From Thermoanaerobaculia bacterium (GTDB lineage Bacteria > Acidobacteriota > Thermoanaerobaculia > Multivoradales > JAHZIX01), in contig JALXFE010000539.1 in the NCBI GenBank assembly GCA_027069135.1, positions 1 through 64,000 on the forward strand: a DNA stretch of 64,000 nt, written 5' to 3'. The notes under the pieces are model-generated. The model was not told the DNA's origin. It did no database searches and was given only the letters and a program-made list of their open reading frames with translations. A program made the position numbers and the translations under genes. Shown here in pieces: positions 1 to 64,000 of this stretch (the stretch's first letter is position 1; the number at the start of each line of letters is the position of its first letter).

Positions 1-2
1 CC

Positions 3-860
3 CGAGAGGCCCCCAGCTCCCTCCCCCCGACCTCTTCCGCGCCGAGCCCGTCTCCCCCGACGGACGAGCCTCCTGCTCCGGCGCCGCGGTCGGGTACGCT
101 GGAATCTTCGGGAGATCCCGCCCTGGATGCCGAGGTTCAGGTCGCCAGGACCTCCACCGACGAAGATCTCCTACGACGACTGGCCCAGAGTCGCCGGGAA
201 GCGATCCACCTGGGTCTGTTGGAGAATCCGGCCGTGCGAGAAGGGCTCATCTTGCCTCTGGCTCGCAGGGCCGGCTCCAAGCTCGCTGGAGAGCTCTACC
301 GTCAGCGTCGTTGGTTTAATCGCCCGGCGATTCGCCAGGCGCTTCTCGAGAATCCCAACGCTCCGGCCCTGGCGCAATTAGCGACCGTGAGTGCCCTGAC
401 GGATCTGGGTCTGCTCCTGAGGCTATTGTCGAATGCCAAGGTTCGCCATCTGGAAGTGAAATCCAAGGCACGGGAGCGGATTCGCACGGTGTTTCGGACC
501 TTTTCGGTGGGGGAGAAGGTGGCCTTGGTACGGCGTCACGGTCGACGGCTCCTCAGCCATCTTTGGACCGATTTCTTTCGCGACGAGGCCTTGGTTCTGC
601 GCTGCTTGCAAGAACGCAATCTCGACGAAGGTACGGTTTTGGAGATCGCTCGCAGCCGGGTCGCCCCGCGGCGGGCCTTGGAGCGTATCGGCTCGATTCC
701 CGCCTGGACGGCAAATACCTCCATCGTTCTAGCTCTGGTCCTGAACCCGAAAACCCCTCGCAAGCTCGCACAACGGCTCCTGAGCAAGTTGAGCCCGTCG
801 GATCGCAAGAGGGTCAAGGGCAGCCTTTCCGTGGCCGAATCGGTGCGGCGGATGGCCTGA
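3..860 (+). CDS. Unrecognised helical-repeat-like protein, 5' end outside window
   Basis: The reading frame is open from the left edge of the window to a TGA at 858-860, so this is the C-terminal part (about 285 residues) of a longer protein. An internal TTG at 219 could be mistaken for a start, but there is no stop upstream of it. The first 40-50 visible residues are rich in Pro, Ser and Ala and look like a disordered linker. The rest is predicted helical with a recurring Leu-x-Asn-Pro pattern (LLENPAVREGL, LLENPNAPALAQL, LVLNPKTPRKLAQRLL), which recalls HEAT-like or DUF2336-like repeats. I do not recognise the family and see no catalytic motif. murJ starts 4 bp after the stop, so the two are probably co-transcribed. 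Confidence 0.7.
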   Translation, partial: REAPSSLPPTSSAPSPSPPTDEPPAPAPRSGTLESSGDPALDAEVQVARTSTDEDLLRRLAQSRREAIHLGLLENPAVREGLILPLARRAGSKLAGELYRQRRWFNRPAIRQALLENPNAPALAQLATVSALTDLGLLLRLLSNAKVRHLEVKSKARERIRTVFRTFSVGEKVALVRRHGRRLLSHLWTDFFRDEALVLRCLQERNLDEGTVLEIARSRVAPRRALERIGSIPAWTANTSIVLALVLNPKTPRKLAQRLLSKLSPSDRKRVKGSLSVAESVRRMA

Positions 861-864
861 ATCG

Positions 865-2526
865 ATGCGGCCCCGCAGTCGAGCCCTGACGGTCGCGTCA
901 GGGATCCTCTCAAGTCGCCTCCTGGGGTTCGTCCGCGAGCGGGCAGTGGCCCATTTTCTGGGGATCTCCGCGTTTACCGACGCCCTGACGACGGCCTTTC
1001 GGGGCCCCAACGTGCTCCAGGTCCTACTTGGCGAGCAGACCCTCTCAGCGGCGTTCATCCCGGTCTATTCAGAGCTCTTGGAAGAGGGGCGGGAAGAGGA
1101 GGCGGGGCGGTTTGCCGGGGCGATCTTCGGACTTCTGCTTGCCGCCGCCGCTACGCTGAGCCTCCTCGGAGTCCTCCTGGCGAGGCCATTGGTGGCCGTC
1201 CTCGCGGCCGGATACCTCCAGGATGCCGCCGCCGTGGCTGCAGGGGAAGCGACCGTGGACCGCTACGAGTTGGCGGTCATGGCGGTGCGCTGGGTTTTCC
1301 CGATGATGGCTTTCTTGGTGCTCAGTGCCTGGACTCTCGGGGTGCTCAACAGCCACCGGCGTTTTTTCTGGCCCTACTTCTCGCCGGTGCTGTGGAATAT
1401 TTCGATCCTTACGGCCCTGCTGAGCGCCGCCGGGGTCGTCGGCAAACCCTGGTGCGATTCCTCGGGCTCGGAAATCGATTTCAAGACCTGCTTGCTCCTC
1501 GCGGCCTGCGCCGGTGCCCTGATCGGAGGAGTCCTCCAGTTCGCGGTGCAACTGCCCCTGGTATTTCGCCTGATGAAGGGCTTCCGGTTCTCCCTATCGA
1601 CTCGCGTAGTGGGGGTTCGCCGGGCCCTGCGAGCCTTCGGTCCCGCCTTCGCCGGCCGTGGGGTGGTGCAGGTTTCGCTCTATCTGGATCAATTCCTGGC
1701 CTCCCTTGCGGCGGTGGGAGCGTTGACCGGCATCCGGTGGGGCTCGTTCCTCTACGCTCTGCCGATCAGTCTCTTCGGAATGTCCATCGCCGCCTCGGAG
1801 CTTCCGGAGCTAGCTCGCCTCAAAGACAGCAAGGATGAGCTCCAGGAGCGAGTGGAGGTCTCCCTGCGCCGCATGGCCTTCCTGGTGGTACCGACCACCG
1901 TCGGCTATCTCGGGCTGGGATTTCTCCTGGTCGGCGCCCTCTATCGGACAGGGGAGTTCACCGTCGAGGATAACTGGTTGATCTACTTCGTCCTCGGGGC
2001 CTACACCTTCGGGCTGCCCGCCAGCACGGCCTCCCGTCTTCTACAAAATCTCTTTTTCGCCATCGGCGATACGCGAACTCCGGCCCGTATCGCTGCCCAG
2101 CGGGTGGTCCTTTCAGCAGCCGTGGGAGCGCTGCTGATGTTCTGGCTCGACCGCTACAAGGTCCTTGGCTTGGTGGAAGTCTCGGGACCGCACCGGGGCC
2201 TTTTCTTGGGCGCCGTCGGTCTGGCCCTGGGGTCCGCTCTCGGTTCGTGGTTGGAGATTCTTCGGCTCCGCCAGGCTCTGCAGCGACCTCTTCCGGAGTT
2301 TCGGCTACCGATTGTTGCGAGCTCCAAGATGGGAGCGCTCTCGCTTGCGGCTCTCATCCCCGCGGTCCTGCTCTGGTGGCGGCTGCCACCGTTTCACGTC
2401 GCGGCCACGGCGGTTCTCGTCGTCGGGGCTTACGCTGCGCTCTACCTGGTACTGGCGACTTGGGTCCGGGTGCCGGAAGCTCAGGAGTGGCTGGAGGGGC
2501 TCCGTCGCCGCCTCGGTCGGCGCTGA
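865..2526 (+). CDS. murJ: Lipid II flippase MurJ (MviN family)
   Basis: MurJ moves lipid II, the undecaprenyl-linked peptidoglycan precursor, from the inner to the outer face of the cytoplasmic membrane. The 553-residue product has the usual family length and starts with the typical MurJ N-terminus: an Arg-rich head, then SSRLLGFVRERAVAHFLG and FRGPNVLQVLLGEQTLSAAF, followed by an acidic EELLEEG-type loop. Many hydrophobic segments follow, consistent with about 14 transmembrane helices of the MOP exporter fold. The ATG at 865 lies 4 bp after the preceding stop and has only a weak Shine-Dalgarno sequence, so translational coupling to the upstream gene is likely. The start is supported by alignment of the N-terminus with the family. 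Confidence 0.95.
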   Translation: MRPRSRALTVASGILSSRLLGFVRERAVAHFLGISAFTDALTTAFRGPNVLQVLLGEQTLSAAFIPVYSELLEEGREEEAGRFAGAIFGLLLAAAATLSLLGVLLARPLVAVLAAGYLQDAAAVAAGEATVDRYELAVMAVRWVFPMMAFLVLSAWTLGVLNSHRRFFWPYFSPVLWNISILTALLSAAGVVGKPWCDSSGSEIDFKTCLLLAACAGALIGGVLQFAVQLPLVFRLMKGFRFSLSTRVVGVRRALRAFGPAFAGRGVVQVSLYLDQFLASLAAVGALTGIRWGSFLYALPISLFGMSIAASELPELARLKDSKDELQERVEVSLRRMAFLVVPTTVGYLGLGFLLVGALYRTGEFTVEDNWLIYFVLGAYTFGLPASTASRLLQNLFFAIGDTRTPARIAAQRVVLSAAVGALLMFWLDRYKVLGLVEVSGPHRGLFLGAVGLALGSALGSWLEILRLRQALQRPLPEFRLPIVASSKMGALSLAALIPAVLLWWRLPPFHVAATAVLVVGAYAALYLVLATWVRVPEAQEWLEGLRRRLGRR

Positions 2527-2584
2527 TAGACTCTTACCAGGGAGCCCTGAAACAAAAGGGAATGCAGCTGACGTAGGGAGACCC

Positions 2585-3175
2585 ATGATGAACTACGATC
2601 CGACGGCCTTGGAAGTCCTCATCAGCCTTTCTTTGGGCCTGGGCCTGGCCGCCGCTTGCGGATTCCGCATCTTTGTGCCTCTGCTTTTCTTGAGCGCCGG
2701 CTCCTTGAGCGGCGTCCTGCAACTGGGCGGGGCTTTCGATTGGATCGGGTCCTGGCCGGCCCTGGCGATCTTCGGGGTCGCGACCCTGCTGGAGATCGGC
2801 GCCTACTTCATTCCCTGGCTGGACAACGCCCTCGACACCGTCGGGGCACCGGCAGCGGTGGTCGCCGGCACCGTGGTCACGGCGTCTTCGGTCGTCGGGA
2901 TGGACCCGATGTTGCAGTGGACCTTGGCCGCCATCGCCGGCGGTGGCGCAGCCGGGATCGTCCACGGCGGTCTGGCGCTGGTGCGAGGCGGGTCCACCGC
3001 CGTCACCGGCGGGCTGGCCAATCCTCTGGTCTCCGCCGCTGAAGCCGGAGGGTCTATCGTGGTCTCTGTTCTTGCCATCCTCGTACCCTTCGCGGGCATC
3101 GTTCTCGCCGTTCTCTTCATGATGTTCGCAGCCCGCTTCTTCGCCCGCCTGCGGCGCCGGGGAGCGCCCGCCTGA
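2585..3175 (+). CDS. DUF4126 family membrane protein
   Basis: This 196-residue integral membrane protein has several long hydrophobic stretches: LEVLISLSLGLGLAAACGFR near the N-terminus, then LALVR- and GGLAN-containing helices, and a C-terminal FAGIVLAVLFMMFAARFF. The pattern LGLAAACGFRIFVPLLFL and the GAP..VVAGTVV segment match DUF4126, whose function is unknown. The open frame extends upstream to 2165 inside murJ, but the tandem ATG ATG at 2585 is preceded at a good distance by GGGAGA and begins where family homology starts, so I chose it. It lies 58 bp after murJ. Nothing else in the sequence shows its role. Confidence 0.75.
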   Translation: MMNYDPTALEVLISLSLGLGLAAACGFRIFVPLLFLSAGSLSGVLQLGGAFDWIGSWPALAIFGVATLLEIGAYFIPWLDNALDTVGAPAAVVAGTVVTASSVVGMDPMLQWTLAAIAGGGAAGIVHGGLALVRGGSTAVTGGLANPLVSAAEAGGSIVVSVLAILVPFAGIVLAVLFMMFAARFFARLRRRGAPA

Positions 3176-3267
3176 GGCGATTCCGGACGTAATCGCTAGA
3201 ATGCAGCTCCGACTCGCAGAGCTTGGGCCTTTTGACCCAGGCATCAAAGACTTTGAGGAGAGCCTGC

Positions 3268-4572
3268 ATGTCCCAGAAAACGCCGTTGCGTCTCGTCGTG
3301 TCCAACCTCGCTTTCGTCTTGAGCCTCGCCTTGGGGGCGGTCCCCCCGGCGGCGGCGAGTCAGACTGTGAAGAAAGCGGTGGAGCTCCACAAGGGCGAGA
3401 TTCTCGAGCTGCGGCATCAGATCCACCAAAATCCGGAGCTGGGGAACCGGGAGCTCGAGACGGCCAAGCTGGTGGCCGGGCACCTGCGGAACCTGGGCTT
3501 CGACGAGGTGCGCACCCAGATCGCTCATACCGGTGTCGTCGGGATCCTGAAAGGTGGCAAGCCGGGAAGAGTCGTCGCCGTGCGAGCGGATATGGACGCC
3601 CTGCCGGTGACCGAGGCTACAGATTTGCCGTTCCGCTCGGAGGTCAAGACCGAGTACCTGGGGCAGGAAGTCGGTGTCAGCCACGCCTGCGGCCACGATG
3701 TTCATACCGCTGTGCAATTGGGAGTCGCATCGGTCCTGGCCTCGCTGCGGGATGAAATTCCCGGCACGGTGGTCTTTATCTTCCAGCCAGCGGAAGAGGG
3801 GCCTCCGCCGGGAGAGGAGGGGGGCGCGGACCTGATGGTCGCCCAGGGCGCGATGGAGAATCCGCGGCCCGAAGCGGTCTTCGGTCTCCACACCTTGTCG
3901 ACCCTGGACGTCGGCCGCTTGGGCTATACCGTGGGGCCCGCCTTCGCTGCGGTCGATCATTTCCGTATCGAGATCCTCGGCGCCCAAAGCCACGGTGCAG
4001 CCCCGCACCAAGGGGTCGATTCGGTGGTGGTGGCGGCCCAGGTCATCACGGCCCTCCAGACGATCCGTTCCCGTAACCTCGACCCCTTGGAGCCCAGCGT
4101 GGTGACGGTTGGAATCGTTCGCGGCGGCACCCGTTTCAACATCATCCCCGGCTCGGTGCATCTCGAAGGCACGGTCCGGACCTACCGTGCGGAGGTCCGA
4201 GATACCGTGGAACGGCGCATGGGAGAGATCCTCGCCGGCATCACCGCCGCAGCTGGTGCGCGCTTCGAGCTGGATTACGAACGAGGTACCCCCTCGACGA
4301 TCAACGACCCGGGCCTGGCGGCCCGCACGGTTCCCACCCTGAACCGTATCGCCGGTGAGGCGAAGGTGGAGGAGCTGCCTCCGACCATGGGGGGCGAGGA
4401 TTTCGCCTACTTCGCCAACGAGGTCCCCGGCTTCTATTTTCGTCTGGGGGTCCAGAAGCCCGGAACCGTCTCCGGAGGCCACCACACGCCGGAATTTCGT
4501 GCCGACGACGGAGCCATTCCGTTGGGCATGGAGGTCATGTCCAATATTCTTCTGGATTACCTCCGGCAGTAG
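3268..4572 (+). CDS. Exported M20-family amidohydrolase (amidase/carboxypeptidase)
   Basis: The product is a 434-residue zinc amidohydrolase of the M20D type (hippurate hydrolase, N-acyl-L-amino-acid amidohydrolase, IAA-amino-acid hydrolase relatives). Residues 1-31 form a signal peptide (basic head, SNLAFVLSLALGAVPPAAA, cleavage near AAAS-Q). Metal-binding motifs are visible: VSHACGHDVH, which supplies the Cys, His and Asp ligands, FQPAEEGPP with the catalytic Glu, and GGEDFAYF near the C-terminus. The lid domain carries the HGAAPHQGVDSV dimerisation motif. The ATG at 3268 has GAGGAG at 3255-3260, which beats the upstream in-frame TTG at 3223. The natural substrate cannot be read from sequence; a periplasmic role in cleaving N-acylated amino acids is likely. 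Confidence 0.88.
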   Translation: MSQKTPLRLVVSNLAFVLSLALGAVPPAAASQTVKKAVELHKGEILELRHQIHQNPELGNRELETAKLVAGHLRNLGFDEVRTQIAHTGVVGILKGGKPGRVVAVRADMDALPVTEATDLPFRSEVKTEYLGQEVGVSHACGHDVHTAVQLGVASVLASLRDEIPGTVVFIFQPAEEGPPPGEEGGADLMVAQGAMENPRPEAVFGLHTLSTLDVGRLGYTVGPAFAAVDHFRIEILGAQSHGAAPHQGVDSVVVAAQVITALQTIRSRNLDPLEPSVVTVGIVRGGTRFNIIPGSVHLEGTVRTYRAEVRDTVERRMGEILAGITAAAGARFELDYERGTPSTINDPGLAARTVPTLNRIAGEAKVEELPPTMGGEDFAYFANEVPGFYFRLGVQKPGTVSGGHHTPEFRADDGAIPLGMEVMSNILLDYLRQ

Positions 4573-4595
4573 CCCACCCGAGTCGACGAACCCGG

Positions 4596-5900
4596 TTACC
4601 AGCTCTCGAGGAAACCTCGTAGGGCCTCTTCCTTCGGAGGCAGAGGGAGGGAGCGGCGTGGGCGCTCCAAGCACTCCGCGAGGCGTGGGGGAACCGGGAT
4701 AGCCTGATCGATGAGCGGTTCCACATGCTCGCGGAACTTCACCGGGTGGGCGGTCGCCAGGACGATGCCGGGAAGATTCTCTCCGCTACGTTGCCGGGTC
4801 TCCTCGAGAGCACGGTAGCCGACGGCGGTGTGAGGATCGAGGATATAGCCGGTGCGTCGAAAAACCGAGCGGATCGTCTCCCGAGTCTCGGCGTCGCTGC
4901 ATCGAAACCCCCGGATCTGTTCGCGAATCGCCGCGTCGTCGCCGTCGAAGAGATGGCGGATTCGTTCGAAGTTGCTCGGATCGCCGACGTCCATCGCGTT
5001 GGAGATCGTGGCCACGGAGGGCCGGGGCTCATAGAGGCCGGATTCCAAGAATTCCGGCACCACGTCGTTGGCGTTGGTGGCGGCGACGAAAGAGGCCACC
5101 GGTGCTCCTAAGCGTTGGGCCAGGAGCCCCGCCGTCAGATTGCCGAAATTTCCGCTGGGGACGACGAAGGTGGGCGGGGCCGAGCCTTGCGGTAGCTGCG
5201 CAACGGCATGGAAGTAGTAGAAGGATTGCGGGAGAAGCCTTCCGAGGTTGATGGAGTTGGCCGACGTCAGGCGCAGCCTCCGGGTGAGTCGGGTGTCGGT
5301 GAAGGCCGCTTTCACCATCCGTTGGCAATCGTCGAAGGTACCCGCCACCGAAAGGGCCTGGACGTTATTCCCCAGAGTCGTGAACTGGCATTCCTGAACC
5401 GGGCTGACCTTTCCTTCCGGAAAGAGCACGGCCACCCGGGTTCCGGGGACGCCCAAGAATGCCTGGGCGACCGCGCTCCCGGTGTCCCCGGAGGTCGCGG
5501 CGAGGATGGTCAAGGGTCCGACGCCTCCCTCGTCCAGGAAGGAGAAGAGGCGGGCCATGAAGCGCGCACCAACATCCTTGAAAGCGAGGGTGGGGCCGTG
5601 AAAGAGCTCCAGGATAAAGCGTCCGGGCTCGACCTCGATCAACGGTACCGGGAACGATAGCGCTTCGCGAACGATGCCCTCGAGGGTGGCCGGCGGAATT
5701 TCCGGCAGGAGATTCTTGGCCAGCTCGACCGCTCCTCCCGGCCATGGCGCTTCCAAGATCCCTTTGAGGGCTCCCGAGGACAGGGTCGGGAGCTCCCGGG
5801 GAAGGTAGAGACCACCGTCCGGCGCCAGGGCCTGAAAGAGGGCGGATCGAAGCTCCACCGGGGGAGCCTCGCCACCGGTGCTGACGAACCTCTTCTTCAT
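4596..5900 (-). CDS. thrC: Threonine synthase
   Basis: This PLP enzyme converts O-phospho-L-homoserine to threonine and phosphate, the last step of threonine synthesis. The 434-residue product has the class II threonine synthase layout: N-terminal YLPRELP region, PLP-lysine motif GPTLAFKDVGARFMARL, the phosphate-binding ATSGDTGSAVAQAF and, further on, VPSGNFGNLTAGLLA. It is the last gene of the thrA-asd-thrB-thrC operon; its ATG overlaps the thrB stop by 4 bp. The end converges with the M20 gene only 23 bp away, and I see no convincing hairpin terminator in that gap. Confidence 0.95.
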   Translation of the reverse strand: MKKRFVSTGGEAPPVELRSALFQALAPDGGLYLPRELPTLSSGALKGILEAPWPGGAVELAKNLLPEIPPATLEGIVREALSFPVPLIEVEPGRFILELFHGPTLAFKDVGARFMARLFSFLDEGGVGPLTILAATSGDTGSAVAQAFLGVPGTRVAVLFPEGKVSPVQECQFTTLGNNVQALSVAGTFDDCQRMVKAAFTDTRLTRRLRLTSANSINLGRLLPQSFYYFHAVAQLPQGSAPPTFVVPSGNFGNLTAGLLAQRLGAPVASFVAATNANDVVPEFLESGLYEPRPSVATISNAMDVGDPSNFERIRHLFDGDDAAIREQIRGFRCSDAETRETIRSVFRRTGYILDPHTAVGYRALEETRQRSGENLPGIVLATAHPVKFREHVEPLIDQAIPVPPRLAECLERPRRSLPLPPKEEALRGFLESW

Positions 5901-6847
5901 GGGGAGTCCTCCGGGAGGAGGTAGGCACCACGGGTACCCACCGGGGAGACGAAATTATCGTAAGTCAGGGTCGAGGATGTCTCGAAGGCCTGGCCCATCG
6001 ACCGAGAGACGAGCCGTGCCACCTCGGCGCCGCAGCACAAGGCGAAGACCGTCGGGCCGGAGCCGGAGAGTCCGCAGGCCAGTGCCCCGGCCCCGAGAGC
6101 CGCCTCCCGCATGGCCTCGAAGGCGGGTACCCTACCCTGGCGAAGGGGCTCGGCGAACCGATCCCGGACGGCACTCGCCAGGAGCTGCTCATCGGATCGG
6201 AAGAGCGCCGCCACCAGCGCCGCAGTATTGCCCCATTGCTCGACGGCGTCGGCGATGGGCACCGTCTCCGGCAGACCTGCCCGGGCGGCGCCGGTGTCGA
6301 CCGCCACATGGGGCCGCAAGAGGGCGCAGAAGAGATCCTCCGGGACGGGCAAGGGGGTGACCTGCAGGTCCTTTCGGACCAGGACGAACCCTCCATAGAG
6401 GCAGGGAGCCGCGTTGTCGCCGTGGGCCGCACCGCAGGCCATGCGCTCCGCTTCGACAGCGCAGCGCAAGAGGACTTCCCGAGGCAGACCGGCCCTCAGG
6501 GCGGCATCCGCCGCGAGGGCTGCGGCGACCGCACTGGCCGCGCTGGAGCCGAGGCCGCTGGCCAAGGGCATCTCTTTGTGGAGGACCAACCCCAGACCGC
6601 CGTCGGCGCCCGCGGCGGCCAGGACCTGGGCGGCGGCGACGCCGGCGGTATTGCGCTCTGCGGCCCTGGGCAGGGCGCCGCCGTCTCCGAAAACCGCACG
6701 GAGCACGACCCCGGGCTCCCGGGACCGGGTCGCCGTGACCCGATCTCCGGGTCCTTCGACGGCGAAACCGAAGATATCGAAACCGCAGCCGACGTTCGAG
6801 ACCGTCGCCGGAGCAAAGGCCTGGACGCTGCGCTCAGGTCCGCTCAC
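5897..6847 (-). CDS. thrB: Homoserine kinase
   Basis: This GHMP-family kinase phosphorylates L-homoserine with ATP to give O-phosphohomoserine, the substrate of the adjacent threonine synthase. The 316-residue product has the N-terminal FAPATVSNVGCGFDIFGFAV motif, the glycine-rich ATP loop PLASGLGSSAASAVAAA, and the third GHMP motif ACGLSGSGPTVFALC near the C-terminus. The start is GTG at 6847 and overlaps the asd stop (GTGA), while its own stop overlaps the thrC start (ATGA). This implies coupled translation and matched enzyme amounts. Confidence 0.95.
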   Translation of the reverse strand: MSGPERSVQAFAPATVSNVGCGFDIFGFAVEGPGDRVTATRSREPGVVLRAVFGDGGALPRAAERNTAGVAAAQVLAAAGADGGLGLVLHKEMPLASGLGSSAASAVAAALAADAALRAGLPREVLLRCAVEAERMACGAAHGDNAAPCLYGGFVLVRKDLQVTPLPVPEDLFCALLRPHVAVDTGAARAGLPETVPIADAVEQWGNTAALVAALFRSDEQLLASAVRDRFAEPLRQGRVPAFEAMREAALGAGALACGLSGSGPTVFALCCGAEVARLVSRSMGQAFETSSTLTYDNFVSPVGTRGAYLLPEDSP

Positions 6848-7920
6848 GAGGTTGCCGGCACCGCCACACCGGGAATCTTGCCCTGCGCCGCGGCCAGCTC
6901 CGCGAGGAGGAGGGCACCTCCGGCGGCCCCGCGGACGGTATTGTGGGAGACCGTGACGAACTTATAGTCCAGGAGCGGGCAAGAACGGAGGCGGCCGACG
7001 CTGGCCGCCATGCCCCCCTCGAGGTCCCGATGGAGCCTTGGCTGGGGATGATCGTCGCCTTCGAGAACGTGGATCGGTCGCTGCGGTGCGGAAGGCAGCA
7101 GGAGGCGCTGAGCCTCGGATCGATACTCCCGCCAGACCTTGAGGATCTCTTCTTCCGAAGCCTTCCTCCCCAATTCTACGGAGACACAGAGGGTATGACC
7201 GTCGACCACCGGCACCCGGTTGCATTGCGCGCTCACCGCGATGGGATAAGGCTCGATGCCACCTTCGGAAAACCGTCCGAAGATTTTTCGCGGCTCGGAT
7301 TCCAACTTTTCCTCTTCACCCGGGATCCGGGGAATCAGGTTGTCGAGGATCTGATAGCTCGAGATCCCTGGAAGACCGGCCCCGGAAATGGCCTGCAAGG
7401 AGACCACGTGCAGGCGCCGGACCCCGAAGGCTTGAACCAAGGGCTTGAGGGCCAGGACGAGGCCGATGGTCGAGCAATTGGGATTGGCGATGATCCCGCC
7501 GGGCCATGATTGGGTGTCCAGGAGGCCCAGGTGGTCCGGATTGACCTCTGCGACCATGAGCGGGACGTCCGGATCCAGGCGATGGCTGCGGGCGTTGGTC
7601 ACCACCAGGTGGCCGGCTTCGGCGAACGGGGCCTCCAGGTGGTCCGCGGCCCGGGCGTCGAGGGCGGAGAAGACCAGCGGGCAGCCGGCGACGGCCTCCG
7701 GGACGGTGGGGCGCAGGACCCTCTCACGGATCTCCGCAGGCATGGGAGATGCCTGGATCCAGCTGGCGGCTTCGCGGTAGGCCTTTCCTTCCGAGCGCTG
7801 CGAGGCGGTGACGGCGGCGACTTCGAACCAGGGGTGCGAATCCAGCAGAGCGATGAACCGCTGGCCTACCGTGCCGGTGGCTCCGAGAACGGCGACCGGA
7901 ATTTTCGAGGGCGTGCTCAT
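6844..7920 (-). CDS. asd: Aspartate-semialdehyde dehydrogenase
   Basis: The enzyme reduces L-aspartyl-4-phosphate to aspartate semialdehyde with NADPH, supplying the threonine, methionine and lysine branches. The 358-residue length and the N-terminal PVAVLGATGTVGQRFIALL followed by HPWFEV fit the archaeal/fungal-type subfamily rather than the shorter E. coli type. The catalytic cysteine lies in IIANPNCSTIGLVLAL, and a His-containing SAQCNRVPVVDGHT segment follows. It sits between thrA and thrB with 4-bp overlaps on both sides. As it is the only asd in view, the operon may also influence lysine and methionine supply. Confidence 0.93.
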   Translation of the reverse strand: MSTPSKIPVAVLGATGTVGQRFIALLDSHPWFEVAAVTASQRSEGKAYREAASWIQASPMPAEIRERVLRPTVPEAVAGCPLVFSALDARAADHLEAPFAEAGHLVVTNARSHRLDPDVPLMVAEVNPDHLGLLDTQSWPGGIIANPNCSTIGLVLALKPLVQAFGVRRLHVVSLQAISGAGLPGISSYQILDNLIPRIPGEEEKLESEPRKIFGRFSEGGIEPYPIAVSAQCNRVPVVDGHTLCVSVELGRKASEEEILKVWREYRSEAQRLLLPSAPQRPIHVLEGDDHPQPRLHRDLEGGMAASVGRLRSCPLLDYKFVTVSHNTVRGAAGGALLLAELAAAQGKIPGVAVPATS

Positions 7921-10403
7921 GACGGATCTCCTGAGGGCTTCCCGGGTAGGGGAGCGGTGGTTCGTCGACGGGGTTTTTCAGAAACCGCCCGCAGGAGGTC
8001 TGCAAAAACCCCCGCGGCGGTGACCTCCGGCCCAGCTCCGGGCCCCTGCACGACCAAGGGATTCGGGTCGTAGCGATCGGTGTGCAGCGCGATCAGATTG
8101 TCGCAAGCCTGGGCTCGGGCGCAGGGGTGCTCCGGGGGCAACAGAGTCCATCGTATCCTCGCGCCGCCCTCATCCAAGGTCCCCAGGTAGGAAAGCCGCT
8201 GGTTCTTCGCAGCGGCCTGCTGAAACCGATCTGCGAAGGCGGCGTCCGCCTCCGGAAGACGCTGCCAGAACCCTTCGAGGCTCAGGTGCTTCCAAGGGTC
8301 CTCCGGTAGCCAGGGCTCGACTTCGATGGCCTCCGGTTCGAGTTTCCTGCCTGCCAGGCGCCCCAGAATGAGGAGCTTGCGGGCCACGTCGCGGCCGGCG
8401 AGATCTTCCCGCGGGTCCGGTTCTGTCAGACCTGATTGGTGAGCGCTGCGAAGGGCTTCGCTAAACGGCATGCCGGCCGTCAGGCGGTCGACGAGGAAGC
8501 TCAAGGTTCCAGAAAAGAGACCTTCGAGGCGCCGGAGGGTGTCGCCGGTAGCGACCAAGTCCGCGAAGGTGCGCACGACGGGGAGGCCGGCACCGACCGT
8601 GGTCTCGTAGTACAGGCGCCCCGGGGACGCCGCCATCAGGGCTTCGTAGGCGTCTCCCGGCCCCGCCAGACAGACTTTGTTGGCGGTCACCACCGAGACT
8701 CCCGCTGAGAGCAGCCGGTGGTGCTCGGCGGCCACTCTTGGGCTCGCGGTGCAATCGATGAAGACCCGGCAAGGCTCGGCGGAATCGAGGGCAGCGCTGA
8801 GTAGAAGGCCGAGACCTTCGTCCTGCGTGGGCGTGAGCTCGTCGATCGCCGTTTCGGGGTCGAGTCGGCCGAGACAATACCGGTGCCGACCGGCCACCCC
8901 GGCGAGGCGCAGGCGCGTGCCCTCCCGTGCCTCGACGGCGGGCCAATGGGCGGCCAGCTGGTCCAGCAGGGCCCGTCCGATGCGGCCGACACCGGCGAGG
9001 AAAACCTCCACGGTCCGCGGCTCCTTAGAGAAAAATGCCTTGTGCAGAGCGCGAACCGCGTGGCTTTCATCACCGGAGTCGATGACGATCGAAATATTGA
9101 GCTCAGAAGAACCTTGGGCGATCGCGCGCACACTGATGCCGTGGCTCCCAAGCACTGCGAAGAGATTGCCGGCCAGACCCGAGCGGTATCGCATGCCGTT
9201 GCCGACCACGGCGACCACGGAGAGATTTTTTTCGACGATCAATTCGTCCACCCATCCGGCCTGACGTTCCAGGGCGAACTCCTTGCCGACGGCCTCTTGG
9301 GCGCTCGCCACGGCACCGGGGGAGACCGCGAAGCAGATGGAGTGTTCGCTCGACGCCTGAGAGATGAGGATGACGCTGACCTCGTAGCGGGCCAGGGCCC
9401 CGAAGAGTCGCCCGGCGATGCCCGGGACGCCCACCATTCCATCCCCTTCGAGGCGGAGCAGCGCGATGGACGGGATGGATGCGATACCGCGCACGGGCCG
9501 GTCGTCGGGCTCGGCGACGGCGCAGACCCGAGTTCCCGGCGCCGTCGGGTCGAAGGTGTTCTTGATCCACAGGGGAATGCCCTGCCGGCGGGTCGGGTGG
9601 ACGCTCGGCGGATAGACCACCTTGGCGCCGAAGTGGGACATCTCCATCAGCTCGACGTAGCTCATGGAGGCTACGGGCCGAGCCTCTTTTACCAGCCGCG
9701 GGTCGGCGTCGAGAACGCCGTCGACGTCTGTCCACAGCTCGACGGCTTCGGCGTCCAGAGCCGCCCCCAGGAGCGATGCCGTGTAATCCGAACCACCGCG
9801 CCCGAGAGTCGTCGTCTCGCCTTCCGCCGTCGCGGCGATAAAGCCTGTGACCACCGGTGTTCCCGCGATCTCTTGGAGCTCCCGGCGCACCCGGCGACGG
9901 GTGGCCTCGAAGTCCACTTGGGCGTCGCCGAACGTGGCGTCGGTAACGATGAGCCGGCGGGCGTCGATCGCCGGGGCGGCGACGCCCAAGGCTTTCAGGG
10001 CTGCGGCGACGATCACCGAAGACAGACGTTCCCCGTAGCTGACGATGCGGTCCACGGTACGCGGGCTCGCTTCCTGGAGGAGCTCACAGCCCCGAAGCAA
10101 GTCCCGGAGCTCTTCTCCTGCCGCTACGAGGGCCTGACGCTCCGGGGCAGTTTGCCCCTCCGGAGCCAGGGCGCTCAAGGTCTGCCGATGTCTTTCGAGC
10201 AAGGCCTCGAGGCGTGCCATGAAATCGCCGCTTCGCGCGGAAGCCTCGGCAGCGGCTTGTAGGAGGGAGTCCGTGGTTCCACTGAGGGCGGAGACGACCA
10301 CCAGGACCTTGCCTCCACAGGCGGCGGAACGAACGATGGCAGCCACCTGGCGGATACTCTCCACCGTCGCCACCGAGCTACCGCCAAACTTCAGAACTCT
10401 CAT
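7917..10403 (-). CDS. thrA: Bifunctional aspartate kinase / homoserine dehydrogenase
   Basis: This 828-residue fusion carries out the first and third steps of the threonine branch: aspartate to aspartyl-phosphate, and aspartate semialdehyde to homoserine. The N-terminal aspartokinase opens with MRVLKFGGSSVATVESI and contains GRGGSDYTASLLGAAL. The middle (about 320-460) holds the tandem ACT-type regulatory region. The C-terminal homoserine dehydrogenase has a Rossmann segment (VFLAGVGRIGRALLDQL), VTANKVCLAG and the GLFSGTLSFLVDRL signature. The frame continues to a GTG at 10415, but the ATG at 10403 is preferred: it begins at the conserved MRVLKFGG and has GGGGGAG at a sensible distance, whereas the GTG abuts that sequence. 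Feedback control by threonine is expected from the family. It heads the operon. Confidence 0.94.
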   Translation of the reverse strand: MRVLKFGGSSVATVESIRQVAAIVRSAACGGKVLVVVSALSGTTDSLLQAAAEASARSGDFMARLEALLERHRQTLSALAPEGQTAPERQALVAAGEELRDLLRGCELLQEASPRTVDRIVSYGERLSSVIVAAALKALGVAAPAIDARRLIVTDATFGDAQVDFEATRRRVRRELQEIAGTPVVTGFIAATAEGETTTLGRGGSDYTASLLGAALDAEAVELWTDVDGVLDADPRLVKEARPVASMSYVELMEMSHFGAKVVYPPSVHPTRRQGIPLWIKNTFDPTAPGTRVCAVAEPDDRPVRGIASIPSIALLRLEGDGMVGVPGIAGRLFGALARYEVSVILISQASSEHSICFAVSPGAVASAQEAVGKEFALERQAGWVDELIVEKNLSVVAVVGNGMRYRSGLAGNLFAVLGSHGISVRAIAQGSSELNISIVIDSGDESHAVRALHKAFFSKEPRTVEVFLAGVGRIGRALLDQLAAHWPAVEAREGTRLRLAGVAGRHRYCLGRLDPETAIDELTPTQDEGLGLLLSAALDSAEPCRVFIDCTASPRVAAEHHRLLSAGVSVVTANKVCLAGPGDAYEALMAASPGRLYYETTVGAGLPVVRTFADLVATGDTLRRLEGLFSGTLSFLVDRLTAGMPFSEALRSAHQSGLTEPDPREDLAGRDVARKLLILGRLAGRKLEPEAIEVEPWLPEDPWKHLSLEGFWQRLPEADAAFADRFQQAAAKNQRLSYLGTLDEGGARIRWTLLPPEHPCARAQACDNLIALHTDRYDPNPLVVQGPGAGPEVTAAGVFADLLRAVSEKPRRRTTAPLPGKPSGDPS

Positions 10404-10540
10404 CGGTCGAACCACTCCCCCGGTGTCACCAGGATGTAGAGCGCCGAATCCTACTACAGCCGCAGCTTGGTCTTTTTGGGGGCCCGAGGCGGGAACAAGT
10501 TATGCTTTCTGCCTGTTGCACCGGACCGAGGGCATTCAAA

Positions 10541-11737
10541 ATGGATCGAATTGTGGGTCGAGTTGGGAAGTTTCTCTGCCTCGGGGTCCTTGGGGCGGTG
10601 GTTTCCGCCTGTGCCAGCAGCGGAGCCGAGAGCTCCCGGGGACTCGAATTTCGTCAGAAGCGGTTGACCAAGGCGATTCGCAGCGTTGGATTCGAGCCAG
10701 AGGAGCTGGTCCTACCCTTCGAGGTCGACGACGAGATGGTGGCCTGGGCCAAAGATGTCGTCCCTCGTAGCGGGACTCCGAAATTTCGCCTGGAACACCT
10801 CCTTTTTAGCCTCGTCGAAGGCCGCAACAGGAAGGTCGAGTACGCGTCCGGGTTTACCCCGACGGCGCAGGAGGCCTTCCGTTCCGGAAAAGCCAATTGC
10901 CTGGCCTTCACCCACCTCTTCGTCGGTCTGGCTCGGGAGCTGGGCTTAGACGCCTACTACCTGGACGTGATCAACGCAGAAACCTACGCCCGGGCCAACG
11001 ATCTCATCGTTCTGTCCGGCCACGTCACCGCCGGCTTCGGAGTGTCGTCGAATCCTCTGATTCTCAAGTACAACGTCGGCGACGACACGGATTATCGTTG
11101 GGTGAGGAAGGTCAAGGACCTGCGGGCCTTGGCTATGTATTACTCCAATCGGGGTGCAGAATTCCTGGCGCAAGGCAAGCCCCCGGAAGCTCTGGGCTGG
11201 CTGCGCACCGCCGTGACTCTCGATGGATCCCTCGCCCAGGCGTGGGTAAACTATGGGGTAGCCCTGCGGCGGGTCGGGGAGCAGGAGTCTGCGGAGGAGG
11301 CCTATCGGAAGGCGCTCTTGGAAGATCCTCGGGCGCTGTCCGCCTATCAAAACTTAGCGGCCCTCATGCGCCTTGAGGGCCGAGCCGCTGAGGCCCGGGA
11401 CCTCGACCTCCTTGCGGAGCGGCAGGGTAGTCGCAATCCTTACAACTACATCAACCTAGGCGACCTGAGTCTGCGCCAGGGGGATGTCGAGGAAGCTCGG
11501 CGCTTCTACCAGAAGGCTCTCAATCTCCACGGGGACCTGGCTGCCCCGGCGGCCTCCTTGGGGCTCCTGGCCTATCGAGTGGACCAAGTCCGGGAAGCTC
11601 GCCGCTGGTTGGAGAAAGCCCGCAAGCGGGATCCGGAGAATCCCCGAGTCCTACGCCTCACCCGGCTGCTCGACCCGAGCTCTGCTTCCGACCCGGGTCT
11701 CGTCCGGCTGGAACCGGCGAACAAGGAAGAGAGCTGA
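10541..11737 (+). CDS. TPR lipoprotein with transglutaminase-like N-terminal region
   Basis: A 398-residue protein with a lipoprotein signal peptide: hydrophobic FLCLGVLGAVVSAC ending in a lipobox with acylated Cys24. Residues about 60-200 contain SGKANCLAFTHLFVGLARELG and a later LSGHVTAGFG; the Cys, His spacing resembles a transglutaminase/cysteine-peptidase core. The C-terminal half holds four or five tetratricopeptide repeats (for example AWVNYGVALRRVGEQESAEEAYRKAL and INLGDLSLRQGDVEEARRFYQKAL). It probably acts as an envelope scaffold; enzymatic activity is uncertain. An upstream ATG at 10502 is in frame, but it would place a Cys- and Arg-containing tail before the signal peptide, so 10541 is preferred. 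It is divergent from thrA. Confidence 0.75.
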   Translation: MDRIVGRVGKFLCLGVLGAVVSACASSGAESSRGLEFRQKRLTKAIRSVGFEPEELVLPFEVDDEMVAWAKDVVPRSGTPKFRLEHLLFSLVEGRNRKVEYASGFTPTAQEAFRSGKANCLAFTHLFVGLARELGLDAYYLDVINAETYARANDLIVLSGHVTAGFGVSSNPLILKYNVGDDTDYRWVRKVKDLRALAMYYSNRGAEFLAQGKPPEALGWLRTAVTLDGSLAQAWVNYGVALRRVGEQESAEEAYRKALLEDPRALSAYQNLAALMRLEGRAAEARDLDLLAERQGSRNPYNYINLGDLSLRQGDVEEARRFYQKALNLHGDLAAPAASLGLLAYRVDQVREARRWLEKARKRDPENPRVLRLTRLLDPSSASDPGLVRLEPANKEES

Positions 11738-11864
11738 AGACCTTCTCGATTCATGGAATGTCCCTCGCCATGATCCCTTTCTTCGTGACATTCGGCGTTA
11801 TAGAGAAAGCTCCCGCGTAGGGCGGGGCGTTTTCCGTCACTTATCTGTGGCGCAGGTGTTATTA

Positions 11865-11888
11865 CGCTCCTCCGGGAGCGAAGGAGGG
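11865..11888 (+). promoter_or_regulatory. Strong ribosome binding site with adjoining hairpin
   Basis: AAGGAGGG at 11881-11888 is a near-perfect Shine-Dalgarno sequence 4 bp before the ATG at 11893. Just upstream, CGCTCC (11865-11870) and GGAGCG (11875-11880) pair around a TCCG loop. The CCTCC at 11869-11873 could instead pair with GGAGG at 11883-11887, which would hide the ribosome binding site. The two pairings exclude each other, as in a simple RNA switch. This is read by eye; no folding energy was computed. Confidence 0.5.
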
Positions 11889-11892
11889 AATC

Positions 11893-12372
11893 ATGTCGAG
11901 AAAGTCCTTACTGCATGCGTTGAGCCTTCTAGGAGTTGGGATCCTGGCCGCTTGGGTCGTCGTTCCGGTGTTTGGAGAGGTGACCAGTACCAGCGGCCAG
12001 CCGGTCGACGGTGAAGTCTATGGTGTTGTCTTGGAGGTTCACGAGGACGAATCGGGATTGACAGAGGTCTATTTCGAGAGCGAGTCGGAAGAGCTCGGTG
12101 TTCTCGTTCTGACCAACGGCGACCCGGCCACGGGCGCTAACGATCTCGATCAATTCGGAGGTGTCTTACGAGACTCGATGAGTTGCGGGGGAGGTGTCGC
12201 TCTGACCGTCGCCAACGGTAACGTCGTCAGCGTCGCTTCAGAGCCGCTGGCACCCAACGTGATCTGCTGTATCGTCCCCCACTGCTCGAAAAAGTCCCAG
12301 AGGTCTTGCGATAAGAAGGGGGGAGTCACCGGTTTCACGTCCATGAAGGATTGCGCGCAAAGCTGCATCTAG
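11893..12372 (+). CDS. Small exported Cys-rich protein of unknown function
   Basis: This 159-residue protein begins with a clear signal peptide (MSRKS, then LLHALSLLGVGILAAWVVVPVFG, cleavage near FGE). The mature part starts acidic (VYGVVLEVHEDESGLTEVYFES) and ends in a basic region with seven cysteines, including a CC pair and CSKKSQRSC, DCAQSC. Such clustering suggests disulphides in a secreted or periplasmic domain of about 70 residues. I do not recognise the family. The GC content and codon use look like those of the neighbours. The very strong ribosome binding site suggests high expression. The preceding gene ends 155 bp upstream, so it may have its own promoter, though I could not identify one with confidence. 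Confidence 0.7.
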   Translation: MSRKSLLHALSLLGVGILAAWVVVPVFGEVTSTSGQPVDGEVYGVVLEVHEDESGLTEVYFESESEELGVLVLTNGDPATGANDLDQFGGVLRDSMSCGGGVALTVANGNVVSVASEPLAPNVICCIVPHCSKKSQRSCDKKGGVTGFTSMKDCAQSCI

Positions 12373-12383
12373 GCTTTGTAGTA

Positions 12384-12466
12384 GGTTTCGGGATCCTCAC
12401 CGCTGAAGATCGAGCCATGGCGCCTTTTGCATCGGCAAGAGCTTCAAGGAGGAGGCTCCCGAAACC
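12384..12466. repeat. 10-bp perfect inverted repeat in the gap before the decarboxylase gene
   Basis: GGTTTCGGGA (12384-12393) is matched exactly by its reverse complement TCCCGAAACC (12457-12466), with 63 bp between. The loop ends in AAGGAGGAGG, a Shine-Dalgarno-like sequence with no good start codon after it. This may be a structured 5' leader of the decarboxylase gene or the terminator region of the preceding gene. Chance occurrence is possible in a GC-rich genome. Confidence 0.35.
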
Positions 12467-12561
12467 GGTTCCCATTACAGTTCTTCCTTGGAAAACCATC
12501 GAGTTCCTTCTAGGATCTGGTCTAAAGCCACGATTTCATAGACAACTCCGGGGAAGCCGAG

Positions 12562-14091
12562 ATGCCTCTAGAGGAAAGGACCCTTAGGACTACAGGTACG
12601 GAATGCAGCCCGGCTTGGGCGGGGGATGCAGGGGCTGAGGCCCTACGCCGCCGTCTACGGGAGCTCGAGGAGGCTGCGGCTCCCCTGGAGCCGGACGCTG
12701 CCGCGCGGGCTGAGCTTCGGGTCGCAGCCGTCGCCTCGTCGGAGAGGTTCCTGGAAAAGCTCGATGGCCTCAAGGTCTTCGACGAGGACACCGGGACCGG
12801 ATTGGGATTGCTCGAGGCGCCGATTTCAGAAGTTGGGATCGGTCTCGACAACGTCATGGACCTGATCGACCGGGAGGTCGTCCTGCCCGGGGCAGCGACG
12901 GCTTCCGGCGGTCACTTGGCGTATATCCCCGGTGGTGGGCTCTATCACTCGGCCGTGGGGGACTTCCTGGCGGCGGCGAGCAATAAATTCGCCGGACTCT
13001 TCTTCGCCGGTCCCGGACCCGTGCGGATGGAGAATCTGCTGCTGCGTTGGGTGGCGGATCTGGTGGGTTACCCGGCGTCGGCGGGAGGCAACCTTTCGTC
13101 CGGCGGCAGCCTGGCGACCCTGGCAGCCATCGTTGCTGCTCGGGATGCCCATGGACTGTGCGGCAAAGACCTTTCCAACACCGTGGTCTACCTCTCCGAA
13201 CAGACCCATCATTGCGTCGGGAAGGCGCTACATATCGCCGGCCTCGCCGAGATACAGCGACGCCATGTTCCCTTGGATGAGAGTTTCCGGATGCGTCCGG
13301 AGGCCCTCGAAGAGCTCGTTGCAGAGGACCTCCGCCAGGGGCTTCGGCCGTGGTTGATCACCGCTGCGGCGGGCACAACGGACACCGGTGCTGTCGATCC
13401 CCTGGACGCCCTGGCCTCCATCGCCGAGAAGCACGGCTGCTGGTTTCACGTCGATGCCGCCTACGGTGGCTTCTTCCTGCTCACGGAAGCCGGACGCCTC
13501 GCCTTGCGTGGCATCGCCCGATCCGATTCGGTCGTCCTGGATCCCCACAAAGGCCTATTTCTCCCCTATGGATCCGGCATTGTGCTGGTGCGGCAGGTAG
13601 CGACGCTGGCAGCCTCCCACGACTACTCCGGGGCCTATATGCAGGACGTCCGGACGGATCCCGGAGAGACGTCTCCCTGCGATGTATCCGGGGAGCTTTC
13701 CAAGCATTTCCGTGCTCTGCGCATGTGGCTGCCCCTTCTTCTTCTCGGGCTCCGGCCCTTTCGGGCGGCGCTTCAAGAGAAGCTTCTCCTGGCGCAGTAT
13801 TTCTACCGGGAGATCCAGGAGGCGGGCTTTGAAGTCGGACCCTCGCCGGATCTTTCCATCGTGACCTACCGCTGGGTGCCTCGAGGCGCAGATTTGGAAG
13901 AAGCCAACCGCTTCAATCAGGCTCTCGTCGAACGCGTGCGCCGGGACGGCCGGATCTTTCTATCTTCAACCTCCATCGATGGCCGGTTCACCTTGCGCAT
14001 GGCCGCTCTCTCCTTCAGAACCCACCGGCATACCATCGATCTGGCGGTGAAGATTCTTCGGGAAATGGTCGAGGCTGGCGCAGAGCGCTAG
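12562..14091 (+). CDS. PLP-dependent group II amino acid decarboxylase
   Basis: The 509-residue product belongs to the pyridoxal-dependent decarboxylase group II fold (aromatic amino acid, glutamate and diaminobutyrate decarboxylases). The cofactor site is visible: HVDAAYGGFFLL gives the Asp that pairs with the pyridine nitrogen, and VVLDPHKGLFLPYGSG carries the Schiff-base lysine (Lys330). PASAGGNLSSGGSLATL is the phosphate-binding region. The tail FTLRMAALSFRTHRHTID is typical of the family. HKG instead of the usual HKW sets it apart from classical aromatic decarboxylases, so the substrate is open. The ATG at 12562 follows GGGGA at a suitable distance. It stands alone between two unrelated exported proteins. 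Confidence 0.85.
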   Translation: MPLEERTLRTTGTECSPAWAGDAGAEALRRRLRELEEAAAPLEPDAAARAELRVAAVASSERFLEKLDGLKVFDEDTGTGLGLLEAPISEVGIGLDNVMDLIDREVVLPGAATASGGHLAYIPGGGLYHSAVGDFLAAASNKFAGLFFAGPGPVRMENLLLRWVADLVGYPASAGGNLSSGGSLATLAAIVAARDAHGLCGKDLSNTVVYLSEQTHHCVGKALHIAGLAEIQRRHVPLDESFRMRPEALEELVAEDLRQGLRPWLITAAAGTTDTGAVDPLDALASIAEKHGCWFHVDAAYGGFFLLTEAGRLALRGIARSDSVVLDPHKGLFLPYGSGIVLVRQVATLAASHDYSGAYMQDVRTDPGETSPCDVSGELSKHFRALRMWLPLLLLGLRPFRAALQEKLLLAQYFYREIQEAGFEVGPSPDLSIVTYRWVPRGADLEEANRFNQALVERVRRDGRIFLSSTSIDGRFTLRMAALSFRTHRHTIDLAVKILREMVEAGAER

Positions 14092-14108
14092 CTCCGGCTT
14101 TCCCGGAG
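14092..14108 (+). terminator. Short hairpin after the decarboxylase gene
   Basis: CTCCGG (14092-14097) pairs with CCGGAG (14103-14108) over a 5-base loop directly after the stop codon. There is no U-tract, so if it terminates transcription it does so weakly or with Rho. A second small pairing (GGGAG/CTCCC) lies at 14112-14128. Confidence 0.25.
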
Positions 14109-14164
14109 TCCGGGAGGTATATACTCCCCGCGCCCGATCTCGACCTTCCTCAAGGAGCCCTCCT

Positions 14165-15862
14165 ATGCCCAAGTCTTTGGTGACGGTGCTTGCTCACCTC
14201 CTAGCTTTTTGTCTCAGCCTGCTCGCTTTAGGAGCTTGCCAGCCGATGCCGGAACCGGCGGATCTGGTGCTCACCGGTGGCAAGATCGTCACCCTTGCAG
14301 AAGGTCGAGGGGTCGTGTCGGCGCTGGCCGCTCGCGGTGACCGGATCGTCGCCCTCGGCAGCGAGGACGAAGTCCGCCGTCTCGTCGGCCCCCAAACCCG
14401 GGTGGTGGACCTGGAGGGGCGGCTGGCGATTCCTGGGTTCATCGAGGGGCACGGCCACTTCTTGGGGGTCGGTCAAGCAGGCATGCAGCTACGACTCTCC
14501 GGGGTCGAGAGCTGGGAGCAAATTGTCGAGATGGTGGCCGAGGCGGTCGCCAAAGCCCAGCCCGGGGAGTGGATCGAGGGTCGCGGCTGGCACCAGGAGA
14601 AGTGGATCCACCCTCCGGCGGGAGCGGTCGATGGTTTGCCGACTCACCACGCGCTGAGTGCCGTCTCCCCGGACAACCCGGTGGTCCTGCGTCACGCCAG
14701 CGGCCATGCCAGCCTCGCCAACGCCAAGGCCATGGAGCTAGGGGGTGTTACGGCGACGACGACCGCTCCTGAAGGTGGAGAGATCGTGCGATCGGAGGAC
14801 GGTGAGCCCATCGGAGTCTTCCGCGAGACAGCGGCCTCCTTGGTGGCTCGCAAGACACCGCCGAGCGAAGCGGAGCTCCGGCAGATGGTGGCGTTGGCGA
14901 CCCAGGAGTGTCTGGCCAAGGGCATCACTACCTTTCAGGACGCCGGCTCTCCCCTGGAATGGATCGATTTGCTGACCACCATGGCCGACGAGGGGGCCCT
15001 GCGACTTCGCCTGTGGGTGATGATCCGAGACAGTAACGAACGCCTGAGGGACCGCCTGGCGGACGTTCGCCGGGTCGGCTATGCCGACAATTTTCTAACG
15101 GTGCGGGCGATCAAGCATTCCATCGACGGAGCTTTGGGGTCGCACGGTGCCTGGCTGCTCGAGCCCTACTCGGATATGCCCGGGAGCACCGGCCTCAACA
15201 CGACGTCGGTGGGCACCATCGAGGAATCCGCTCGCCTGGCGTTGGAGCATGGTTACCAACTCTGCGTTCACTCGATCGGCGACCGTGCCAACCGGGAGAC
15301 TCTCGACATCTTTGAGGCTGCCTATGCCGAGAACCCCGATCGGGACCTGCGCTGGAGAGTCGAGCACGCCCAACACCTCCACCCGGACGAAATCCCCCGT
15401 TTCGCTTCGCTGGGAGCCATCGCTTCGATGCAGGCGGTCCATTGCACTTCCGACGGCCCGTGGGTGCCTCAACGGCTGGGGGAGAAGCGCTCAAGAGAGG
15501 GAGCCTATGTCTGGCGCAAGCTCATGGACTCCGGTGCCGTCGTCACCAACGGCACCGACGCCCCGGTGGAGGACGTCGATCCCCTACCGAACTTTTACGC
15601 CGCCGTCACCCGCCGCATGAGCAACGGTGAAGTGTTTTACCCGGACCAGGTCATGACCCGGGAAGAAGCGCTTCGGGCCTACACCTGGAATGTCGCCTAC
15701 TCGGGCTTCGAAGAGGACCTCAAAGGTTCCTTGGAAATCGGAAAGCTGGCGGATATCACCGTTCTCTCGAAAGACATCTTGACGATCCCGGAGGAGGAGA
15801 TTCTCGAGACCCGAGTCGTTCACACCATCGTCGGCGGCAAGGTCGAATACAGTCGGGAGTAG
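14165..15862 (+). CDS. Amidohydrolase family 3 lipoprotein (YtcJ-like)
   Basis: A 565-residue metal-dependent amidohydrolase. Residues 1-25 form a lipoprotein signal peptide (LLAFCLSLLALGAC, acylated Cys25), so the enzyme is membrane-anchored outside the cytoplasm. Amidohydrolase 3 features follow in order: LVLTGGKIVTL, IPGFIEGHGHFLGVG (HxH metal site), SGHASLANAKAM, GITTFQDAGS, HSIGDRANRETLD, RVEHAQHL and the late NGTDAPVEDVDPL with the metal-binding Asp. The C-terminal ADITVLSKDI closes the beta-sandwich domain. Family members act on N-substituted formamides or amides; the substrate here is unknown. The ATG at 14165 has AAGGAG about 8 bp upstream. Confidence 0.85.
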   Translation: MPKSLVTVLAHLLAFCLSLLALGACQPMPEPADLVLTGGKIVTLAEGRGVVSALAARGDRIVALGSEDEVRRLVGPQTRVVDLEGRLAIPGFIEGHGHFLGVGQAGMQLRLSGVESWEQIVEMVAEAVAKAQPGEWIEGRGWHQEKWIHPPAGAVDGLPTHHALSAVSPDNPVVLRHASGHASLANAKAMELGGVTATTTAPEGGEIVRSEDGEPIGVFRETAASLVARKTPPSEAELRQMVALATQECLAKGITTFQDAGSPLEWIDLLTTMADEGALRLRLWVMIRDSNERLRDRLADVRRVGYADNFLTVRAIKHSIDGALGSHGAWLLEPYSDMPGSTGLNTTSVGTIEESARLALEHGYQLCVHSIGDRANRETLDIFEAAYAENPDRDLRWRVEHAQHLHPDEIPRFASLGAIASMQAVHCTSDGPWVPQRLGEKRSREGAYVWRKLMDSGAVVTNGTDAPVEDVDPLPNFYAAVTRRMSNGEVFYPDQVMTREEALRAYTWNVAYSGFEEDLKGSLEIGKLADITVLSKDILTIPEEEILETRVVHTIVGGKVEYSRE

Positions 15863-15868
15863 ACCCCT

Positions 15869-17683
15869 CTAAGGCTCGGTCCCGCGTTCCAAAAGCGATC
15901 GAAAAGGGAGGTCTAGGCTCGGCGTTGGCGAAGAGAGCGGAAGTTTCTGAAGCTGCCCCAGCACGCGGAGGGTGTATCCGATCTCCACCGCACCCGCCGT
16001 AGCTGCAAAGTGCAGCGAGCTCACCTTGACCAACCCGTCGGGAAGAAAACCAAAGGAGACTTCCTCTTCGACCTCTCCGTAGGAATACCGTACAGAGACG
16101 CCCTTCTTGCCGCGGAGCAGGTACTTTGAGCCGTTGGATTCGGCCAGACTCCGGGTCTGGGAAGACGCCGGGGGCTCACCAAAGACGACCATCCGGGGTT
16201 TGGACACCACTTTGGCGCCCTCCGGCAGCTTCTTCAGGGCTTCGAGGAGAGCGGTCCGCTCGCGTTCGAGAATCTCTTCGCTAGAAAGGTCTCCGGAAAA
16301 TATCTGGACGACGACCGCCCCGGGATCATAGATGAGATCTCCCACGGCGACGCTTCGCACCTCGTCCGTGTTGCTTGGCGTCACGGTGAGACCGGAGGGG
16401 AGGGGTAAGGCGATGCCGAGGCTCTCGAGAGGGGTCGGGACGCCGGCCACCGGCTGGCCGAGGGTCCAGGGGCGCCCTTGGGCGATCGCAAAACCAAGGC
16501 TCGAAAGGAGGAGGAGCGCGAGGGCTGCAGCAGCGATACGAAGGCCCGGAGAATTTGGGATGGCCGTATCCGTTTCGGAGACATCGCGTCTCTCCCCGAG
16601 CTCATCGAGCCGCGGAAGATTTCGCGTCAGGAGGCCACTCAAGAGCAGGATCGCTCCCACTGCCCCGCCGCCGAAGTGGGCCCACATGTCGACGTGGGGA
16701 CGGAAGGAGTTGAGGACATTGATCCCCAGATTGAAGAGAGCCGCCTTTTTCGCCCCGGGGATCATTGTCGCCGGAAGCAGGCTTCCGGACCGATAGGCCA
16801 GGACGGCGTGAGCGCCGAGGAACCCCCAGAGGCCTCCGGAGGCTCCGACGGCGAAACCGTCCAGGAATTGCAGACTGAGAAGGCTCGCACCGAGGCAAGA
16901 AAGGGAGTAGAGCAGGATCAACCGCCACGAGCCGATGATCTTTTCGAGGAAAGAACCGAGAACCCAGAGAACATAGCCGTTGAAAGCGAGGTGGAGAAAT
17001 CCGGAATGAAGAAAGGTGGAAGAGAAAAGTCGCCAGATCTCTCCTTCGCGGATTCGGTCTGGAGAAAGAGCGCCCAGGTGCAAGAGAACCGGCGGCGATT
17101 GTGTTCCCCCAAAGGCAGCTTCCAGACCGAAGACAAGGACCAGGAGAACCAGCAGGGTAAGGGTGGCCGGAGCGGACCGGGCAGCGAAGATTGCATGGAA
17201 ATGACGGGATTCCTCAGTCTTTGCAGCATTCTCTCTCAAGGTGGCCGAATGCTGTTCGAGACATCGATACCAATCCTCCGCCGAGGGATCCGCCGCCGCC
17301 GTCAGGTTTTCGAGAGCGCTTTGCAGCCGGCGGGCTCCCATGTTGTGCACAATGCCATCAGCCGACAGGTGAAATTTGGTAACGGAAGACCGCGTCATCC
17401 GGGGCCGGGTCGACTCCAGAACCTTCCGGGCCGCAGACCCTCCGCCGACGATCCCCAAAGCCAATTGGTGTTTGGCATGCTGGCGAACCATCCGCTCATT
17501 GAGCTCCTCGGCAATAGCCTCGGCCCGGTCCTCTTCCCAGGCCAGGAGTACCACCGTCGCCTTACCCTTTAGGCGAATCGTCGCACTGCGTTCCCGTAAG
17601 TCGAGGAGCTCGGCCTCCGGTTCTCTGGAAAGAAGCGAAAAGGTCGCTCGGGAGAGCTGGGATATGGGGAGAGGAAGGGTCAT
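15869..17683 (-). CDS. Rhomboid-family intramembrane serine protease with long flanking domains
   Basis: The 604-residue protein carries a rhomboid core at about 170-360. It has several membrane segments, WRLFSSTFLHSGFLHLAFNGY, the catalytic serine in VGASGGLWGFLGA (Ser282) and the catalytic histidine in HVDMWAHFGGGAVGA (His336). The first 165 residues are soluble and lack a recognised domain. After a further transmembrane segment at about 390-410, a C-terminal region of about 190 residues is predicted to be beta-rich and extracytoplasmic. Rhomboids cleave substrates within the membrane; the target is unknown. I chose the ATG at 17683 with AAGGA upstream over the TTG at 17722. It converges with the amidohydrolase, 6 bp apart. 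Confidence 0.85.
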   Translation of the reverse strand: MTLPLPISQLSRATFSLLSREPEAELLDLRERSATIRLKGKATVVLLAWEEDRAEAIAEELNERMVRQHAKHQLALGIVGGGSAARKVLESTRPRMTRSSVTKFHLSADGIVHNMGARRLQSALENLTAAADPSAEDWYRCLEQHSATLRENAAKTEESRHFHAIFAARSAPATLTLLVLLVLVFGLEAAFGGTQSPPVLLHLGALSPDRIREGEIWRLFSSTFLHSGFLHLAFNGYVLWVLGSFLEKIIGSWRLILLYSLSCLGASLLSLQFLDGFAVGASGGLWGFLGAHAVLAYRSGSLLPATMIPGAKKAALFNLGINVLNSFRPHVDMWAHFGGGAVGAILLLSGLLTRNLPRLDELGERRDVSETDTAIPNSPGLRIAAAALALLLLSSLGFAIAQGRPWTLGQPVAGVPTPLESLGIALPLPSGLTVTPSNTDEVRSVAVGDLIYDPGAVVVQIFSGDLSSEEILERERTALLEALKKLPEGAKVVSKPRMVVFGEPPASSQTRSLAESNGSKYLLRGKKGVSVRYSYGEVEEEVSFGFLPDGLVKVSSLHFAATAGAVEIGYTLRVLGQLQKLPLSSPTPSLDLPFRSLLERGTEP

Positions 17684-17784
17684 TTCAGTTCCTTGTGGAG
17701 ATCCGTTAGGAAAAGCGCACAAACGCCCAGATTACCACATCCCGAGACGTTGCTTCGGTGGTGGTGAGTAGGGAAGATGGACAT

Positions 17785-17817
17785 CAGCCAATATTCGGCA
17801 GCCAATATTCGGCTGCC
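17785..17817. repeat. REP-like tandem/palindromic repeat beside the Y1 transposase gene
   Basis: CAGCCAATATTCGG occurs twice head to tail (17785-17798 and 17799-17812). The second copy lies in a hairpin: GGCAGCC (17797-17803), loop AATATTC, GGCTGCC (17811-17817). Imperfect palindromes like this are typical substrates of REP-associated Y1 transposases. The element lies upstream of the preferred transposase start. Confidence 0.5.
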
Positions 17818-17908
17818 CCTTCCGGAAATACCCCGAATTCCGCCGTTTTCCCCAAATTCTCGCCCCGGATCTGCAAGATCCTGCTCCTACCTTCCGTCCT
17901 TAAGGAGT

Positions 17909-18859
17909 ATGAAGCACTTACCTAGGTATCTTCCGCCCGGCACCTTCCTTGCCGAAATCACCCAACGCTGCCTCCTGGGTTTTCATCTGCTGAGACCCTC
18001 CAAGAGGCTCAATCTCCTCATCGCGGGCGTCGTAGCTCGGGCCCTGGAGAAGTACCCCGTCGAGGTCATCGGCCTGGCCGTGCCCTCCAACCACTATCAC
18101 CTGATTGCCACCGGTACGAGCCAGGAGGATCTCTCCAAGTTCATGAACTTCGTCTCCTCAAACGTCGCCCGGGAAGCGGGAAAGATCCATGGTTGGGAGG
18201 GCAAGCTGTGGGCTGGACGCTACGATTGCACGCCCATCACCGATGAGGAGGAAATCCAGGTCAAACGGCTCAAATACCTGCTCAGCCAAGGCTGCAAAGA
18301 GGGGCTCGTCTCGAGTCCAACTCTGTGGCCCGGGGTTCACTGCGCCAAAGCCCTCATGAACGGCACCGGGATTCCCGGTGTCTGGGTCAATCGCACCGCC
18401 CTTTATAAGGCGCGGCTCAAGAAGAAGGGGCGGGAGAAGGTCCGGCCCATCGACTTTGAAGAAGATCTCCTCCTCAAGTTCTCGCCCCTACCATGTTGGG
18501 CCCATCTGGCGCCGGAGGACTACCAACAGAGAATCCGGGATCTGGTTCGGGAGATCGAAGAAGAAACCGCCGCTCACCACCGGGAGGCGGGGACAAGCCC
18601 GTTGGGCCGCCGCGCCGTGCTCAAGAGGGATCCCCACTACCGACCCAAAGCCCTCGAGACCTCTCCGGCGCCCCGGGTCCATGCCGCCACCCGGGAGGCC
18701 CGCAAGAGGTTCATGGATGCTCTGCGCATCTTTCTCAGAGCCTACCGGGCGGCTTCGGCGCGGCTTCGAGGCGGTGAGCCTTTAGCAGAGTTCCCCGGAG
18801 GTTGTTTTCCACCCCACGGGCCATTTGTCCCCTTCGGCGACAGCCTGCACCCGGCGTAA
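17909..18859 (+). CDS. Y1/HUH transposase, REP-associated (RAYT-like)
   Basis: This 316-residue protein matches the Y1 transposase superfamily (IS200-like, TnpA_REP). The HUH metal motif is intact as SNHYHLI (His62, His64). The likely catalytic tyrosine is Tyr123 in LKYLLSQGCKEGLV, aligned with the YIHLNPVRAGL motif of relatives. KLWAGRYDCTPI corresponds to the conserved WQRRYYS segment. The C-terminal 120 residues are basic and unassigned. The frame opens at 17777, but the ATG at 17909 starts where homology begins (MKHLPRYLPPGTF) and has AAGGAG nearby, although only one base away. Enzymes of this kind nick single-stranded DNA at REP hairpins. No insertion-sequence ends are visible, so it looks like a single-copy domesticated transposase. 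Confidence 0.8.
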   Translation: MKHLPRYLPPGTFLAEITQRCLLGFHLLRPSKRLNLLIAGVVARALEKYPVEVIGLAVPSNHYHLIATGTSQEDLSKFMNFVSSNVAREAGKIHGWEGKLWAGRYDCTPITDEEEIQVKRLKYLLSQGCKEGLVSSPTLWPGVHCAKALMNGTGIPGVWVNRTALYKARLKKKGREKVRPIDFEEDLLLKFSPLPCWAHLAPEDYQQRIRDLVREIEEETAAHHREAGTSPLGRRAVLKRDPHYRPKALETSPAPRVHAATREARKRFMDALRIFLRAYRAASARLRGGEPLAEFPGGCFPPHGPFVPFGDSLHPA

Positions 18860-18891
18860 CCGGGCGCGATGGCCAAGGGCCCTAAGATTTC

Positions 18892-18911
18892 GGCCACCGA
18901 AAGCGGTGGCC
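18892..18911. repeat. Strong hairpin downstream of the Y1 transposase gene
   Basis: GGCCACCG (18892-18899) pairs exactly with CGGTGGCC (18904-18911) across an AAAG loop. A competing outer pairing exists between CCAAGG (18873-18878) and CCTTGG (18910-18915). It may be a terminator (no U-tract follows) or a REP-like unit used by the transposase. Confidence 0.45.
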
Positions 18912-19100
18912 TTGGGAAAGGTGCGCCTGGAGAGCATTTTCGCCCCCAAACTCGGCCTTCCGGAGGGTAGAGGATCGCGAAATTTGGCCTAGCGGAGCAT
19001 CCTGGCGGGCGATTCTGGGTGTTTGGGTCTGTTCCGTATTGCAGGGATGCTCCATCCTTCTCTATTTGGCTGCCGTCGATTGCCGGCCATCGATTTTCGG

Positions 19101-20177
19101 TCAGGGGCTGTCGTCCGGGGCTTGGCCGAGAGACTCGGCGTAGGCGCGGGCGATGGTTTCGGGCATCCAGGTGTCGAAGGATCGTTGGGCGATGGGGTCG
19201 TCGCCGGCCAGGAGCTTGCGAAACTCTCGGAGGTCTACGGCTTGTTGGGTTTGTTGAAGGTTCTTGCCGGCGGTCGCGGCGGTGGTGGTTTGGTCGACTA
19301 AGGAGCGGAACATCCGGAGGACGAGACGAAGGTGTGACTTGCCGCGTCGCACGCTTCCATGGCCCGGGACCTGGATGTCGAAATCCAGCTGCTCCAGGGT
19401 TTCGAGGGCCCGGATCCAGGAAGAAGGGTAGCCGTGACCGCCGTAGGGGAGGTCGTCCAGGAGATCTCCGGTGATGAGAATCTTGTCCTCCGGCAGGTAG
19501 ATGACGGTATCGCCTCGGGTGTGAGCCCGGAAGTGGAAGATCTCGAGAGTGCGACCGGGGCGGCGAAGGACGAGATGCTCCCGGTAGGTGAGATCCGGAG
19601 CCAGGAAATGGGTGTTGCGATAGAGCTCCAGGCGATGCTGGGCTCGTTCGATACCCGCTCCCAATTGGGCCCTTTCTGCCGCCGTCATCTCGGCACCGTC
19701 GGTTTTCAGTCCGCTGGCGAGCTGGGCCTCGGCTTCGGGGAGCGCTCGGACCAAGCGTTCGGTCTGTTCCCGGACGTAGGCCGCGGCCCGGTTCGGGACG
19801 TCTTCTATCAGGCTCTCGTGGCCGAGGATGGTGAGGTCTTTCGGAAAGGATCGCTTGTAGATCTCGTTGCCCTGGGTATGGTCGCTATGCCAATGGGTGT
19901 TGATCAGGAACCGCACGGGTTTCTCGGTCTCCTGGTCGATGAAGCGGAGCAGCTCGGTCACGGCCTCGGCGTTGGCCTGACTGTCGACGACGATGACCTC
20001 CTGCGCCGTCATGATGACGACGGAGTTCGAGTCGTTGAACCGTTCCGACTCCCCTTGGAGGGCAGCGAAGATTCCTGGGGAGAGCTCTTCGATGGTCCAG
20101 AGGCCTTCGTCTTCTGAGGCGTGGAGAGGGGCTATCAGGCTAAAGGCGGCGAGTAGGAGCAGCAAGGGATGTTTCAT
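19101..20177 (-). CDS. Exported metallo-beta-lactamase-fold hydrolase
   Basis: A 358-residue protein with an N-terminal signal peptide (PLLLLLAAFSLIAPLHA, cleavage near HAS-E). The metallo-beta-lactamase signature HWHSDHTQGN provides the first zinc ligands, LRRPGRTLEIFHFRAHTRGDTVIYLP the later His, and DKILITGDLLDD the bridging Asp. The closing PGHGSVRRGK supplies the last His. The spacing resembles class B-like and quinoprotein-relay MBL proteins rather than a proven lactamase. An inserted helical region (about 125-170) lies between the metal motifs. It is probably periplasmic; the substrate is unknown. It is last in a run of three minus-strand genes, 27 bp after trmL. Confidence 0.83.
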   Translation of the reverse strand: MKHPLLLLLAAFSLIAPLHASEDEGLWTIEELSPGIFAALQGESERFNDSNSVVIMTAQEVIVVDSQANAEAVTELLRFIDQETEKPVRFLINTHWHSDHTQGNEIYKRSFPKDLTILGHESLIEDVPNRAAAYVREQTERLVRALPEAEAQLASGLKTDGAEMTAAERAQLGAGIERAQHRLELYRNTHFLAPDLTYREHLVLRRPGRTLEIFHFRAHTRGDTVIYLPEDKILITGDLLDDLPYGGHGYPSSWIRALETLEQLDFDIQVPGHGSVRRGKSHLRLVLRMFRSLVDQTTTAATAGKNLQQTQQAVDLREFRKLLAGDDPIAQRSFDTWMPETIARAYAESLGQAPDDSP

Positions 20178-20204
20178 GGTGTGGAGGATTGTACGGTGCC
20201 CGTG

Positions 20205-20684
20205 CTACGGGGTTTCTCGGGCGGCCGCTTGGCGCTGCGCCTCGTAGACTCCTAGCGCCACGGAGGTGGAGAGGTTGAGAGAGCGTACAGCGCAGCTTTT
20301 CATGGGAATGGACACGGACCGGTGGCGGTAGGCGGCTTTTAGCTCCGGAGGCAGGCCGGAGCCTTCCCGGCCGAAGATCAGCGCCGAACGATCCGGGTAG
20401 TCGGCTTGCCAGTAGGAGCGCTGGGCCTCCGCAGTGAAAAAGAATGCCTTTCCCAATTCCGGCAGGACCTCCTCGAAGGCTTCCCAGGAAGGCCAGATCA
20501 CGGGCTGTACGTGGGGCCAATAGTCGAGGCCCGCCCGGCGCAGGTAGCGGTCTTCGAGGGAGAATCCCAGGGGCTCGACGAGGTGCAGCTGGGTGTCGGT
20601 GGCGAGGCAGGTGCGGCCGGCGTTGCCCGCGTTGCCGGGGATTTCCGGGTACACCAGGACGACATGAAGCTTTCGTGAGCTCAT
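20205..20684 (-). CDS. trmL: tRNA (cytidine/uridine-34-2'-O)-methyltransferase TrmL
   Basis: This SPOUT-class enzyme transfers a methyl group from SAM to the 2'-OH of the wobble base C34/U34 in certain leucine tRNAs. The 159-residue size matches E. coli TrmL (157). Motif 1 lies in VLVYPEIPGNAGNAGRTC, motif 2 in LIFGREGSGLPPE, and motif 3, which forms the trefoil knot, in IPMKSCAVRSLNLSTSVAL. It is cytoplasmic and dimeric in the family. The gene lies between the YpdA-type and MBL genes on the same strand. Confidence 0.92.
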   Translation of the reverse strand: MSSRKLHVVLVYPEIPGNAGNAGRTCLATDTQLHLVEPLGFSLEDRYLRRAGLDYWPHVQPVIWPSWEAFEEVLPELGKAFFFTAEAQRSYWQADYPDRSALIFGREGSGLPPELKAAYRHRSVSIPMKSCAVRSLNLSTSVALGVYEAQRQAAARETP

Positions 20685-20741
20685 CAGGATTTTTCCTCGA
20701 GGGGCGCCGTGAGCCGGGCGAACCGCTTCCTGTGGCTAGGT

Positions 20742-21800
20742 TCAGCTTTCCGGAAGCTCGTAATGCTTTTCCAATTCCATGCGCGGCTCCCGGCCGGTCA
20801 GGGAGGCGAGAATGCGTTCCACGTGGATGTGAGTGGTCTCGATGAAGGCTTTGACCCCTCCCAGCTGGGTTCCGGCGGCAGCGGTCCCGGCGACGTAGAT
20901 TCCGGCTACGTTGGTCTCCATGGTCTCCGGGTCATGGTGGGGCTCCCGACCGGGGCCTTCGAGGTGAATCCCCAGGCTCTCGAAGAGGGTGGGATCCTGC
21001 CGGTATCCGGTCAGAAGCAGAACGAAATCGGCAGCGACCTCCAAGGGCTCACCGGGGGCCGCGGCGGTGCCGTCGGCCCGTTCTGTGAGACGTTCCAGGA
21101 TCACTCGATCGTTGAGGATTTCCCGGGGCACAGTCAAGGGAAGGAATTTAACTTGCCCGTCCCGAAGGAGAGCTCGGATCTCCGGCATCAACCAATACTT
21201 GACGCGGGTTTCGTCGATTTCGGCGCCACGGTAGCTCAGGGTTACCCGAGCCCCGGCCCGAAAGCAGCGGATCGCCGCCTCCACCGCGGAGTTCTTGCCC
21301 CCGACGATGAGAACCCGTTGTCGGAAGTATTGATGGGTTTCACCGAAGTAGTGGCTCGCGTGCTCGGAGTCTTCTCCGGGAATCTGCAGAAGGTTCGGCT
21401 GGTGCATGTTGCCGACGGCCAGGACGATGTGGCGAACCCAGGTCCGTCGATCTCCGCCGCGGTGGTGGGAGAGAATCTCGAAGCCATCCTCACGGACCTG
21501 TGCCCCAAGGACCCGCTCGAAGGTGTGGATCTCAAGGTCGAATTGTTGGACGACAGACCTCAGGTAGGCGAGATATTCTTCTCGGGTGGCCTTGGATTGG
21601 TCGACGGTAACCAAGGGCACTCCGGCGATGGCGATGCGTTCCGGGGAGGAGAAGAAACGGGTCTGGGGAGCCCACCAGCTGAAAGTAGACCCGATCTGGC
21701 CAGCCTCGAAATGGACGTGGCTCATGCCGGCCGCCGAGAGGGCCACAGCGAGCTCGAGCCCGATAGGCCCCCCACCGACAATTGCGACATCGTAGTTCAT
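20742..21800 (-). CDS. YpdA-family flavoprotein, putative bacillithiol disulfide reductase
   Basis: A 352-residue FAD/NAD(P)H oxidoreductase. The N-terminal YDVAIVGGGPIGLELAVAL is the FAD-binding Rossmann motif, and RVLIVGGKNSAVEAAIRCF is the NAD(P)H motif. NVAGIYVAGTAAAGTQLGGV near the C-terminus is the final FAD contact. It lacks the CxxC redox pair of thioredoxin reductase, which fits YpdA (Bdr), the enzyme proposed to reduce bacillithiol disulphide with NADPH. The STFSWWAPQTRFFSSPERIAI region is also YpdA-like. If correct, the host uses bacillithiol, which is seen in Firmicutes, Bacteroidota, Deinococci and Acidobacteriota. It is first of three minus-strand genes. Confidence 0.8.
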   Translation of the reverse strand: MNYDVAIVGGGPIGLELAVALSAAGMSHVHFEAGQIGSTFSWWAPQTRFFSSPERIAIAGVPLVTVDQSKATREEYLAYLRSVVQQFDLEIHTFERVLGAQVREDGFEILSHHRGGDRRTWVRHIVLAVGNMHQPNLLQIPGEDSEHASHYFGETHQYFRQRVLIVGGKNSAVEAAIRCFRAGARVTLSYRGAEIDETRVKYWLMPEIRALLRDGQVKFLPLTVPREILNDRVILERLTERADGTAAAPGEPLEVAADFVLLLTGYRQDPTLFESLGIHLEGPGREPHHDPETMETNVAGIYVAGTAAAGTQLGGVKAFIETTHIHVERILASLTGREPRMELEKHYELPES

Positions 21801-21843
21801 CGGCGAGAGAGGATACCAGGGATGGAGAGGATGGGAAATTGGG

Positions 21844-21873
21844 TCGACTTGTTAAGTTTTTTCGCTCTATACT
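21844..21873 (+). promoter_or_regulatory. Weak sigma-70-like promoter candidate upstream of the histidine kinase
   Basis: TCGACT (21844-21849) and TATACT (21868-21873) are separated by 18 bp, matching four and five of six consensus bases. It lies in a locally AT-rich patch of the 235-bp gap between the divergent YpdA gene and the kinase. Low certainty. Confidence 0.25.
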
Positions 21874-21990
21874 CTGTCCTGTTCCTCTGCATGCTTTGAT
21901 CAAGAGTCGCCCGAAGAGCCGCGGTTCTTGAGCTTTTGAGATGATCCAGGGAAGGGTTCACTGACCAAAATCGTTGTTTCACGGCCCCTG

Positions 21991-22031
21991 TAGGGTATGG
22001 GGGCCTCGGTAGGGTATTGGGGTTTAGGGTA
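21991..22031. repeat. Three direct TAGGGTA repeats before the histidine kinase start
   Basis: TAGGGTATGGGGG (21991-22003), TAGGGTATTGGGG (22010-22022) and TAGGGTA (22025-22031) lie in a row directly upstream of the ATG at 22036. Starts are 19 and 15 bp apart. They could be an operator or simple-sequence drift. Confidence 0.4.
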
Positions 22032-22035
22032 CGTC

Positions 22036-23550
22036 ATGCGGTCATTGCACCATCTCTCGATTCGAAGCAAGATCATCGGCATCATTTTGCTCACCAACGT
22101 GGTCGGCCTCGGCCTGGCCTTTGGGTTGGTCATTTTCAACGACATCCGGATCTTTCGGGATCAGTTGGAGGACAGCTCCCAGGCCATGGCGCAGCTGGTC
22201 GCTGCCTACAACGTCGTCCCCCTGATTTTCGACGATCCGGAAGACACCGAATCGTCTCTGCAACGGCTGACCTTCCATGAGAGCTTTTTGGAGGCCATCA
22301 TTTTCGATGCCCAAGGAGAGCTCTTCGGGCGCTTTCCGGCCGAGGGCAAGGGCTTACCCGATCCCACCGCGTCGTCCGTCAGTGGCTACCGCGATGGCTA
22401 TGTCGAGGTCGTCGAACCGGTGGTGGAGAACCTCAAACGGGTGGGCACGGTCTGTCTGCGCTTCAGTACAGAGCGCTTGGACCAAAGCATCAACGATTAC
22501 CTGCTGCATATGATTTCAGTGCTCGCCGTGATGCTTCTGGTGTCGACCCTCCTCTCCTTTCTTCTCGGTCGGGTGATTTCTCGTCCCATACTCCAGCTGG
22601 CGGATGTCGCCCACAAGATTGCCGAGGAAGGGGATTATTCCCTCCGGGTCCACAAGATCGGCCGAGACGAGATCGCCGAGCTCTGCGATGTCTTCAACGG
22701 CATGCTCGACCAGGTCTATACCCGGCAATTGGAGTTGGAACGCAGCAATAGCGAACTCGACCATTTCGCCCGGGCGACATCCCACGACCTCAAGGCGCCG
22801 CTGCGAGGCATCGCGACGCTGGCCTCGTGGATCGAGGAGGACCTGCGGGCCGAGGAGCGCCTGCCGGCTTCGACGGCGGAGCGTTTGGAGCTGTTGCAGC
22901 GGCGGGTCAAGCGGATGGAGGGGTTGATCAACGGCATCCTCGAATACTCACGGGTGGGCCGAATGGACGCCCAGGTGCAGCTGATCGACTGTTACGAACT
23001 GGTGCAGGAATTGGTGGAGTTGCTCAGTCCTCCCTCCGGCTTGAAGATCACCGTCGCCGACGACCTTCCGGTGTTCAGAACCAAGAAGGTCCGCCTGCAG
23101 CAGGTGTTCGCGAATCTCATCAGCAACGCCGTGAAGCATCATGATCGGGAGGAAGGGGAGATTCAGGTTTCCGGCCGGCGCGATGGAGATTTCTATGAGT
23201 TTCGGGTCAGCGACGACGGTCCCGGGATCCCGCCTCAATTCCAGAAAAAGATCTTTATGATCTTCCAAACTCTGCAGCCGCGGGACGTCGTGGAGTCGAC
23301 CGGTGTCGGTCTGGCCCTGGTCCAGAAGATCGTCGAAGGGGAAGGGGGACACGTGGAGGTCGAGTCGGCGGGTACCCGGGGCACGACGTTCATCTTCACC
23401 TGGCCGGCGAGAGATCCCACGGAGGCGGTGGGAGGGGGGAAAACCAGCCTTCCTTTAGAATCCTGGATAGAGCTCCCGGGGCCGCGGCGACCGGACGCGA
23501 TGTCCTCTGAAAATGCTCCCCGCCTACATGCCCGAGACGATATCGATTAG
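22036..23550 (+). CDS. Membrane sensor histidine kinase (CHASE8-like, HAMP, HisKA, HATPase)
   Basis: A 504-residue sensor kinase. Transmembrane segment 1 (about 13-35) and segment 2 (about 160-182) frame a periplasmic domain of about 125 residues resembling CHASE8 (VVPLIFDDPEDTESSLQRL, then FDAQGELFGRFP). A HAMP linker follows (about 183-235), then HisKA with HFARATSHDLKAPLRGI (phosphoacceptor His250). The ATPase domain shows NLISNAVKHHD (N box), VSDDGPGIPP (G1) and GVGLALVQKIVE (G2). The frame opens at an ATG at 21997, but that start lies within the direct repeats, and family homology begins at 22036 (MRSLHHLSIRSKI). The next gene encodes a receiver-containing protein 57 bp downstream and is the likely phosphotransfer partner. 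Confidence 0.9.
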   Translation: MRSLHHLSIRSKIIGIILLTNVVGLGLAFGLVIFNDIRIFRDQLEDSSQAMAQLVAAYNVVPLIFDDPEDTESSLQRLTFHESFLEAIIFDAQGELFGRFPAEGKGLPDPTASSVSGYRDGYVEVVEPVVENLKRVGTVCLRFSTERLDQSINDYLLHMISVLAVMLLVSTLLSFLLGRVISRPILQLADVAHKIAEEGDYSLRVHKIGRDEIAELCDVFNGMLDQVYTRQLELERSNSELDHFARATSHDLKAPLRGIATLASWIEEDLRAEERLPASTAERLELLQRRVKRMEGLINGILEYSRVGRMDAQVQLIDCYELVQELVELLSPPSGLKITVADDLPVFRTKKVRLQQVFANLISNAVKHHDREEGEIQVSGRRDGDFYEFRVSDDGPGIPPQFQKKIFMIFQTLQPRDVVESTGVGLALVQKIVEGEGGHVEVESAGTRGTTFIFTWPARDPTEAVGGGKTSLPLESWIELPGPRRPDAMSSENAPRLHARDDID

Positions 23551-23595
23551 AATATTGCAAAATTCTGGAAGTGTATTGTTCTTGTAGTATTCGAT

Positions 23596-23609
23596 AGAGG
23601 GTTGAGCTG
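23596..23609 (+). promoter_or_regulatory. Ribosome binding site and probable CTG start of the REC-GGDEF-EAL gene
   Basis: AGAGGG (23596-23601) is followed after 5 bases by CTG at 23607. No ATG, GTG or TTG exists in this frame between the upstream stop at 23595-23597 and the GTG at 23661. The GTG would remove the acidic pair of the receiver domain. CTG followed by ISSATTTTRVLLIEDD gives a complete receiver. Confidence 0.55.
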
Positions 23610-26087
23610 ATTTCTAGTGCCACGACAACGACGAGGGTTCTGCTGATCGAAGACGATCAGGTGGATCGGATGGCTTTCGAACGGTTGATCCGAAAGTCCG
23701 ATCTGAAGTATCGGTATGCCGTCGCCAGCTCTCTCCAGGAAGGGCTCAGTGCCGTGGCGCGGCAGGAGTTCGACATCGTCATTTCCGACTATCACCTCCC
23801 GGACGGGACGGCGATGGAGCTCTTCGAGCATTGTCCCGATGTTCCGATCATCGTGATCACCGGAGCCGGGGACGAGGAGATCGCCGTCAAGGCGATGAAG
23901 GCCGGGGCCTCCGACTATGTCGTCAAAGATCTGGATCGAAGCTATCTGGCGGTCTTGCCGGTGACGGTGGAGAAGGCTCTTCGGAAGCAGGTTGTCGACC
24001 GCGAGTTGAACATGCTTTCCCATGCGGTATCTACCTTCAACGAAGCGTTGTTCATCACCGACCTCTCCGGGCGAATTCTCTACGTAAATCCTGCTTTTTG
24101 TGAAACCTACCGATGTAGCCGCCAAGGAATCCGGGGCCGGCTCCGGGACGAGCTCTGGGCAGAGTCCGAGTCCGCGGAGCCGATGCATCTGGCGGCGGCG
24201 GATCCCATGAAAAAGGTGCAATTCGAAGCGCTGCACCGTCGCTTCAACGGCGAGACCTTCCCCGTTCAGGTCTCCCTCTCGACCCTGGCCGGGGAGGGAG
24301 GGCAGCCGGTGGCCGAAGTCGCGGTGGTGTGGGATATCTCCGCTCGCAAGGCTGCGGAGGGCGCCTTGCGGGAAAGTGAGCTTCGCTACGCCCTGGCCGC
24401 GCGGGGTGCCAACGACGGGATGTGGGATTGGGATCTGCGAACCGGGAAGATCTACTTTTCTCCCCGCTGGAAATCCCTGCTCGGCTACTCAGACCACGAG
24501 GTCGGTGACCGGCTCGAAGATTGGTTGGATCTTGTCCACCCGGAAGAGGTCGAGCTCCTGAAGGCCCAGCTCGAGGCCCATCTGGAAGGAAAGACCCAAC
24601 ATTTCGAGAACGAGCATCGGCTCCGGCACCGGGACGGTCGCTACCTTTGGATGCTCAGCCGAGGGTTGGCGGTTCGGGATGATCGGGGCCGACCGTACCG
24701 CATGGCAGGTTCGCAAACAGATACCACGGAGCGCAAGCAGGCGGAGCAACAACTTCTCCACGATGCTCTCCACGACGCCCTCACCGGCCTGCCCAACCGA
24801 GCTTTGCTCCTCGATCGCCTCAGCAGCGCCCTGGCTCGATTCTGCCGCCGTCCGGGCTATCTTTTCGGGGCGCTCTTCCTGGACCTGGACCGATTCAAGC
24901 TGATCAACGACAGCCTGGGACATATGTTGGGGGACGAGCTCCTCATTCAGGTCGCACGGCGCCTCGAAGGATGTATTCGCATCGGAGATACCGTGGCCCG
25001 CCTCGGCGGTGATGAATTCGCCATTCTCCTGGACGATCTAGAGGGGGAGGAGGACGCCTTGGAGATCGCCGCCCGGGTGCAGGGCGAGCTGCGCAAGCCT
25101 TTCGACCTCGACGGCCAGGAAGTTTTTGTCGGCGCTAGCATCGGAATCACCATGAGTACCCTCGGGTACCAGCGTTCCGAAGATGTCCTGCGGGATGCCG
25201 ATACCGCGATGTATCGGGCCAAGGCCCAGGCTCTTGAGGGCCCCGTGGTCTTCGATCCCCAGATGCATACGAGCGCGCTCGTGCAGCTGCGCCTGGAAAG
25301 CGATCTGCGATGGGCCTTGGACCGACAGGAGTTCGTGCTTCAATATCAACCGATCCTACGGCTCGACGGCGGCGGCTTGTGGGGGGTGGAGGCTCTGTTG
25401 CGCTGGCGCCATCCGGAGCGAGGATTGCTACCGCCCGGCGAGTTTCTCGCGGTGGCGGAAGATACCGGGCTCATTCAGCGGATCGGTGCCTGGGTTCTGC
25501 GCACGGCGTGTCAACAGGTCCGAGTCTGGCTGGATCAATTCGTGGAGCTCTCAGATCTCGTCGTGTGCATCAACATCGCCGGCTCCCAGCTGGCGCAGAC
25601 GGACTTTCTCAGCTTGGTGGACGCAGTCTTGAAGGAATGCGGGCTGAGATCCGCCAACCTCCACTTGGAGATCCGGGAGAGCGTGATGATGGATCGGCTG
25701 GAGAATACCCAGCGGGTCCTCTCCGGCCTCGAGGAGCGCAAGATTCATCTCCACATCGATGACTTCGGCACCGGCTACTCCTCCCTGAGCCATCTGCACC
25801 GTTTTCCGGTGGAATCCTTGAAGATCGACCGATCTTTCGTCCAGGCTCTGGAGGACGGCGCCGATGGGATCGAGATCGTGCGCTCCATCGTCGCTCTGGC
25901 CCATGCTCTCAATATGCAGGTCATGGCCGAAGGGATCGAGACGCCGGAGCAGTTGGAAGCCTTGCAGGAGCTCGATTGTGAGCTCGGGCAGGGATTTCTC
26001 TTCGCCCGACCGGTCTCGGCGGAGGCCATGTCTGCGAAGCTGACGGAATTTCGTCCATGGTTTCCGCAGGAGATGCAGGCTCCCTGA
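23607..26087 (+). CDS. Response regulator with REC-PAS-PAS-GGDEF-EAL domains (cyclic-di-GMP turnover)
   Basis: With the CTG start the protein has 826 residues. The receiver (about 9-130) has LLIEDD acidic residues, phosphoacceptor Asp61 in DIVISDYHLPDG and the ITGAGDEE switch Thr. PAS 1 spans about 145-260 and PAS/PAC 2 about 265-390 (WDWDLRTGKIYFSPRWKSLLG). The cyclase domain has an intact GGDEF at 467-471, with an RIGD inhibitory site five residues before it. The phosphodiesterase has EAL at 595-597, plus HIDDFGTGYSS and VMAEGIETPEQ. Both catalytic sites look competent, so it may make or break cyclic-di-GMP according to phosphorylation. It is the likely output of the kinase encoded just upstream. 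Confidence 0.9.
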   Translation: MISSATTTTRVLLIEDDQVDRMAFERLIRKSDLKYRYAVASSLQEGLSAVARQEFDIVISDYHLPDGTAMELFEHCPDVPIIVITGAGDEEIAVKAMKAGASDYVVKDLDRSYLAVLPVTVEKALRKQVVDRELNMLSHAVSTFNEALFITDLSGRILYVNPAFCETYRCSRQGIRGRLRDELWAESESAEPMHLAAADPMKKVQFEALHRRFNGETFPVQVSLSTLAGEGGQPVAEVAVVWDISARKAAEGALRESELRYALAARGANDGMWDWDLRTGKIYFSPRWKSLLGYSDHEVGDRLEDWLDLVHPEEVELLKAQLEAHLEGKTQHFENEHRLRHRDGRYLWMLSRGLAVRDDRGRPYRMAGSQTDTTERKQAEQQLLHDALHDALTGLPNRALLLDRLSSALARFCRRPGYLFGALFLDLDRFKLINDSLGHMLGDELLIQVARRLEGCIRIGDTVARLGGDEFAILLDDLEGEEDALEIAARVQGELRKPFDLDGQEVFVGASIGITMSTLGYQRSEDVLRDADTAMYRAKAQALEGPVVFDPQMHTSALVQLRLESDLRWALDRQEFVLQYQPILRLDGGGLWGVEALLRWRHPERGLLPPGEFLAVAEDTGLIQRIGAWVLRTACQQVRVWLDQFVELSDLVVCINIAGSQLAQTDFLSLVDAVLKECGLRSANLHLEIRESVMMDRLENTQRVLSGLEERKIHLHIDDFGTGYSSLSHLHRFPVESLKIDRSFVQALEDGADGIEIVRSIVALAHALNMQVMAEGIETPEQLEALQELDCELGQGFLFARPVSAEAMSAKLTEFRPWFPQEMQAP

Positions 26088-26130
26088 GCCCCCGGGGCTC
26101 CGCTAAGCCGAGGAGGTCGGTATACTGCGT

Positions 26131-26583
26131 ATGAAAGCTTACGAGATGCTCATGGTGTTCTTCTTGGCCGGCGTGTTCGGCCTGAATGCTGTAGCACAAG
26201 AGGCGAAGCTAGAGTTTCGGATCATCGTCCATGCGACGAATCCTGCCGATTCTCTGCCTCGGGAGGTGGTGGCCAAGATGTTCCGTCGTCAGGTGAAGCG
26301 ATGGAAGAATTGGCCGGGCAAACCGCGAGTGGAGCCGGTGGATCAAAAGTTCGGGTCTCCGACGCGCATGGCGTTTACTAGGGAAGTCCATCAGTGGAGC
26401 CTGAGGTACTTACGCACCTTCTGGCAGCGAAAGGTGCATTCCGGTCAGGGAGCCCCGCCCCCCAACCGGGATTCGGATCAGGGAGTGATCGAGTTCGTGA
26501 GCAGAATGCCCGGCGGGATCGGCTATATTCGTGCCGGCACTGCTCTCCCGGATACGGTCAAGGAATTAAAGCTCGAGGACTAA
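26131..26583 (+). CDS. PBP-like periplasmic substrate-binding protein
   Basis: A 150-residue secreted protein with a signal peptide ([20 protein letters not shown], cleavage near AQE). The mature sequence resembles the short PstS/PBP-like domain often found next to chemotaxis receptors and cyclic-di-GMP proteins: [23 protein letters not shown], an RWKNWPGK region, and [10 protein letters not shown] near the end. It has only one lobe-sized domain and no transporter genes nearby, so a sensory or partner role is more likely than uptake. The ATG at 26131 has GAGGAGG about 14 bp upstream, which is a long spacing. It lies 40 bp before the chemotaxis receptor. Confidence 0.72.
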
Positions 26584-26623
26584 CCCTCGGTTGGGTGACC
26601 TCGAGGTAGGAGATGACGAAATC

Positions 26624-28600
26624 ATGATGTCTTGGCTCGACAGATTTTTCGCGGGTTGGTCCATCGAGCGGCGGATTCGCTTCATGTTCTATCTGGCCCT
26701 GGTGGCCCTGACCATCGTTCTCCTGGTGACCGGCATCAGTTTCGTTCGGGATCAGCAGCTGGCCCAGCAGATCCAGAAACAGAACGTGCCGGCCTTCGGG
26801 CTCGCCCGGGATCTCTCCGAGCAGCTCAAAGACCTGACCCGTGGTTTTCGGGATGCCCAGGAGGCCTTCGAGGCCGATTGGTTGGACGACCTGGTCGCCA
26901 AGAAAGAGCTGTTCCTCACTTCGGCGGACCGCAAAGAAGACGACAAACCCTTGTTGGAGGATGGTCGCCGCCGGGGCATCACCGATTCCTTTATCAGCTA
27001 CTACGAGGCCACCGACCGGATGACGCGGGCCGGAATCCTCAGCGGCGGGGAACAGGATTTGGAGGCGATCCAGAAAAGCCAAAGCAGCTTGAAGGATCTC
27101 CAGGGGAGGCTCGGACGGTTGCTCGAGGAGAAGAACGAGGAAATGGACCAGAGCTTCAAGGAGGCGAACCGTCGGCGGCAGATCACGTTTTTCTTCAATC
27201 TGGCGCTTGCGGTGCTGGTCCTGGTGCTCTTGTGGGGCATGTCCCGCCGGGTCAGCCGTTCCGTGGTCGATGGCATTCATCAGGCGGTCGCGGTCGCCCA
27301 TCGATTGGCCGAAGGGGATATTGAGGGCTCCATCGAGGCGACTTCCGATGACGAGGTAGGGGAGCTGCTCAAGGCTATGCAGCGGGTCCTGGATTACCTG
27401 CAGGCTTCAGAAAAGGTGGCCCGGGGGATCGCCGAGGGTGATTTGACGGTGGATGCCGAACCCCGCTCGGAGAAAGATCGATTCGGCTACGCCTTTCGGG
27501 GCATGGTCGCCAACCTGCGGACGATGATCGGCAACGTCAAGGAAGCCTCGGCCCAGGTCGCGACCTCCGCCGATGAGATCTCCGCTTCCTCCGGGCAGAT
27601 CACGGAAGGGGCCAAGGAGCAGAGCACTTCGACGGAGGAGACTTCCGCCACCATGGTGGAGATGGCGGCCCAGATCGACAGCGTCGCCCAAAGCTCCGGT
27701 GCCCTGGCGACCAATGTGGACCAGACCTCCGCCTCGATCCAGGAGATGGGTGTTTCTATCGAGCAAGTGGCTCGCAGCGCGGAGGAGCTTCTCACTTCCG
27801 TCGAGGAGACCTCGGCGACCATCGAGGAGATGACCGCCTCCATCACCTCCATCGAGGCCAAGGTCCGGGTCGTCGACGAGGTCTCCCGCAAAGCGGCGGA
27901 GCTTGCCAACGACGGCGGCAAGGAGCTCTCGGAGGTGATCCAAAGCATCGGCACCTCCTCCCAGGACATCGGCAAGATCGTCCGCATCATCGAAGATATT
28001 GCAGATCAGACCAACCTGCTGGCCTTGAACGCCGCTATCGAAGCGGCCCATGCGGGGGAGGCCGGAAAAGGCTTTGCCGTCGTCGCCGAAGAGGTCAAGC
28101 GTCTGGCGGAACGTTCCGTGAACTCGACCCGGGAGATCGCCGGATTTACCCATCGGGTTCAGGAGGACACGGACCAGGCGGTGGAAATCACCCGCCGTGT
28201 CTTGGCGGATATCGTCGATTCCGTGACCCGGACGACGGACCTCGTGGCGGAGGTTTACACCGCCACCCAGGAGCAATCGAGCGGCGCCGCCCAAATCGTC
28301 TCGACTTCCGCCAATATGCAACACGTCACCCGGCAGCTGGCCTTCGCCGCCAAGGAGCAGGCCAACGGTGCCGGCGAGATCATCAAGGCGGTGTCCATGA
28401 TGAACCGAATGACGCAGCAGGTCGCCGACGGCAGTCGGGAGCAGAAGCAGGGTGGGGATCTCGTCGTCAAGGCCGTAGAGAGAATCGCGCAGGTCGCGCA
28501 GCAGAATCTCAGCGCCGCCGAGCAGCTCTCGTCGGCGACCCTGGCTCTGGCCAACGAGGCGGATCGGTTGCAGCGGATGGCGGAGGTGTTTCGGGTCTAG
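26624..28600 (+). CDS. Methyl-accepting chemotaxis protein
   Basis: A 658-residue transmembrane chemoreceptor. Segment 1 (about 20-42) and segment 2 (about 194-214) enclose a helical periplasmic domain of about 150 residues. HAMP and HAMP-like segments follow (about 215-310). The long coiled-coil signalling domain has the highly conserved hairpin [20 protein letters not shown] followed by [18 protein letters not shown], which contacts CheA/CheW. Repeating [11 protein letters not shown] and [11 protein letters not shown] segments are likely methylation helices. No C-terminal CheR-binding pentapeptide is seen. The tandem ATG at 26624 with AGGAG upstream is preferred to the TTG at 26591. No other che genes lie in the window; the PBP-like protein may present a ligand. 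Confidence 0.92.
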
Positions 28601-28680
28601 GTTTCCCTCGATTTTCTCGAATGCGAGCCCCCCCATGGGATCGCTTTTGCGTTGTCTTTGTAAGTTTCTGAGCTGCCTCC

Positions 28681-31600
28681 ATGTGCTCTGAGGGAGAGAT
28701 GCCCGGAGATTTCGGGTCCTCGACGCTGATCCGGGTACTCCGCGAGCGGGCGAGATCTCAGGCAGATACCACCGTCTACACCTTTTCGGCGGATGGCGAA
28801 TCGATCGGCGGGACCTCTTCCTATCAGAATCTCTACGAGCGGACCTCCGCCCTCGCCCTAGGGCTACGTCGGCAGGGCCTGGAAGGACAGCGGGTGGTTC
28901 TCGCCTTGCCTGCGGGATTCGATTTCGCGTGTGCTTTTCTCGCCTGCCTGATGGCGGGGGTGGTCGCAGTTCCCTTGCCCGCTGCTCCCCGGCGGCGGGG
29001 CCGGCTGGCAGGGGTGGCCGCGGATTGCGCCGCCCAGGCCGTATGGCAGAGGGGGGAACGGGAAAGCCTGGGGCTCCGAGAGCTGACCTGTGTCGGGTTG
29101 TTGGCGGACGCGGCGAAGGGGGGAGACCCAAGGGGCAGCGAGTTGGAGGTCCATCCGGACGAGGTGGCGTTTCTCCAATACACCTCCGGATCCACCGGCC
29201 GGCCGAAGGGAGCCGTGATCACCCACGGAGCCTTGGTTGCAAACCTGGAGATGATCCGTCTCTCGTTCCAGCTGACGCCGAAGGATGTGGTCGGAAGTTG
29301 GCTGCCTCCCTTCCATGACATGGGGTTGGTGGGGGGACTTCTCTCGCCCCTGTGGAGCGGCGTTCCGGCGGTTCTGATGCCCCCCCTCTCGTTCCTTTCC
29401 AAGCCCTACCGTTGGCTGAAAATGATCGAGACCTTCGGTGTCACGGTGAGCGGAGGGCCCGATTTCGCCTACCGGCTCTGCGTCTCGCGAGTCTCCCCGG
29501 AACAGCGACAAGACTTGGATCTGAGCACTTGGCGATTGGCATTCTCCGGTGCCGAACCTATCCGCTCCTCGACCTGCGACGCCTTTCTGCAGGCCTTTTC
29601 GCCCTCCGGCTTGCCGCCTCGCTCCTTTCTCCCCTGCTACGGCCTGGCGGAAGCCACGCTGCTGGTCAGTGCCGGGGAGCCGGGCGCCGCCCAACGAGTG
29701 TTCCCGGGGGAACCGGGTGGTTCTTCGACGGCCGTCAGCTGTGGCGTTCCGGCGTCCGCCGTCCGGATCCGAATCGTCGACCCAAAAACACGGCGACGGA
29801 TCGGGGACGGGGAAGAGGGCGAAGTCTGGGTTGCCTCCCCGGCCCTGGCCGCGGGGTATTGGAATCTGCCGCCCCGGGCCGAGGATCCCTTTGTCTCGAC
29901 CCCCCACTCTTGGGGACCGGAGGAGGAGCCGGCCCGGCGATGGCTTCGTACCGGAGATCTGGGCGTAGAACGGGAGGGGCAGCTCTACATCACCGGCCGG
30001 CTGAAGGATCTGATCATTCTCCGAGGCCGGAACCTCCATCCGGAAGACCTTGAAACCCATGCCTTGGCTGCCCACGAGAGCCTGGCGGAGGCCCAGGTCG
30101 CCGCCTTTGGGGTACCGGCTGGGAGTGAGGACACCGAAGGAGAGTTTGCAGTGGTGGTCCTCTCTCCGGCGCGGATCCGGCGCCGGGAGGTGTCCGGTGC
30201 GGCGGAGGAGATTCGGCGATCCGTCCGACGGAAGCTCGAGGAGCGTCTGCAGGTCGAGGTCAGAGAGGTCCTGTTGGTACGACCGGGTAGCATCCCTCTT
30301 ACCAGCAGCGGCAAGGTGCGTCGGCGGAGAGCTCGGGAGCTCTACTTGCAGGGCGCGTTTGCGAGGCTCGGAGGTCGACGTCCCCGAGCTCCGAAGGTCG
30401 GCGAGCCCCGAGATGCTCTCGCCTGGTTGCAGAAATTCCTTGGGGAAAGGATCGGAGAGGCACCGGAGGCCGTCGACGCCCACCGCACTCTCGGAGACTT
30501 CGGACTCGACTCCATGGGGATGACCCTCGTCCAGCATGGCCTCGAGCGGGAGTTTTCGGTTCGGATCCCTTTGGAAACGCTGCTGGCGGGTTCCTCGCTG
30601 GCGTTTCTCGCAGAGCTCGTCGGTGGGAATCCTCCGGGGGCCGGTCCGTACCGCGTGGAGGTTCCTCGGGAGGAGCCGGAGGGCTGGCGACCGTCCGAGG
30701 GGCAGGAGGCGCTGTATTTTCTCCAACAGGCTCATCCGGAGAGTACGGCCTATCACCTGGCGACGGCATTGCGGATCGAGGCTCCGATCGGCGAGGGCGA
30801 TCTACGGGATGCCCTCGAGGCGGTGGTCCGCCGCCACGATGCTCTGCAGGTGGGCTTTAGAAGCGTCCCTTCCCAGCTGCGACCGAAGCTCGAGAGATTG
30901 TCGCCGGGGCAGGCGGCTTCCCTTCTCGTCGAGGATGCCCGGGAGTGGACCCGACCCCAAGTTCGAAGGGGACTCGCCGAGGCTATCGCGAGACCCTTCG
31001 ATGTCGGGACGGGACCTCTTCTAAGGCTCCATCTCTGGCGGCGCTCCGAAGGGGATGTCCTGCTGCTGGTTCTCCATCACATCGTCGGAGATCTGTGGTC
31101 GGTAGCCCTGCTCATGAGCGAGCTCTCTAAACGGCTGCGACCTGCGCCAGCGGCGCCAGAGCGATCTGTACCAGCACCTCGGAAATTGAACGACGAGCCC
31201 CGCGGGCCCTCCTATTATTCCTGGGTCGAGGCTCAGAAGGACTGGCAGGAGAGTCCGGTCGGGCGCGTGGCGGCAGCCTTTTGGCGGCGGCGCCTGACCC
31301 CCCTGCCGCCCGCCGCGGAGCTGCCGCCGGATCGGCCGCGGAACGGGCGCGGATCCTCTTCCGGCGGGGCTTTTCATACCCCGCTCGGCACCCAGCTCAT
31401 GGCTCGCCTGGAGCCCTTTGCGAGATGTCGGGGGATGACGCCCTATATGGTGCTCATGGCCGCGGTTCAGGTCCTCTTGGCTCGAGGGAGTGGGCTTCAA
31501 CGTTTCGCCGTGGGGACCCTAGCCGCCGAGCGCGAGGGGGCGCCGACGGCTTCCATGGTGGGCTATCTCATCAATCCCCTGGTAGCCGTAGCGGAAGTTC

Positions 31601-34600
31601 CTGCCGGCTCGAGCTTCGAGAGGCTCCTGGTAACGGTCAAGGAAGGGACGCTAGGGATGCTCGCCCACAGCCGGACTCCCTTTAGGAGCCTGGTGACCGA
31701 CCTCGAGCCCCCGAGGGGCGCCGGAGTGAACCCCTTCTTTTCGATTCTCTTCTCCTGGCAGGGGACCGGCATCGCGCTCGAAAACGGGGGACACCGGACT
31801 CCTGGAGGTCTGGTCCTGGGGCGCGGCGATTCCGAGACTTTCTTTGCCGGGGCTGCGGCCCGATCCCTCCGGCTACCGCCTAAGGATGCAGCCTTCGATC
31901 TGAGTCTCCTGGCGGCACCCGACGGCGAAGATCTTCTCCTATGCCTGGAGTACCGGACCGAGCTCTACGATGGGACGTCGATCGCCCGTCTAGCCGGCTG
32001 CCTCTCGAGGCTCCTGGAACAATGTCTGACCAAGCCCCACAGGGATGTAGGAGCGTATTCCCTGCTCTCCCGCGCTCAATCCCAGCAGATCGTCTGGGAA
32101 GCCGGGGATACCGCGCGGCGTTTCGGTGGGGGAACCCTTGTCCAGGAGATTTTTGGCCAGGCCCGGCGCCGTCCTCGAGCGGTCGCCCTGCGGCATGGAT
32201 CCCGCGAGCTGTCTTTCCGGGAACTCGCTACCGGTAGCCTGCGGATCGCGGCGGCTCTTATGGCCCGCGGTATCGGACCCGAGAGCGTCGTGGCCCTGGC
32301 CCTGGAGCGAAGTCCGGAGTGGGTCCTGGGAGCTCTCGGCACTCTGCTGGCTGGGGCCGCGTTTCTGCCTCTCAATCCAAAGGAGCCCGTGGAGCGCTTG
32401 GAGCTGATGGTGGAAGACGGAGCTCCCGATCTGGTGCTCTTCGCGGGGTCCGACCCGGTAGGGAGGAACGGCCTCGCCGGCCTGGATCTTCTCATAGAGC
32501 TGCCGTCGGCAGTGCTGCGGGAACCGCCGCCGGAGGCCCCGGGCCAACTGGCCTACGTCCTGTTTACCTCCGGCTCCACCGGGCGGCCGAAAGGGGCGAT
32601 GAATACCCGCGAGGGTCTCTTCAATCGCTTGTGTTGGATGCAGAGCACCTATCGCCTGGACCCGGAGGACCGGATCCTGCAGAAGACTCCCTTGACCTTC
32701 GATGTTTCCGTGTGGGAGGTCTTCTGGCCTCTGATGGTCGGAGCCCGGTTGGTCTTGGCACCGGAGGGCGCGCATCGGGATCCTCGGCGGCTTGTGGAGC
32801 AGATCGTCTCCGAGGGGATTAGCGTGGTCCACTTCGTGCCGTCCTTGTTGGGGGCGTTTCTGGCGGAGCTAGCGCCGGAGGAAGTGCCCCCGGCACCGTC
32901 CTTGCGCCTGCTGGTGGCCAGCGGCGAGGCCCTCACCGGGATCCTTGCGGGACGCGTGCGCGAGCGCTTCGCCGGGAGTCTGCGATTCGAGAACCTCTAC
33001 GGGCCGACGGAGGCCGCCATCGACGTGACGGCTTACACGGTCCCCATGACCCCGTCCCCCGGCCCGGTACCCCTGGGCCGCCCCGTCGCCAACACGACGG
33101 TGCACGTGCTGGATCGACGGCTGCAGCCCCTTGGGTTGGGAATTCCCGGAGAGATGTTCATCGGTGGCATCCAGCTCGCGAGGGGCTACCGGGGGGATGC
33201 TCGAAGGACCGCCGAAGTGTTTCTCCCGGATCCCTCCGGTGAGATGGGCCGGCGCCTGTATCGGACCGGGGATCTCGGGGCTCGCCGACCGGATGGCACC
33301 CTGATGTTTCTGCGGCGCCGGGACGATCAGATCAAGGTCCACGGGATCCGCATCGAATTGGGGGAGGTGGAGGCGGCGCTCTGCGCCCATCCGCAGATCG
33401 AGGAAGCCGCCGCAGCTCTCGTCCGAGGGCAGGAGGACGATTCCGAGGGGAGGCTACTGGGGGGTGGCTTGCGCTACTTCTCCGGTCCGGGTTCGCCGCA
33501 GGGGCTCGAGGGGGCTGCTCCCAGGTCGAGACTCTTGGCCTATTTTGTCCCGACGAGGCCGGGAGCCGTCGATCGGGGGGAATTGCGCAGGTTCCTGCGC
33601 CGCCGCCTGCCAAAGGCATCGGAGCCGCAGGTCTTGATCCCCATATCTCGGCTTCCGCGCACCGCAAGCGGCAAGGTGGACCGCTCCGAGCTCGTGGCCT
33701 CTTCTGCGCGGCTGCGCACTGCGGAGGCTCCCTACGTGGCGCCTCACTCAGAGCAGGAGAGGGTCCTGGCCCGGGTTCTCGAATCGGTGCTCGAGGTTCC
33801 TCGGGTGGGGTCGGAGGACGATTTTTTCTCTTTGGGAGGGGATTCGATCCTCAGTCTGAAGGTTCGTGCCGACCTAGAAGCGGGAGGATGGGAGCTGGGG
33901 CTCGACGCATTTCTCGAGGAGCGGACGGTGGCACGAATGGCGCGCCTCATGGTGTCCACCGCAAGACGGCTGCCGGATCTCAACCCGGGCCCGCCGGTAG
34001 AAGCCCCGTTCCACGGGCTCCGGGAGGAAGACTTAGCGCTCCTGCCGGAGGGGCTCGACGACGCCTATCCCCTGTCGAGGACCCAGAGCGGGGTCATCTT
34101 TCATAGCCAGTTCGACGCGGCCTCCTCGATGTATCGGGATCTCTTCCTGGCACGCTTCGTCGGATCTCTCGTTCCGAAGCTTCTGAAGAAGGCCCTGCAG
34201 GCGACGGTGGACCGGCATCCCATGCTGCGCACCACCTTCGATCTCGAGAGCTTCTCGGAACCTCTGCAGTTGGTGCATCGGCAAGTGAGCGTGGAGCTGT
34301 TCCACGCAGATCTTTCCGCCCTAGGCCTCAAGACTGCCGACGGTGTACGAGCTATCGAGACATGGATCGAGGGAGAGCTCGCCGTCCCCCTCGATTGGAC
34401 CCGGGCCCCGGTGCCGAGGTTTTCTGCCCTCGGCTCGACGGCGGGGGGGTTCTGGTTCGTGATCAGCTTTTTCGATGCCCTGCTCGACGGTTGGAGCGCC
34501 GCCTCCCTCGCCCAGGAGGTGATCCAGGCCTACGATGCGCTCCTGACCGGGGAGGTCCCGGTCGGGCAAGATCCGCCGATCGGAGGATACCGCCGGTTCG

Positions 34601-37002
34601 TCTCCGCGGAGCTCGATGCCTTGGCTTGCGCCGAGGAGCGAGAGTTCTGGGAAGACCGGTTGGAGACAGCGCCCTCCGGAGAGTGTCTCCCCAAGGAAAA
34701 GGGCCGTACCGCCGACGGCCTCGTGGCCGTTTTGGACACGGAGTTCCCGGAGGCCCTGGTAGCCCGCCTGGAGACGTTGGCCCAGGCCGGTCGGACGGGG
34801 CTCAAGGAAGTGCTCCTCACCGCCCATCTCGTGGTGCTCTCGGCCTTCTGCGGGCGCCGGGCCCTGACCACCGGATTGGAAGTTCACGGCCGATTGGAGA
34901 TTCCCGGCGGGGAACGGGTCCTCGGGATGCACATGAATATCCTGCCGTTTCCGATGACCTTGGGAGGGGGTACCTGGAGGGAATTCCTCGAGAAGGTTCG
35001 GGACCGGGAGAGGGAGTGGCTAGGCCACCGGCGCTTCCCCTTCGTCGAGATGGCCCGGGGACAAGACGGCATGGTCCTGGAGACAGTCTTTAACTTTACC
35101 CATTTCCACGTACTGCGCTCGGTCGCGGCGCTGGAGCGTTTGGAATTGCAGGAGGCCTTCGGGTTCAATCAGACGAGTTTTCCGCTGCGAGCGGACTTCA
35201 ACCGTCATCCTCTGACCGGTCGGCTTCACCTGTCGCTGACCGTTCGCCAGGAGTCTCTGGGGCCCGTCCGGCATCGACGACTGATCGAGAGCTACCGCCG
35301 ATGCTTGGTGGAGTGGACGGCGAATCCACAGGCGAGCTACCTCGAGTTTTCGACCCTGGGGCCGGCGCAACGGCAGCAGATGCTTTGCGAGTGGGGGGGC
35401 GGGGCCGTCCCGCGGCAGGCCGTGGCTTCGTTGCCGGAGAGGTTCTTCGAGCAGGCTTGCCGGACACCGGAGCGGAGGGCTCTCGAGATCCTGGGAGAAT
35501 CCGGCGTCACCTACGAAGAGTTAGCCGGTCGGGTGTGGTCCCTGGCGGCGACCTTGGAGAGGGAAGGTTGCTCGGCCGGGGCCGTGATGGGGATTCTCTC
35601 CGGCCCTTCGGTCGCCTACGTGACCGCGGTGCTCGCGGTGCTCGTGGCGGGCGGGACGTTCCTGCCCTTGGGGGTGAAAGAGCCCCAGCGACGCCTCGTA
35701 GAGCTGATGCACCGAGGGGGGGCACGGCGAATGCTCGTGGAGCCGGGCCGGGAGGTCCCGTCGTCCCTCGAGCGGCGAGCCCTACCGATCGATGAGGGCT
35801 GGGTGGGGGAAAGTGCAGAGTCGAGGCATCGAGGGACTCCCCAAGATATCGCCTATCTGTTCTTTACTTCCGGGTCTACCGGAACGCCGAAGGCGGTGGC
35901 CGTATCCCATGGGGCCTTGGCTCGTCTCCTGACGGCCCTTTCGGAGACCCTGGACGTTCGTCCCGGGGAGCGCTGGTTGGCTTTGACGGAACCCACCTTC
36001 GATATTTCTTTAGTCGAGCTTTTCCTACCCCTTCTCCGAGGTGGGTGCAGCGTCCTGGCGCCGACGGGGATTTCCCGGGAACCGGTTGAGCTTGCCCGGT
36101 TGATCGCCGAGGCCGATCTGGACGCCGTCCAAAGCACGCCGGCGATCTGGCAGTCCCTGGTCGACGTGGGCTTCAGTGGGCCCCGGGGCTTGCGAATTCT
36201 CTGCGGTGGCGAGGCCCTGCCCCCGGACCTGGCGGCGCAGCTTCTGAGCCGCGGCGGGGAGGTGTGGAATCTCTACGGTCCCACCGAGGCGACGGTGTGG
36301 GCTACCGCGAGGCGACTGCGGCCGGCGGGCGCCGTGGACTTGGGTCGCCCCCTACCGGGGGTTCAAATCTACGTCTTGGACGCCGGCCTTCGGCTCCTGG
36401 GGGAGGGCACCGAAGGGGAGCTCTTCATCGCCGGTGGTGCCTTGGCCACCGGGTATTGGGGGGACGCTCCCTCGACGGCGGTGAGCTTTCTTCCGGATCC
36501 CTTCTCCGAGGATTCCGGCCGTCGGATGTACCGGACCGGGGATCGGGCCCGATGGTCAGCGGCCGGCCGGCTGGAGTTCCTCGGCCGTCTCGACGGGCAG
36601 GTCAAGATCCGCGGGATTCGGGTCGAGCCGGGGGAGATCGAGGCGGCTCTCGAGGATCTCGCCACCGTCCGGCGAGCCCTCGTCCTCGCGGAGGAGATCG
36701 CACCGGGACATAGAGGTCTCCTGGCTTATGTCGAGCTCGAGGAGGGGAGCTCGATCTCGCCTCGAGAGATGCGTAGCTTCTTGCAAGGTCGCTTGCCGAG
36801 CTTCTTGATCCCGTCCCGGATTTTTGTGGTACGTTCTTGGCCGTTGACGCACCATGGCAAGGTAGATCGTGGACGATTGCCGAAACCTCTGCGTCCACGT
36901 CCCCCGGAAGAAGTTCTGGTCTCCCTCATCGATCGGTTGGATGCGATGACGGAGGAGGAAGCTCGGTCCCTCCTGGAATTGGGCCCCGAGTCCCAGAATT
37001 GA
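28681..37002 (+). CDS. Lipopeptide NRPS: FAAL-ACP-C-A(Ser)-PCP-C*-A(Gly), no terminal PCP
   Basis: This 2773-residue synthetase opens the assembly line. A fatty-acyl-AMP ligase (about 10-560; LQYTSGSTGRPKG, LPPFHDMGLVGGLL, GRLKDLIILRGRN) activates a fatty acid and loads the ACP (Ser611). C1 (about 670-1110; His799-His800, HHIVGDLWS) should acylate the first amino acid. A1 (about 1150-1665) reads as DVWHVSLID, a serine code; PCP1 uses Ser1722. C2 (about 1790-2230) has Phe1931-Asp1932 where HHxxxDG requires two histidines. A2 (about 2255-2745) has intact core motifs and code DIVQLGLVW, close to glycine. The protein then ends after a short acidic tail with no carrier domain. The ATG at 28681 lacks a good ribosome binding site; the ATG at 28699 is an alternative. 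Confidence 0.93.
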   Translation: MCSEGEMPGDFGSSTLIRVLRERARSQADTTVYTFSADGESIGGTSSYQNLYERTSALALGLRRQGLEGQRVVLALPAGFDFACAFLACLMAGVVAVPLPAAPRRRGRLAGVAADCAAQAVWQRGERESLGLRELTCVGLLADAAKGGDPRGSELEVHPDEVAFLQYTSGSTGRPKGAVITHGALVANLEMIRLSFQLTPKDVVGSWLPPFHDMGLVGGLLSPLWSGVPAVLMPPLSFLSKPYRWLKMIETFGVTVSGGPDFAYRLCVSRVSPEQRQDLDLSTWRLAFSGAEPIRSSTCDAFLQAFSPSGLPPRSFLPCYGLAEATLLVSAGEPGAAQRVFPGEPGGSSTAVSCGVPASAVRIRIVDPKTRRRIGDGEEGEVWVASPALAAGYWNLPPRAEDPFVSTPHSWGPEEEPARRWLRTGDLGVEREGQLYITGRLKDLIILRGRNLHPEDLETHALAAHESLAEAQVAAFGVPAGSEDTEGEFAVVVLSPARIRRREVSGAAEEIRRSVRRKLEERLQVEVREVLLVRPGSIPLTSSGKVRRRRARELYLQGAFARLGGRRPRAPKVGEPRDALAWLQKFLGERIGEAPEAVDAHRTLGDFGLDSMGMTLVQHGLEREFSVRIPLETLLAGSSLAFLAELVGGNPPGAGPYRVEVPREEPEGWRPSEGQEALYFLQQAHPESTAYHLATALRIEAPIGEGDLRDALEAVVRRHDALQVGFRSVPSQLRPKLERLSPGQAASLLVEDAREWTRPQVRRGLAEAIARPFDVGTGPLLRLHLWRRSEGDVLLLVLHHIVGDLWSVALLMSELSKRLRPAPAAPERSVPAPRKLNDEPRGPSYYSWVEAQKDWQESPVGRVAAAFWRRRLTPLPPAAELPPDRPRNGRGSSSGGAFHTPLGTQLMARLEPFARCRGMTPYMVLMAAVQVLLARGSGLQRFAVGTLAAEREGAPTASMVGYLINPLVAVAEVPAGSSFERLLVTVKEGTLGMLAHSRTPFRSLVTDLEPPRGAGVNPFFSILFSWQGTGIALENGGHRTPGGLVLGRGDSETFFAGAAARSLRLPPKDAAFDLSLLAAPDGEDLLLCLEYRTELYDGTSIARLAGCLSRLLEQCLTKPHRDVGAYSLLSRAQSQQIVWEAGDTARRFGGGTLVQEIFGQARRRPRAVALRHGSRELSFRELATGSLRIAAALMARGIGPESVVALALERSPEWVLGALGTLLAGAAFLPLNPKEPVERLELMVEDGAPDLVLFAGSDPVGRNGLAGLDLLIELPSAVLREPPPEAPGQLAYVLFTSGSTGRPKGAMNTREGLFNRLCWMQSTYRLDPEDRILQKTPLTFDVSVWEVFWPLMVGARLVLAPEGAHRDPRRLVEQIVSEGISVVHFVPSLLGAFLAELAPEEVPPAPSLRLLVASGEALTGILAGRVRERFAGSLRFENLYGPTEAAIDVTAYTVPMTPSPGPVPLGRPVANTTVHVLDRRLQPLGLGIPGEMFIGGIQLARGYRGDARRTAEVFLPDPSGEMGRRLYRTGDLGARRPDGTLMFLRRRDDQIKVHGIRIELGEVEAALCAHPQIEEAAAALVRGQEDDSEGRLLGGGLRYFSGPGSPQGLEGAAPRSRLLAYFVPTRPGAVDRGELRRFLRRRLPKASEPQVLIPISRLPRTASGKVDRSELVASSARLRTAEAPYVAPHSEQERVLARVLESVLEVPRVGSEDDFFSLGGDSILSLKVRADLEAGGWELGLDAFLEERTVARMARLMVSTARRLPDLNPGPPVEAPFHGLREEDLALLPEGLDDAYPLSRTQSGVIFHSQFDAASSMYRDLFLARFVGSLVPKLLKKALQATVDRHPMLRTTFDLESFSEPLQLVHRQVSVELFHADLSALGLKTADGVRAIETWIEGELAVPLDWTRAPVPRFSALGSTAGGFWFVISFFDALLDGWSAASLAQEVIQAYDALLTGEVPVGQDPPIGGYRRFVSAELDALACAEEREFWEDRLETAPSGECLPKEKGRTADGLVAVLDTEFPEALVARLETLAQAGRTGLKEVLLTAHLVVLSAFCGRRALTTGLEVHGRLEIPGGERVLGMHMNILPFPMTLGGGTWREFLEKVRDREREWLGHRRFPFVEMARGQDGMVLETVFNFTHFHVLRSVAALERLELQEAFGFNQTSFPLRADFNRHPLTGRLHLSLTVRQESLGPVRHRRLIESYRRCLVEWTANPQASYLEFSTLGPAQRQQMLCEWGGGAVPRQAVASLPERFFEQACRTPERRALEILGESGVTYEELAGRVWSLAATLEREGCSAGAVMGILSGPSVAYVTAVLAVLVAGGTFLPLGVKEPQRRLVELMHRGGARRMLVEPGREVPSSLERRALPIDEGWVGESAESRHRGTPQDIAYLFFTSGSTGTPKAVAVSHGALARLLTALSETLDVRPGERWLALTEPTFDISLVELFLPLLRGGCSVLAPTGISREPVELARLIAEADLDAVQSTPAIWQSLVDVGFSGPRGLRILCGGEALPPDLAAQLLSRGGEVWNLYGPTEATVWATARRLRPAGAVDLGRPLPGVQIYVLDAGLRLLGEGTEGELFIAGGALATGYWGDAPSTAVSFLPDPFSEDSGRRMYRTGDRARWSAAGRLEFLGRLDGQVKIRGIRVEPGEIEAALEDLATVRRALVLAEEIAPGHRGLLAYVELEEGSSISPREMRSFLQGRLPSFLIPSRIFVVRSWPLTHHGKVDRGRLPKPLRPRPPEEVLVSLIDRLDAMTEEEARSLLELGPESQN

Positions 37003-37401
37003 ACCGGTCCCCCCCAAGATTTTTTCTCGCTCTATTACGGCGAGAGTTTAAGGTCTGCGGCCTCGAGAGCTCAGCAGCGGGACGGTCTCGTACCGTTTTT
37101 CTGGAATTTTATTCCACTCAGAGATATTTGTCTTTCGTTCAGAGCGAAGAACACCCCAGATCCCCTTGATTGCGGGCTTCAGGAGTTCGCGAAAGTCACC
37201 CATTTGCATAGGTTTATGATGGATACATAAAGAAATTGTTGTCCCCATCGGAAGACCTCTTTGCACTACAAGCTGTTGAGGAAGCGAAATCAGCTTAGGA
37301 GTGCGACGATTTTCACCAAAGAGTAATTAGATTTTATGTAAAGGGAAATAACTTTTTTCTCTGGGAGAGTCTTGCCCGGAGTGAATGGGCCCAAATCTCG
37401 A
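37003..37401. other. AT-rich non-coding gap inside the NRPS locus
   Basis: About 400 bp without a supported gene separate the first synthetase from the free-standing C domain. It is the only sizeable gap in the locus. Two 60-base stretches counted by hand (37201-37260 and 37321-37380) have 37-38% G+C, against roughly two-thirds in the flanking genes. No carrier-protein motif (LGGDS-like) is found here in any frame, and no convincing promoter, RNA gene or transposon end. It may hold a promoter for the downstream genes or mark a recombination joint. Confidence 0.6.
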
Positions 37402-38904
37402 ATGAGCGATCATCCAAATCCGGCAGATAGTAGAAAAGGCGGCGCTATGGCCAGCCCCGGTGTCGCCCTGGCAGGGGAATTGGTCGAAGATATTTACACC
37501 CTGTCGCCCGTTCAACAGGGGATGCTCTTTCATATCCTTTCCGCCCCCGATCGGGGGCTCTATTTTGATCAGACCGTCTGCACCGTGACCGGTGCCCTCT
37601 GCCTGGACGCCTTCCGTTGGGCTTGGGAGGCGGTCCTCGCTCGGCATCCGGCGCTCCGGACTTCCTTTGTTTGGGACGGATTGAGCAAACCGGTGCAGGT
37701 GGTCCACCGACAAGTTCCTCTGGATTTCCGCACTCTGGACTGGCGCCATATGGGGCCCAAGGTGCAGAAGGTTCAATTCGAGGTTCTCTTGGAAGAGGAC
37801 CGGCAGAGAGGTCTGGAGCACGGTGAGCCGCCCTTGCTGCGGATTCATTTGGTACGCGTCGGAGATGATCGCCATCTTCTTCTTTGGTCCGTTTCCCATC
37901 TGGTTGCGGATGGCTGGTGCAGCGCCATTCTCCTGGACGAGGTCGTGAGTCTCTACGAGGGGCGCCGCCGCGGGGAATCGCCGCAGCTGGCTCCCCATAC
38001 CCCCTATCGTGAGTACGTCGCCTGGCTCAAGCGTCAGGATCTTGGCGCTGCAGAGAAATATTGGCGGCGGGTGTTTCGAGGTTTCTCGGTCCCGTCTCGG
38101 TGGGTTCCAGACATCGCAGCTCGGCCCGGTGGGCCGGACCCGGCCTTTCGCCAGGAAGGGCTCGTCGTCTCCGAGGAGTTGAGCTCAGCTCTACGAGATC
38201 GAGCCAAGGAGTGGCGCCTGACGCTGAATTCTTTGATCGAGGGGGCATGGGCCCTACTCCTCTCCCTCGAAGCGGAGACCGAGGACGTGGTCTTCGGGGT
38301 GACGGTCTCCGGTCGCTCGGCGGAAGTACCGGGCATCGAGTCCATGATCGGGCTCCTGGTCAACACCCTACCGATACGACTGTCGATTTCTCCTCAGATG
38401 CCGGCTCGGGAGTGGCTTCAGTCGCTTCAGCAATCCCAGGTCGAGTTGCGGGAGTTCGAGTACTCCCCCTTGAGCCGGGTGCAGGCCTGGTCCGGGCTCG
38501 AAGCAGGCGGCCATCTATTCGACTCCATCTTCGTCTTCCTCAACGCCTTCGACCCCCGGCATCACGACACCGGGAGCCTCGGATTGGAAGACCTTCGACA
38601 TCTCAGCCGGCCCCATTATTCCGTCAGCCTTCAGGTGGTACCGGCGGAGCGAATCCGTTTCGATTTCGTCTACGCTGCAGAGAAATACCGGTGGGCTCGG
38701 GTCTGTACCTGGCTCGAAACCCTGGAGCTGATGCTCGCGACCCTGGTCGAGAAAGAAGAGTCCCAGCTGAGCGATCTGTTGGATGCCGGAAGAGATCATA
38801 TTGCCGCCCGAGGCCGGGAGCGCCGTCGGCACCGACGAGATTCCAATAGCGATAGCCTTAGGGACACCAAGCCCATTCCCGTTCGACTCGAGGATTCCGA
38901 ATGA
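37402..38904 (+). CDS. Free-standing NRPS condensation domain
   Basis: The 500-residue product is a single condensation domain with no adenylation or carrier domain. It opens with DIYTLSPVQQGMLFHILSAP (C1 motif, of the type found after carrier domains) and has HPALRTSFVW (C2). The active-site motif reads SHLVADG: Ser165 replaces the first His, but His166, the residue usually needed for catalysis, and Asp170-Gly171 remain. VSGRSAEVPGIESMIGLLVNTLPIR is the later core. A charged tail of about 50 residues may serve for docking. Start candidates in frame are TTG 37372, GTG 37381, ATG 37402 and ATG 37447; the last has AAAAGG upstream and could be the real one. The stop overlaps the next gene by 4 bp. 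Confidence 0.88.
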   Translation: MSDHPNPADSRKGGAMASPGVALAGELVEDIYTLSPVQQGMLFHILSAPDRGLYFDQTVCTVTGALCLDAFRWAWEAVLARHPALRTSFVWDGLSKPVQVVHRQVPLDFRTLDWRHMGPKVQKVQFEVLLEEDRQRGLEHGEPPLLRIHLVRVGDDRHLLLWSVSHLVADGWCSAILLDEVVSLYEGRRRGESPQLAPHTPYREYVAWLKRQDLGAAEKYWRRVFRGFSVPSRWVPDIAARPGGPDPAFRQEGLVVSEELSSALRDRAKEWRLTLNSLIEGAWALLLSLEAETEDVVFGVTVSGRSAEVPGIESMIGLLVNTLPIRLSISPQMPAREWLQSLQQSQVELREFEYSPLSRVQAWSGLEAGGHLFDSIFVFLNAFDPRHHDTGSLGLEDLRHLSRPHYSVSLQVVPAERIRFDFVYAAEKYRWARVCTWLETLELMLATLVEKEESQLSDLLDAGRDHIAARGRERRRHRRDSNSDSLRDTKPIPVRLEDSE

Positions 38905-41900
38905 GCCTTGCCTGCGCGGCCCGGGGGATTCCCTACGATGAAACGACCGGCGGATCCGGCCGACACGAAACCGCTCACCGAGTAGAGGCCGAGAGCACCG
39001 AGGAAATGAACGAGCCGCCCCCGCTTGCAAGCCCATCGGTCGAGGGCTTTCTCATGTCTCCTCAGCAGGAGCGTCTCTTCAAGCAGCAGGACCGCTCCCC
39101 GCAAGCGTTCATTTCTCGTCTGGCGATCAAGATCTCCGGGCCCCTAGAGATGCCGGCCTTGCTCTTGGCCGTCGGGGAAGTCGCCGCCTCCCAGGAAGCG
39201 CTCCAGACTCTTTTCTTACCCTCTCCGAGCCTCCGTCGCACCGTCCAGGTCGTCGCCGGCCCCGCTCCTCGGATCGCCCGGATCGATCTCACCGGCCTCG
39301 GCCGGCGGCAGCGCCAGCGGGCGGCGGAGGAACTCCTGGTTTCCGAGGGACGTCAGCTCTTCGATCTCGCTCGAGGCCCTTCGTTGAGGGTTCTTCTCTT
39401 GCAGTTGGAGGCGACGGAGCAGCTGGCAATTTTCCACCTTCCTTCCCTCTGTGCGGATTTGAGGAGCCTGAACCAACTCTTCGACCAGATCACTTCCGCC
39501 TATGCCTCCCGGCGGCCTTTGGAGCCCCACGAACGGCCGATGCCCTATACCCAATTCGCCGCTTGGCAACGCCAGTTGCTCGACCTTCCCGAAGCCGAGG
39601 AAGAACGCCTGGTGTGGCAGGCCTTGGACCTGAGCGGAACCTTCCCGGAGCAATTGCCGTTGCTGCCGGAAGTGGCGCCGAAGCAGCAGCGGCAGAATCC
39701 GTTTCGGCCGGGAAAGGCGCGGCGGATTCTCGAAGCGGAAAAAGTCTCACGACTGCAGCAGGAGGCCGAGCGCCTCGGCCTGCCGACGGAGGCTCTCCTC
39801 CTGGCTGCTTGGGGGCTTGTCCTGTGGCGGTCCGTGGCCCCGGAGCCGCGCCTTTCTCTTTTTCGGTCCTGCGACGGCCGCGGTGCCTACGAGGAGCTTC
39901 GAGCGACTCTGGGTCTCTTCGAGAAATATCTCCCGGTGGTGGTGGGCATCCAAGAAGAGACCGGCTTCGAGGGGCTGGCCCGACGGGTCGCCCGTCGCCT
40001 CACCGGGGCCGATGACGATCAAGAGTATTTCGACAGCCGAATCTGGACGAGGGAAGGAGGGGAGTTCCCGGCGGATGGTCTGCCCTTGGGGTTCAGCTTC
40101 GATCCCTGTGAGGAGCCGCGACAGGTTGGGGAGGTGCAGTTTTCCATCGCCGGCCTCCATTGCGTGAGCGAGCGATTCGCAGCCCGGCTGGCCTGCCAGG
40201 CCCGCCATGACGCGCTGCGCTTGGAGCTCGTCTTCGATCGCGGCCTGTACCCGAGGCCGGTGGCGGAGATGCTCCTCGGCCGTTTCGAGGTGGCGCTCTT
40301 CTCCGCGTTGGATCGACCCCAGGCGGACCTGGGTTGCCTCGAGATCCTGAGCCTGGAGGAGCGCCGGCAGCTTCTCTACGAGCTCAACCAGGGAGCTCCC
40401 GAGATCTTGCTCCCGGGAGTCGGTGGCCGACCGGTGTACCGGTATATCGAGGCCGCCTGTGTCGCCTACGGCGATCGGGTGGCGGTTTCCTGCGAGGGCC
40501 GCTCTCTGACCTATGCGCAACTCGGGGCCGGGGCCAATCGAATGGCCCGCCATCTGCAGCGCCGGGGGGCCGGCCCGGAACGGCGGATCGCGGTCGCCCT
40601 GGAGCGCTCGACGGACCTGGTTCTAGCGGTTCTCGCGGTGCTCAAGGCAGGGGCTGTCTATGTGCCTTTGGATGTCGAGGGCCCGCCGGCCCGAGGGGCT
40701 CAAATGATGGCCGACGTCGGTGCCGACCTGGTGCTCATCGACCGTGTTTCGAGCCCGTGGGCCAAGGGCTTGGGCGCCGAGGGCGTCCCGATGTTGGCTC
40801 TGGAGGAGCTGGGCGCCGATCTTCTCAACGAAGAGGCCTCGCCCCTGCCGACCCAGATGCCTCCCCAAGGCCTGGCCTACGCCATTTTCACTTCCGGCTC
40901 GACGGGCCGGCCGAAGGCCGCGGGAAATACCCATGAGGCTCTGACGAATCGGCTGCTTTGGATGCAGGAACGCTATCGATTGGAGCCCCGGGACGTCGTC
41001 TTACATAAGACCCCGGTCGCCTTCGATGTTTCCGTCTGGGAGCTGCTCTGGGCCTTGATGACGGGGGCTCGCCTGGAGGTCGCCAGGCCCGGAGGGCATC
41101 GAGATCCAGCCTACCTCCTGGGGGTCATCCGCGACCGAGGGGTGAGTGTCGTTCACTTCGTGCCCTCGATGCTCAAGGAGTTCTTGGGCCAGGACGGAGT
41201 CGAAGATTGCCCTGCTCTACGGCTGGTCGTGGCCAGCGGTGAAACGCTCTCGCCGGCTCTCAGCCGGCTCTTCCACCAGCACCTGGACGCCTCTCTCGAG
41301 AACCTCTACGGCCCTACCGAGGCCGCCGTCGACGTGACGGCCCACCGCACTGATGGGCGGGAGTTGGTCACGGTCCCCATCGGCCGGCCGATCTCGAATC
41401 TACGGGCCTTCGTCGTTGACGAGCGGTTTCGAGCCGTCCCTTGGGGGCGGGAGGGGGAGCTTTGCCTGGCCGGGGTCGGCCTCGCTCGAGGCTACCTCGG
41501 GGAGCCTCGGGAAACCGCCAGCGCGTTCCTACCGGATCCCTTCAGTGGAATTCCCGGCACCCGTCTCTACCGCACTGGTGATCGGTGCCGGTGGCGCGGG
41601 GACCGTCGGCTCGACATCTTGGGGCGGCTGGATCAACAGCTCAAGATTCGTGGTTGGCGGGTCGAGCCGGGAGAGGTCGAGGCCGCCCTCCTCGAGCACC
41701 CGGCGGTTTCCGCGGCGTCGGTGCTGGGGCAGAGTCTCGAGGGCTCCGGAACCCGGTTGGTAGCCTACGTGGAGGGCTGTTCCCGATCCGATCCCCCGGC
41801 GGCGGCGGAGCTGCGAGATTTTCTCGTAGGCCTCTTGCCACCCCCCTTGATCCCCGGGCACTTCGTCAGCCTCGAGGCCCTTCCCCGATTGCCGAGCGGG

Positions 41901-44900
41901 AAGGTGGATCGCAAAGCTTTGCCGACCTATCGCCCGAGGAACGGAACCGTGGGGCAGCCCCGGACTCGAGCCGAAGAAGAATTGGTGGCGATCTGGAGCC
42001 AGGTGCTGGCGGTGCCTGCGGTGGGCCCCCGCGACGATTTTCTGGCTCTCGGAGGGGACTCCATCCTGGCGATGCAGGTGGTGGCGGGAGCTCATCGGGC
42101 GGGCCTCCACTTGGTCCCCGGGGACCTCTTCGAGACGGCGTCTTTAGCGGAGTTGGCCCTCCGGGCTCGACCCTTGGAGACCGTGCCGGTGAGCGCACCG
42201 GAGGTCGGTCCGGTACCTCTGACCCCGGCCCAGCATTGGTTTTTCGACCTCGACCTCCCGCGGCCGGAGCGTTGGAATCAATCCCTTCTGCTACGCCTCC
42301 GTCAAGAGCTCGAACCGGCCCTTCTTCGCCGTGCTCTCGAGGCGGTGTCGCGTCGGCATCCGGCGTTTCGGCTGCGTTTCGTAAGAACCGACCAGGGGTG
42401 GATCCAGGAGCTCGATGGCGAACCGGCCCTCGGTTGGGCCGTCATGGATCTCGAAGGGCTGGATCCGGAGAGGGTCGAAGGGGTGGTCGAGAAAGAGGCT
42501 CGCCGGCTCCACGGGAGTCTGGATCTGGAGCGAGGTCCCCTATTTCGTGCCCTCTACTGCCGGGTTTTGGGCGGCGGCTTCCTGGCCTGCGTGGGCCATC
42601 ATTTGATCGTCGATAGCGTGTCCTGGCGGGTGCTTCTGCAGGATCTGGAGGCGGCCTACGAGGTCTTGAAGACCGGTGGCACCCCGGAGGCTCGGCCGGC
42701 GCCTTCACCCTTCTCTTGGGCGAGAGGCCTCGAGGAGATGGCCGCTGCCGAGGATCCGGAAACCGCCGTTCGGAACGCGAGATTGGGACGCCCCTGGGGC
42801 CTGGCGGGGGAGCTGCCGTCGGAAGGGTCTCAAGGCCTTGCAACGGGCCCGGGAAGGGAGGGGAACACCAGGGTCCTTCGTCGTACCCTAGACACCACCG
42901 GCACGGAGAACCTGGTCCACCGCTCGTCCCGTCGTCTGCGCACCGACCCCCGGGAGCTCTTGCTCACGGCGCTGGCGGTGAGCCTGCGCCAGTGGACCGA
43001 CGCCCCGGCGGCTCGCCTGGATCTGGAGGGCCATGGCCGGGCGGCGACGGAGGACCTTTCCGACGCGATGGGTTGGTTTACGAGCCGTTCTCCCTTGCTT
43101 CTGATGGAACCGGAAACCGTGGCGTCCGGGGACTCCCGGTGGGCGGAGGAGCTGGCGGTGGTCAAGCGGGAGACCGCATTGTCCTCCAATGGGGATCAGG
43201 CTTTCGCCGCGTTGCGCTATACCCATCCTTCGCAGATTGTCCGTCGGCGCTTCGCCGACATTCCCCGAGCCCAGGTGTCCTTCAACTATCTCGGGCGGTT
43301 GGATGCCGTCCTGGGTGGTTCGGAGCTTTTCGATGCCGAGGATCGGGGGATCCCCGGGGAGCGGCATCCGGAGAATTCCAGACCCGTGGAGTTGGAGATC
43401 GACGCCTGGGTGTTGAGAGGCCGGCTGAGCGTGACCTTCACCTATAGCGAAGATCGATTCCGTCGGCAGACCATCGAGGCCTTCGCAAGCTCCTTCTTTG
43501 ACCATCTCCGGGCTCTCCTGGCGGCCCCCGCCGTCTTGCGACTGGAGGATTTCCCTGCCACGGGTCTTACCCAAGCCGAGCTCGTCGGGCTGGCGCTCGC
43601 CTGTGGCGGCGCTGAAAAAGTGGAGCAGGTGCTCCCGCTGGCCGGCTCCCAGGAAGGGATGCTTCTCTATTTGCTGGTTCGTGGGGACGCCTCGGTGGGG
43701 CGTCGGTGGGAGACGGCGCCGGATCCGACGTCGGCGGGCCCGGACGAACCGGTGTTCTTCAACCAACTCCATTGCGAGCTACAGGGATCCCTTCGGCCCA
43801 GCCTATTGCAGCAGGTTTTTCAAGAGTCGATGCGTCGACACCAGGTGCTACGGACCTCTTTCCACTGGCAGGGGTTGCCGGTGCCGATGCAGGTCGTGGG
43901 GCCCCTGACCGAGCTCCCCTGGAAAGAATTGGATTGGAGCCATAGCGAGCTCGACCCGGGAACCCAACTCGAGGACCTCCTGGTGGCCGATCATCGACGC
44001 GCCTTTCGCCTGGAGGAGGCACCGCTGATCCGCCTGACCCTGATTCGGCTGGGGCCTCAACGGCATCGCCTCCTGCTCAGCTATCACCACCTGATTCTGG
44101 ATGGGTGGTCGATCTCCCTGCTGCTGCGGGAGGCCTTCGCCGCCTATGAATCCCGGGCTGTCGGTGCATCCGACCGGGCCTCCACGAACCCGCCCGTCAA
44201 GGCGTCTCAGGCGGTGGGCCGGAGCCAATCCTTCTCGGAATACGCCGAGTGGCAGCGGTCCCAGGATCGGCTGGTGGCGGAGGAGTTCTGGCGCCGTCGC
44301 CTGGAAGGTGTCGAGGCCTCCCCGAGGCTCTATCTGGACCGGGGCCCGGCGGCTACGGCTGGCCGGTTCCGCCATCATCGGGAGGCCTTGAGCCCGCGCC
44401 GGACGCAGTTGCTAAAGGAGCGCGCCCGAGAGCTGCGCCTGACCCTTTCATCCCTGGTCCAGGGGGCCTGGGCGATCGTGCTCGGGGAGGCCACAGGCAG
44501 GAAAGAGGTCGTCTTCGGAACGGTCGTTTCCGGCCGCGAGGGGGGATTCGAGAGCACCGTCGGATTGTTGATCAACGCCCTGCCCATGAGGGCCAGGATT
44601 CGTCCCGAAGCCTCGGTCGAGCTCTGGTTTCGAGAGCTTCAACAGAGCCTGGTAGAAGCTCGGGAGCTCGGGTATTGCTCGTTGGAGGAGATCCACCGTT
44701 GGGCCCCCCAAGGGGGGCAGATGCCGTTGTTCGAGAGCCTGGTGGTCTTCGAGAACTATCCCGTGGAGGAGACCTTGCTCGAGGGTCGTGCAGATCTGCG
44801 GGTGCGGGATATCAAAGTCGAGGAGCGAACGAATTATCCCCTGGCCCTTTTTGCCTTCCCCGGGAGCCGTCTGGGATTGGAGCTGGTCACGGACACCGGG

Positions 44901-46955
44901 CGTTTCGATCGCGAGTCGGCAGAGATTCTTCTCTCCCGCCTGGAGGGAATTCTGGAGCGGGTAGCCCAGGGCCGCGACCTTAGCCTGGGGCAGCTCATGG
45001 CCCCCGACGAGGAGCAGCGCCAGCAGGTGTTGGACGGTTGGAACCCTCCGCTTCAATCCCCTCCGCTTCAATCCCCTCCGCGGGCGCTCGCCGTGGAACG
45101 GGCTTTTTCGAGCCAGGCACGGCGGGACCCGGCGGCACCGGCGCTCCTCCTACCCTCCTCCGACGGCACCCAGCTGGGAGTCGTTTCCTACGGTCGCTTG
45201 CATCGGCGGGTAGGCCGGCTGGCGGAAGAGCTCGTCGCCCTCGGTGCCGGGCCGGAGACCCTCATCGCTTTACGCTTCGATCGCTCACCGGAGCTTTTGA
45301 CGTGCGTGCTGGCGGTGCTCACCGCCGGGGCCGCCTTCCTACCCCTGGATCTCTCTTGGCCACCCCGGAGATGCCGTCAGATCCTCGAGGAATCGGGGGC
45401 TCTCCTCCTCCTGACGGTCCGCGATCTCGATCCGGAAGATGAGCTGGGAGCCGTCCCGATTTACTTTCTTGAGGTCGAGGGAGAGCTCGCCGCGGCCCGA
45501 CCGGCCCAACTTCTGCTGCGCAGCACCGCCTACCGCAGCGAGGCTCCCGATGCCGACGCCCTGGCCTATCTCCTGTACACCTCCGGTTCGACCGGGCGTC
45601 CCAAGGGGGTCGAGGTGTCCCGGCGGGCCCTCGCGGCCCATTGCCAGTGGGCCGGCGAGGCCTTCGCCCTGGCCCCTCGAGACCGCGTATTGCAACTCGC
45701 CTCCTTGGCTTTCGACGCCAGCCTCGAAGAGATATTCCCCGCCCTGGCTCGGGGAGCTGCCTTGGTCTTGCGAACCGACGCCATGCTCTCCTGCGCCCAG
45801 GCCTTCTGGCAGGCCTGCGATCGGTGGGGCGTTACGGTGGCGGATCTGCCGACGGTCCTGTGGCATAGCTTGGAAGCGGACCCGGAGAGCCCGCCGAGGT
45901 TGCCTCGATCCTTGAGGTTGATCGTCCTGGGCGGGGAACGGGCGTGTCCGCAGGCCGTCCACGCCTGGCGCGGGCGTTTCGGCGGTGGGGTTCGACTTCT
46001 CAACACCTATGGGCCGACGGAAGCCACCGTGGTGGCGACAGCCGCGGAGCTGCCGGTCAAGGGACCGGCGGAGGAGCCCGACGGGGAGGCCCTGCCGGAG
46101 GTTCCCCTGGGCCGCGCCCTGCCTTACGCCCGAGCCTACGTCTTGGATCCCGAGGGAAAGCCCGTACCCCCGGGGGTCGCCGGAGAGCTGGTCTTGGCCG
46201 GTGCAGGCCTCGCCCGAGGCTACCGCGGCCGACCCGCCGCGACGGCTCGACGTTTCGTACCGGATCCATGGGGAGGGGGCCGTGGTTCCCGAATGCTCCG
46301 GACGGGAGACCTGGCCCGATTCAACCTCCGAGGGGACCTTCAATTCCTGGGCCGCCGGGACCGGCAGATCAAGATTCGAGGCATCCGCATCGAGCTGGGG
46401 GAAGTCGAGGCGGTCTTGACCGGGCATCCTCTCATTCGCGAGGCCTATGTAGAGGCGACTCACGATGAAGACTCTCGAGGGCTGGCGGCGTTCTACGCTC
46501 CAGCGGAACTCTCAGCCCCGGAGCTGGCTTCTTTCCTGCGCCAGCAGCTTCCGGAATCGATGGTGCCGATAGAGCTGGTGGGCTTGGCAGAGCTGCCGCG
46601 GGGAGTTTCCGGCAAGGTCGAGGTCTCGTCCTTGCCCAGAGCCCAAGGACCGCGCCGCGCCGAAACCCGGAGGATCGAGCCACGAAACGAGACGGAGGCC
46701 GCCGTGGCGGCCGTTTTCGAAGAGGTCTTGGGCCTAGAGGGGGTCGGAGCCCTGGACAATTTCTTTGATCTGGGGGGCCACTCTTTGCTGGCCACCCGCC
46801 TGGTAGCAACGATCCAGGACCTTTTTGAGGTCGATCTGCCGTTGCGGCTGGTGTTTGAGTCCCCGACGGTAGAGCGTTTGGCCGCCGCGGTGGCGACGTT
46901 GATTCTGGATGAGTTGGAGCGGCTGGGGGAAGAGGAGCCTGACGACCCATTTTAG
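38901..46955 (+). CDS. NRPS: C*-A(Ser)-PCP-E-C-A-PCP
   Basis: A 2684-residue two-module synthetase. The N-terminal C-like domain (about 45-470) has Pro181-Ser182-x3-Asp186-Leu187 in place of HHxxxDG, so both histidines are missing. A3 (about 520-1005, Asp709) gives the code DVWHVSLVD, serine. PCP uses Ser1054. The next domain is an epimerase (about 1105-1560): QHWFFDL, HHLIVDSVSW (His1233-His1234) and the FNYLGR motif, predicting D-serine. A canonical C follows (about 1575-2040, HHLILDGWS, His1729-His1730), of the type accepting a D-residue. A4 (about 2065-2570, Asp2272) reads DAEAVGTVV, which I cannot assign; Glu at code position 3 hints at a basic or polar side chain. The final PCP uses Ser2628. 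No thioesterase is present. Confidence 0.92.
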   Translation: MSLACAARGIPYDETTGGSGRHETAHRVEAESTEEMNEPPPLASPSVEGFLMSPQQERLFKQQDRSPQAFISRLAIKISGPLEMPALLLAVGEVAASQEALQTLFLPSPSLRRTVQVVAGPAPRIARIDLTGLGRRQRQRAAEELLVSEGRQLFDLARGPSLRVLLLQLEATEQLAIFHLPSLCADLRSLNQLFDQITSAYASRRPLEPHERPMPYTQFAAWQRQLLDLPEAEEERLVWQALDLSGTFPEQLPLLPEVAPKQQRQNPFRPGKARRILEAEKVSRLQQEAERLGLPTEALLLAAWGLVLWRSVAPEPRLSLFRSCDGRGAYEELRATLGLFEKYLPVVVGIQEETGFEGLARRVARRLTGADDDQEYFDSRIWTREGGEFPADGLPLGFSFDPCEEPRQVGEVQFSIAGLHCVSERFAARLACQARHDALRLELVFDRGLYPRPVAEMLLGRFEVALFSALDRPQADLGCLEILSLEERRQLLYELNQGAPEILLPGVGGRPVYRYIEAACVAYGDRVAVSCEGRSLTYAQLGAGANRMARHLQRRGAGPERRIAVALERSTDLVLAVLAVLKAGAVYVPLDVEGPPARGAQMMADVGADLVLIDRVSSPWAKGLGAEGVPMLALEELGADLLNEEASPLPTQMPPQGLAYAIFTSGSTGRPKAAGNTHEALTNRLLWMQERYRLEPRDVVLHKTPVAFDVSVWELLWALMTGARLEVARPGGHRDPAYLLGVIRDRGVSVVHFVPSMLKEFLGQDGVEDCPALRLVVASGETLSPALSRLFHQHLDASLENLYGPTEAAVDVTAHRTDGRELVTVPIGRPISNLRAFVVDERFRAVPWGREGELCLAGVGLARGYLGEPRETASAFLPDPFSGIPGTRLYRTGDRCRWRGDRRLDILGRLDQQLKIRGWRVEPGEVEAALLEHPAVSAASVLGQSLEGSGTRLVAYVEGCSRSDPPAAAELRDFLVGLLPPPLIPGHFVSLEALPRLPSGKVDRKALPTYRPRNGTVGQPRTRAEEELVAIWSQVLAVPAVGPRDDFLALGGDSILAMQVVAGAHRAGLHLVPGDLFETASLAELALRARPLETVPVSAPEVGPVPLTPAQHWFFDLDLPRPERWNQSLLLRLRQELEPALLRRALEAVSRRHPAFRLRFVRTDQGWIQELDGEPALGWAVMDLEGLDPERVEGVVEKEARRLHGSLDLERGPLFRALYCRVLGGGFLACVGHHLIVDSVSWRVLLQDLEAAYEVLKTGGTPEARPAPSPFSWARGLEEMAAAEDPETAVRNARLGRPWGLAGELPSEGSQGLATGPGREGNTRVLRRTLDTTGTENLVHRSSRRLRTDPRELLLTALAVSLRQWTDAPAARLDLEGHGRAATEDLSDAMGWFTSRSPLLLMEPETVASGDSRWAEELAVVKRETALSSNGDQAFAALRYTHPSQIVRRRFADIPRAQVSFNYLGRLDAVLGGSELFDAEDRGIPGERHPENSRPVELEIDAWVLRGRLSVTFTYSEDRFRRQTIEAFASSFFDHLRALLAAPAVLRLEDFPATGLTQAELVGLALACGGAEKVEQVLPLAGSQEGMLLYLLVRGDASVGRRWETAPDPTSAGPDEPVFFNQLHCELQGSLRPSLLQQVFQESMRRHQVLRTSFHWQGLPVPMQVVGPLTELPWKELDWSHSELDPGTQLEDLLVADHRRAFRLEEAPLIRLTLIRLGPQRHRLLLSYHHLILDGWSISLLLREAFAAYESRAVGASDRASTNPPVKASQAVGRSQSFSEYAEWQRSQDRLVAEEFWRRRLEGVEASPRLYLDRGPAATAGRFRHHREALSPRRTQLLKERARELRLTLSSLVQGAWAIVLGEATGRKEVVFGTVVSGREGGFESTVGLLINALPMRARIRPEASVELWFRELQQSLVEARELGYCSLEEIHRWAPQGGQMPLFESLVVFENYPVEETLLEGRADLRVRDIKVEERTNYPLALFAFPGSRLGLELVTDTGRFDRESAEILLSRLEGILERVAQGRDLSLGQLMAPDEEQRQQVLDGWNPPLQSPPLQSPPRALAVERAFSSQARRDPAAPALLLPSSDGTQLGVVSYGRLHRRVGRLAEELVALGAGPETLIALRFDRSPELLTCVLAVLTAGAAFLPLDLSWPPRRCRQILEESGALLLLTVRDLDPEDELGAVPIYFLEVEGELAAARPAQLLLRSTAYRSEAPDADALAYLLYTSGSTGRPKGVEVSRRALAAHCQWAGEAFALAPRDRVLQLASLAFDASLEEIFPALARGAALVLRTDAMLSCAQAFWQACDRWGVTVADLPTVLWHSLEADPESPPRLPRSLRLIVLGGERACPQAVHAWRGRFGGGVRLLNTYGPTEATVVATAAELPVKGPAEEPDGEALPEVPLGRALPYARAYVLDPEGKPVPPGVAGELVLAGAGLARGYRGRPAATARRFVPDPWGGGRGSRMLRTGDLARFNLRGDLQFLGRRDRQIKIRGIRIELGEVEAVLTGHPLIREAYVEATHDEDSRGLAAFYAPAELSAPELASFLRQQLPESMVPIELVGLAELPRGVSGKVEVSSLPRAQGPRRAETRRIEPRNETEAAVAAVFEEVLGLEGVGALDNFFDLGGHSLLATRLVATIQDLFEVDLPLRLVFESPTVERLAAAVATLILDELERLGEEEPDDPF
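45046..45075 (+). repeat. In-frame 15-bp tandem repeat in the C-A linker
   Basis: CTCCGCTTCAATCCC is present twice in a row, followed by a partial third copy. It encodes a repeated PPLQS unit in the linker between the second C domain and A4 of the synthetase. Confidence 0.75.
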
Positions 46956-46993
46956 GCTCCGCTACCTTGGTTGTGACCCGAGAGGAGAGGGCG

Positions 46994-49900
46994 ATGATGG
47001 ACGGAGAATCGAGCTGCGGCTCGTTGGTGGACCTGCTGTGTCTTCGAGCGCGATTGGAAGGGGATCGACGGGCCAAGAGCTTTCTGCCGGCAACTGGCGG
47101 GCCAGCGATCCATCGGACCTACAGTGAGTTGCACCGGGCCGCCCTTTCTATGGCCGCCCATCTGGCCTCGACCGCTGCTCCGGGGGACCGCGCGCTCTTG
47201 CTCTACCCCCCCGGGCTGGAGTTTACGGAAGCCTTCTTTGGCTGCCTCTACGCCGGCCTGGTGGCAGTCCCGGCCCCCCCTCCGGATCCCCGGCGCCTGG
47301 AGCGAACGTTGCCCCGGGTGCGTTCGATCCTGGAGGATTGCGCTGCGAAGCTCATCCTCACCACCGAAGGCACCTTGCCGGCCCTGCGAGGGGCCGCCGA
47401 CAAGCTCCCGAGCCTGCGGCAGATTCCCTGGATCGCCACGGATTCCCTCGCTGTGCAAGAAGATCCGGGAGAGAGCTTCGAGGCACCGCGGATTGGGCCG
47501 GAGACCTTGGCCTATCTGCAATACACCTCCGGCTCGACCGCGGCCCCCAAGGGGGTTCGATCGACCCACGCCCACATCCTTCGCAACTGTCGGTATCTAG
47601 AGGAGGGCCTCGGCTACGACCGGGATAGCGTGCAGCTGAGCTGGGTTCCGGACTTCCACGATGACGGCCTGATCCAAGGGGTCGTGCTCTCCATTTACAC
47701 AGGGTTCCTGGGCCTGCGCATGGCACCGCTGGCCGTCGCCCGTCGGCCGCTCTCCTGGCTCAAGGCCATGACCGACCATCGGGCGACCCATTCCGGGGGG
47801 CCGAATTTCGTCTATGAAATGGCGGCCCAACGGATTCGCCCCGCAGATCGGGAGGGCCTCGATCTTTCCTCCTGGCGGGTGGCCTACAACGCCGCCGAGC
47901 CCATCCGGGCCTCGACGCTGGAGACATTCCAGGAGGCCTTTGGGCCCGTCGGGTTTCGCCGGGAAACCTTCTATCCGGCTTTCGGAATGGCGGAGACCAC
48001 GTTGATCGTATCCGCCAAGCCTCACGGCGCCGCACCCCTCGTGATCCCCTTCGACACCGAGGCCCTGGAGCTCTCGGGGCAAGCTCGGGAAGTTCCCCCA
48101 TCGGCCAAGGCCAAGACCCTGGTGGGCTGTGGCGCTCCCTTGGGTGCGGCTCGTTTCGAAATCGTCGACCCGGAGACCCAGAGCCGGCAGCCGGAAGGCC
48201 AGGTCGGGGAGCTGTGGATCTCGGATCCCTGCGTTGCCGATGGCTATTGGGGCCAACCGGAGGCGACGGCACAGACCTTCAAAGCTCGTCTGGCGGGCAG
48301 TGATGACGGCCCTTTCCTGCGCACCGGCGACCTCGCTTTCCTGCATCGGGAGCAGGTTTTCATCGCGGGACGGCTCAAGGACTTGATCATTCTCGCCGGC
48401 CGGAATCTCTATCCCCAGGATGTCGAGCTGGCCGCAGAAGGGGCCCACCAGAGCCTGCGCCGGGGCTGCGGTGCCGCCTTCGCCGTAGAGGCCGAGGGCA
48501 AGGAGCGGTTGGTGATCGCCCAGGAGGCCCGCGAGGGGCTTTTCGCCGCACAGGCCGCCGCAGAGGCTGCCGAAGCCCGCGGGGCGATCCGTCAAGCGGT
48601 GGCCGAAGCCCTCGATGCCGAGATCTGGGAGATCGTGCTCATCGCCCCCGGGACGCTGCCCAAGACCTCCAGCGGCAAGATTCAGCGGCAGGCATGCCGG
48701 ATCCTGTACCAGGAAGGCCGTCTCGAGGTGCCCTCGCCACCCGTAGCAGAGCCGGTGGCCTCCAATATAGGAGCCCTCTCCGTCGCCGAGATTGCCACCT
48801 GGCTGCGCCGACGCTTGGCCGAGCATCGCGGCTGCCGGGAGGAGGAGATCGATCCCCGGCAGCCCTTTTCGCGATTGGGGCTCGGCTCTACGGCCTTGGT
48901 GGGTCTGGTCGGCGAGCTGGAGGAGAAGATCGGCGAGAAGCTCTCGGAGACCTTCTTCTGGCAACACCCGACCCTCGAGGCGGTGGCAGCAGCGCTGGCT
49001 CCAGGAGGCTGCGACGGGGCCGTCGAGGTGGCGTCGGCCAACGAGAGACATAGGAGGGCGTCCCAGGAGCGCCAGCCCGTGGCCATCGTCGGTATCGGCT
49101 GCCGATTCCCCGGCGCCGGGAGCCCGGAGGCTTTTTGGCGGTTGCTGCGGGACGGCATCGATGCCGTGGGGGAGGTTCCGCCGGACCGTTGGCCGGTGGA
49201 GGAGTATTACCATCCGGAACCCCGGAGAGCCGGAAAGATGAGCAGTCGTTGGGGCGGATTCCTCGATGGCGTCGACGGCTTCGATCCCTATTTCTTCGGC
49301 ATCTCCCCGCGGGAAGCGGAACGCATGGATCCCCAGCAGCGCCTCCTTCTCGAAGTGACCTGGGAAGCGTTAGAAGATGCCGGCATCCCGCCCCAATCCC
49401 TGGCCGGTTCCGCGACCGGCGTGTGGGTCGGCATCGGGATGAGCGATTACAGCCGCTGGCTTTTCGAAGACGGGGCTTTGAGCGACGCCTACGCTGGCAC
49501 CGGCGGGGCCCTTTCCATCGCGGCCAATCGGCTTTCCTTTTTCTTGGATCTTCGAGGCCCGAGTCTCGCCGTGGACTCCGCCTGCTCCGCCTCCCTGGTC
49601 GCGGTGGAACGGGCTTGCCGCAGTCTTTGGCGAGGCGAGACGGATCTTGCCCTGGCCGGCGGCGTCAATCTGATCCTGGCACCGGAGGTGACGGTCAACT
49701 TCAGCCAGGCGGGCTTCCTGGCACCGGATGGGCGCTCCAAAGCCTTCGATGCCCGGGCCGATGGCTACGTGCGCAGCGAGGGGGCGGGGGTAGTGGTGCT
49801 CAAACCCCTTTCCCGAGCACAGGCCGACGGGGACCCGATCTATGCCGTGGTCCTGGGGGGCGCCGTCAACCAGGACGGTCGATCGAACGGCCTCACGGCT

Positions 49901-52900
49901 CCCAATCCCCAGGCCCAGGAGCGCCTGATCCTGACCGCCTGCCGAGATGCGGGGGTGGATCCGAGGGCGATCCGAGCCGTGGAGGCCCATGGCACCGGGA
50001 CGGCCTTAGGCGATCCCATCGAGGCCCAAGCCTTGGGCGCCGCCCGGGGAGCTCGCCGGGAGTCGGAGCCGCCATGCTCCCTGGGTTCCGTCAAGACCAA
50101 TCTCGGGCATCTGGAGACCGCTGCAGGGATCGCGGGGCTGATCAAGATGGCCCTCTGCCTACGGCATCGCCGGCTGGTTCCCAGCCTTCATTTCGAGGAG
50201 CCGAATCCGCGCATCGACTTCGACGCCTTGGGGCTCTCGGTGCAGACCCAGGAGGCCCCCTGGGAGAGCGACGGCGGACCCCGGTTGGCCGGGGTGAGCT
50301 CGTTTGGCTTCGGCGGAACCAACGCCCACGTCATCCTCCGGGAAGCTCCGGTGTCGACCCAGCCGGAGGTCTTGGGGGACGATCCCCGGAGAGAGGATCT
50401 GGTGGTCCTCTCGGCCCAGGATCCCCAGGCCCTGCGCCAACGGGCTCGGGACCTGCGGGCCGCCCTCGCGTCGGGTGACGGGAGCCCGAAGGAAGGACTG
50501 TTGCGAGATCTATCCTGGACGACAGCCCGCCGTCGCAGCCATCTGGACCATCGCCTGGCCGTCGTCGCTCGGGACCTGCCGGAGCTGGAAGAAGCCCTGG
50601 TGGCCTTCGAAGCCGGGGACGAGCTTCGGGATCTGGCTCGAGGACAGCGCCCCTTCGACGGAGCGTCCCCCATCGCCTTTGTCTTTTCCGGGCAGGGTGG
50701 ACAATGGCCGGCCATGGGCCAGGAGCTCTATGCCACCGAGCCGGTCTTCCGCGAGGCCCTGGAAGCGGCGGCCCGGGCCCTCGCCCCTCACGTCGATGGG
50801 GATCCCTTGGCCGAGCTCCTAGCACCGCCGGATCGATCCCGACTCGAAGAAATCGACGTGGTGCAACCTCTTCTCTTCGCCCTCCAGGTGGCTCTAGCGG
50901 CCCTTTGGCGGTCTTGGGGGGTGGAACCGGCGGCGGTCATCGGCCACAGCCTGGGGGAGGTGGCGGCGGTGGTCGTGGCGGGCGCTCTGAGCCTGGAGGA
51001 CGGCGCCCAGATCATCTGTCACCGCAGCCAGCTCATGCGCATGACCAGCGGGGGCGGCGCGATGTTGGCGGTCGAGATGGAAGTGCTGGCCCTCACCGCC
51101 CTGCTGCAGGCTCTGGGGGGGCAGGTGGAGATCGCCGTGATCAACGGCCCGGACTCGGTGGCGGTTTCCGGCGAAGTCGAAGCCGTCGAGACGCTGCGCC
51201 TCGCCTTGGAAGAAAAGGGCATTTTCTGTCGGCGAGTGAAGGTCGACGTCGCCGCCCACGGTCCCTTGATGGAGCCGTTGACGGAACCTCTCGGCCTGCT
51301 CCTGGCGGGGTTGACGCCGAAGACCGGGGATCTGCGCATCTTCTCAACGGTTCTGGGAGACGAGGTTGACGGCAAGGACCTCGACGGCAGCTATTGGCAG
51401 CGCAATCTGCGGCGGCCGGTACGTTTTGCGGAGGCGGTGGAGAAGGCCTTGGAGAACGGGGTGCAGACCTTTGTCGAGCTCGGCCCCCACCCCCTCTTGG
51501 TACGGGCCGTGGGGCGGATGGGAGAGCGGGCGCAGAAGAATCTGCTGGCCATCGGTTCCTTGCGTCGGGAAGAAGGGGAGCGCCGGCAAATGCTCCGGGG
51601 CCTTGGGGCTCTCTACTGCCGAGGGGTCGAACCCCGGTGGCCGGCGGTGGCTCCAACGACCGGCCGGACCGTGTCGCTTCCGACCTATCCCTGGCAGCGG
51701 CAGCGCTATTGGCTTGAACGGCGGCGATCCCCTCTCCCCTCCGATCATCCCCTCCTGGGGCGCCGGCTCGATTCCGCTCGCAATTCGGAGACCCTGTGGC
51801 AAACGACTCTGGAAAAAGACCGGGTCGACTTCCTGAGCTCTCACCGCGTTGCCGGCACGATGGTGCTACCCGGCACCGCTTATCTTGAAATGGCGGTCCA
51901 GGCGGGGGGAGCTCTCGCCGATGTGGAGTTTCGACAGCCGCTGTGGATCGGCGACGAGGCTCTCGAGGCCGGCGAGGTAGAGCTTCAGACCACGGTTTTC
52001 GAGGAACCCGAAGGGCGGGGGCGGCGATTCGAGATCTACAGTCGCTCGGGGGACGAGGCCTGGGTTCGGAACGCCTGTGGAAGGTGCGAACCGGCTCGCC
52101 CGAGTCGACCGGTCGAGGCCCTCGATATCTCCGCGCTGCAGGAGCGCCTCGGGGCCGGAACCGAGGCCGAGGACTTCTACCGTGACCTGGCGACCCGGGG
52201 CTACGACTACGGCCCCCAGCATCGCCAGGTCCACCGGCTCTGGTCCGGGGACCGGGAAGTTCTCGTCGAGCTTCGAAGCGGCCTCGAAAAGGGTCTGTGG
52301 ACGCTCCACCCAGCCCTCTTGGACAGCGCCTGGCAAGGTCTGGCGGCATGGTTTGAGAACGTGGCCGACGGGGACCTGTGGCTGCCGGCGCGGGTGGGTG
52401 AGTTTCAGGCGAGCTCGATGTCCGGGCCACCGGCCTGGGCGCGTATCGAAGCCTCGGAGGTCTCGATCTCGAGAATCACGGCGCGGGTGGATCTTTTCGA
52501 TCGGGACGGCCGGCATCTCTCCCGCACCGAAGGCCTGGAGCTTCGCCGGTCCTCCCTGAAGCCGCCGGTCGGCCTCGGTTCCCCGGGTGCAGCTTCCCCG
52601 GCTTCCCCAGACACGGCTTCCCCAGACACGGCTTCCCCAGACACGGCTTCCCGAGGGCCATCGCTGTACACCGTGGAGTGGCGGGAGGCCCCTTCATCCC
52701 GAGCTTCCGAGCTCGCCTTAGAGCCGGAGAGGTGGATGATCCTGGAAGATCAAGGAGGGGTCGGTCGGGCTCTTGCGGAAGAGCTACAGCGGCGGGGCCA
52801 TCAGGCGATCCTCTTTCCCGCTTTCCCCGGCGGCTCCCCCGGCGGCGAACGCACCGAAGGGGAGGCCGAAGCCTGGGGACGGGCTTTCAAGGAGGCTGCG

Positions 52901-54622
52901 TCCGGGGCGGGTTCCCCCCTTCGCCGCGTCGTGACCCTGAGGCCTTGCGACGGAGCCCGAGGTTCCCTCGGGGACGCGGCCTCCGGGGACGGCGATGTAC
53001 CGCGGGCGGTCGAGCGAGCCCTCGGAGATCTTCTGGATCTCCTGGCGGCCGTCGATCAGGAGGGAGGTGCTTCGGCGCCTCGGCTGTGGATCGTCACCGC
53101 CGGTGCCGTGGCCGTCGGCGGGGAAACCCTGTCCAACCCCGTCGGCGGGGCAGTGCGGGGCCTTGCCGGGGTTCTCGCCCACGAGCATCCGGAGCTTTTC
53201 GGAGGGCTCGTGGATCTTGAATCCGGCGTGGATCCGGCCACCGCCGGGCCAGCCCTATGGCGAGAGATCGTCGGCTCCGCCGGGGCGGAGCGAGGGGCGC
53301 TGCGCCGGGGGCGGCGGTTCGTCGCCCGACTGCGGGAGGCCTCGCCGGGGGAGGTCCCGACCTCAGATTCCGGGGAACCGGCCTTTCCTCTCCGCGAGGA
53401 AGCGGGTTATCTCATCACCGGCGGCTTCGGAGCCTTGGGCCTCGAGGTCGCCCGCTGGCTCGCCGCCCGGGGAGCTCGCCATCTAGCGTTGCTGGGCCGC
53501 AGGATCCCCGAGGACGGCTCAGCGCCCCAGGATGTCCTCACCGAGCTAGAAGCGGCGGGTTGCAAGATCTACCCCCTGGGTGCCGATGTCGCGGACGCTT
53601 CAGCGTTGAGCGCCGCCCTGGAGCACTACTCCGGGCCTCCTTGGAGGGGTGTGATCCATGCCGCGGGGCGGGTGGGCGACGCGAGCCTCCGGGGAACCGA
53701 CGGGGAACATCTGGCGGAGGTTCTCGCTCCCAAGGTGGCGGGGGGGTGGAATCTCCATCGATGCTTCGAGGAGACCCCCCTCGACTTCTTCTGGCTTTTC
53801 TCCTCGGCCGCCGGAGTGTTGGGCAATCCCGGCCAGGGGGCCTACGCGGCGGCCAACGCCTTTTTGGGAGCCCTGGCGGAATACCGTAAGAGCCAAGATC
53901 TGCCGGCCCGGGCTTTCCATTGGGGACCTTGGGGAGAGGTTGGCTTCGTGGCTCGCCAAGGGGCGGAGCTCCGGGAGCGGTTGGAGACGCAGGGTTTCTT
54001 CCTCATGGAAACCTCGGCGGGACTCGAAGCCCTGGGGCGGGCGGCGGGAAGCTCGCTCACCCAACCCCTGATCCTGGCCGCGGATTGGGCTCGCCTGGGT
54101 CGAAGCGGATCCCCATTGAGCCATTCACCGCTCCTGCAGGATCTTCTGCCGGCGGTGGCCCCGGCCCCGGCAGTCGGCGCTGCCGAGAGCCCCATGGGGG
54201 TCGACATGGAGGAAGCTCTGCGCTGTTCGACCCGGTCGGAGCGACCCCGGATCTTGGAGGGGTACCTGCGCCGCCGCCTCGGGAAAGTGTTGAAGACTCC
54301 CGCCCACCGTTTCGCCGCCGAGGTTCCGCTGACCGCCCATGGTCTCGATTCCCTGGTGGCCGTCGAGGTGCGCACAGCCCTCGAATCGGAGCTGAAAATC
54401 TCGGTGCCCCTGGCCTGGCTGCTGCAGGGAGAAAGCCTGACGGGCCTTCGAGACCACCTCCTCAAAGCCCTCGAGGAGGCCTCGAGCTCCGATCTGGCAC
54501 CGCCGGAGCCGGCGGTGTCCGGTGTCGAGGCGGAGGACCTACTGGAACGCCTTGACGACCTACCACCGGAGGAGGTGGACCGGCTGCTGGCGCAGATGGA
54601 AGGTCAGGAGGTGGCCCTATGA
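46994..54622 (+). CDS. FAAL-PKS hybrid: FAAL-ACP-KS-AT-DH-KR-ACP
   Basis: A 2542-residue protein that starts a second acyl chain. The FAAL (about 5-570; LQYTSGSTAAPKG, VPDFHDDGLIQGVVL, GRLKDLIILAGRNLYPQD) loads an ACP (Ser632). The KS (about 694-1110) has Cys864 in DSACSAS and both histidines in EAHGTGT and NLGHLET. The AT (about 1229-1530) has GHSLGE with Ser1319 and an unusual VAAH specificity motif. The DH (about 1580-1860) has His1617 in HRVAGTMVLP and LLDSAW. The KR (about 1895-2330) has TGGFGALG, FSSAAG and GQGAYAAAN. The last ACP uses Ser2453. No ER is present, so one extension giving an alpha,beta-unsaturated acyl chain is expected. The ATG at 46994 with AGGAG six bases upstream is preferred to the TTG at 46967. 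Confidence 0.92.
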   Translation: MMDGESSCGSLVDLLCLRARLEGDRRAKSFLPATGGPAIHRTYSELHRAALSMAAHLASTAAPGDRALLLYPPGLEFTEAFFGCLYAGLVAVPAPPPDPRRLERTLPRVRSILEDCAAKLILTTEGTLPALRGAADKLPSLRQIPWIATDSLAVQEDPGESFEAPRIGPETLAYLQYTSGSTAAPKGVRSTHAHILRNCRYLEEGLGYDRDSVQLSWVPDFHDDGLIQGVVLSIYTGFLGLRMAPLAVARRPLSWLKAMTDHRATHSGGPNFVYEMAAQRIRPADREGLDLSSWRVAYNAAEPIRASTLETFQEAFGPVGFRRETFYPAFGMAETTLIVSAKPHGAAPLVIPFDTEALELSGQAREVPPSAKAKTLVGCGAPLGAARFEIVDPETQSRQPEGQVGELWISDPCVADGYWGQPEATAQTFKARLAGSDDGPFLRTGDLAFLHREQVFIAGRLKDLIILAGRNLYPQDVELAAEGAHQSLRRGCGAAFAVEAEGKERLVIAQEAREGLFAAQAAAEAAEARGAIRQAVAEALDAEIWEIVLIAPGTLPKTSSGKIQRQACRILYQEGRLEVPSPPVAEPVASNIGALSVAEIATWLRRRLAEHRGCREEEIDPRQPFSRLGLGSTALVGLVGELEEKIGEKLSETFFWQHPTLEAVAAALAPGGCDGAVEVASANERHRRASQERQPVAIVGIGCRFPGAGSPEAFWRLLRDGIDAVGEVPPDRWPVEEYYHPEPRRAGKMSSRWGGFLDGVDGFDPYFFGISPREAERMDPQQRLLLEVTWEALEDAGIPPQSLAGSATGVWVGIGMSDYSRWLFEDGALSDAYAGTGGALSIAANRLSFFLDLRGPSLAVDSACSASLVAVERACRSLWRGETDLALAGGVNLILAPEVTVNFSQAGFLAPDGRSKAFDARADGYVRSEGAGVVVLKPLSRAQADGDPIYAVVLGGAVNQDGRSNGLTAPNPQAQERLILTACRDAGVDPRAIRAVEAHGTGTALGDPIEAQALGAARGARRESEPPCSLGSVKTNLGHLETAAGIAGLIKMALCLRHRRLVPSLHFEEPNPRIDFDALGLSVQTQEAPWESDGGPRLAGVSSFGFGGTNAHVILREAPVSTQPEVLGDDPRREDLVVLSAQDPQALRQRARDLRAALASGDGSPKEGLLRDLSWTTARRRSHLDHRLAVVARDLPELEEALVAFEAGDELRDLARGQRPFDGASPIAFVFSGQGGQWPAMGQELYATEPVFREALEAAARALAPHVDGDPLAELLAPPDRSRLEEIDVVQPLLFALQVALAALWRSWGVEPAAVIGHSLGEVAAVVVAGALSLEDGAQIICHRSQLMRMTSGGGAMLAVEMEVLALTALLQALGGQVEIAVINGPDSVAVSGEVEAVETLRLALEEKGIFCRRVKVDVAAHGPLMEPLTEPLGLLLAGLTPKTGDLRIFSTVLGDEVDGKDLDGSYWQRNLRRPVRFAEAVEKALENGVQTFVELGPHPLLVRAVGRMGERAQKNLLAIGSLRREEGERRQMLRGLGALYCRGVEPRWPAVAPTTGRTVSLPTYPWQRQRYWLERRRSPLPSDHPLLGRRLDSARNSETLWQTTLEKDRVDFLSSHRVAGTMVLPGTAYLEMAVQAGGALADVEFRQPLWIGDEALEAGEVELQTTVFEEPEGRGRRFEIYSRSGDEAWVRNACGRCEPARPSRPVEALDISALQERLGAGTEAEDFYRDLATRGYDYGPQHRQVHRLWSGDREVLVELRSGLEKGLWTLHPALLDSAWQGLAAWFENVADGDLWLPARVGEFQASSMSGPPAWARIEASEVSISRITARVDLFDRDGRHLSRTEGLELRRSSLKPPVGLGSPGAASPASPDTASPDTASPDTASRGPSLYTVEWREAPSSRASELALEPERWMILEDQGGVGRALAEELQRRGHQAILFPAFPGGSPGGERTEGEAEAWGRAFKEAASGAGSPLRRVVTLRPCDGARGSLGDAASGDGDVPRAVERALGDLLDLLAAVDQEGGASAPRLWIVTAGAVAVGGETLSNPVGGAVRGLAGVLAHEHPELFGGLVDLESGVDPATAGPALWREIVGSAGAERGALRRGRRFVARLREASPGEVPTSDSGEPAFPLREEAGYLITGGFGALGLEVARWLAARGARHLALLGRRIPEDGSAPQDVLTELEAAGCKIYPLGADVADASALSAALEHYSGPPWRGVIHAAGRVGDASLRGTDGEHLAEVLAPKVAGGWNLHRCFEETPLDFFWLFSSAAGVLGNPGQGAYAAANAFLGALAEYRKSQDLPARAFHWGPWGEVGFVARQGAELRERLETQGFFLMETSAGLEALGRAAGSSLTQPLILAADWARLGRSGSPLSHSPLLQDLLPAVAPAPAVGAAESPMGVDMEEALRCSTRSERPRILEGYLRRRLGKVLKTPAHRFAAEVPLTAHGLDSLVAVEVRTALESELKISVPLAWLLQGESLTGLRDHLLKALEEASSSDLAPPEPAVSGVEAEDLLERLDDLPPEEVDRLLAQMEGQEVAL
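52601..52645 (+). repeat. In-frame 15-bp tandem repeat in the DH-KR linker
   Basis: GCTTCCCCAGACACG is repeated three times without a mismatch, with partial copies on both sides. It encodes ASPDT repeats in the linker between the DH and KR regions. Confidence 0.85.
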
Positions 54623-57600
54623 GTCCCGCTCGTCGAGACCTGGAAGAGAAGCGAGAACGCCTCCGGGCCCTGCTGAAGAAGAAGGCGGGAGTTGCTGCCG
54701 GGCCGTTTCCTCTCTCCGTCGGCCAGCAGGCTTTGGCCTACATTCAGGACCTGGCCCCGGAGAGCTCGGCTTACCACGTGGTGTTCTGCGCCCGTTGCCG
54801 TGAACCCTTAGACGGGGAGCGTCTGCGCCGCGCCTTGGAAGAGCTTCTGCAACGCCACGCGGCGCTCCGGACCACCCTCCTCGGCAGGAGCTGCGGCGAG
54901 CGCCGTCAGGAGGTGGGAGCAGCTCCGGCGGTGGAGCTCATCGGCGCCGAGGATCTGGTGGAAGAGAACCTGGAGGAAGCCTTGGGTCAGCACCTGGGCC
55001 AGCACCTGGGCCAGCGTCTGCGCCAGCCCTTCGACCTGGCCGCAGAGGCGCCGATTCGATGGTCGATCTTGCGCCGGGGCCCGGCGGATCACATTCTCTT
55101 CCTTCTCTTCCACCACATCGCCATCGATTTCTGGTCTCTCGGGTTGCTCCTGGAGGAGCTCGATCTCCTCCTGAAGGAGCAACCGCTGCCGGCCCTCGGA
55201 GCTTCCTACCGGCGGTTTGTCTCGCACCAGCGCGATGCCCTGGCCGGGAGCGTCGGGGAACGGTTGCGCCGATACTGGCGGCAGCGATTGGCCGACTTGC
55301 CGCCGGCCTTAGACCTGCCCACGGACCGACCACGGCCGAAGGAGCGATCCTTTGAAGGAGCGACAGCTCTCCTGCGTTTCGAGGCCGCGGAGACGGAGGC
55401 GGCGCGGAAACTGGCTCGTGAATCCGGCGCCACCCTCTTTGCCACGTTGCTGGCGGTGTTGCAGATTCTCCTGCGCCGGTGGTCCGGCCAGCGGGATCTG
55501 CTGGTGGCGACACCGGTAGCGAACCGGGATGGCGGTTTTGAGAAGACCGTGGGCTATTTCGTCCACCAGGTGGCCATCCGCGGAGATCGGGGCCTCGAAG
55601 CTCCTTTCGCCGAGGTGGTGGAACAGGTTCGGGATCGCAGCCTGGAGGCGGTCGAGCATTGTGCGCTGCCCTTTGCGGAGTTGGTGAACCTTCTCGATCT
55701 GCCTCGGAATCCGAGCCGTGCACCGCTGTGTGACGTCGGTTTCGCCCTCGAGACCCCGCGCATGGACCGACGGGGGATTTTTTCTCTGCTCCTGGGGGAT
55801 GTCGGCGCTTCGGTCGAGCTGGGTGGAAAGGCCTGGGAGGCGGTCGATCTACCCCAGCAGGAGGGGCAGCTCGATCTCAACCTCCACCTGCTCGAGGGGG
55901 AAGGGGGCTTAGGCGGTCTGGTGGCCTACGATACGGCTCTCTTCGATGGCTCGACGGTCGAGCGCCTCCTCTCGCAGCTGCGCCGCTTGCTTTCCGGGAT
56001 CGCCGCCCGGCCCCATCTCCCCGTGGGGGACCAGCCGCTGCTCGGCAGGGTCGAGGAGCAGCAGCTGTTGGCCCTCGGAACCGGGGCCGAGGCGTCCCGG
56101 GCGGAAGGCTCCATGGTGGACGCGGTCCTGGAACGTTGCCGCCGACAGCCGGAGGAGGTGGCGGTCGAGGATTGCGCCGGATCGATGACCTATGGAGCCC
56201 TGGAAGCGCGATCCGAAAGACTGGCCCGGCGGCTGCGAGCCCTGGGGGTCGGGCCGGAGGTTCCGGTGGCGGTGCTGGAGGAACCTTGCCCGCAGATGGT
56301 GGTGGCCTGGTTGGCGATCTTGAGATGTGGCGGCGTCTACCTGCCCCTCGATCCCCAGAATCCCCCGGCCCGGTTGCGCGAGATGCTGGGACCACAGACG
56401 ATGGATTCCACATCGGGCGCCCCTTGCCGGATTCTGGTAAGCCGCCGCGAGATTCTGCAGGCTGTTTTCGCAGAGAAGGGGATCCTCGCCGGTCTGGACA
56501 TTCTGGATCCCGAAGAGGATGCGGGCTCCGAGGTCGCCCGAGCGGCTGCCGCGACGACACGCCCTTCTCCGATCCATCCGCTGCAGCTCGTCAACCTAAT
56601 TTTCACCTCCGGCTCCACGGGTCGGCCGAAGGGGGTGGCAATCCCCCATAGAGCCCTCCACAACGTGGTGACCTGGTATGGGAATCTTCTGAATCTGGGG
56701 CCCCGGGACCGGGTTCCCAATACCCTGCGACCGGGATTCGATCCGGCCGGGTTGGAGGTTTGGTCCACCCTCCTGGCCGGCGCGACCCTGGTCGTACCGG
56801 AGGCCGAAGATCGAGCCTCCGGTCAGCGGTTTGCCCGCTGGTTGGCGCGGCAGAGAATCACCGCTGCCACCGTACCGGCACCCCTGGGGGAATCCCTGTT
56901 GGCGGCCCAACTGCCGGACGATCTGCGCTTGCGCCACCTGGTTCTGGGGGGCGAAGCCCTGCGCCGCAGGCCCGGTGCGGATCTCACCTTCGAGGTTCAC
57001 AATCACTACGGCCCGACGGAGGCCACCATCGTCGCCTGCGGTGGCCCGGTGGCCGTGGCCTCGGAGCAGACCGTCCCGGACGTCGGCCGGCCGGTGGACG
57101 GGGTCTCGATCCTCCTCCTCGACGATCGGCTGCAGCCCAAGCCCCGGGGGGGCGTTGGAGAAGTCTTTATCCGAGGCGTCGGTGTCGCGCGGGGATATCT
57201 CGGCCGGCCCGCCCTGACCGCCGCGGCCTTCCTTCCGGATCCTTCAGGCTCCGAGAAGGGGGGACGGATCTACCGCAGCGGCGATCTCGGTCGCTGGGGG
57301 AAGGATGGAAACCTCCAGCTTCTGGGGCGCAAGGACGAGCAGATCAAGATCCGGGGATTTCGGGTCGAGCTCGAAGAGGTTGAGCGAGCTCTCTGCACCC
57401 TGCCGGAAGTGGCCGCCGGGGTCGTGGTCCCGCAAGGAGCCGGCTCCAACCGAGCGATCCTGGTGGCCTACGTGGTCCCTGGAGATTCCCGGAAGAAGCC
57501 CGACCGAGAGCTCCTGGGAGCCACCCTCGCCCAGCATCTTCCCGAGTACATGGTGCCCACCCGATGGGTCTTTCTCGAGGCCTTGCCGCTCACCGCTAAC

Positions 57601-60600
57601 GGCAAGGTGGATCGTCGGGCTCTGGCTGTGCGGAGGATCTCCGGTCCCTCTACGGTCGCCGTCGCTGCCAGCGAGGCCGAACGGAGAATCGCTCGGATCT
57701 GGGGCCAGGTCCTGGGTCTTAAGATCGTCCCGCCCGAAGCGAATTTCTTCGATTTGGGGGGTAACTCGCTTCTGCTGGGAGAGACCCTGAGTCCGTTGGA
57801 GGAATCCCTCGGCCACTCCCTGACGCTGGTCGAGCTGCTGCGCTATCCCACCGTACGGAGTCTGGCCCACCACCTGGAAGGTCCCGCGACTCCGGAGGAC
57901 AGCCGGTCGGAAGGTATTTCCCCAGAGCTCTTCAAGGCCGAGCCCATCGCCGTGATCGGGATGGCCGGAAGATTTCCCGGTGCGGCTTCGATCCGGGAGC
58001 TGTGGGATCTGCTGCGCGACGGAAGGGAGGGATTGCGATCCTTCTCCGAGGACGAGCTTGCGGCCGCCGGAGCTCCCGCTAGAGCCCTCCGCGACGACCG
58101 CTTCGTCGCAGCTGGAGGGATTCTTCAAGATATCGAGGAATTCGACGCGCCGTTTTTCGGCCTCAACCCCCGGGAAGCGGAGATTCTCGACCCCCAACAA
58201 CGGATTTTCCTGGAATGTGCCTGGCAGGCCTTGGAGGATGCCGGCTACGTTCCGGGCGGGGAGGACCGTACCGGGGTCTTTGCCGGGAGCGGCCAGAGTA
58301 CCTATCTGCGTCATCATCTGGAAGGCCACGACGAGCTTTCGAGATCCGTCGGCGACTACCAGCTGACGATCTCCAACGATAAAGACTTCCTCGCTCCGCG
58401 GGTGGCCTACCGGCTGGATCTCAAGGGACCGGCGGTCAATGTTCAGACCGCCTGCTCAACCTCCTTGGTGGCGGTGCATCTGGCCTGTCAAAGCCTGCGT
58501 GCCGGCGAATGCGAGATGGCGCTGGCCGGGGGGGTGACCCTGCGGCTCCCCCAGACTTCCGGATATCGCTACCAGGAAGGCATGATCCTATCTCCGGACG
58601 GCCATTGTCGCCCCTTTTCCGAGGGCGCCGCCGGCACGGTGGGGGGCAACGGTGTCGGGGTCGTGCTCCTCAAGCCCCTGAGCCGCGCCTTGGCAGACGG
58701 GGATCCCATCCACGGGGTGATCCCGGGTTCCGCCATCAACAACGACGGCTCCCTCAAGGCCGGTTTCACGGCTCCCAATGTCGGGGGGCAGGCGGCGGTG
58801 ATTCGTCGGGCGCTGGCGGCGGCGGGAGCGCAGGCCTCGGAGATCGACTACATCGAGGCCCACGGAACGGCGACGGAGCTGGGGGATCCCATCGAGGTGG
58901 CAGCCCTGAATCGGGTGTTGCAGGGTGTGTCGGGACCGGTGGGGCTGGGATCCGTCAAATCCAATCTGGGCCACCTGGACACCGCCGCCGGGGTCACCGG
59001 GCTGATCAAAACCCTGCTGGCTCTCGAGCATGAGGAGATTCCCCGCACGCTGCATTATGAGTCGCCCAATCCCCGCATCGACTTCGGGGAAGGTCCCCTG
59101 GAAGTCGTGGCTCAGAATCGTCCCTGGCCGCGGCGGGAGGGGCGAGCGCGGCGGGCCGGCGTGAGCTCCTTCGGGATCGGCGGCACCAACGCCCACGTGA
59201 TCGTGGAGGAAGCACCGACCCGGGCACCGGCGGCTGTCCCGGGCTCGGCCCCGGCAGCTGGGCCGGAGCGGCCCGCGGAGCTGTGGGTTCTCTCGGGTCG
59301 AACTCCCCGAGCTCTGGATCAGGTCCGGGAAGATCTGGGGGGGTACCTAAGCGAGCATCCCTCGACGTCCCACCGGGCCGTGGCCCATACCCTGCAGGCC
59401 GGTCGGCGTGCCTTCGAAGCTCGGGCTGCGGTGGTCCTTCGTCCGGACGAGGACGGGGGGACAGTTCTGGCGGATGCGGGCCGGGGGCATCGGGGAACAG
59501 CCCGCAACCCGGCGGCACCCCGGATCTACCTCTTCCCTGGCCAGGGAGCCCAATACCCCTCCATGGGGCGGGAGCTCTACGAAGGCTTCGAGGTGTACCG
59601 GCGGCACCTGGACCGGTGCGCGGAAATTCTCGAGCCTCGTCTGGGGTTGGATCTGCGGCACTGGTTGCACCGGGATGTGGCCGACGAGGAAGCCGCGGCC
59701 CGGTTGCGGCACACGGACCTGGCCCAGCCGGCGCTCTTTGCCGTCGCCTCCTCGCTGGTCGAGCTGTGGAGATCCTTGGGGGTCGAAGCCACCGCCATGA
59801 TCGGTCATTCCATCGGCGAATGGGTGGCGGCCTGGGAGAGCGGTGTCCTCGATCTGGAATCGGCCCTCACCTTGGTGGCAGCCCGGGGGCGTTTGATCCA
59901 TGCCCTGCCCCCGGGGGAGATGGTCAGCGTCGCCCTCGGTGAAGAAGAGCTCCGGTCCCTTATCCGGCCCTTCCTTCGGGAAGGGATTTCGCTGGCCGCC
60001 GTCAACGGTCCCCGGCAAGGGGTCGTTTCCGGTTCTGCCCCCGCCATGGCGGGCCTGGTGGAGGCGTTGCAACGAGAGGGGGTAGAGCACCGTCGGCTCC
60101 ACACTTCCCACGCCTTTCACTCCGGGATGATGGACCCCTGTTTGGAGGCCTTCCGGGACGAGGTGCGCAAGGTGGCGCTCAAGGCTCCCCAACGTCCCTT
60201 CGTATCCAACGTCACCGGCCGATGGATACGAGACGAAGAGGCGACAGATGCCGAATATTGGGTCGGGCAATTGCGTTCCACGGTACGTTTTTCAGACGCC
60301 CTGGCGAGCGCCGCCGCCCAGTACGAAGAGGCGACCTTTCTCGAGTGTGGCCCCGGTCGCAGCTTGGCCAGCTTCGTGCGCAGCACGTTGCCCGGGGCTC
60401 GCGCCGTCTCGTGCCTGCCTCATCCCAAGAGCGGAGCCGGAGCCCGGGAGACCTTCCTCGAAGCGATCGGAAGGCTGTGGCTCGAGGGGCAGGAGATCCG
60501 CTGGCAAGGCCTCGACCCGACACCGCCAGCGCGTCTTTCCCTGCCGACCTATCCCTTTCAGAGGGAGCGCTATTGGATCGATCCACCGGAGGCGATTGCC

Positions 60601-62520
60601 CCGGGTCGACCTCGGTCCCCGGCACCTCGGAAGGCCCAGCGGGGGCCCGCTTTCTATCGGCCGTTTTTTAAGACGGCGCCGCCGGCTCACCTCGCCGACG
60701 AGCAGGACGGGACGCGGTGGCTGCTGCTCTCGGATGGCGGATCTTTGGGGGACGAGGTGGCAGCGATCCTTCGGCGGGAGGGGAACGAGGTTCTTCGGGT
60801 CGTTCCGGGCTCGCGATTTCGGCAGGTTTCGGCCCAGGAAGCCGAGCTTCGCCCGGGGTCTCGGGAGGATGTCCTACAACTTCTGGCAGCCTTCGGCACC
60901 TTGGCCCCGGAGCGCATCCTGCATCTTTTTCTGATGGATCCCGGGTACGGGAGTCTCCCCCTCCCGGAGCGCCTCGAGGCGGGATTCTTCAGCCTTCAGG
61001 CCCTGCTCCGGGGGTACCAGGAAACCGGCCGGATCTCTGAGCTCCGCAGTCTGGACGCGGTCCTTCCGGTGGCCGCCGACGCCCTCCTGGGCGAGGGGCT
61101 CGATCCCGCCGCGGCTATGGTGGAGGCCCTGTTGGGCACCGTGGGACAGGAGGTCCCGACCCTCCGCTGCCGCGCCCTGCGATGGGTGCCGAGGGAAGAC
61201 GCTGGGGCGGCATCGGCGTTGCGCCGGGAGCTTGGGGCGGTAGCGTCCCGACAGAGCGTGCTCCTGGCTCGGGGACAGCGCTATCTCGCCGGCTGGGAAA
61301 ATATCGAGCTGTCGGTCCCCAAGGCGCAGGAGGTGCTGAAGCCGGGAGGGACGTATCTCCTGACCGGAGGCTTCGGGGGCATCGCTCTTAAGTTGGCCGA
61401 GCGCTTGGTCGGCCAAGTCCGGGCGCGCCTCGTCCTGGTCTCCCGCCGGCCCTTACCGCCCGAGCCGGCACCGGACGACCCGCTGGCCCAGGTCCGCGAG
61501 TGCATCGAACGTTGGCGGGCTGGCGGGTCGGAGGTCATGACGGCAGCGGCGGACGTCACGGATAGGGCGGCCTTGGCGGCGGTGGTGAGAGCGGCGCGCC
61601 GTCGTTTCGGGCGCCTGGACGGCGTCCTGCATTGCGCTGGGCTGGCCGGGGGCGGGCTGCTCGAAACCCGAGACCGGGAGTCCAGCGGCGAGGTCTTCGC
61701 TCCGAAAGTGAGCGGCACCGAGGCCCTGGCGGAAGCGTTGCGGGATGATCCTCCGGATTTTCTCGTCCTATTCTCTTCGTTGGCCTCGGCGATCCCTCTG
61801 CCCGGGCAGGGGGAGTATGCCGCTGCCAACGCCTTCCTCGACGCCTTCGCTGAAGGCTCGGTGTTGCCCGGGACGGTGTCGGTGCAATGGGATTTTTGGC
61901 AGGGTCGAGGCATGGCCGCGGAGCCGCTGCCGGCCGGCTTCGAAAGCTGGCGCCAAGGTCCGGGATTGACGGCCCAGGAGGGGTGGGACTGCCTCCTCGC
62001 GGCCCTGGGCTCGGGCCTGCGGCGCCTCGCCGTGGCGAGCTTCGACCTGGTGGCCGGGGGTGCCGAGACGCCGCCGCAGCTTCCGGAAAGGCCGGTGACG
62101 CAGCCTTCGGCAGGGTTCTCCGGGCAACATTCGCGGCCGGATCTCTCGACCTCCTGGGCGGCACCTAGAAGCTCCACCGAGGAGGCCTTGGTAGAGATCT
62201 GGTCCGCTCTCTTGGGAATCGAGGCGGTGGGCATTCATGACGATTTCTTCGAGCTCGGCGGCCATTCCCTACTCGGTACCCGGGTTCTTTCCCGGATCGA
62301 GGATTCCTTTGGGGTCCACCTCCCCCTGGCCAAGCTCTTCCAGCTGCCGACGGTGGCGGCCCTGGCAGCGGAGCTGGACGCTCAGCGATCCCGTCCCGGG
62401 CCGGTGGCTGAGGAATCGGCGCCGGTAGACGATGCCGTCGATCTCGACCCGGAGGCCCTCAGCGATGAAGCGGTAGCTCATCTCTTGGCGGCCCTGGCGC
62501 CGGAGGAGGTGGGCGTATGA
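54619..62520 (+). CDS. Hybrid NRPS-PKS: C-A-PCP-KS-AT-KR-carrier
   Basis: A 2633-residue synthetase whose ATG overlaps the previous stop by 4 bp. The C domain (about 20-440) has His165-His166 in HHIAIDFWS. The A domain (about 490-995, Asp708) gives the code DPLAVGHIV, which I cannot assign. PCP uses Ser1050 (LGGNS). The KS (about 1109-1535) has Cys1279 in TACSTS, with EAHGTAT and NLGHLDT. The AT (about 1636-1940) has GHSIGE (Ser1731), RGRL and HAFH, all typical of malonyl-CoA. The KR (about 2010-2460) has TGGFGGIA, LFSSLAS and GQGEYAAAN, so a beta-hydroxyl is predicted; DH and ER are absent. The C-terminal carrier uses Ser2550 in a PCP-like LGGHSL context, followed by a short acidic docking-like tail. 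Confidence 0.93.
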   Translation: MSPARRDLEEKRERLRALLKKKAGVAAGPFPLSVGQQALAYIQDLAPESSAYHVVFCARCREPLDGERLRRALEELLQRHAALRTTLLGRSCGERRQEVGAAPAVELIGAEDLVEENLEEALGQHLGQHLGQRLRQPFDLAAEAPIRWSILRRGPADHILFLLFHHIAIDFWSLGLLLEELDLLLKEQPLPALGASYRRFVSHQRDALAGSVGERLRRYWRQRLADLPPALDLPTDRPRPKERSFEGATALLRFEAAETEAARKLARESGATLFATLLAVLQILLRRWSGQRDLLVATPVANRDGGFEKTVGYFVHQVAIRGDRGLEAPFAEVVEQVRDRSLEAVEHCALPFAELVNLLDLPRNPSRAPLCDVGFALETPRMDRRGIFSLLLGDVGASVELGGKAWEAVDLPQQEGQLDLNLHLLEGEGGLGGLVAYDTALFDGSTVERLLSQLRRLLSGIAARPHLPVGDQPLLGRVEEQQLLALGTGAEASRAEGSMVDAVLERCRRQPEEVAVEDCAGSMTYGALEARSERLARRLRALGVGPEVPVAVLEEPCPQMVVAWLAILRCGGVYLPLDPQNPPARLREMLGPQTMDSTSGAPCRILVSRREILQAVFAEKGILAGLDILDPEEDAGSEVARAAAATTRPSPIHPLQLVNLIFTSGSTGRPKGVAIPHRALHNVVTWYGNLLNLGPRDRVPNTLRPGFDPAGLEVWSTLLAGATLVVPEAEDRASGQRFARWLARQRITAATVPAPLGESLLAAQLPDDLRLRHLVLGGEALRRRPGADLTFEVHNHYGPTEATIVACGGPVAVASEQTVPDVGRPVDGVSILLLDDRLQPKPRGGVGEVFIRGVGVARGYLGRPALTAAAFLPDPSGSEKGGRIYRSGDLGRWGKDGNLQLLGRKDEQIKIRGFRVELEEVERALCTLPEVAAGVVVPQGAGSNRAILVAYVVPGDSRKKPDRELLGATLAQHLPEYMVPTRWVFLEALPLTANGKVDRRALAVRRISGPSTVAVAASEAERRIARIWGQVLGLKIVPPEANFFDLGGNSLLLGETLSPLEESLGHSLTLVELLRYPTVRSLAHHLEGPATPEDSRSEGISPELFKAEPIAVIGMAGRFPGAASIRELWDLLRDGREGLRSFSEDELAAAGAPARALRDDRFVAAGGILQDIEEFDAPFFGLNPREAEILDPQQRIFLECAWQALEDAGYVPGGEDRTGVFAGSGQSTYLRHHLEGHDELSRSVGDYQLTISNDKDFLAPRVAYRLDLKGPAVNVQTACSTSLVAVHLACQSLRAGECEMALAGGVTLRLPQTSGYRYQEGMILSPDGHCRPFSEGAAGTVGGNGVGVVLLKPLSRALADGDPIHGVIPGSAINNDGSLKAGFTAPNVGGQAAVIRRALAAAGAQASEIDYIEAHGTATELGDPIEVAALNRVLQGVSGPVGLGSVKSNLGHLDTAAGVTGLIKTLLALEHEEIPRTLHYESPNPRIDFGEGPLEVVAQNRPWPRREGRARRAGVSSFGIGGTNAHVIVEEAPTRAPAAVPGSAPAAGPERPAELWVLSGRTPRALDQVREDLGGYLSEHPSTSHRAVAHTLQAGRRAFEARAAVVLRPDEDGGTVLADAGRGHRGTARNPAAPRIYLFPGQGAQYPSMGRELYEGFEVYRRHLDRCAEILEPRLGLDLRHWLHRDVADEEAAARLRHTDLAQPALFAVASSLVELWRSLGVEATAMIGHSIGEWVAAWESGVLDLESALTLVAARGRLIHALPPGEMVSVALGEEELRSLIRPFLREGISLAAVNGPRQGVVSGSAPAMAGLVEALQREGVEHRRLHTSHAFHSGMMDPCLEAFRDEVRKVALKAPQRPFVSNVTGRWIRDEEATDAEYWVGQLRSTVRFSDALASAAAQYEEATFLECGPGRSLASFVRSTLPGARAVSCLPHPKSGAGARETFLEAIGRLWLEGQEIRWQGLDPTPPARLSLPTYPFQRERYWIDPPEAIAPGRPRSPAPRKAQRGPAFYRPFFKTAPPAHLADEQDGTRWLLLSDGGSLGDEVAAILRREGNEVLRVVPGSRFRQVSAQEAELRPGSREDVLQLLAAFGTLAPERILHLFLMDPGYGSLPLPERLEAGFFSLQALLRGYQETGRISELRSLDAVLPVAADALLGEGLDPAAAMVEALLGTVGQEVPTLRCRALRWVPREDAGAASALRRELGAVASRQSVLLARGQRYLAGWENIELSVPKAQEVLKPGGTYLLTGGFGGIALKLAERLVGQVRARLVLVSRRPLPPEPAPDDPLAQVRECIERWRAGGSEVMTAAADVTDRAALAAVVRAARRRFGRLDGVLHCAGLAGGGLLETRDRESSGEVFAPKVSGTEALAEALRDDPPDFLVLFSSLASAIPLPGQGEYAAANAFLDAFAEGSVLPGTVSVQWDFWQGRGMAAEPLPAGFESWRQGPGLTAQEGWDCLLAALGSGLRRLAVASFDLVAGGAETPPQLPERPVTQPSAGFSGQHSRPDLSTSWAAPRSSTEEALVEIWSALLGIEAVGIHDDFFELGGHSLLGTRVLSRIEDSFGVHLPLAKLFQLPTVAALAAELDAQRSRPGPVAEESAPVDDAVDLDPEALSDEAVAHLLAALAPEEVGV
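54988..55023 (+). repeat. In-frame 12-bp tandem repeat inside a C domain
   Basis: CAGCACCTGGGC occurs twice exactly (54988-54999, 55000-55011), followed by a diverged third copy to 55023. It encodes QHLG-QHLG-QRLR within a helix of the condensation domain, ahead of its active site. Confidence 0.7.
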
Positions 62521-64000
62521 CCTCCACGGCAGACCCCGCGAAGACTCCGGGAAGCACCGCCGAGCGCCAGCGGCTGGCGAGGCTGCTGGCGGATCGGGAA
62601 CGGGCCCCCCGTCTCTATCCCCTCTCGTCGTCCCAGCAGCGGTTGTGGTTCCTGGATCGTCTGGAAGGAACCCGTGGCTACAGCTTGCATCAGGCCCTGC
62701 GGCTGCGGGGGGATCTCGTCCTTCGTGGGCTCGAAGGGGCCGTCGTAGGCTTGCTCCGGCGGCACGGGGCCCTGCGTACGGTCATCGTCGAAGCCGATGG
62801 CGAGCCCTACCAGGCGGTGTTACCGGCCGAGACGTTTGAGGGAGCTCGGAGGGTCTTTTTCCGGGTGGATCTGGAGGCAGCCCGAGAGGCAGCCCCCGGC
62901 CTGCTGGAAAAGGTTTTGAGAAAACCCTTCTCCCTGGCTCGGGGGCCCCTCTTTCGAGTCTTGCTCCTGGCTCTCGGCGGCGAGGAGCATATCCTCCTGA
63001 TCCACCTCCACCACATCGTGGCGGACGGCGCCTCGATGCAGATCCTGGCGCAGGATCTGGCCGAGCTCTACCGAGCCGAGATCGGCGGCGAGGCTCCCCG
63101 GCTAGAGCCCCTCGAGAGCGATTACGGTGCCTACAGCCGGTGGCAGCAGCGGCGATTGGCCGGGACCGAAGCCGAGCGCCTCGTCCGGTTTTGGCGCCGG
63201 ACCCTCGAGGGAGCCCCACCACAGCTGGAGTTGCCGACGGATAAGCCCCGGCCGGCCAAACTCAGTGGTGCTGGGGATCTCCTACCGTTTCACGTCCGCC
63301 CGGAGCTCTTGGCTGCGATGGAGGGGCGCGCCCGTCAGGAAGGCTGTACGCCGTTTCAGGTCTGGATGACCGCCTTCCTGGCGTTCCTTCTACGCCTCAC
63401 CGATCGCCGGGATCTGGTGGTCGGAATCCCCGTTGGGGGAAGGACCCGCTCGCAGCTCGAAGGGTTGGTGGGTTTTTTCATCAACACCCTCGTCCTGCGG
63501 TGCCGCGTATCGCCGGGAGATTCTTTTCTCGACACCCTCCGCCGGGTGGTGGAGCGTAGCGTCGAGGCCTTCGATCATCAGGAGCTACCCTTCGACCGAT
63601 TGGTGGAGGCCGTGCAACCGCCTCGGGATGCGCGCTTCGCACCGGTGGTGCAGGTTTCCTTTCAAGTGCAGAGCCTGCCGGTTGAGGTGCCGGCCCTGGT
63701 CGGCCTCGAGACCGAGAGGATAGAGCTCGATCCGGGGACCGCGACCCTGGATCTGGCGGTGTACCTGGAGGGCTCCGGGGCGAGCTCCGGATCGGGATCC
63801 CAGGGCTACGTGCAGAGCCATCGGGACCTCTTCGACCCTGGGACGGTAGAGCGGTGGAGCCGCCAATTTCTCACCCTGGCCGACGGGGCGGCACGGCGAC
63901 CCGCGACGACTTTGGAAGCCCTGAGTCTCTTCGGCGCGGCGGAGATCGACCAGTTGCGAGGAGAGGCCTCGCCCTCGCCCTCGACCCTCGGGCCCTCGGC
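62517..64000 (+). CDS. NRPS, N-terminal condensation domain (3' end outside window)
   Basis: The frame opens with an ATG that overlaps the previous stop by 4 bp and stays open to the right edge, so at least 494 residues are encoded and the gene continues. The visible part is a complete or near-complete condensation domain (about 40-470): YPLSSSQQRLWFLDRL (C1), HGALRTVIV, a canonical active site HHIVADG (His165-His166, Asp170), and GRTRSQLEGLVGFFINTLVLR. The SSQQRLWF opening and the IPVGGRTR core resemble LCL-type domains. It should accept the chain from the KS-AT-KR module just upstream. An adenylation domain is expected next but is not in view. No thioesterase or export gene has yet appeared, so the cluster must extend further. 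Confidence 0.92.
   Translation, partial: MTSTADPAKTPGSTAERQRLARLLADRERAPRLYPLSSSQQRLWFLDRLEGTRGYSLHQALRLRGDLVLRGLEGAVVGLLRRHGALRTVIVEADGEPYQAVLPAETFEGARRVFFRVDLEAAREAAPGLLEKVLRKPFSLARGPLFRVLLLALGGEEHILLIHLHHIVADGASMQILAQDLAELYRAEIGGEAPRLEPLESDYGAYSRWQQRRLAGTEAERLVRFWRRTLEGAPPQLELPTDKPRPAKLSGAGDLLPFHVRPELLAAMEGRARQEGCTPFQVWMTAFLAFLLRLTDRRDLVVGIPVGGRTRSQLEGLVGFFINTLVLRCRVSPGDSFLDTLRRVVERSVEAFDHQELPFDRLVEAVQPPRDARFAPVVQVSFQVQSLPVEVPALVGLETERIELDPGTATLDLAVYLEGSGASSGSGSQGYVQSHRDLFDPGTVERWSRQFLTLADGAARRPATTLEALSLFGAAEIDQLRGEASPSPSTLGPS

Follow-up and report, generated by a model that had tools for sequence, protein, structure and literature searches.

The question raised by this locus is whether an NRPS/PKS system with two lipid starting points makes two products or joins two acylated chains; we lean towards joining. 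The window, that is, the whole stretch of 64,000 nt analysed here (contig C539 of a Thermoanaerobaculia bacterium), had been reported in a preliminary description to carry a second FAAL-ACP unit inside a co-directional gene run. Using Pfam and our own profiles, we found two complete FAAL-ACP units, both on the + strand and approximately 18.3 kb apart, in a run of six + strand genes (A–F) separated by intergenic gaps of 369, –4, 38, –4 and –4 nt. The contig ends at 98814 and the window cuts gene F, whose thioesterase end lies at 76283. The genes are as follows:

28681..37002, + strand: gene A, FAAL1-ACP-C-A1(Ser)-PCP1-C(dead)-A2 (Gly-like code, without a PCP after it)
37372..38904, + strand: gene B, a free-standing C domain (SHLVADGW) in the clade of C domains placed after epimerization domains
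38901..46955, + strand: gene C, C(dead, interface-like)-A3(Ser)-PCP3-E-C-A4(perhaps basic)-PCP4, with a 16-aa tail and without a release domain; end of line 1
46994..54622, + strand: gene D, FAAL2-ACP-KS-AT-DH-KR-ACP; start of line 2
54619..62520, + strand: gene E, C-A5-PCP-KS-AT-KR-ACP, its C domain (HHIAIDFWS) belonging to an acyl-ACP-accepting clade
62517..64000 in the window, continuing to contig position 76283, + strand: gene F, C-A6-PCP-C-A7(Ser)-PCP-KS-AT-KR-ACP-C-(A remnant, without a carrier)-TE

The preliminary description had also predicted two Ser codes, which are present in A1 and A3; a third (A7) lies past the window. Extension to the right, which it had proposed, revealed both a thioesterase and an extra terminal C domain.

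We examined the two loading units:

28741..30630, + strand: FAAL1-ACP, with FAAL at 28741–30327 and ACP at 30412–30630 (GLDS); amino acids 21–650 of the protein at 28681
47042..49009, + strand: FAAL2-ACP, with FAAL at 47042–48691 and ACP at 48788–49009 (GLGS); amino acids 17–672 of the protein at 46994

The top PDB matches of both were solved FAALs (7r7e/f/g, then 3kxw, FadD32, FadD23 and others), and the full-length matches to 7r7g_A had E-values of 2.6e-117 (FAAL1) and 1.3e-141 (FAAL2). Because the ATP-binding core motifs, the A10 Lys and the Ser of the partner ACP are all intact in both, decay of one FAAL is rejected, and the possibility, raised earlier, that one is inactive is disfavoured. 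By sequence relation and motifs, both units are FAALs, and both are predicted to load fatty acids.

Since the source genome (G000) is a draft of 626 contigs, an assembly artefact or chance neighbours could be suspected. However, the six-gene layout and its oddities recur, at 38–49% protein identity to G000, in G003, where they lie on a 204-kb contig, and in G002, where the gene order is spread over two contigs; the layout is conserved across two genera. These independent assemblies rule out an assembly artefact, and the probability that artefact or chance explains the layout is negligible. The conservation of the whole order also speaks against the idea that one FAAL belongs to a separate neighbouring cluster. 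The fragmented genome G001 (82% complete) contains only parts of the cluster; no FAAL-ACP-KS protein corresponding to the second FAAL unit was found there, and the FAAL contigs that we read led to C domains or fragments. Among the matches listed for 59 genomes of the order, FAAL pairs within 60 kb on the same contig occurred only on C539, G003 C47, G002 C50 and G420 C95, the last pair consisting of two ORFs of stand-alone size. The gene B type was found in 4 of the 59 genomes (E up to 1e-85), every time in this cluster family, which is also the only place where the C-(A remnant)-TE end was seen.

We then considered whether the chain of line 1 could pass into the proteins that follow it. The KS domain placed after the second FAAL unit is the following:

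49064..50380, + strand: KS of gene D, in the clade of FAAL-ACP-fed KS domains

In a tree of 26 KS domains, it fell in a clade (support 1.0) made up of all five FAAL-fed KS domains, itself among them, apart from the peptide-fed ones. This grouping supports the earlier claim that no chain passes from the PCP ending at 46955 into the FAAL2 unit, and by sequence the second FAAL is supported as the predicted start of a new chain. Two FAAL entries upstream of a shared E-F line could instead be alternative starters, with line 1 and protein D both feeding E and each molecule receiving one chain. Two starters for a single line is a known idea, proposed for puwainaphycin-type clusters; the puwainaphycin/minutissamide clusters are FAAL-primed PKS/NRPS systems in which two starters per cluster feed one line. 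However, the C domain types of the C539 cluster speak against such an arrangement: the C domain of E belongs to a clade that contains 15 of the 17 C domains fed by FAAL units and none of the 64 fed by amino-acid PCPs, and is placed in the same way, apart from domains that take peptidyl-PCP substrates, in all three genomes. Entry of line 1 through this domain is accordingly disfavoured, and we regard alternative starters as quite improbable. The architecture, together with the KS and C groupings, shows that the system has two lipid initiation units that are independent of each other.

Line 1 (genes A, B and C) reads as acyl-Ser-Ser-X and has as many C domains with catalytic motifs as amino-acid PCPs, namely three of each. 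The domains of gene A that bear on its course are as follows:

30664..32109, + strand: acyl-accepting C domain (HHIVGDLWS), grouping with C domains after FAAL-ACP
33751..33963, + strand: PCP1, of the GGDSI type, as before epimerization domains
34045..35400, + strand: second C domain (FFDALLDG), without the catalytic His and dead in all four genomes
35434..36873, + strand: A2, Gly-like code, with no carrier after it and the stop at 37002

No PCP was found after A2 by Pfam, by our own profiles or by reading the three forward frames of the gap by eye. This Gly-coding, carrier-less A2 is conserved in the cluster relatives and counts against our best explanation. Gene B lies in the post-epimerization C clade and PCP1 is of the GGDSI type, and so the gene B type fits PCP1. 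The first C domain of protein C, in front of A3, lacks HHxxxDG and forms a clade (support 1.0) with three N-terminal dead C domains, each adjoining a TauD gene, whereas no TauD match was found at the C539 cluster locus. Its interface-like label refers to motif loss and to its clade in our own C domain tree.

Line 1 begins with a starter and finishes on a carrier that belong to it alone, and the cluster might therefore encode two separate lipopeptides in one operon, with line 1 freed by hydrolysis or a trans thioesterase and line 2 by its own TE. In that case, the terminal C domain of F could be idle or could take a small free amine as its substrate. However, no release domain follows PCP4 in any of three genomes. 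The tail after PCP4 measures 16, 16 and 19 aa in these genomes, compared with 43–98 aa in D and E; other carrier-ended proteins examined have tails of 11 and 21–25 aa, and we set aside the short tail of protein C as proof that docking does not occur.

Line 2 ends as ACP-C-(decayed A, without a carrier)-TE; ACP-C-TE with no carrier after C is an unusual order. The terminal C domain is thus a spare one outside a normal C-A-PCP module, and its HHxxxDG motif is kept in all four genomes, which again argues against two separate products, as does the fact that one marker per line (the gene B type and the C-(A remnant)-TE end) was seen in this cluster family only. The Ser and His motifs of the TE are also retained in all four. 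No carrier between the terminal C domain and the TE was detected by Pfam at E-values up to 10 in the linkers of G000, G003 and G001, or by our own profile in that of G002; modelling of the linker-TE structure from two sequences reached a mean pLDDT of 37.7, too poor for use. The terminal C domain groups with ordinary LCL domains, as do two further PKS-ACP-fed C domains. Because PKS-ACP-fed C domains are scattered in the tree, phylogeny does not settle its donor. No sequence signal for docking of PCP4 on this domain was found, nor any other sequence sign of joining, which favours two separate lipopeptides. Taken together, we consider two separate products unlikely.

Two fatty chain starts and a single exit make a two-tailed lipid-peptide formed by line joining probable. 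The chances are evenly balanced that the locus is one pathway of two lipid-primed lines with one exit, in which the terminal C domain joins the chains and the TE releases a two-tailed lipopeptide. The analysis shows the architecture and its conservation, which motifs are intact or dead, and how the KS and C domains group; that joining takes place, in which direction and by what bond, that B is used and what the product is, we infer as follows. FAAL1 would load a fatty acid, and the first C domain of gene A would transfer the acyl group to Ser1. The free-standing C domain of B would hand the chain to Ser3 on PCP3, as the C domain before A3 is dead, and the E domain would work on the PCP3-bound chain. 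The last C domain of protein C would add residue 4 on PCP4, where the line 1 chain would stop. FAAL2 would load a second fatty acid, which, once extended by the PKS and NRPS modules, would sit on the last ACP as a β-hydroxyacyl chain. The terminal C domain of F, whose own A domain and carrier are lost but whose HHxxxDG is kept, would then move the line 1 chain off PCP4 and onto a hydroxyl or amine in the line 2 chain, and the TE would free or cyclise the two-tailed lipopeptide. In this specific form, a convergent NRPS/PKS whose terminal C domain, having shed A and carrier, splices the line 1 peptidyl-PCP to the ACP-bound chain of line 2 before a single TE acts, we hold the proposal somewhat tentatively.

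Whether the product is joined or separate, it might be exported and lose one tail to an acylase of the penicillin-amidase family, which is compatible with joining; PvdQ is an acylase that removes a tail in pyoverdine maturation. In all four genomes, a PF01804 protein is encoded no more than 5 kb from the end of the cluster, which suggests that one tail may be trimmed later. The copies in the relatives are 50–58% identical to that of C539, whose N-terminus looks signal-like by eye and whose Ser325 lies in GSNWW. An ADOP permease precedes the acylase in G000 and has relatives in G003 and G002; permeases of this kind are linked to Acidobacteria, in keeping with a placement of the group in Acidobacteriota. 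However, the four genomes contain 15 PF01804 matches in total, so that the family is not special to the cluster, and the PDB matches listed were penicillin, cephalosporin, glutaryl and related acylases, with no PvdQ-named chain among them. A transient tail is possible but doubtful.

The preliminary description had known of no such layout, and we found no match for a dual FAAL-ACP, one-exit layout in the literature listings searched; double initiation and two FAALs in one cluster are, on the other hand, known. The part of the icosalide report cited here describes a double chain-initiating NRPS of Burkholderia gladioli, a single NRPS whose modules 1 and 3 each have a starter C domain (PMC8949500). 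It shares with the present system two lipid initiation events and Ser residues, and its product is two-tailed (PMC8949500). Unlike icosalide synthetase, the C539 cluster has no single NRPS subunit with two starter C domains; instead, two separate proteins each bear a FAAL-ACP unit, PKS modules are present, and the terminal C-TE is without a carrier. For the zeamine synthetases of Serratia plymuthica, the cited passages propose that two lines in one cluster are joined by the C domain Zmn19, and that a prodrug is trimmed (PMC3547906). There, a PUFA-synthase-like FAS/PKS forms one of the lines, and joining is assigned to a free-standing C domain; these passages mention no FAAL pair (PMC3547906). 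In the Mycobacterium tuberculosis PGL locus, FAAL22 and FAAL29 lie in one cluster and act in sequence on PKSs to give one phenolphthiocerol chain, and no NRPS lines are named in the portion cited (PMC11837247). The new part is the layout, double chain initiation itself being already known from icosalide.

Persistence of the layout in two genera despite low identity makes the system amenable to testing. A single conserved operon that has two lipid starts but only one exit is unusual even in the event that two products are made. If the lines are joined, the cluster would represent a natural merging of two separately lipid-primed lines through a C domain that works without a carrier of its own; the engineering of two-tailed lipopeptides could profit from it, and it would break the one-line, one-chain reading of such clusters.

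On contig C539 (98,814 bases) of the draft genome G000 (Thermoanaerobaculia bacterium; 7.17 Mb, 626 contigs), six co-directional NRPS/PKS genes spanned positions 28681–76283, with genes A to E and the beginning of F visible within the window, which covers the contig's first 64 kb. Domains, called using Pfam and custom profiles, were arranged as follows (A1–A7, adenylation domains in order; PCP1, PCP3 and PCP4, carriers after A1, A3 and A4).

Domain organization of the plus-strand genes of line 1 (A–C) and line 2 (D–F)
Gene A: FAAL1-ACP-C-A1-PCP1-C-A2, no carrier after A2
Gene B: C domain alone
Gene C: C-A3-PCP3-E-C-A4-PCP4
Gene D: FAAL2-ACP-KS-AT-DH-KR-ACP
Gene E: C-A5-PCP-KS-AT-KR-ACP
Gene F: C-A6-PCP-C-A7-PCP-KS-AT-KR-ACP-C-(putative A remnant)-TE

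The preliminary description had reported two FAAL-ACP units in this locus, and this was confirmed: the best PDB matches of FAAL1 and FAAL2 were solved FAALs (7r7e/f/g, 3kxw, FadD32, FadD23 and others), with best E-values of 2.6e-117 and 1.3e-141, respectively, and the core motifs, the A10 Lys and the ACP serines were intact for both units in the three genomes examined. Judged by these matches and motifs, both FAALs are real. Because they shared only 39–40% identity, the pair is not a recent tandem copy. Between G000 and G003, a genome of the same genus, FAAL2 was 61% and FAAL1 45% identical.

All six genes were found in identical order in G003 (C47, 23740–74822). In G002, from another genus, A to E lay on C50 and F was represented by its end, on C76; in G001, from the genus of G002 and 82% complete, C376 carried B together with the last part of A and the beginning of C, and C628 carried the C-TE end. 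A FAAL-ACP-KS protein was not found in G001, where the FAAL contigs examined led to C domains or fragments. The main aligned segments were 38 to 49% identical to those of G000. Unusual features were kept in all four genomes: A2 (window 35434–37002; Gly-like code, intact motifs) without a carrier, a dead C domain before it (FFDALLDG, FFDALLDG, FLDAVLDG, FVDALLDG), a free-standing B retaining the second His and the Asp, a dead C domain opening protein C, and a terminal C domain with HHxxxDG followed by a TE with no carrier between. One difference was that E of G002 has no detectable KR.

We analyzed where the second chain starts using trees of domains from NRPS/PKS contigs, mostly of G000, G002 and G003, with feeder labels assigned by motif rules. 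In the KS tree (26 domains), the five KS domains following a FAAL-ACP, including three D orthologs, formed one clade (support 1.0), outside of which fell 10 amino-acid-PCP-fed, one unknown-carrier-fed, nine N-terminal and one PKS-fed domains. The first labelling rule gave 10 FAAL-fed C domains and a wider rule, fixed before tree building, gave 17; in the C tree (148 domains), one clade (0.99) held 15 of these 17, one PKS-fed member and none of the 64 amino-acid-PCP-fed domains (0/6 for less certain ones). The first C domains of A and E (three orthologs each) were inside this clade. These groupings indicate that FAAL2 feeds D, that D feeds E, and that the peptidyl chain on PCP4 suits neither entrance. 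The earlier proposal, that another chain begins at the second FAAL, is thus supported. The AT of D (window 50669–51604) carries VAAH in place of HAFH in G000 and G003, so its extender may differ there; G002 has HAFH.

PCP4 has no release domain after it in any of the three genomes possessing it, and the tail after PCP4 measured 16, 16 and 19 aa, compared with 49, 98 and 84 aa for D and 43, 63 and 54 aa for E. Among 37 carrier-ended ORFs, two of which stop at a sequence edge, one tail was shorter (11 aa) and four were 21–25 aa; the PCP4 tail is therefore at the short end of the range and no outlier. The thioesterase sought past the window edge was present, preceded by an additional C domain lacking its own A domain or carrier. 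F terminates as ACP-C-linker-TE, with a poorly conserved linker that by eye resembles decayed A-domain sequence; no carrier was detected in this linker by Pfam at E up to 10 in G000, G003 and G001, or by a custom profile in G002. In 4/4 genomes the terminal C domain kept its motif and the TE both its Ser and its His motif. Since an intact-motif C domain without a following carrier accompanies a line lacking an exit, we infer that its simplest use would be chain joining: the terminal C would join both chains while the line-2 chain remains on the ACP, on which the TE would then act. Either chain could be the donor, and the bond could be an ester or an amide.

Line 1 has as many C domains with catalytic motifs (three: the first of A, B, and the final one of C) as it has amino-acid PCPs, which would give one C domain per bond provided that B acts in the transfer onto PCP3. 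Two sets of observations agree with this proposed assignment. PCP1 has the form GGDSI; GGDS occurred in 12/12 PCPs preceding an E domain (called by motif, same contig set) versus 16/108 other PCPs. B belonged to a clade of 25 members containing all nine post-E C domains, and where a GGDS PCP preceded another C domain, that domain was in this clade in 8 of 12 cases (5/9 without three orthologs from the cluster itself) versus 0/58 for other PCPs. The dead C opening protein C fell in a clade (1.0) whose six members are all N-terminal dead C domains; for each of the six, the preceding gene either consists of a C domain or has one at its end, with at least the second His and Asp kept, and G001 provided a seventh case. 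The converse was not constant: some genes ending in a C-type domain precede a C domain whose motif is intact or whose length is insufficient for a verdict. For the three clade members from other clusters, a TauD-family oxygenase gene lay between the two subunits (3/3); dead-C subunits with a preceding TauD gene occur at L049 (G000:C334:20001-40000) and L064 (G000:C157). These dead-C/TauD subunits look like interface-domain hydroxylation systems, for which a comparable arrangement is described (antiSMASH 8, citing Reitz 2019). A TauD match was absent at the twin-FAAL locus in all four genomes.

The codes of A1 (DVWHVSLIDK), A3 (DVWHVSLVDK) and A7 (DVWHISLVDK) we take to specify Ser, and that of A2 (DIVQLGLVWK) Gly, with positions in PheA numbering. 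A4 (DAEDVGTVVK) and A6 (DTENIGAVTK) are, with low confidence, perhaps basic. The A5 code varied, being DPLTVGHIVK in G000 and DAWFLGHVVK, which is Leu-like, in G003 and G002.

A FAAL profile search of 59 genomes from the order gave 131 matches in 36 genomes (E up to 1e-100). Among the matches listed, same-contig pairs within 60 kb occurred on C539, G003 C47, G002 C50 and G420 C95, the last being two ORFs of stand-alone size; at most 23 candidates were scored per genome and many contigs are short, so that some pairs may have escaped notice. With B as the query against 59 genomes of the order (no more than 26 candidates of each genome scored), the four best matches were in the four family genomes, and among the matches listed only these had ORFs of about 520–550 aa, the remainder being at least 947 aa (E up to 1e-85). 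G000 C73 carries a stand-alone C gene of a type other than B. When the C-TE end was searched in 396 phylum genomes (four candidates scored per genome), only G000 and G003, among the matches listed, aligned with the model from its C end; all others started no earlier than model position 145, corresponding to the end of the linker plus TE. G000 has 81 AMP-binding matches genome-wide (7.2 Mb), partial ones counted, and is rich in NRPS/PKS and FAAL-started clusters.

Genes on both sides of the cluster were common to G000 and G003, which places it at the same location in both. Those upstream are histidine-kinase-like, GGDEF-EAL and MCP genes. Downstream are the following.

Downstream genes common to G003
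449-aa protein, by eye resembling an outer-membrane barrel, with no Pfam or NCBIfam match
ADOP-family permease
C539 80317–83313 (L010 317–3313): PF01804 (penicillin-amidase-family) acylase, Ser325 in GSNWW
TPR protein

The contig ends within another adenylate-forming ORF, at C539 95786–98814 (L010) and some 19 kb beyond the cluster. In G003, a separate FAAL-started cluster (G003:C47:123396-174264) lies about 50 kb from the twin-FAAL one; some 98 kb separate its FAAL from the closer of the two twin FAALs. In 4/4 genomes the acylase lay less than 5 kb from where the cluster ends, and it may act after export to trim an acyl chain.

Icosalide is described as a lipopeptide with two tails, for which a single NRPS initiates two chains (PMC8949500), and two lines are proposed to be joined by a C domain for zeamine (PMC3547906); a FAAL review describes a pair of FAALs for the M. 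tuberculosis PGL cluster and, for nocuolin, a single FAAL-ACP that serves two times (PMC11837247). Among the open-licence papers listed, titles and abstract openings named no lipopeptide cluster with two FAALs, which leaves absence unproven. Two separate products, one from each line, are possible instead of one joined molecule. Taken singly, the best reading of this locus is a joined product with two tails, and we would put its chance of being correct at about even.

Follow-up and report, generated by a model that had tools for sequence, protein, structure and literature searches.

The synthetase P0001 and its neighbouring genes

The window, a stretch of 64,000 nucleotides from a Thermoanaerobaculia bacterium, lies on a 98,814-bp contig and contains an NRPS cluster. 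Its first synthetase, P0001, ends in a second condensation domain (hereafter C*) followed by an adenylation domain (A2; Table 1). The reading frame of P0001 shows no internal stops on translation; the FAAL label given to its first domain comes from sequence features and position, and the specificity codes of its adenylation domains were read from the alignment by motif position. The original prediction had described Phe–Asp in place of the two histidines of HHxxxDG in C*, followed by an A domain with intact core motifs and a glycine-like code. The translated motif indeed reads S1929-F-F1931-D1932-A-L-L-D1936-G1937-W-S, with DGWS unchanged, and the core motifs and code of A2 are equally recognisable. 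In the three relatives of the same family (G001, G002, and G003), the A2 code is DILQLGLVWK, a glycine code.

The gene following P0001 encodes a standalone C domain, P0002, which clusters in the tree with the standalone C domains of cyanobacteria (22 rows, SH-aLRT 97); the start points of all of them nearly coincide, just past the expected site of an FPEAELS linker. In the cyanobacterial loci L030, L031, L035, L039, and L042, the standalone C domain is contained within an ORF of about 810–820 aa, which is the gene after the discrete PCP, and the C-terminus of these ORFs (GDVLLLDN...HGR) has, by eye, the look of a TauD/SyrP-type dioxygenase. At the dioxygenase-like position, P0002 has only a short basic tail. 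The first C domain of P0003 (39039–40355) is degenerate, with the motif LPSLCAD, and its counterpart is degenerate in most relatives; the intact C domain of P0002 and this degenerate one form a conserved tandem. P0004 (46967–54622) begins with a second FAAL-like–ACP unit, which gives the cluster a second apparent entry point for fatty acyl groups. Upstream of the cluster there is an IS200-like (Y1_Tnp) transposase-related gene (17777–18859).

Table 1. Features of the second module of P0001 and its surroundings; positions refer to the window, except for the last row, which refers to contig C611 of the same genome.
Feature	Position	Strand	Description
P0001	28681–37002	+	NRPS, 2773 aa: FAAL-like–ACP–C–A(Ser)–PCP–C*–A(Gly)–tail
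A1	32137–33732	+	Serine-type code DVWHVSLIDK; would charge PCP1, the donor site of C*
PCP1	33763–33948	+	Final carrier of P0001 (PF00550)
C*	34057–35379	+	Condensation domain, CmodAA (dehydrating) type, Asp for second His
Phe1931–Asp1932	34471–34476	+	Position of HH of HHxxxDG in C*
K2042–H2049	34804–34827	+	KEVLLTAH in C*; CmodAA [K/R]SVLLAAH signature
E2110...R2117–R2118	35008–35034	+	Glu and Arg pair in C*, conserved in CmodAA
A2	about 35431–36927	+	Glycine-type code DIVQLGLVWK; core motifs A1–A10 recognisable
C-terminal tail of P0001 (EVLVSLIDRLDAMTEEEARSLL)	36901–36999	+	Predicted two short helices
Gap	37003–37401	+	Non-coding, AT-richer; cyanobacterial relatives encode a discrete PCP of about 160 aa here
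P0002	37402–38904	+	Standalone C domain, no PCP; SHLVADG, catalytic second His kept
P0003	38901–46955	+	C(b)–A(Ser)–PCP–E–C–A(basic-type code)–PCP; E assigned by eye
Discrete PCP	about 1440–2042	-	Beside lon

The second condensation domain of P0001

The residues that distinguish CmodAA domains, namely the [K/R]SVLLAAH signature, a Glu, and an Arg pair, have been described (PMC11342130). In C*, K2042, H2049, E2110, R2117–R2118, and D1936–G1937 are all kept; the catalytic second His is absent, and Asp1932 stands in its place. The donor side of a CmodAA domain is expected to bring Ser or Thr from the upstream module, and the code of A1 is of the serine type. Among solved C structures, the nearest to C* by sequence are McyA (252 bits) and AmbE-CmodAA (165 bits), with the next at 91, and the same two rank top in the PDB by fold when compared with the AlphaFold model of C* (pLDDT 88.6), which was built from 26 relatives. 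These two domains, together with Crz1-C2 of corallorazine, share with C* the K...LL.AH, E, and RR residues; unlike C*, with FD for HH, AmbE and McyA keep HHxxxDG.

In the tree of these domains, 87 CmodAA-type rows are split from three other C domains, the whole outgroup, with an SH-aLRT of 100. The C* domains of the window's family (4 rows, SH-aLRT 99) fall inside a 30-row clade with the C* domains of cyanobacterial split modules, and a different CmodAA clade of 10 rows holds the sister family f7 (G009/G017) and, on a long branch, the C2 domain encoded by pAMDE1, a plasmid with a bleomycin-like cluster (PMC3777966). One 3289-aa protein encoded in the f7 cluster contains two more CmodAA-type C domains (G009:C12 7576–8916, L176, and 4348–5688, L177).

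The replacement of the second His recurs among these domains. Across 80 surveyed GTDB loci, for which one of two search patterns favoured D/E at this site, all split-module relatives, and many others besides, carry D, N, T, or E in its place; AmbE, McyA, and others retain it. From its sequence and model, C* is a well-folded CmodAA domain, which would dehydrate its donor residue. The view of a dead C domain in a skipped unit is not supported, given that the CmodAA residues are kept, the orthologues also swap the second His (for an acid or N/T), and the A domain is undecayed in four genomes.

A candidate carrier protein for the second module

The original prediction held that no PCP is present before the stop of P0001 or in the following gap, and this has been borne out. 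In P0001, Pfam matches only the FAAL-side ACP and PCP1 as carriers, with nothing following A2; in the gap, the PCP profile has no match at E ≤ 10 in any plus-strand ORF of at least 40 aa, and no free carrier with PF00550 is found on the whole contig. A PCP hidden in the tail of P0001 or in the gap was also considered and gave no match at E ≤ 10, the tail being a conserved post-A helical element. Fold prediction of the terminal residues gives two short helices, and this tail is conserved in every split relative, pAMDE1 included, also where the PCP comes on the next gene; it is a probable docking element. Another candidate, a module without an A domain elsewhere in the cluster as the customer of A2, was not found, the NRPS carriers of P0001, P0003, P0005, and P0006 each having their own A domain. 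Genome-wide, a carrier lies within 400 bp of 56 of the 66 AMP-binding_C matches; the other ten correspond to eight small ORFs (492–684 aa, the size of acyl-CoA ligases), one match in an 8116-aa ORF, and A2.

Relatives of the cluster share a conserved split layout, FAAL–ACP–C–A(Ser)–PCP–C*–A / PCP(–C) / C... (a slash marks a gene boundary). The arrangements C*–A / PCP–C or C*–A / PCP / C have been found in 17 cyanobacterial loci, in the sister family G009/G017, and in pAMDE1. The cyanobacterial order is C*–A / PCP / C or C*–A / PCP–E / C, and that of the sister family and pAMDE1 is C*–A / PCP–C. Among these genomes, which are drafts or MAGs except for pAMDE1 and some cyanobacteria, the PCP is absent from the split position only in the window's family (4 of 4 genomes: G000, that of the window, to G003). 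Comparison of orthologous clusters thus shows that relatives outside the family encode a PCP after the A domain and that only the window's family has lost it there. In G001, G002, and G003, the P0001 homologue ends in the same way and is followed by a non-coding gap of about 250–350 bp and a separate standalone C gene. The split module with its PCP on another gene is already a known kind, and the variant peculiar to the window's family is the lack of this PCP in the cluster. When plasmids were searched with C*–A and P0002 as queries, only general NRPS relatives were returned.

Away from the cluster, contig C611 of the same genome carries a gene for a discrete PCP of matching type. Over 162 aa, this PCP shares 40% identity with the in-cluster PCP of the Nostoc locus L021 (E 4.5e-34), and it has an N-terminal LSPxKRxLL helix and a C-terminal SPADFPEAELS linker, as in the cyanobacterial discrete PCPs. 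Orthologues that are 54% identical to it are present on G002:C38 and G003:C34, and all three have in common the LSxxKxxLL helix and the FPEAELS linker. Of the 72 genomes of the order, only G000, G002, and G003 have a full-length discrete copy (0 of 68 genomes outside the family). G001 has no discrete PCP, but its assembly also lacks the orthologue of the neighbouring lon gene, with only paralogues of 56–57% present; this absence is therefore uninformative, and the count stays at three of four genomes in one family. The PCP gene is divergent from lon in G000 and G002. In G002 and G003, it is directly followed by a carbamoyltransferase gene (L130 5607–13213; L131 2664–5930), so that the PCP could serve another pathway. 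In G002, the genes that follow also include those of a 775-aa protein with no Pfam match and of a MacB/FtsX-type permease.

When the discrete PCPs were compared with the carriers of each locus, the in-trans PCP outscored PCP1 in 18 of 21 loci; since these loci are not independent and PCP domains are short, with weakly resolved relationships, the comparison is supportive and not a test. The discrete PCP is unlikely to derive from the PCPs of the cluster itself, whose mean score against it is low, 118 vs 176 for in-trans PCPs. A second discrete PCP-like ORF of this genome lies on contig C73, among other NRPS genes. On the grounds of homology, of co-occurrence in one family, and of there being no better candidate, we propose the C611 PCP as the partner of A2. 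The alternative offered by the original prediction, an adenylation domain charging a carrier in trans, is in this way strengthened: the boundary between A and PCP is found in many relatives, and a matching unlinked PCP in three of the four genomes points to such a loading.

Proposed working of the unit and alternative readings

The C*–A(Gly) unit is probably not dead but the first part of an NRPS module that is divided between genes and uses an unlinked PCP in trans. In the proposed sequence of events, A1 would charge PCP1 with Ser, which would be acylated from the FAAL–ACP start, and C* would dehydrate the acylated Ser on PCP1 to dehydroalanine. A2 would adenylate Gly and load it onto the discrete PCP, whose extended N-terminus would dock with the helices of the A2 tail. 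Then C*, with Asp for the catalytic His, would probably join the amine of Gly to the Cbeta of dehydroalanine by an aza-Michael addition, without an ordinary amide bond; and P0002, in which the His is kept, would accept the chain from the PCP in trans and move it on towards P0003. The carrier gene, adjoining or fused to the C gene in most relatives, would in the window's family have its place elsewhere in the genome. The complete picture, in which the carrier of the second module has been exported beside lon and a CmodAA domain with an acid for His makes a dehydroalanine–glycine C–N bond instead of a peptide bond, is put forward tentatively, as a possibility a little short of an even chance. 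If it is true, product prediction based on the cluster misreads the class, and a dead-looking unit is active with a carrier outside the cluster; the orphan pair of one A domain and one PCP could be a model for trans recognition. In addition, natural His-to-Asp/Asn/Thr/Glu CmodAA domains in several phyla would offer a handle on the role of this His in amide formation vs conjugate addition, with relevance to the initial steps of bleomycin synthesis, a question of long standing.

The bleomycin family provides the analogy for conjugate addition, which is the probable reaction of C*. The C2 domains of BlmVI, TlmVI, and ZbmVI lack both His and have been linked to conjugate addition (PMC11342130), and in the bleomycin hypothesis the amine of Asn attacks a Ser-derived dehydroalanine (PMC10880069). 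The C2 motif of pAMDE1 reads SEVSMDG in the sequence. The BlmVI/BlmV-type proteins of this plasmid (AMAD1_RS21265 / RS21260) resemble P0001 in the order FAAL–ACP–C–A–PCP–C*–A, in the same helical tail, and in the lack of a carrier at the end; here, as in the bleomycin family, C* is without HH and the partner is on the next gene, and a further C–A protein in that family counts as another likeness to the window's cluster. On the other hand, the next gene of pAMDE1 encodes PCP–C and P0002 is a C domain alone, the residue of A2 is Gly here and Asn in the bleomycin type, and C* is in the other CmodAA clade. A bleomycin-type conjugate-addition domain by descent is rejected on this position in the tree, and because the two C domains belong to different clades, the type of reaction is assigned to C* by analogy and not by membership.

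Loading in trans is known from capreomycin synthesis, where CmnI, a T–C protein, is loaded by CmnA-A1 and binding needs an extended N-terminus of the carrier (PMC12400406). The arrangement proposed here from sequence is similar in that the carrier would be a separate protein charged in trans by an A domain; unlike the T–C protein CmnI in its cluster, carrier and C domain are here separate genes and the carrier lies outside the cluster. The same precedent, one A domain for a second carrier in trans (PMC12400406), would also allow A2 to serve a carrier of the cluster that already has its own A domain (PCP1 or a PCP of P0003), in a doubly served or iterative manner, the C611 PCP being unrelated. 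This would explain why A2 is conserved in four genomes in a cluster with no A-less module, but it is unlikely: all NRPS carriers of the cluster have an A domain in cis, the codes of P0001 and P0003 are Ser or basic-type, and the other split relatives all possess a dedicated additional PCP. Improbable as well is a vestigial unit, whose PCP was lost in the family and whose Gly step is skipped, P0002 handing the chain of PCP1 straight to P0003. The absence of the PCP from its position in all four family members and of both His from C* would agree with it. Against it, A2 keeps its core motifs and glycine-type code and diverges at about the rate of C*, slightly faster than A1, with dN lower than dS in every pair, which argues against a skipped unit; moreover, the CmodAA signature residues and the post-A tail are kept, and the second His is also missing in relatives that have the PCP.

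Direct use of the Gly-AMP from A2, with no carrier and with its amine as donor in the active site of C* or at P0002, is very improbable: the sole point in its favour is that the cluster encodes no carrier, all split relatives outside the family encode one here, and we know of no precedent for carrier-free use of an aminoacyl-AMP in C–A modules of NRPS. Finally, an artefact (a missing PCP, an assembly joint at 37002, or an indel at HH) can practically be dismissed even in a draft of 626 contigs, because the same ending, the gap, and a D at the second His recur in the independently assembled G001, G002, and G003, and the gap lies inside a 98.8-kb contig.

For the split module with a trans carrier, another close likeness is that of the cyanobacterial FAAL–NRPS clusters (for example, L021 of Nostoc, L023 of Westiellopsis, and L042 of Nostoc carneum), which share with the window the domain order and the clades of C* and of the standalone C domain. 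Unlike the window, these clusters keep a discrete PCP gene in place, their A2 is mostly of the His type (DSALIAEVWK), and their A1 is often of the Thr type. DSALIAEVWK is listed as a His code in Table 1 of PMC3777966; across L018–L042, most of the A domains that follow C* carry it, and the A1 codes are of the Thr or Ser type. These loci apparently represent an uncharacterised lipopeptide family. Two variant loci were also observed: L032 has a frame break between C* and A, and in L047 a PCP follows C* with no A domain detected.
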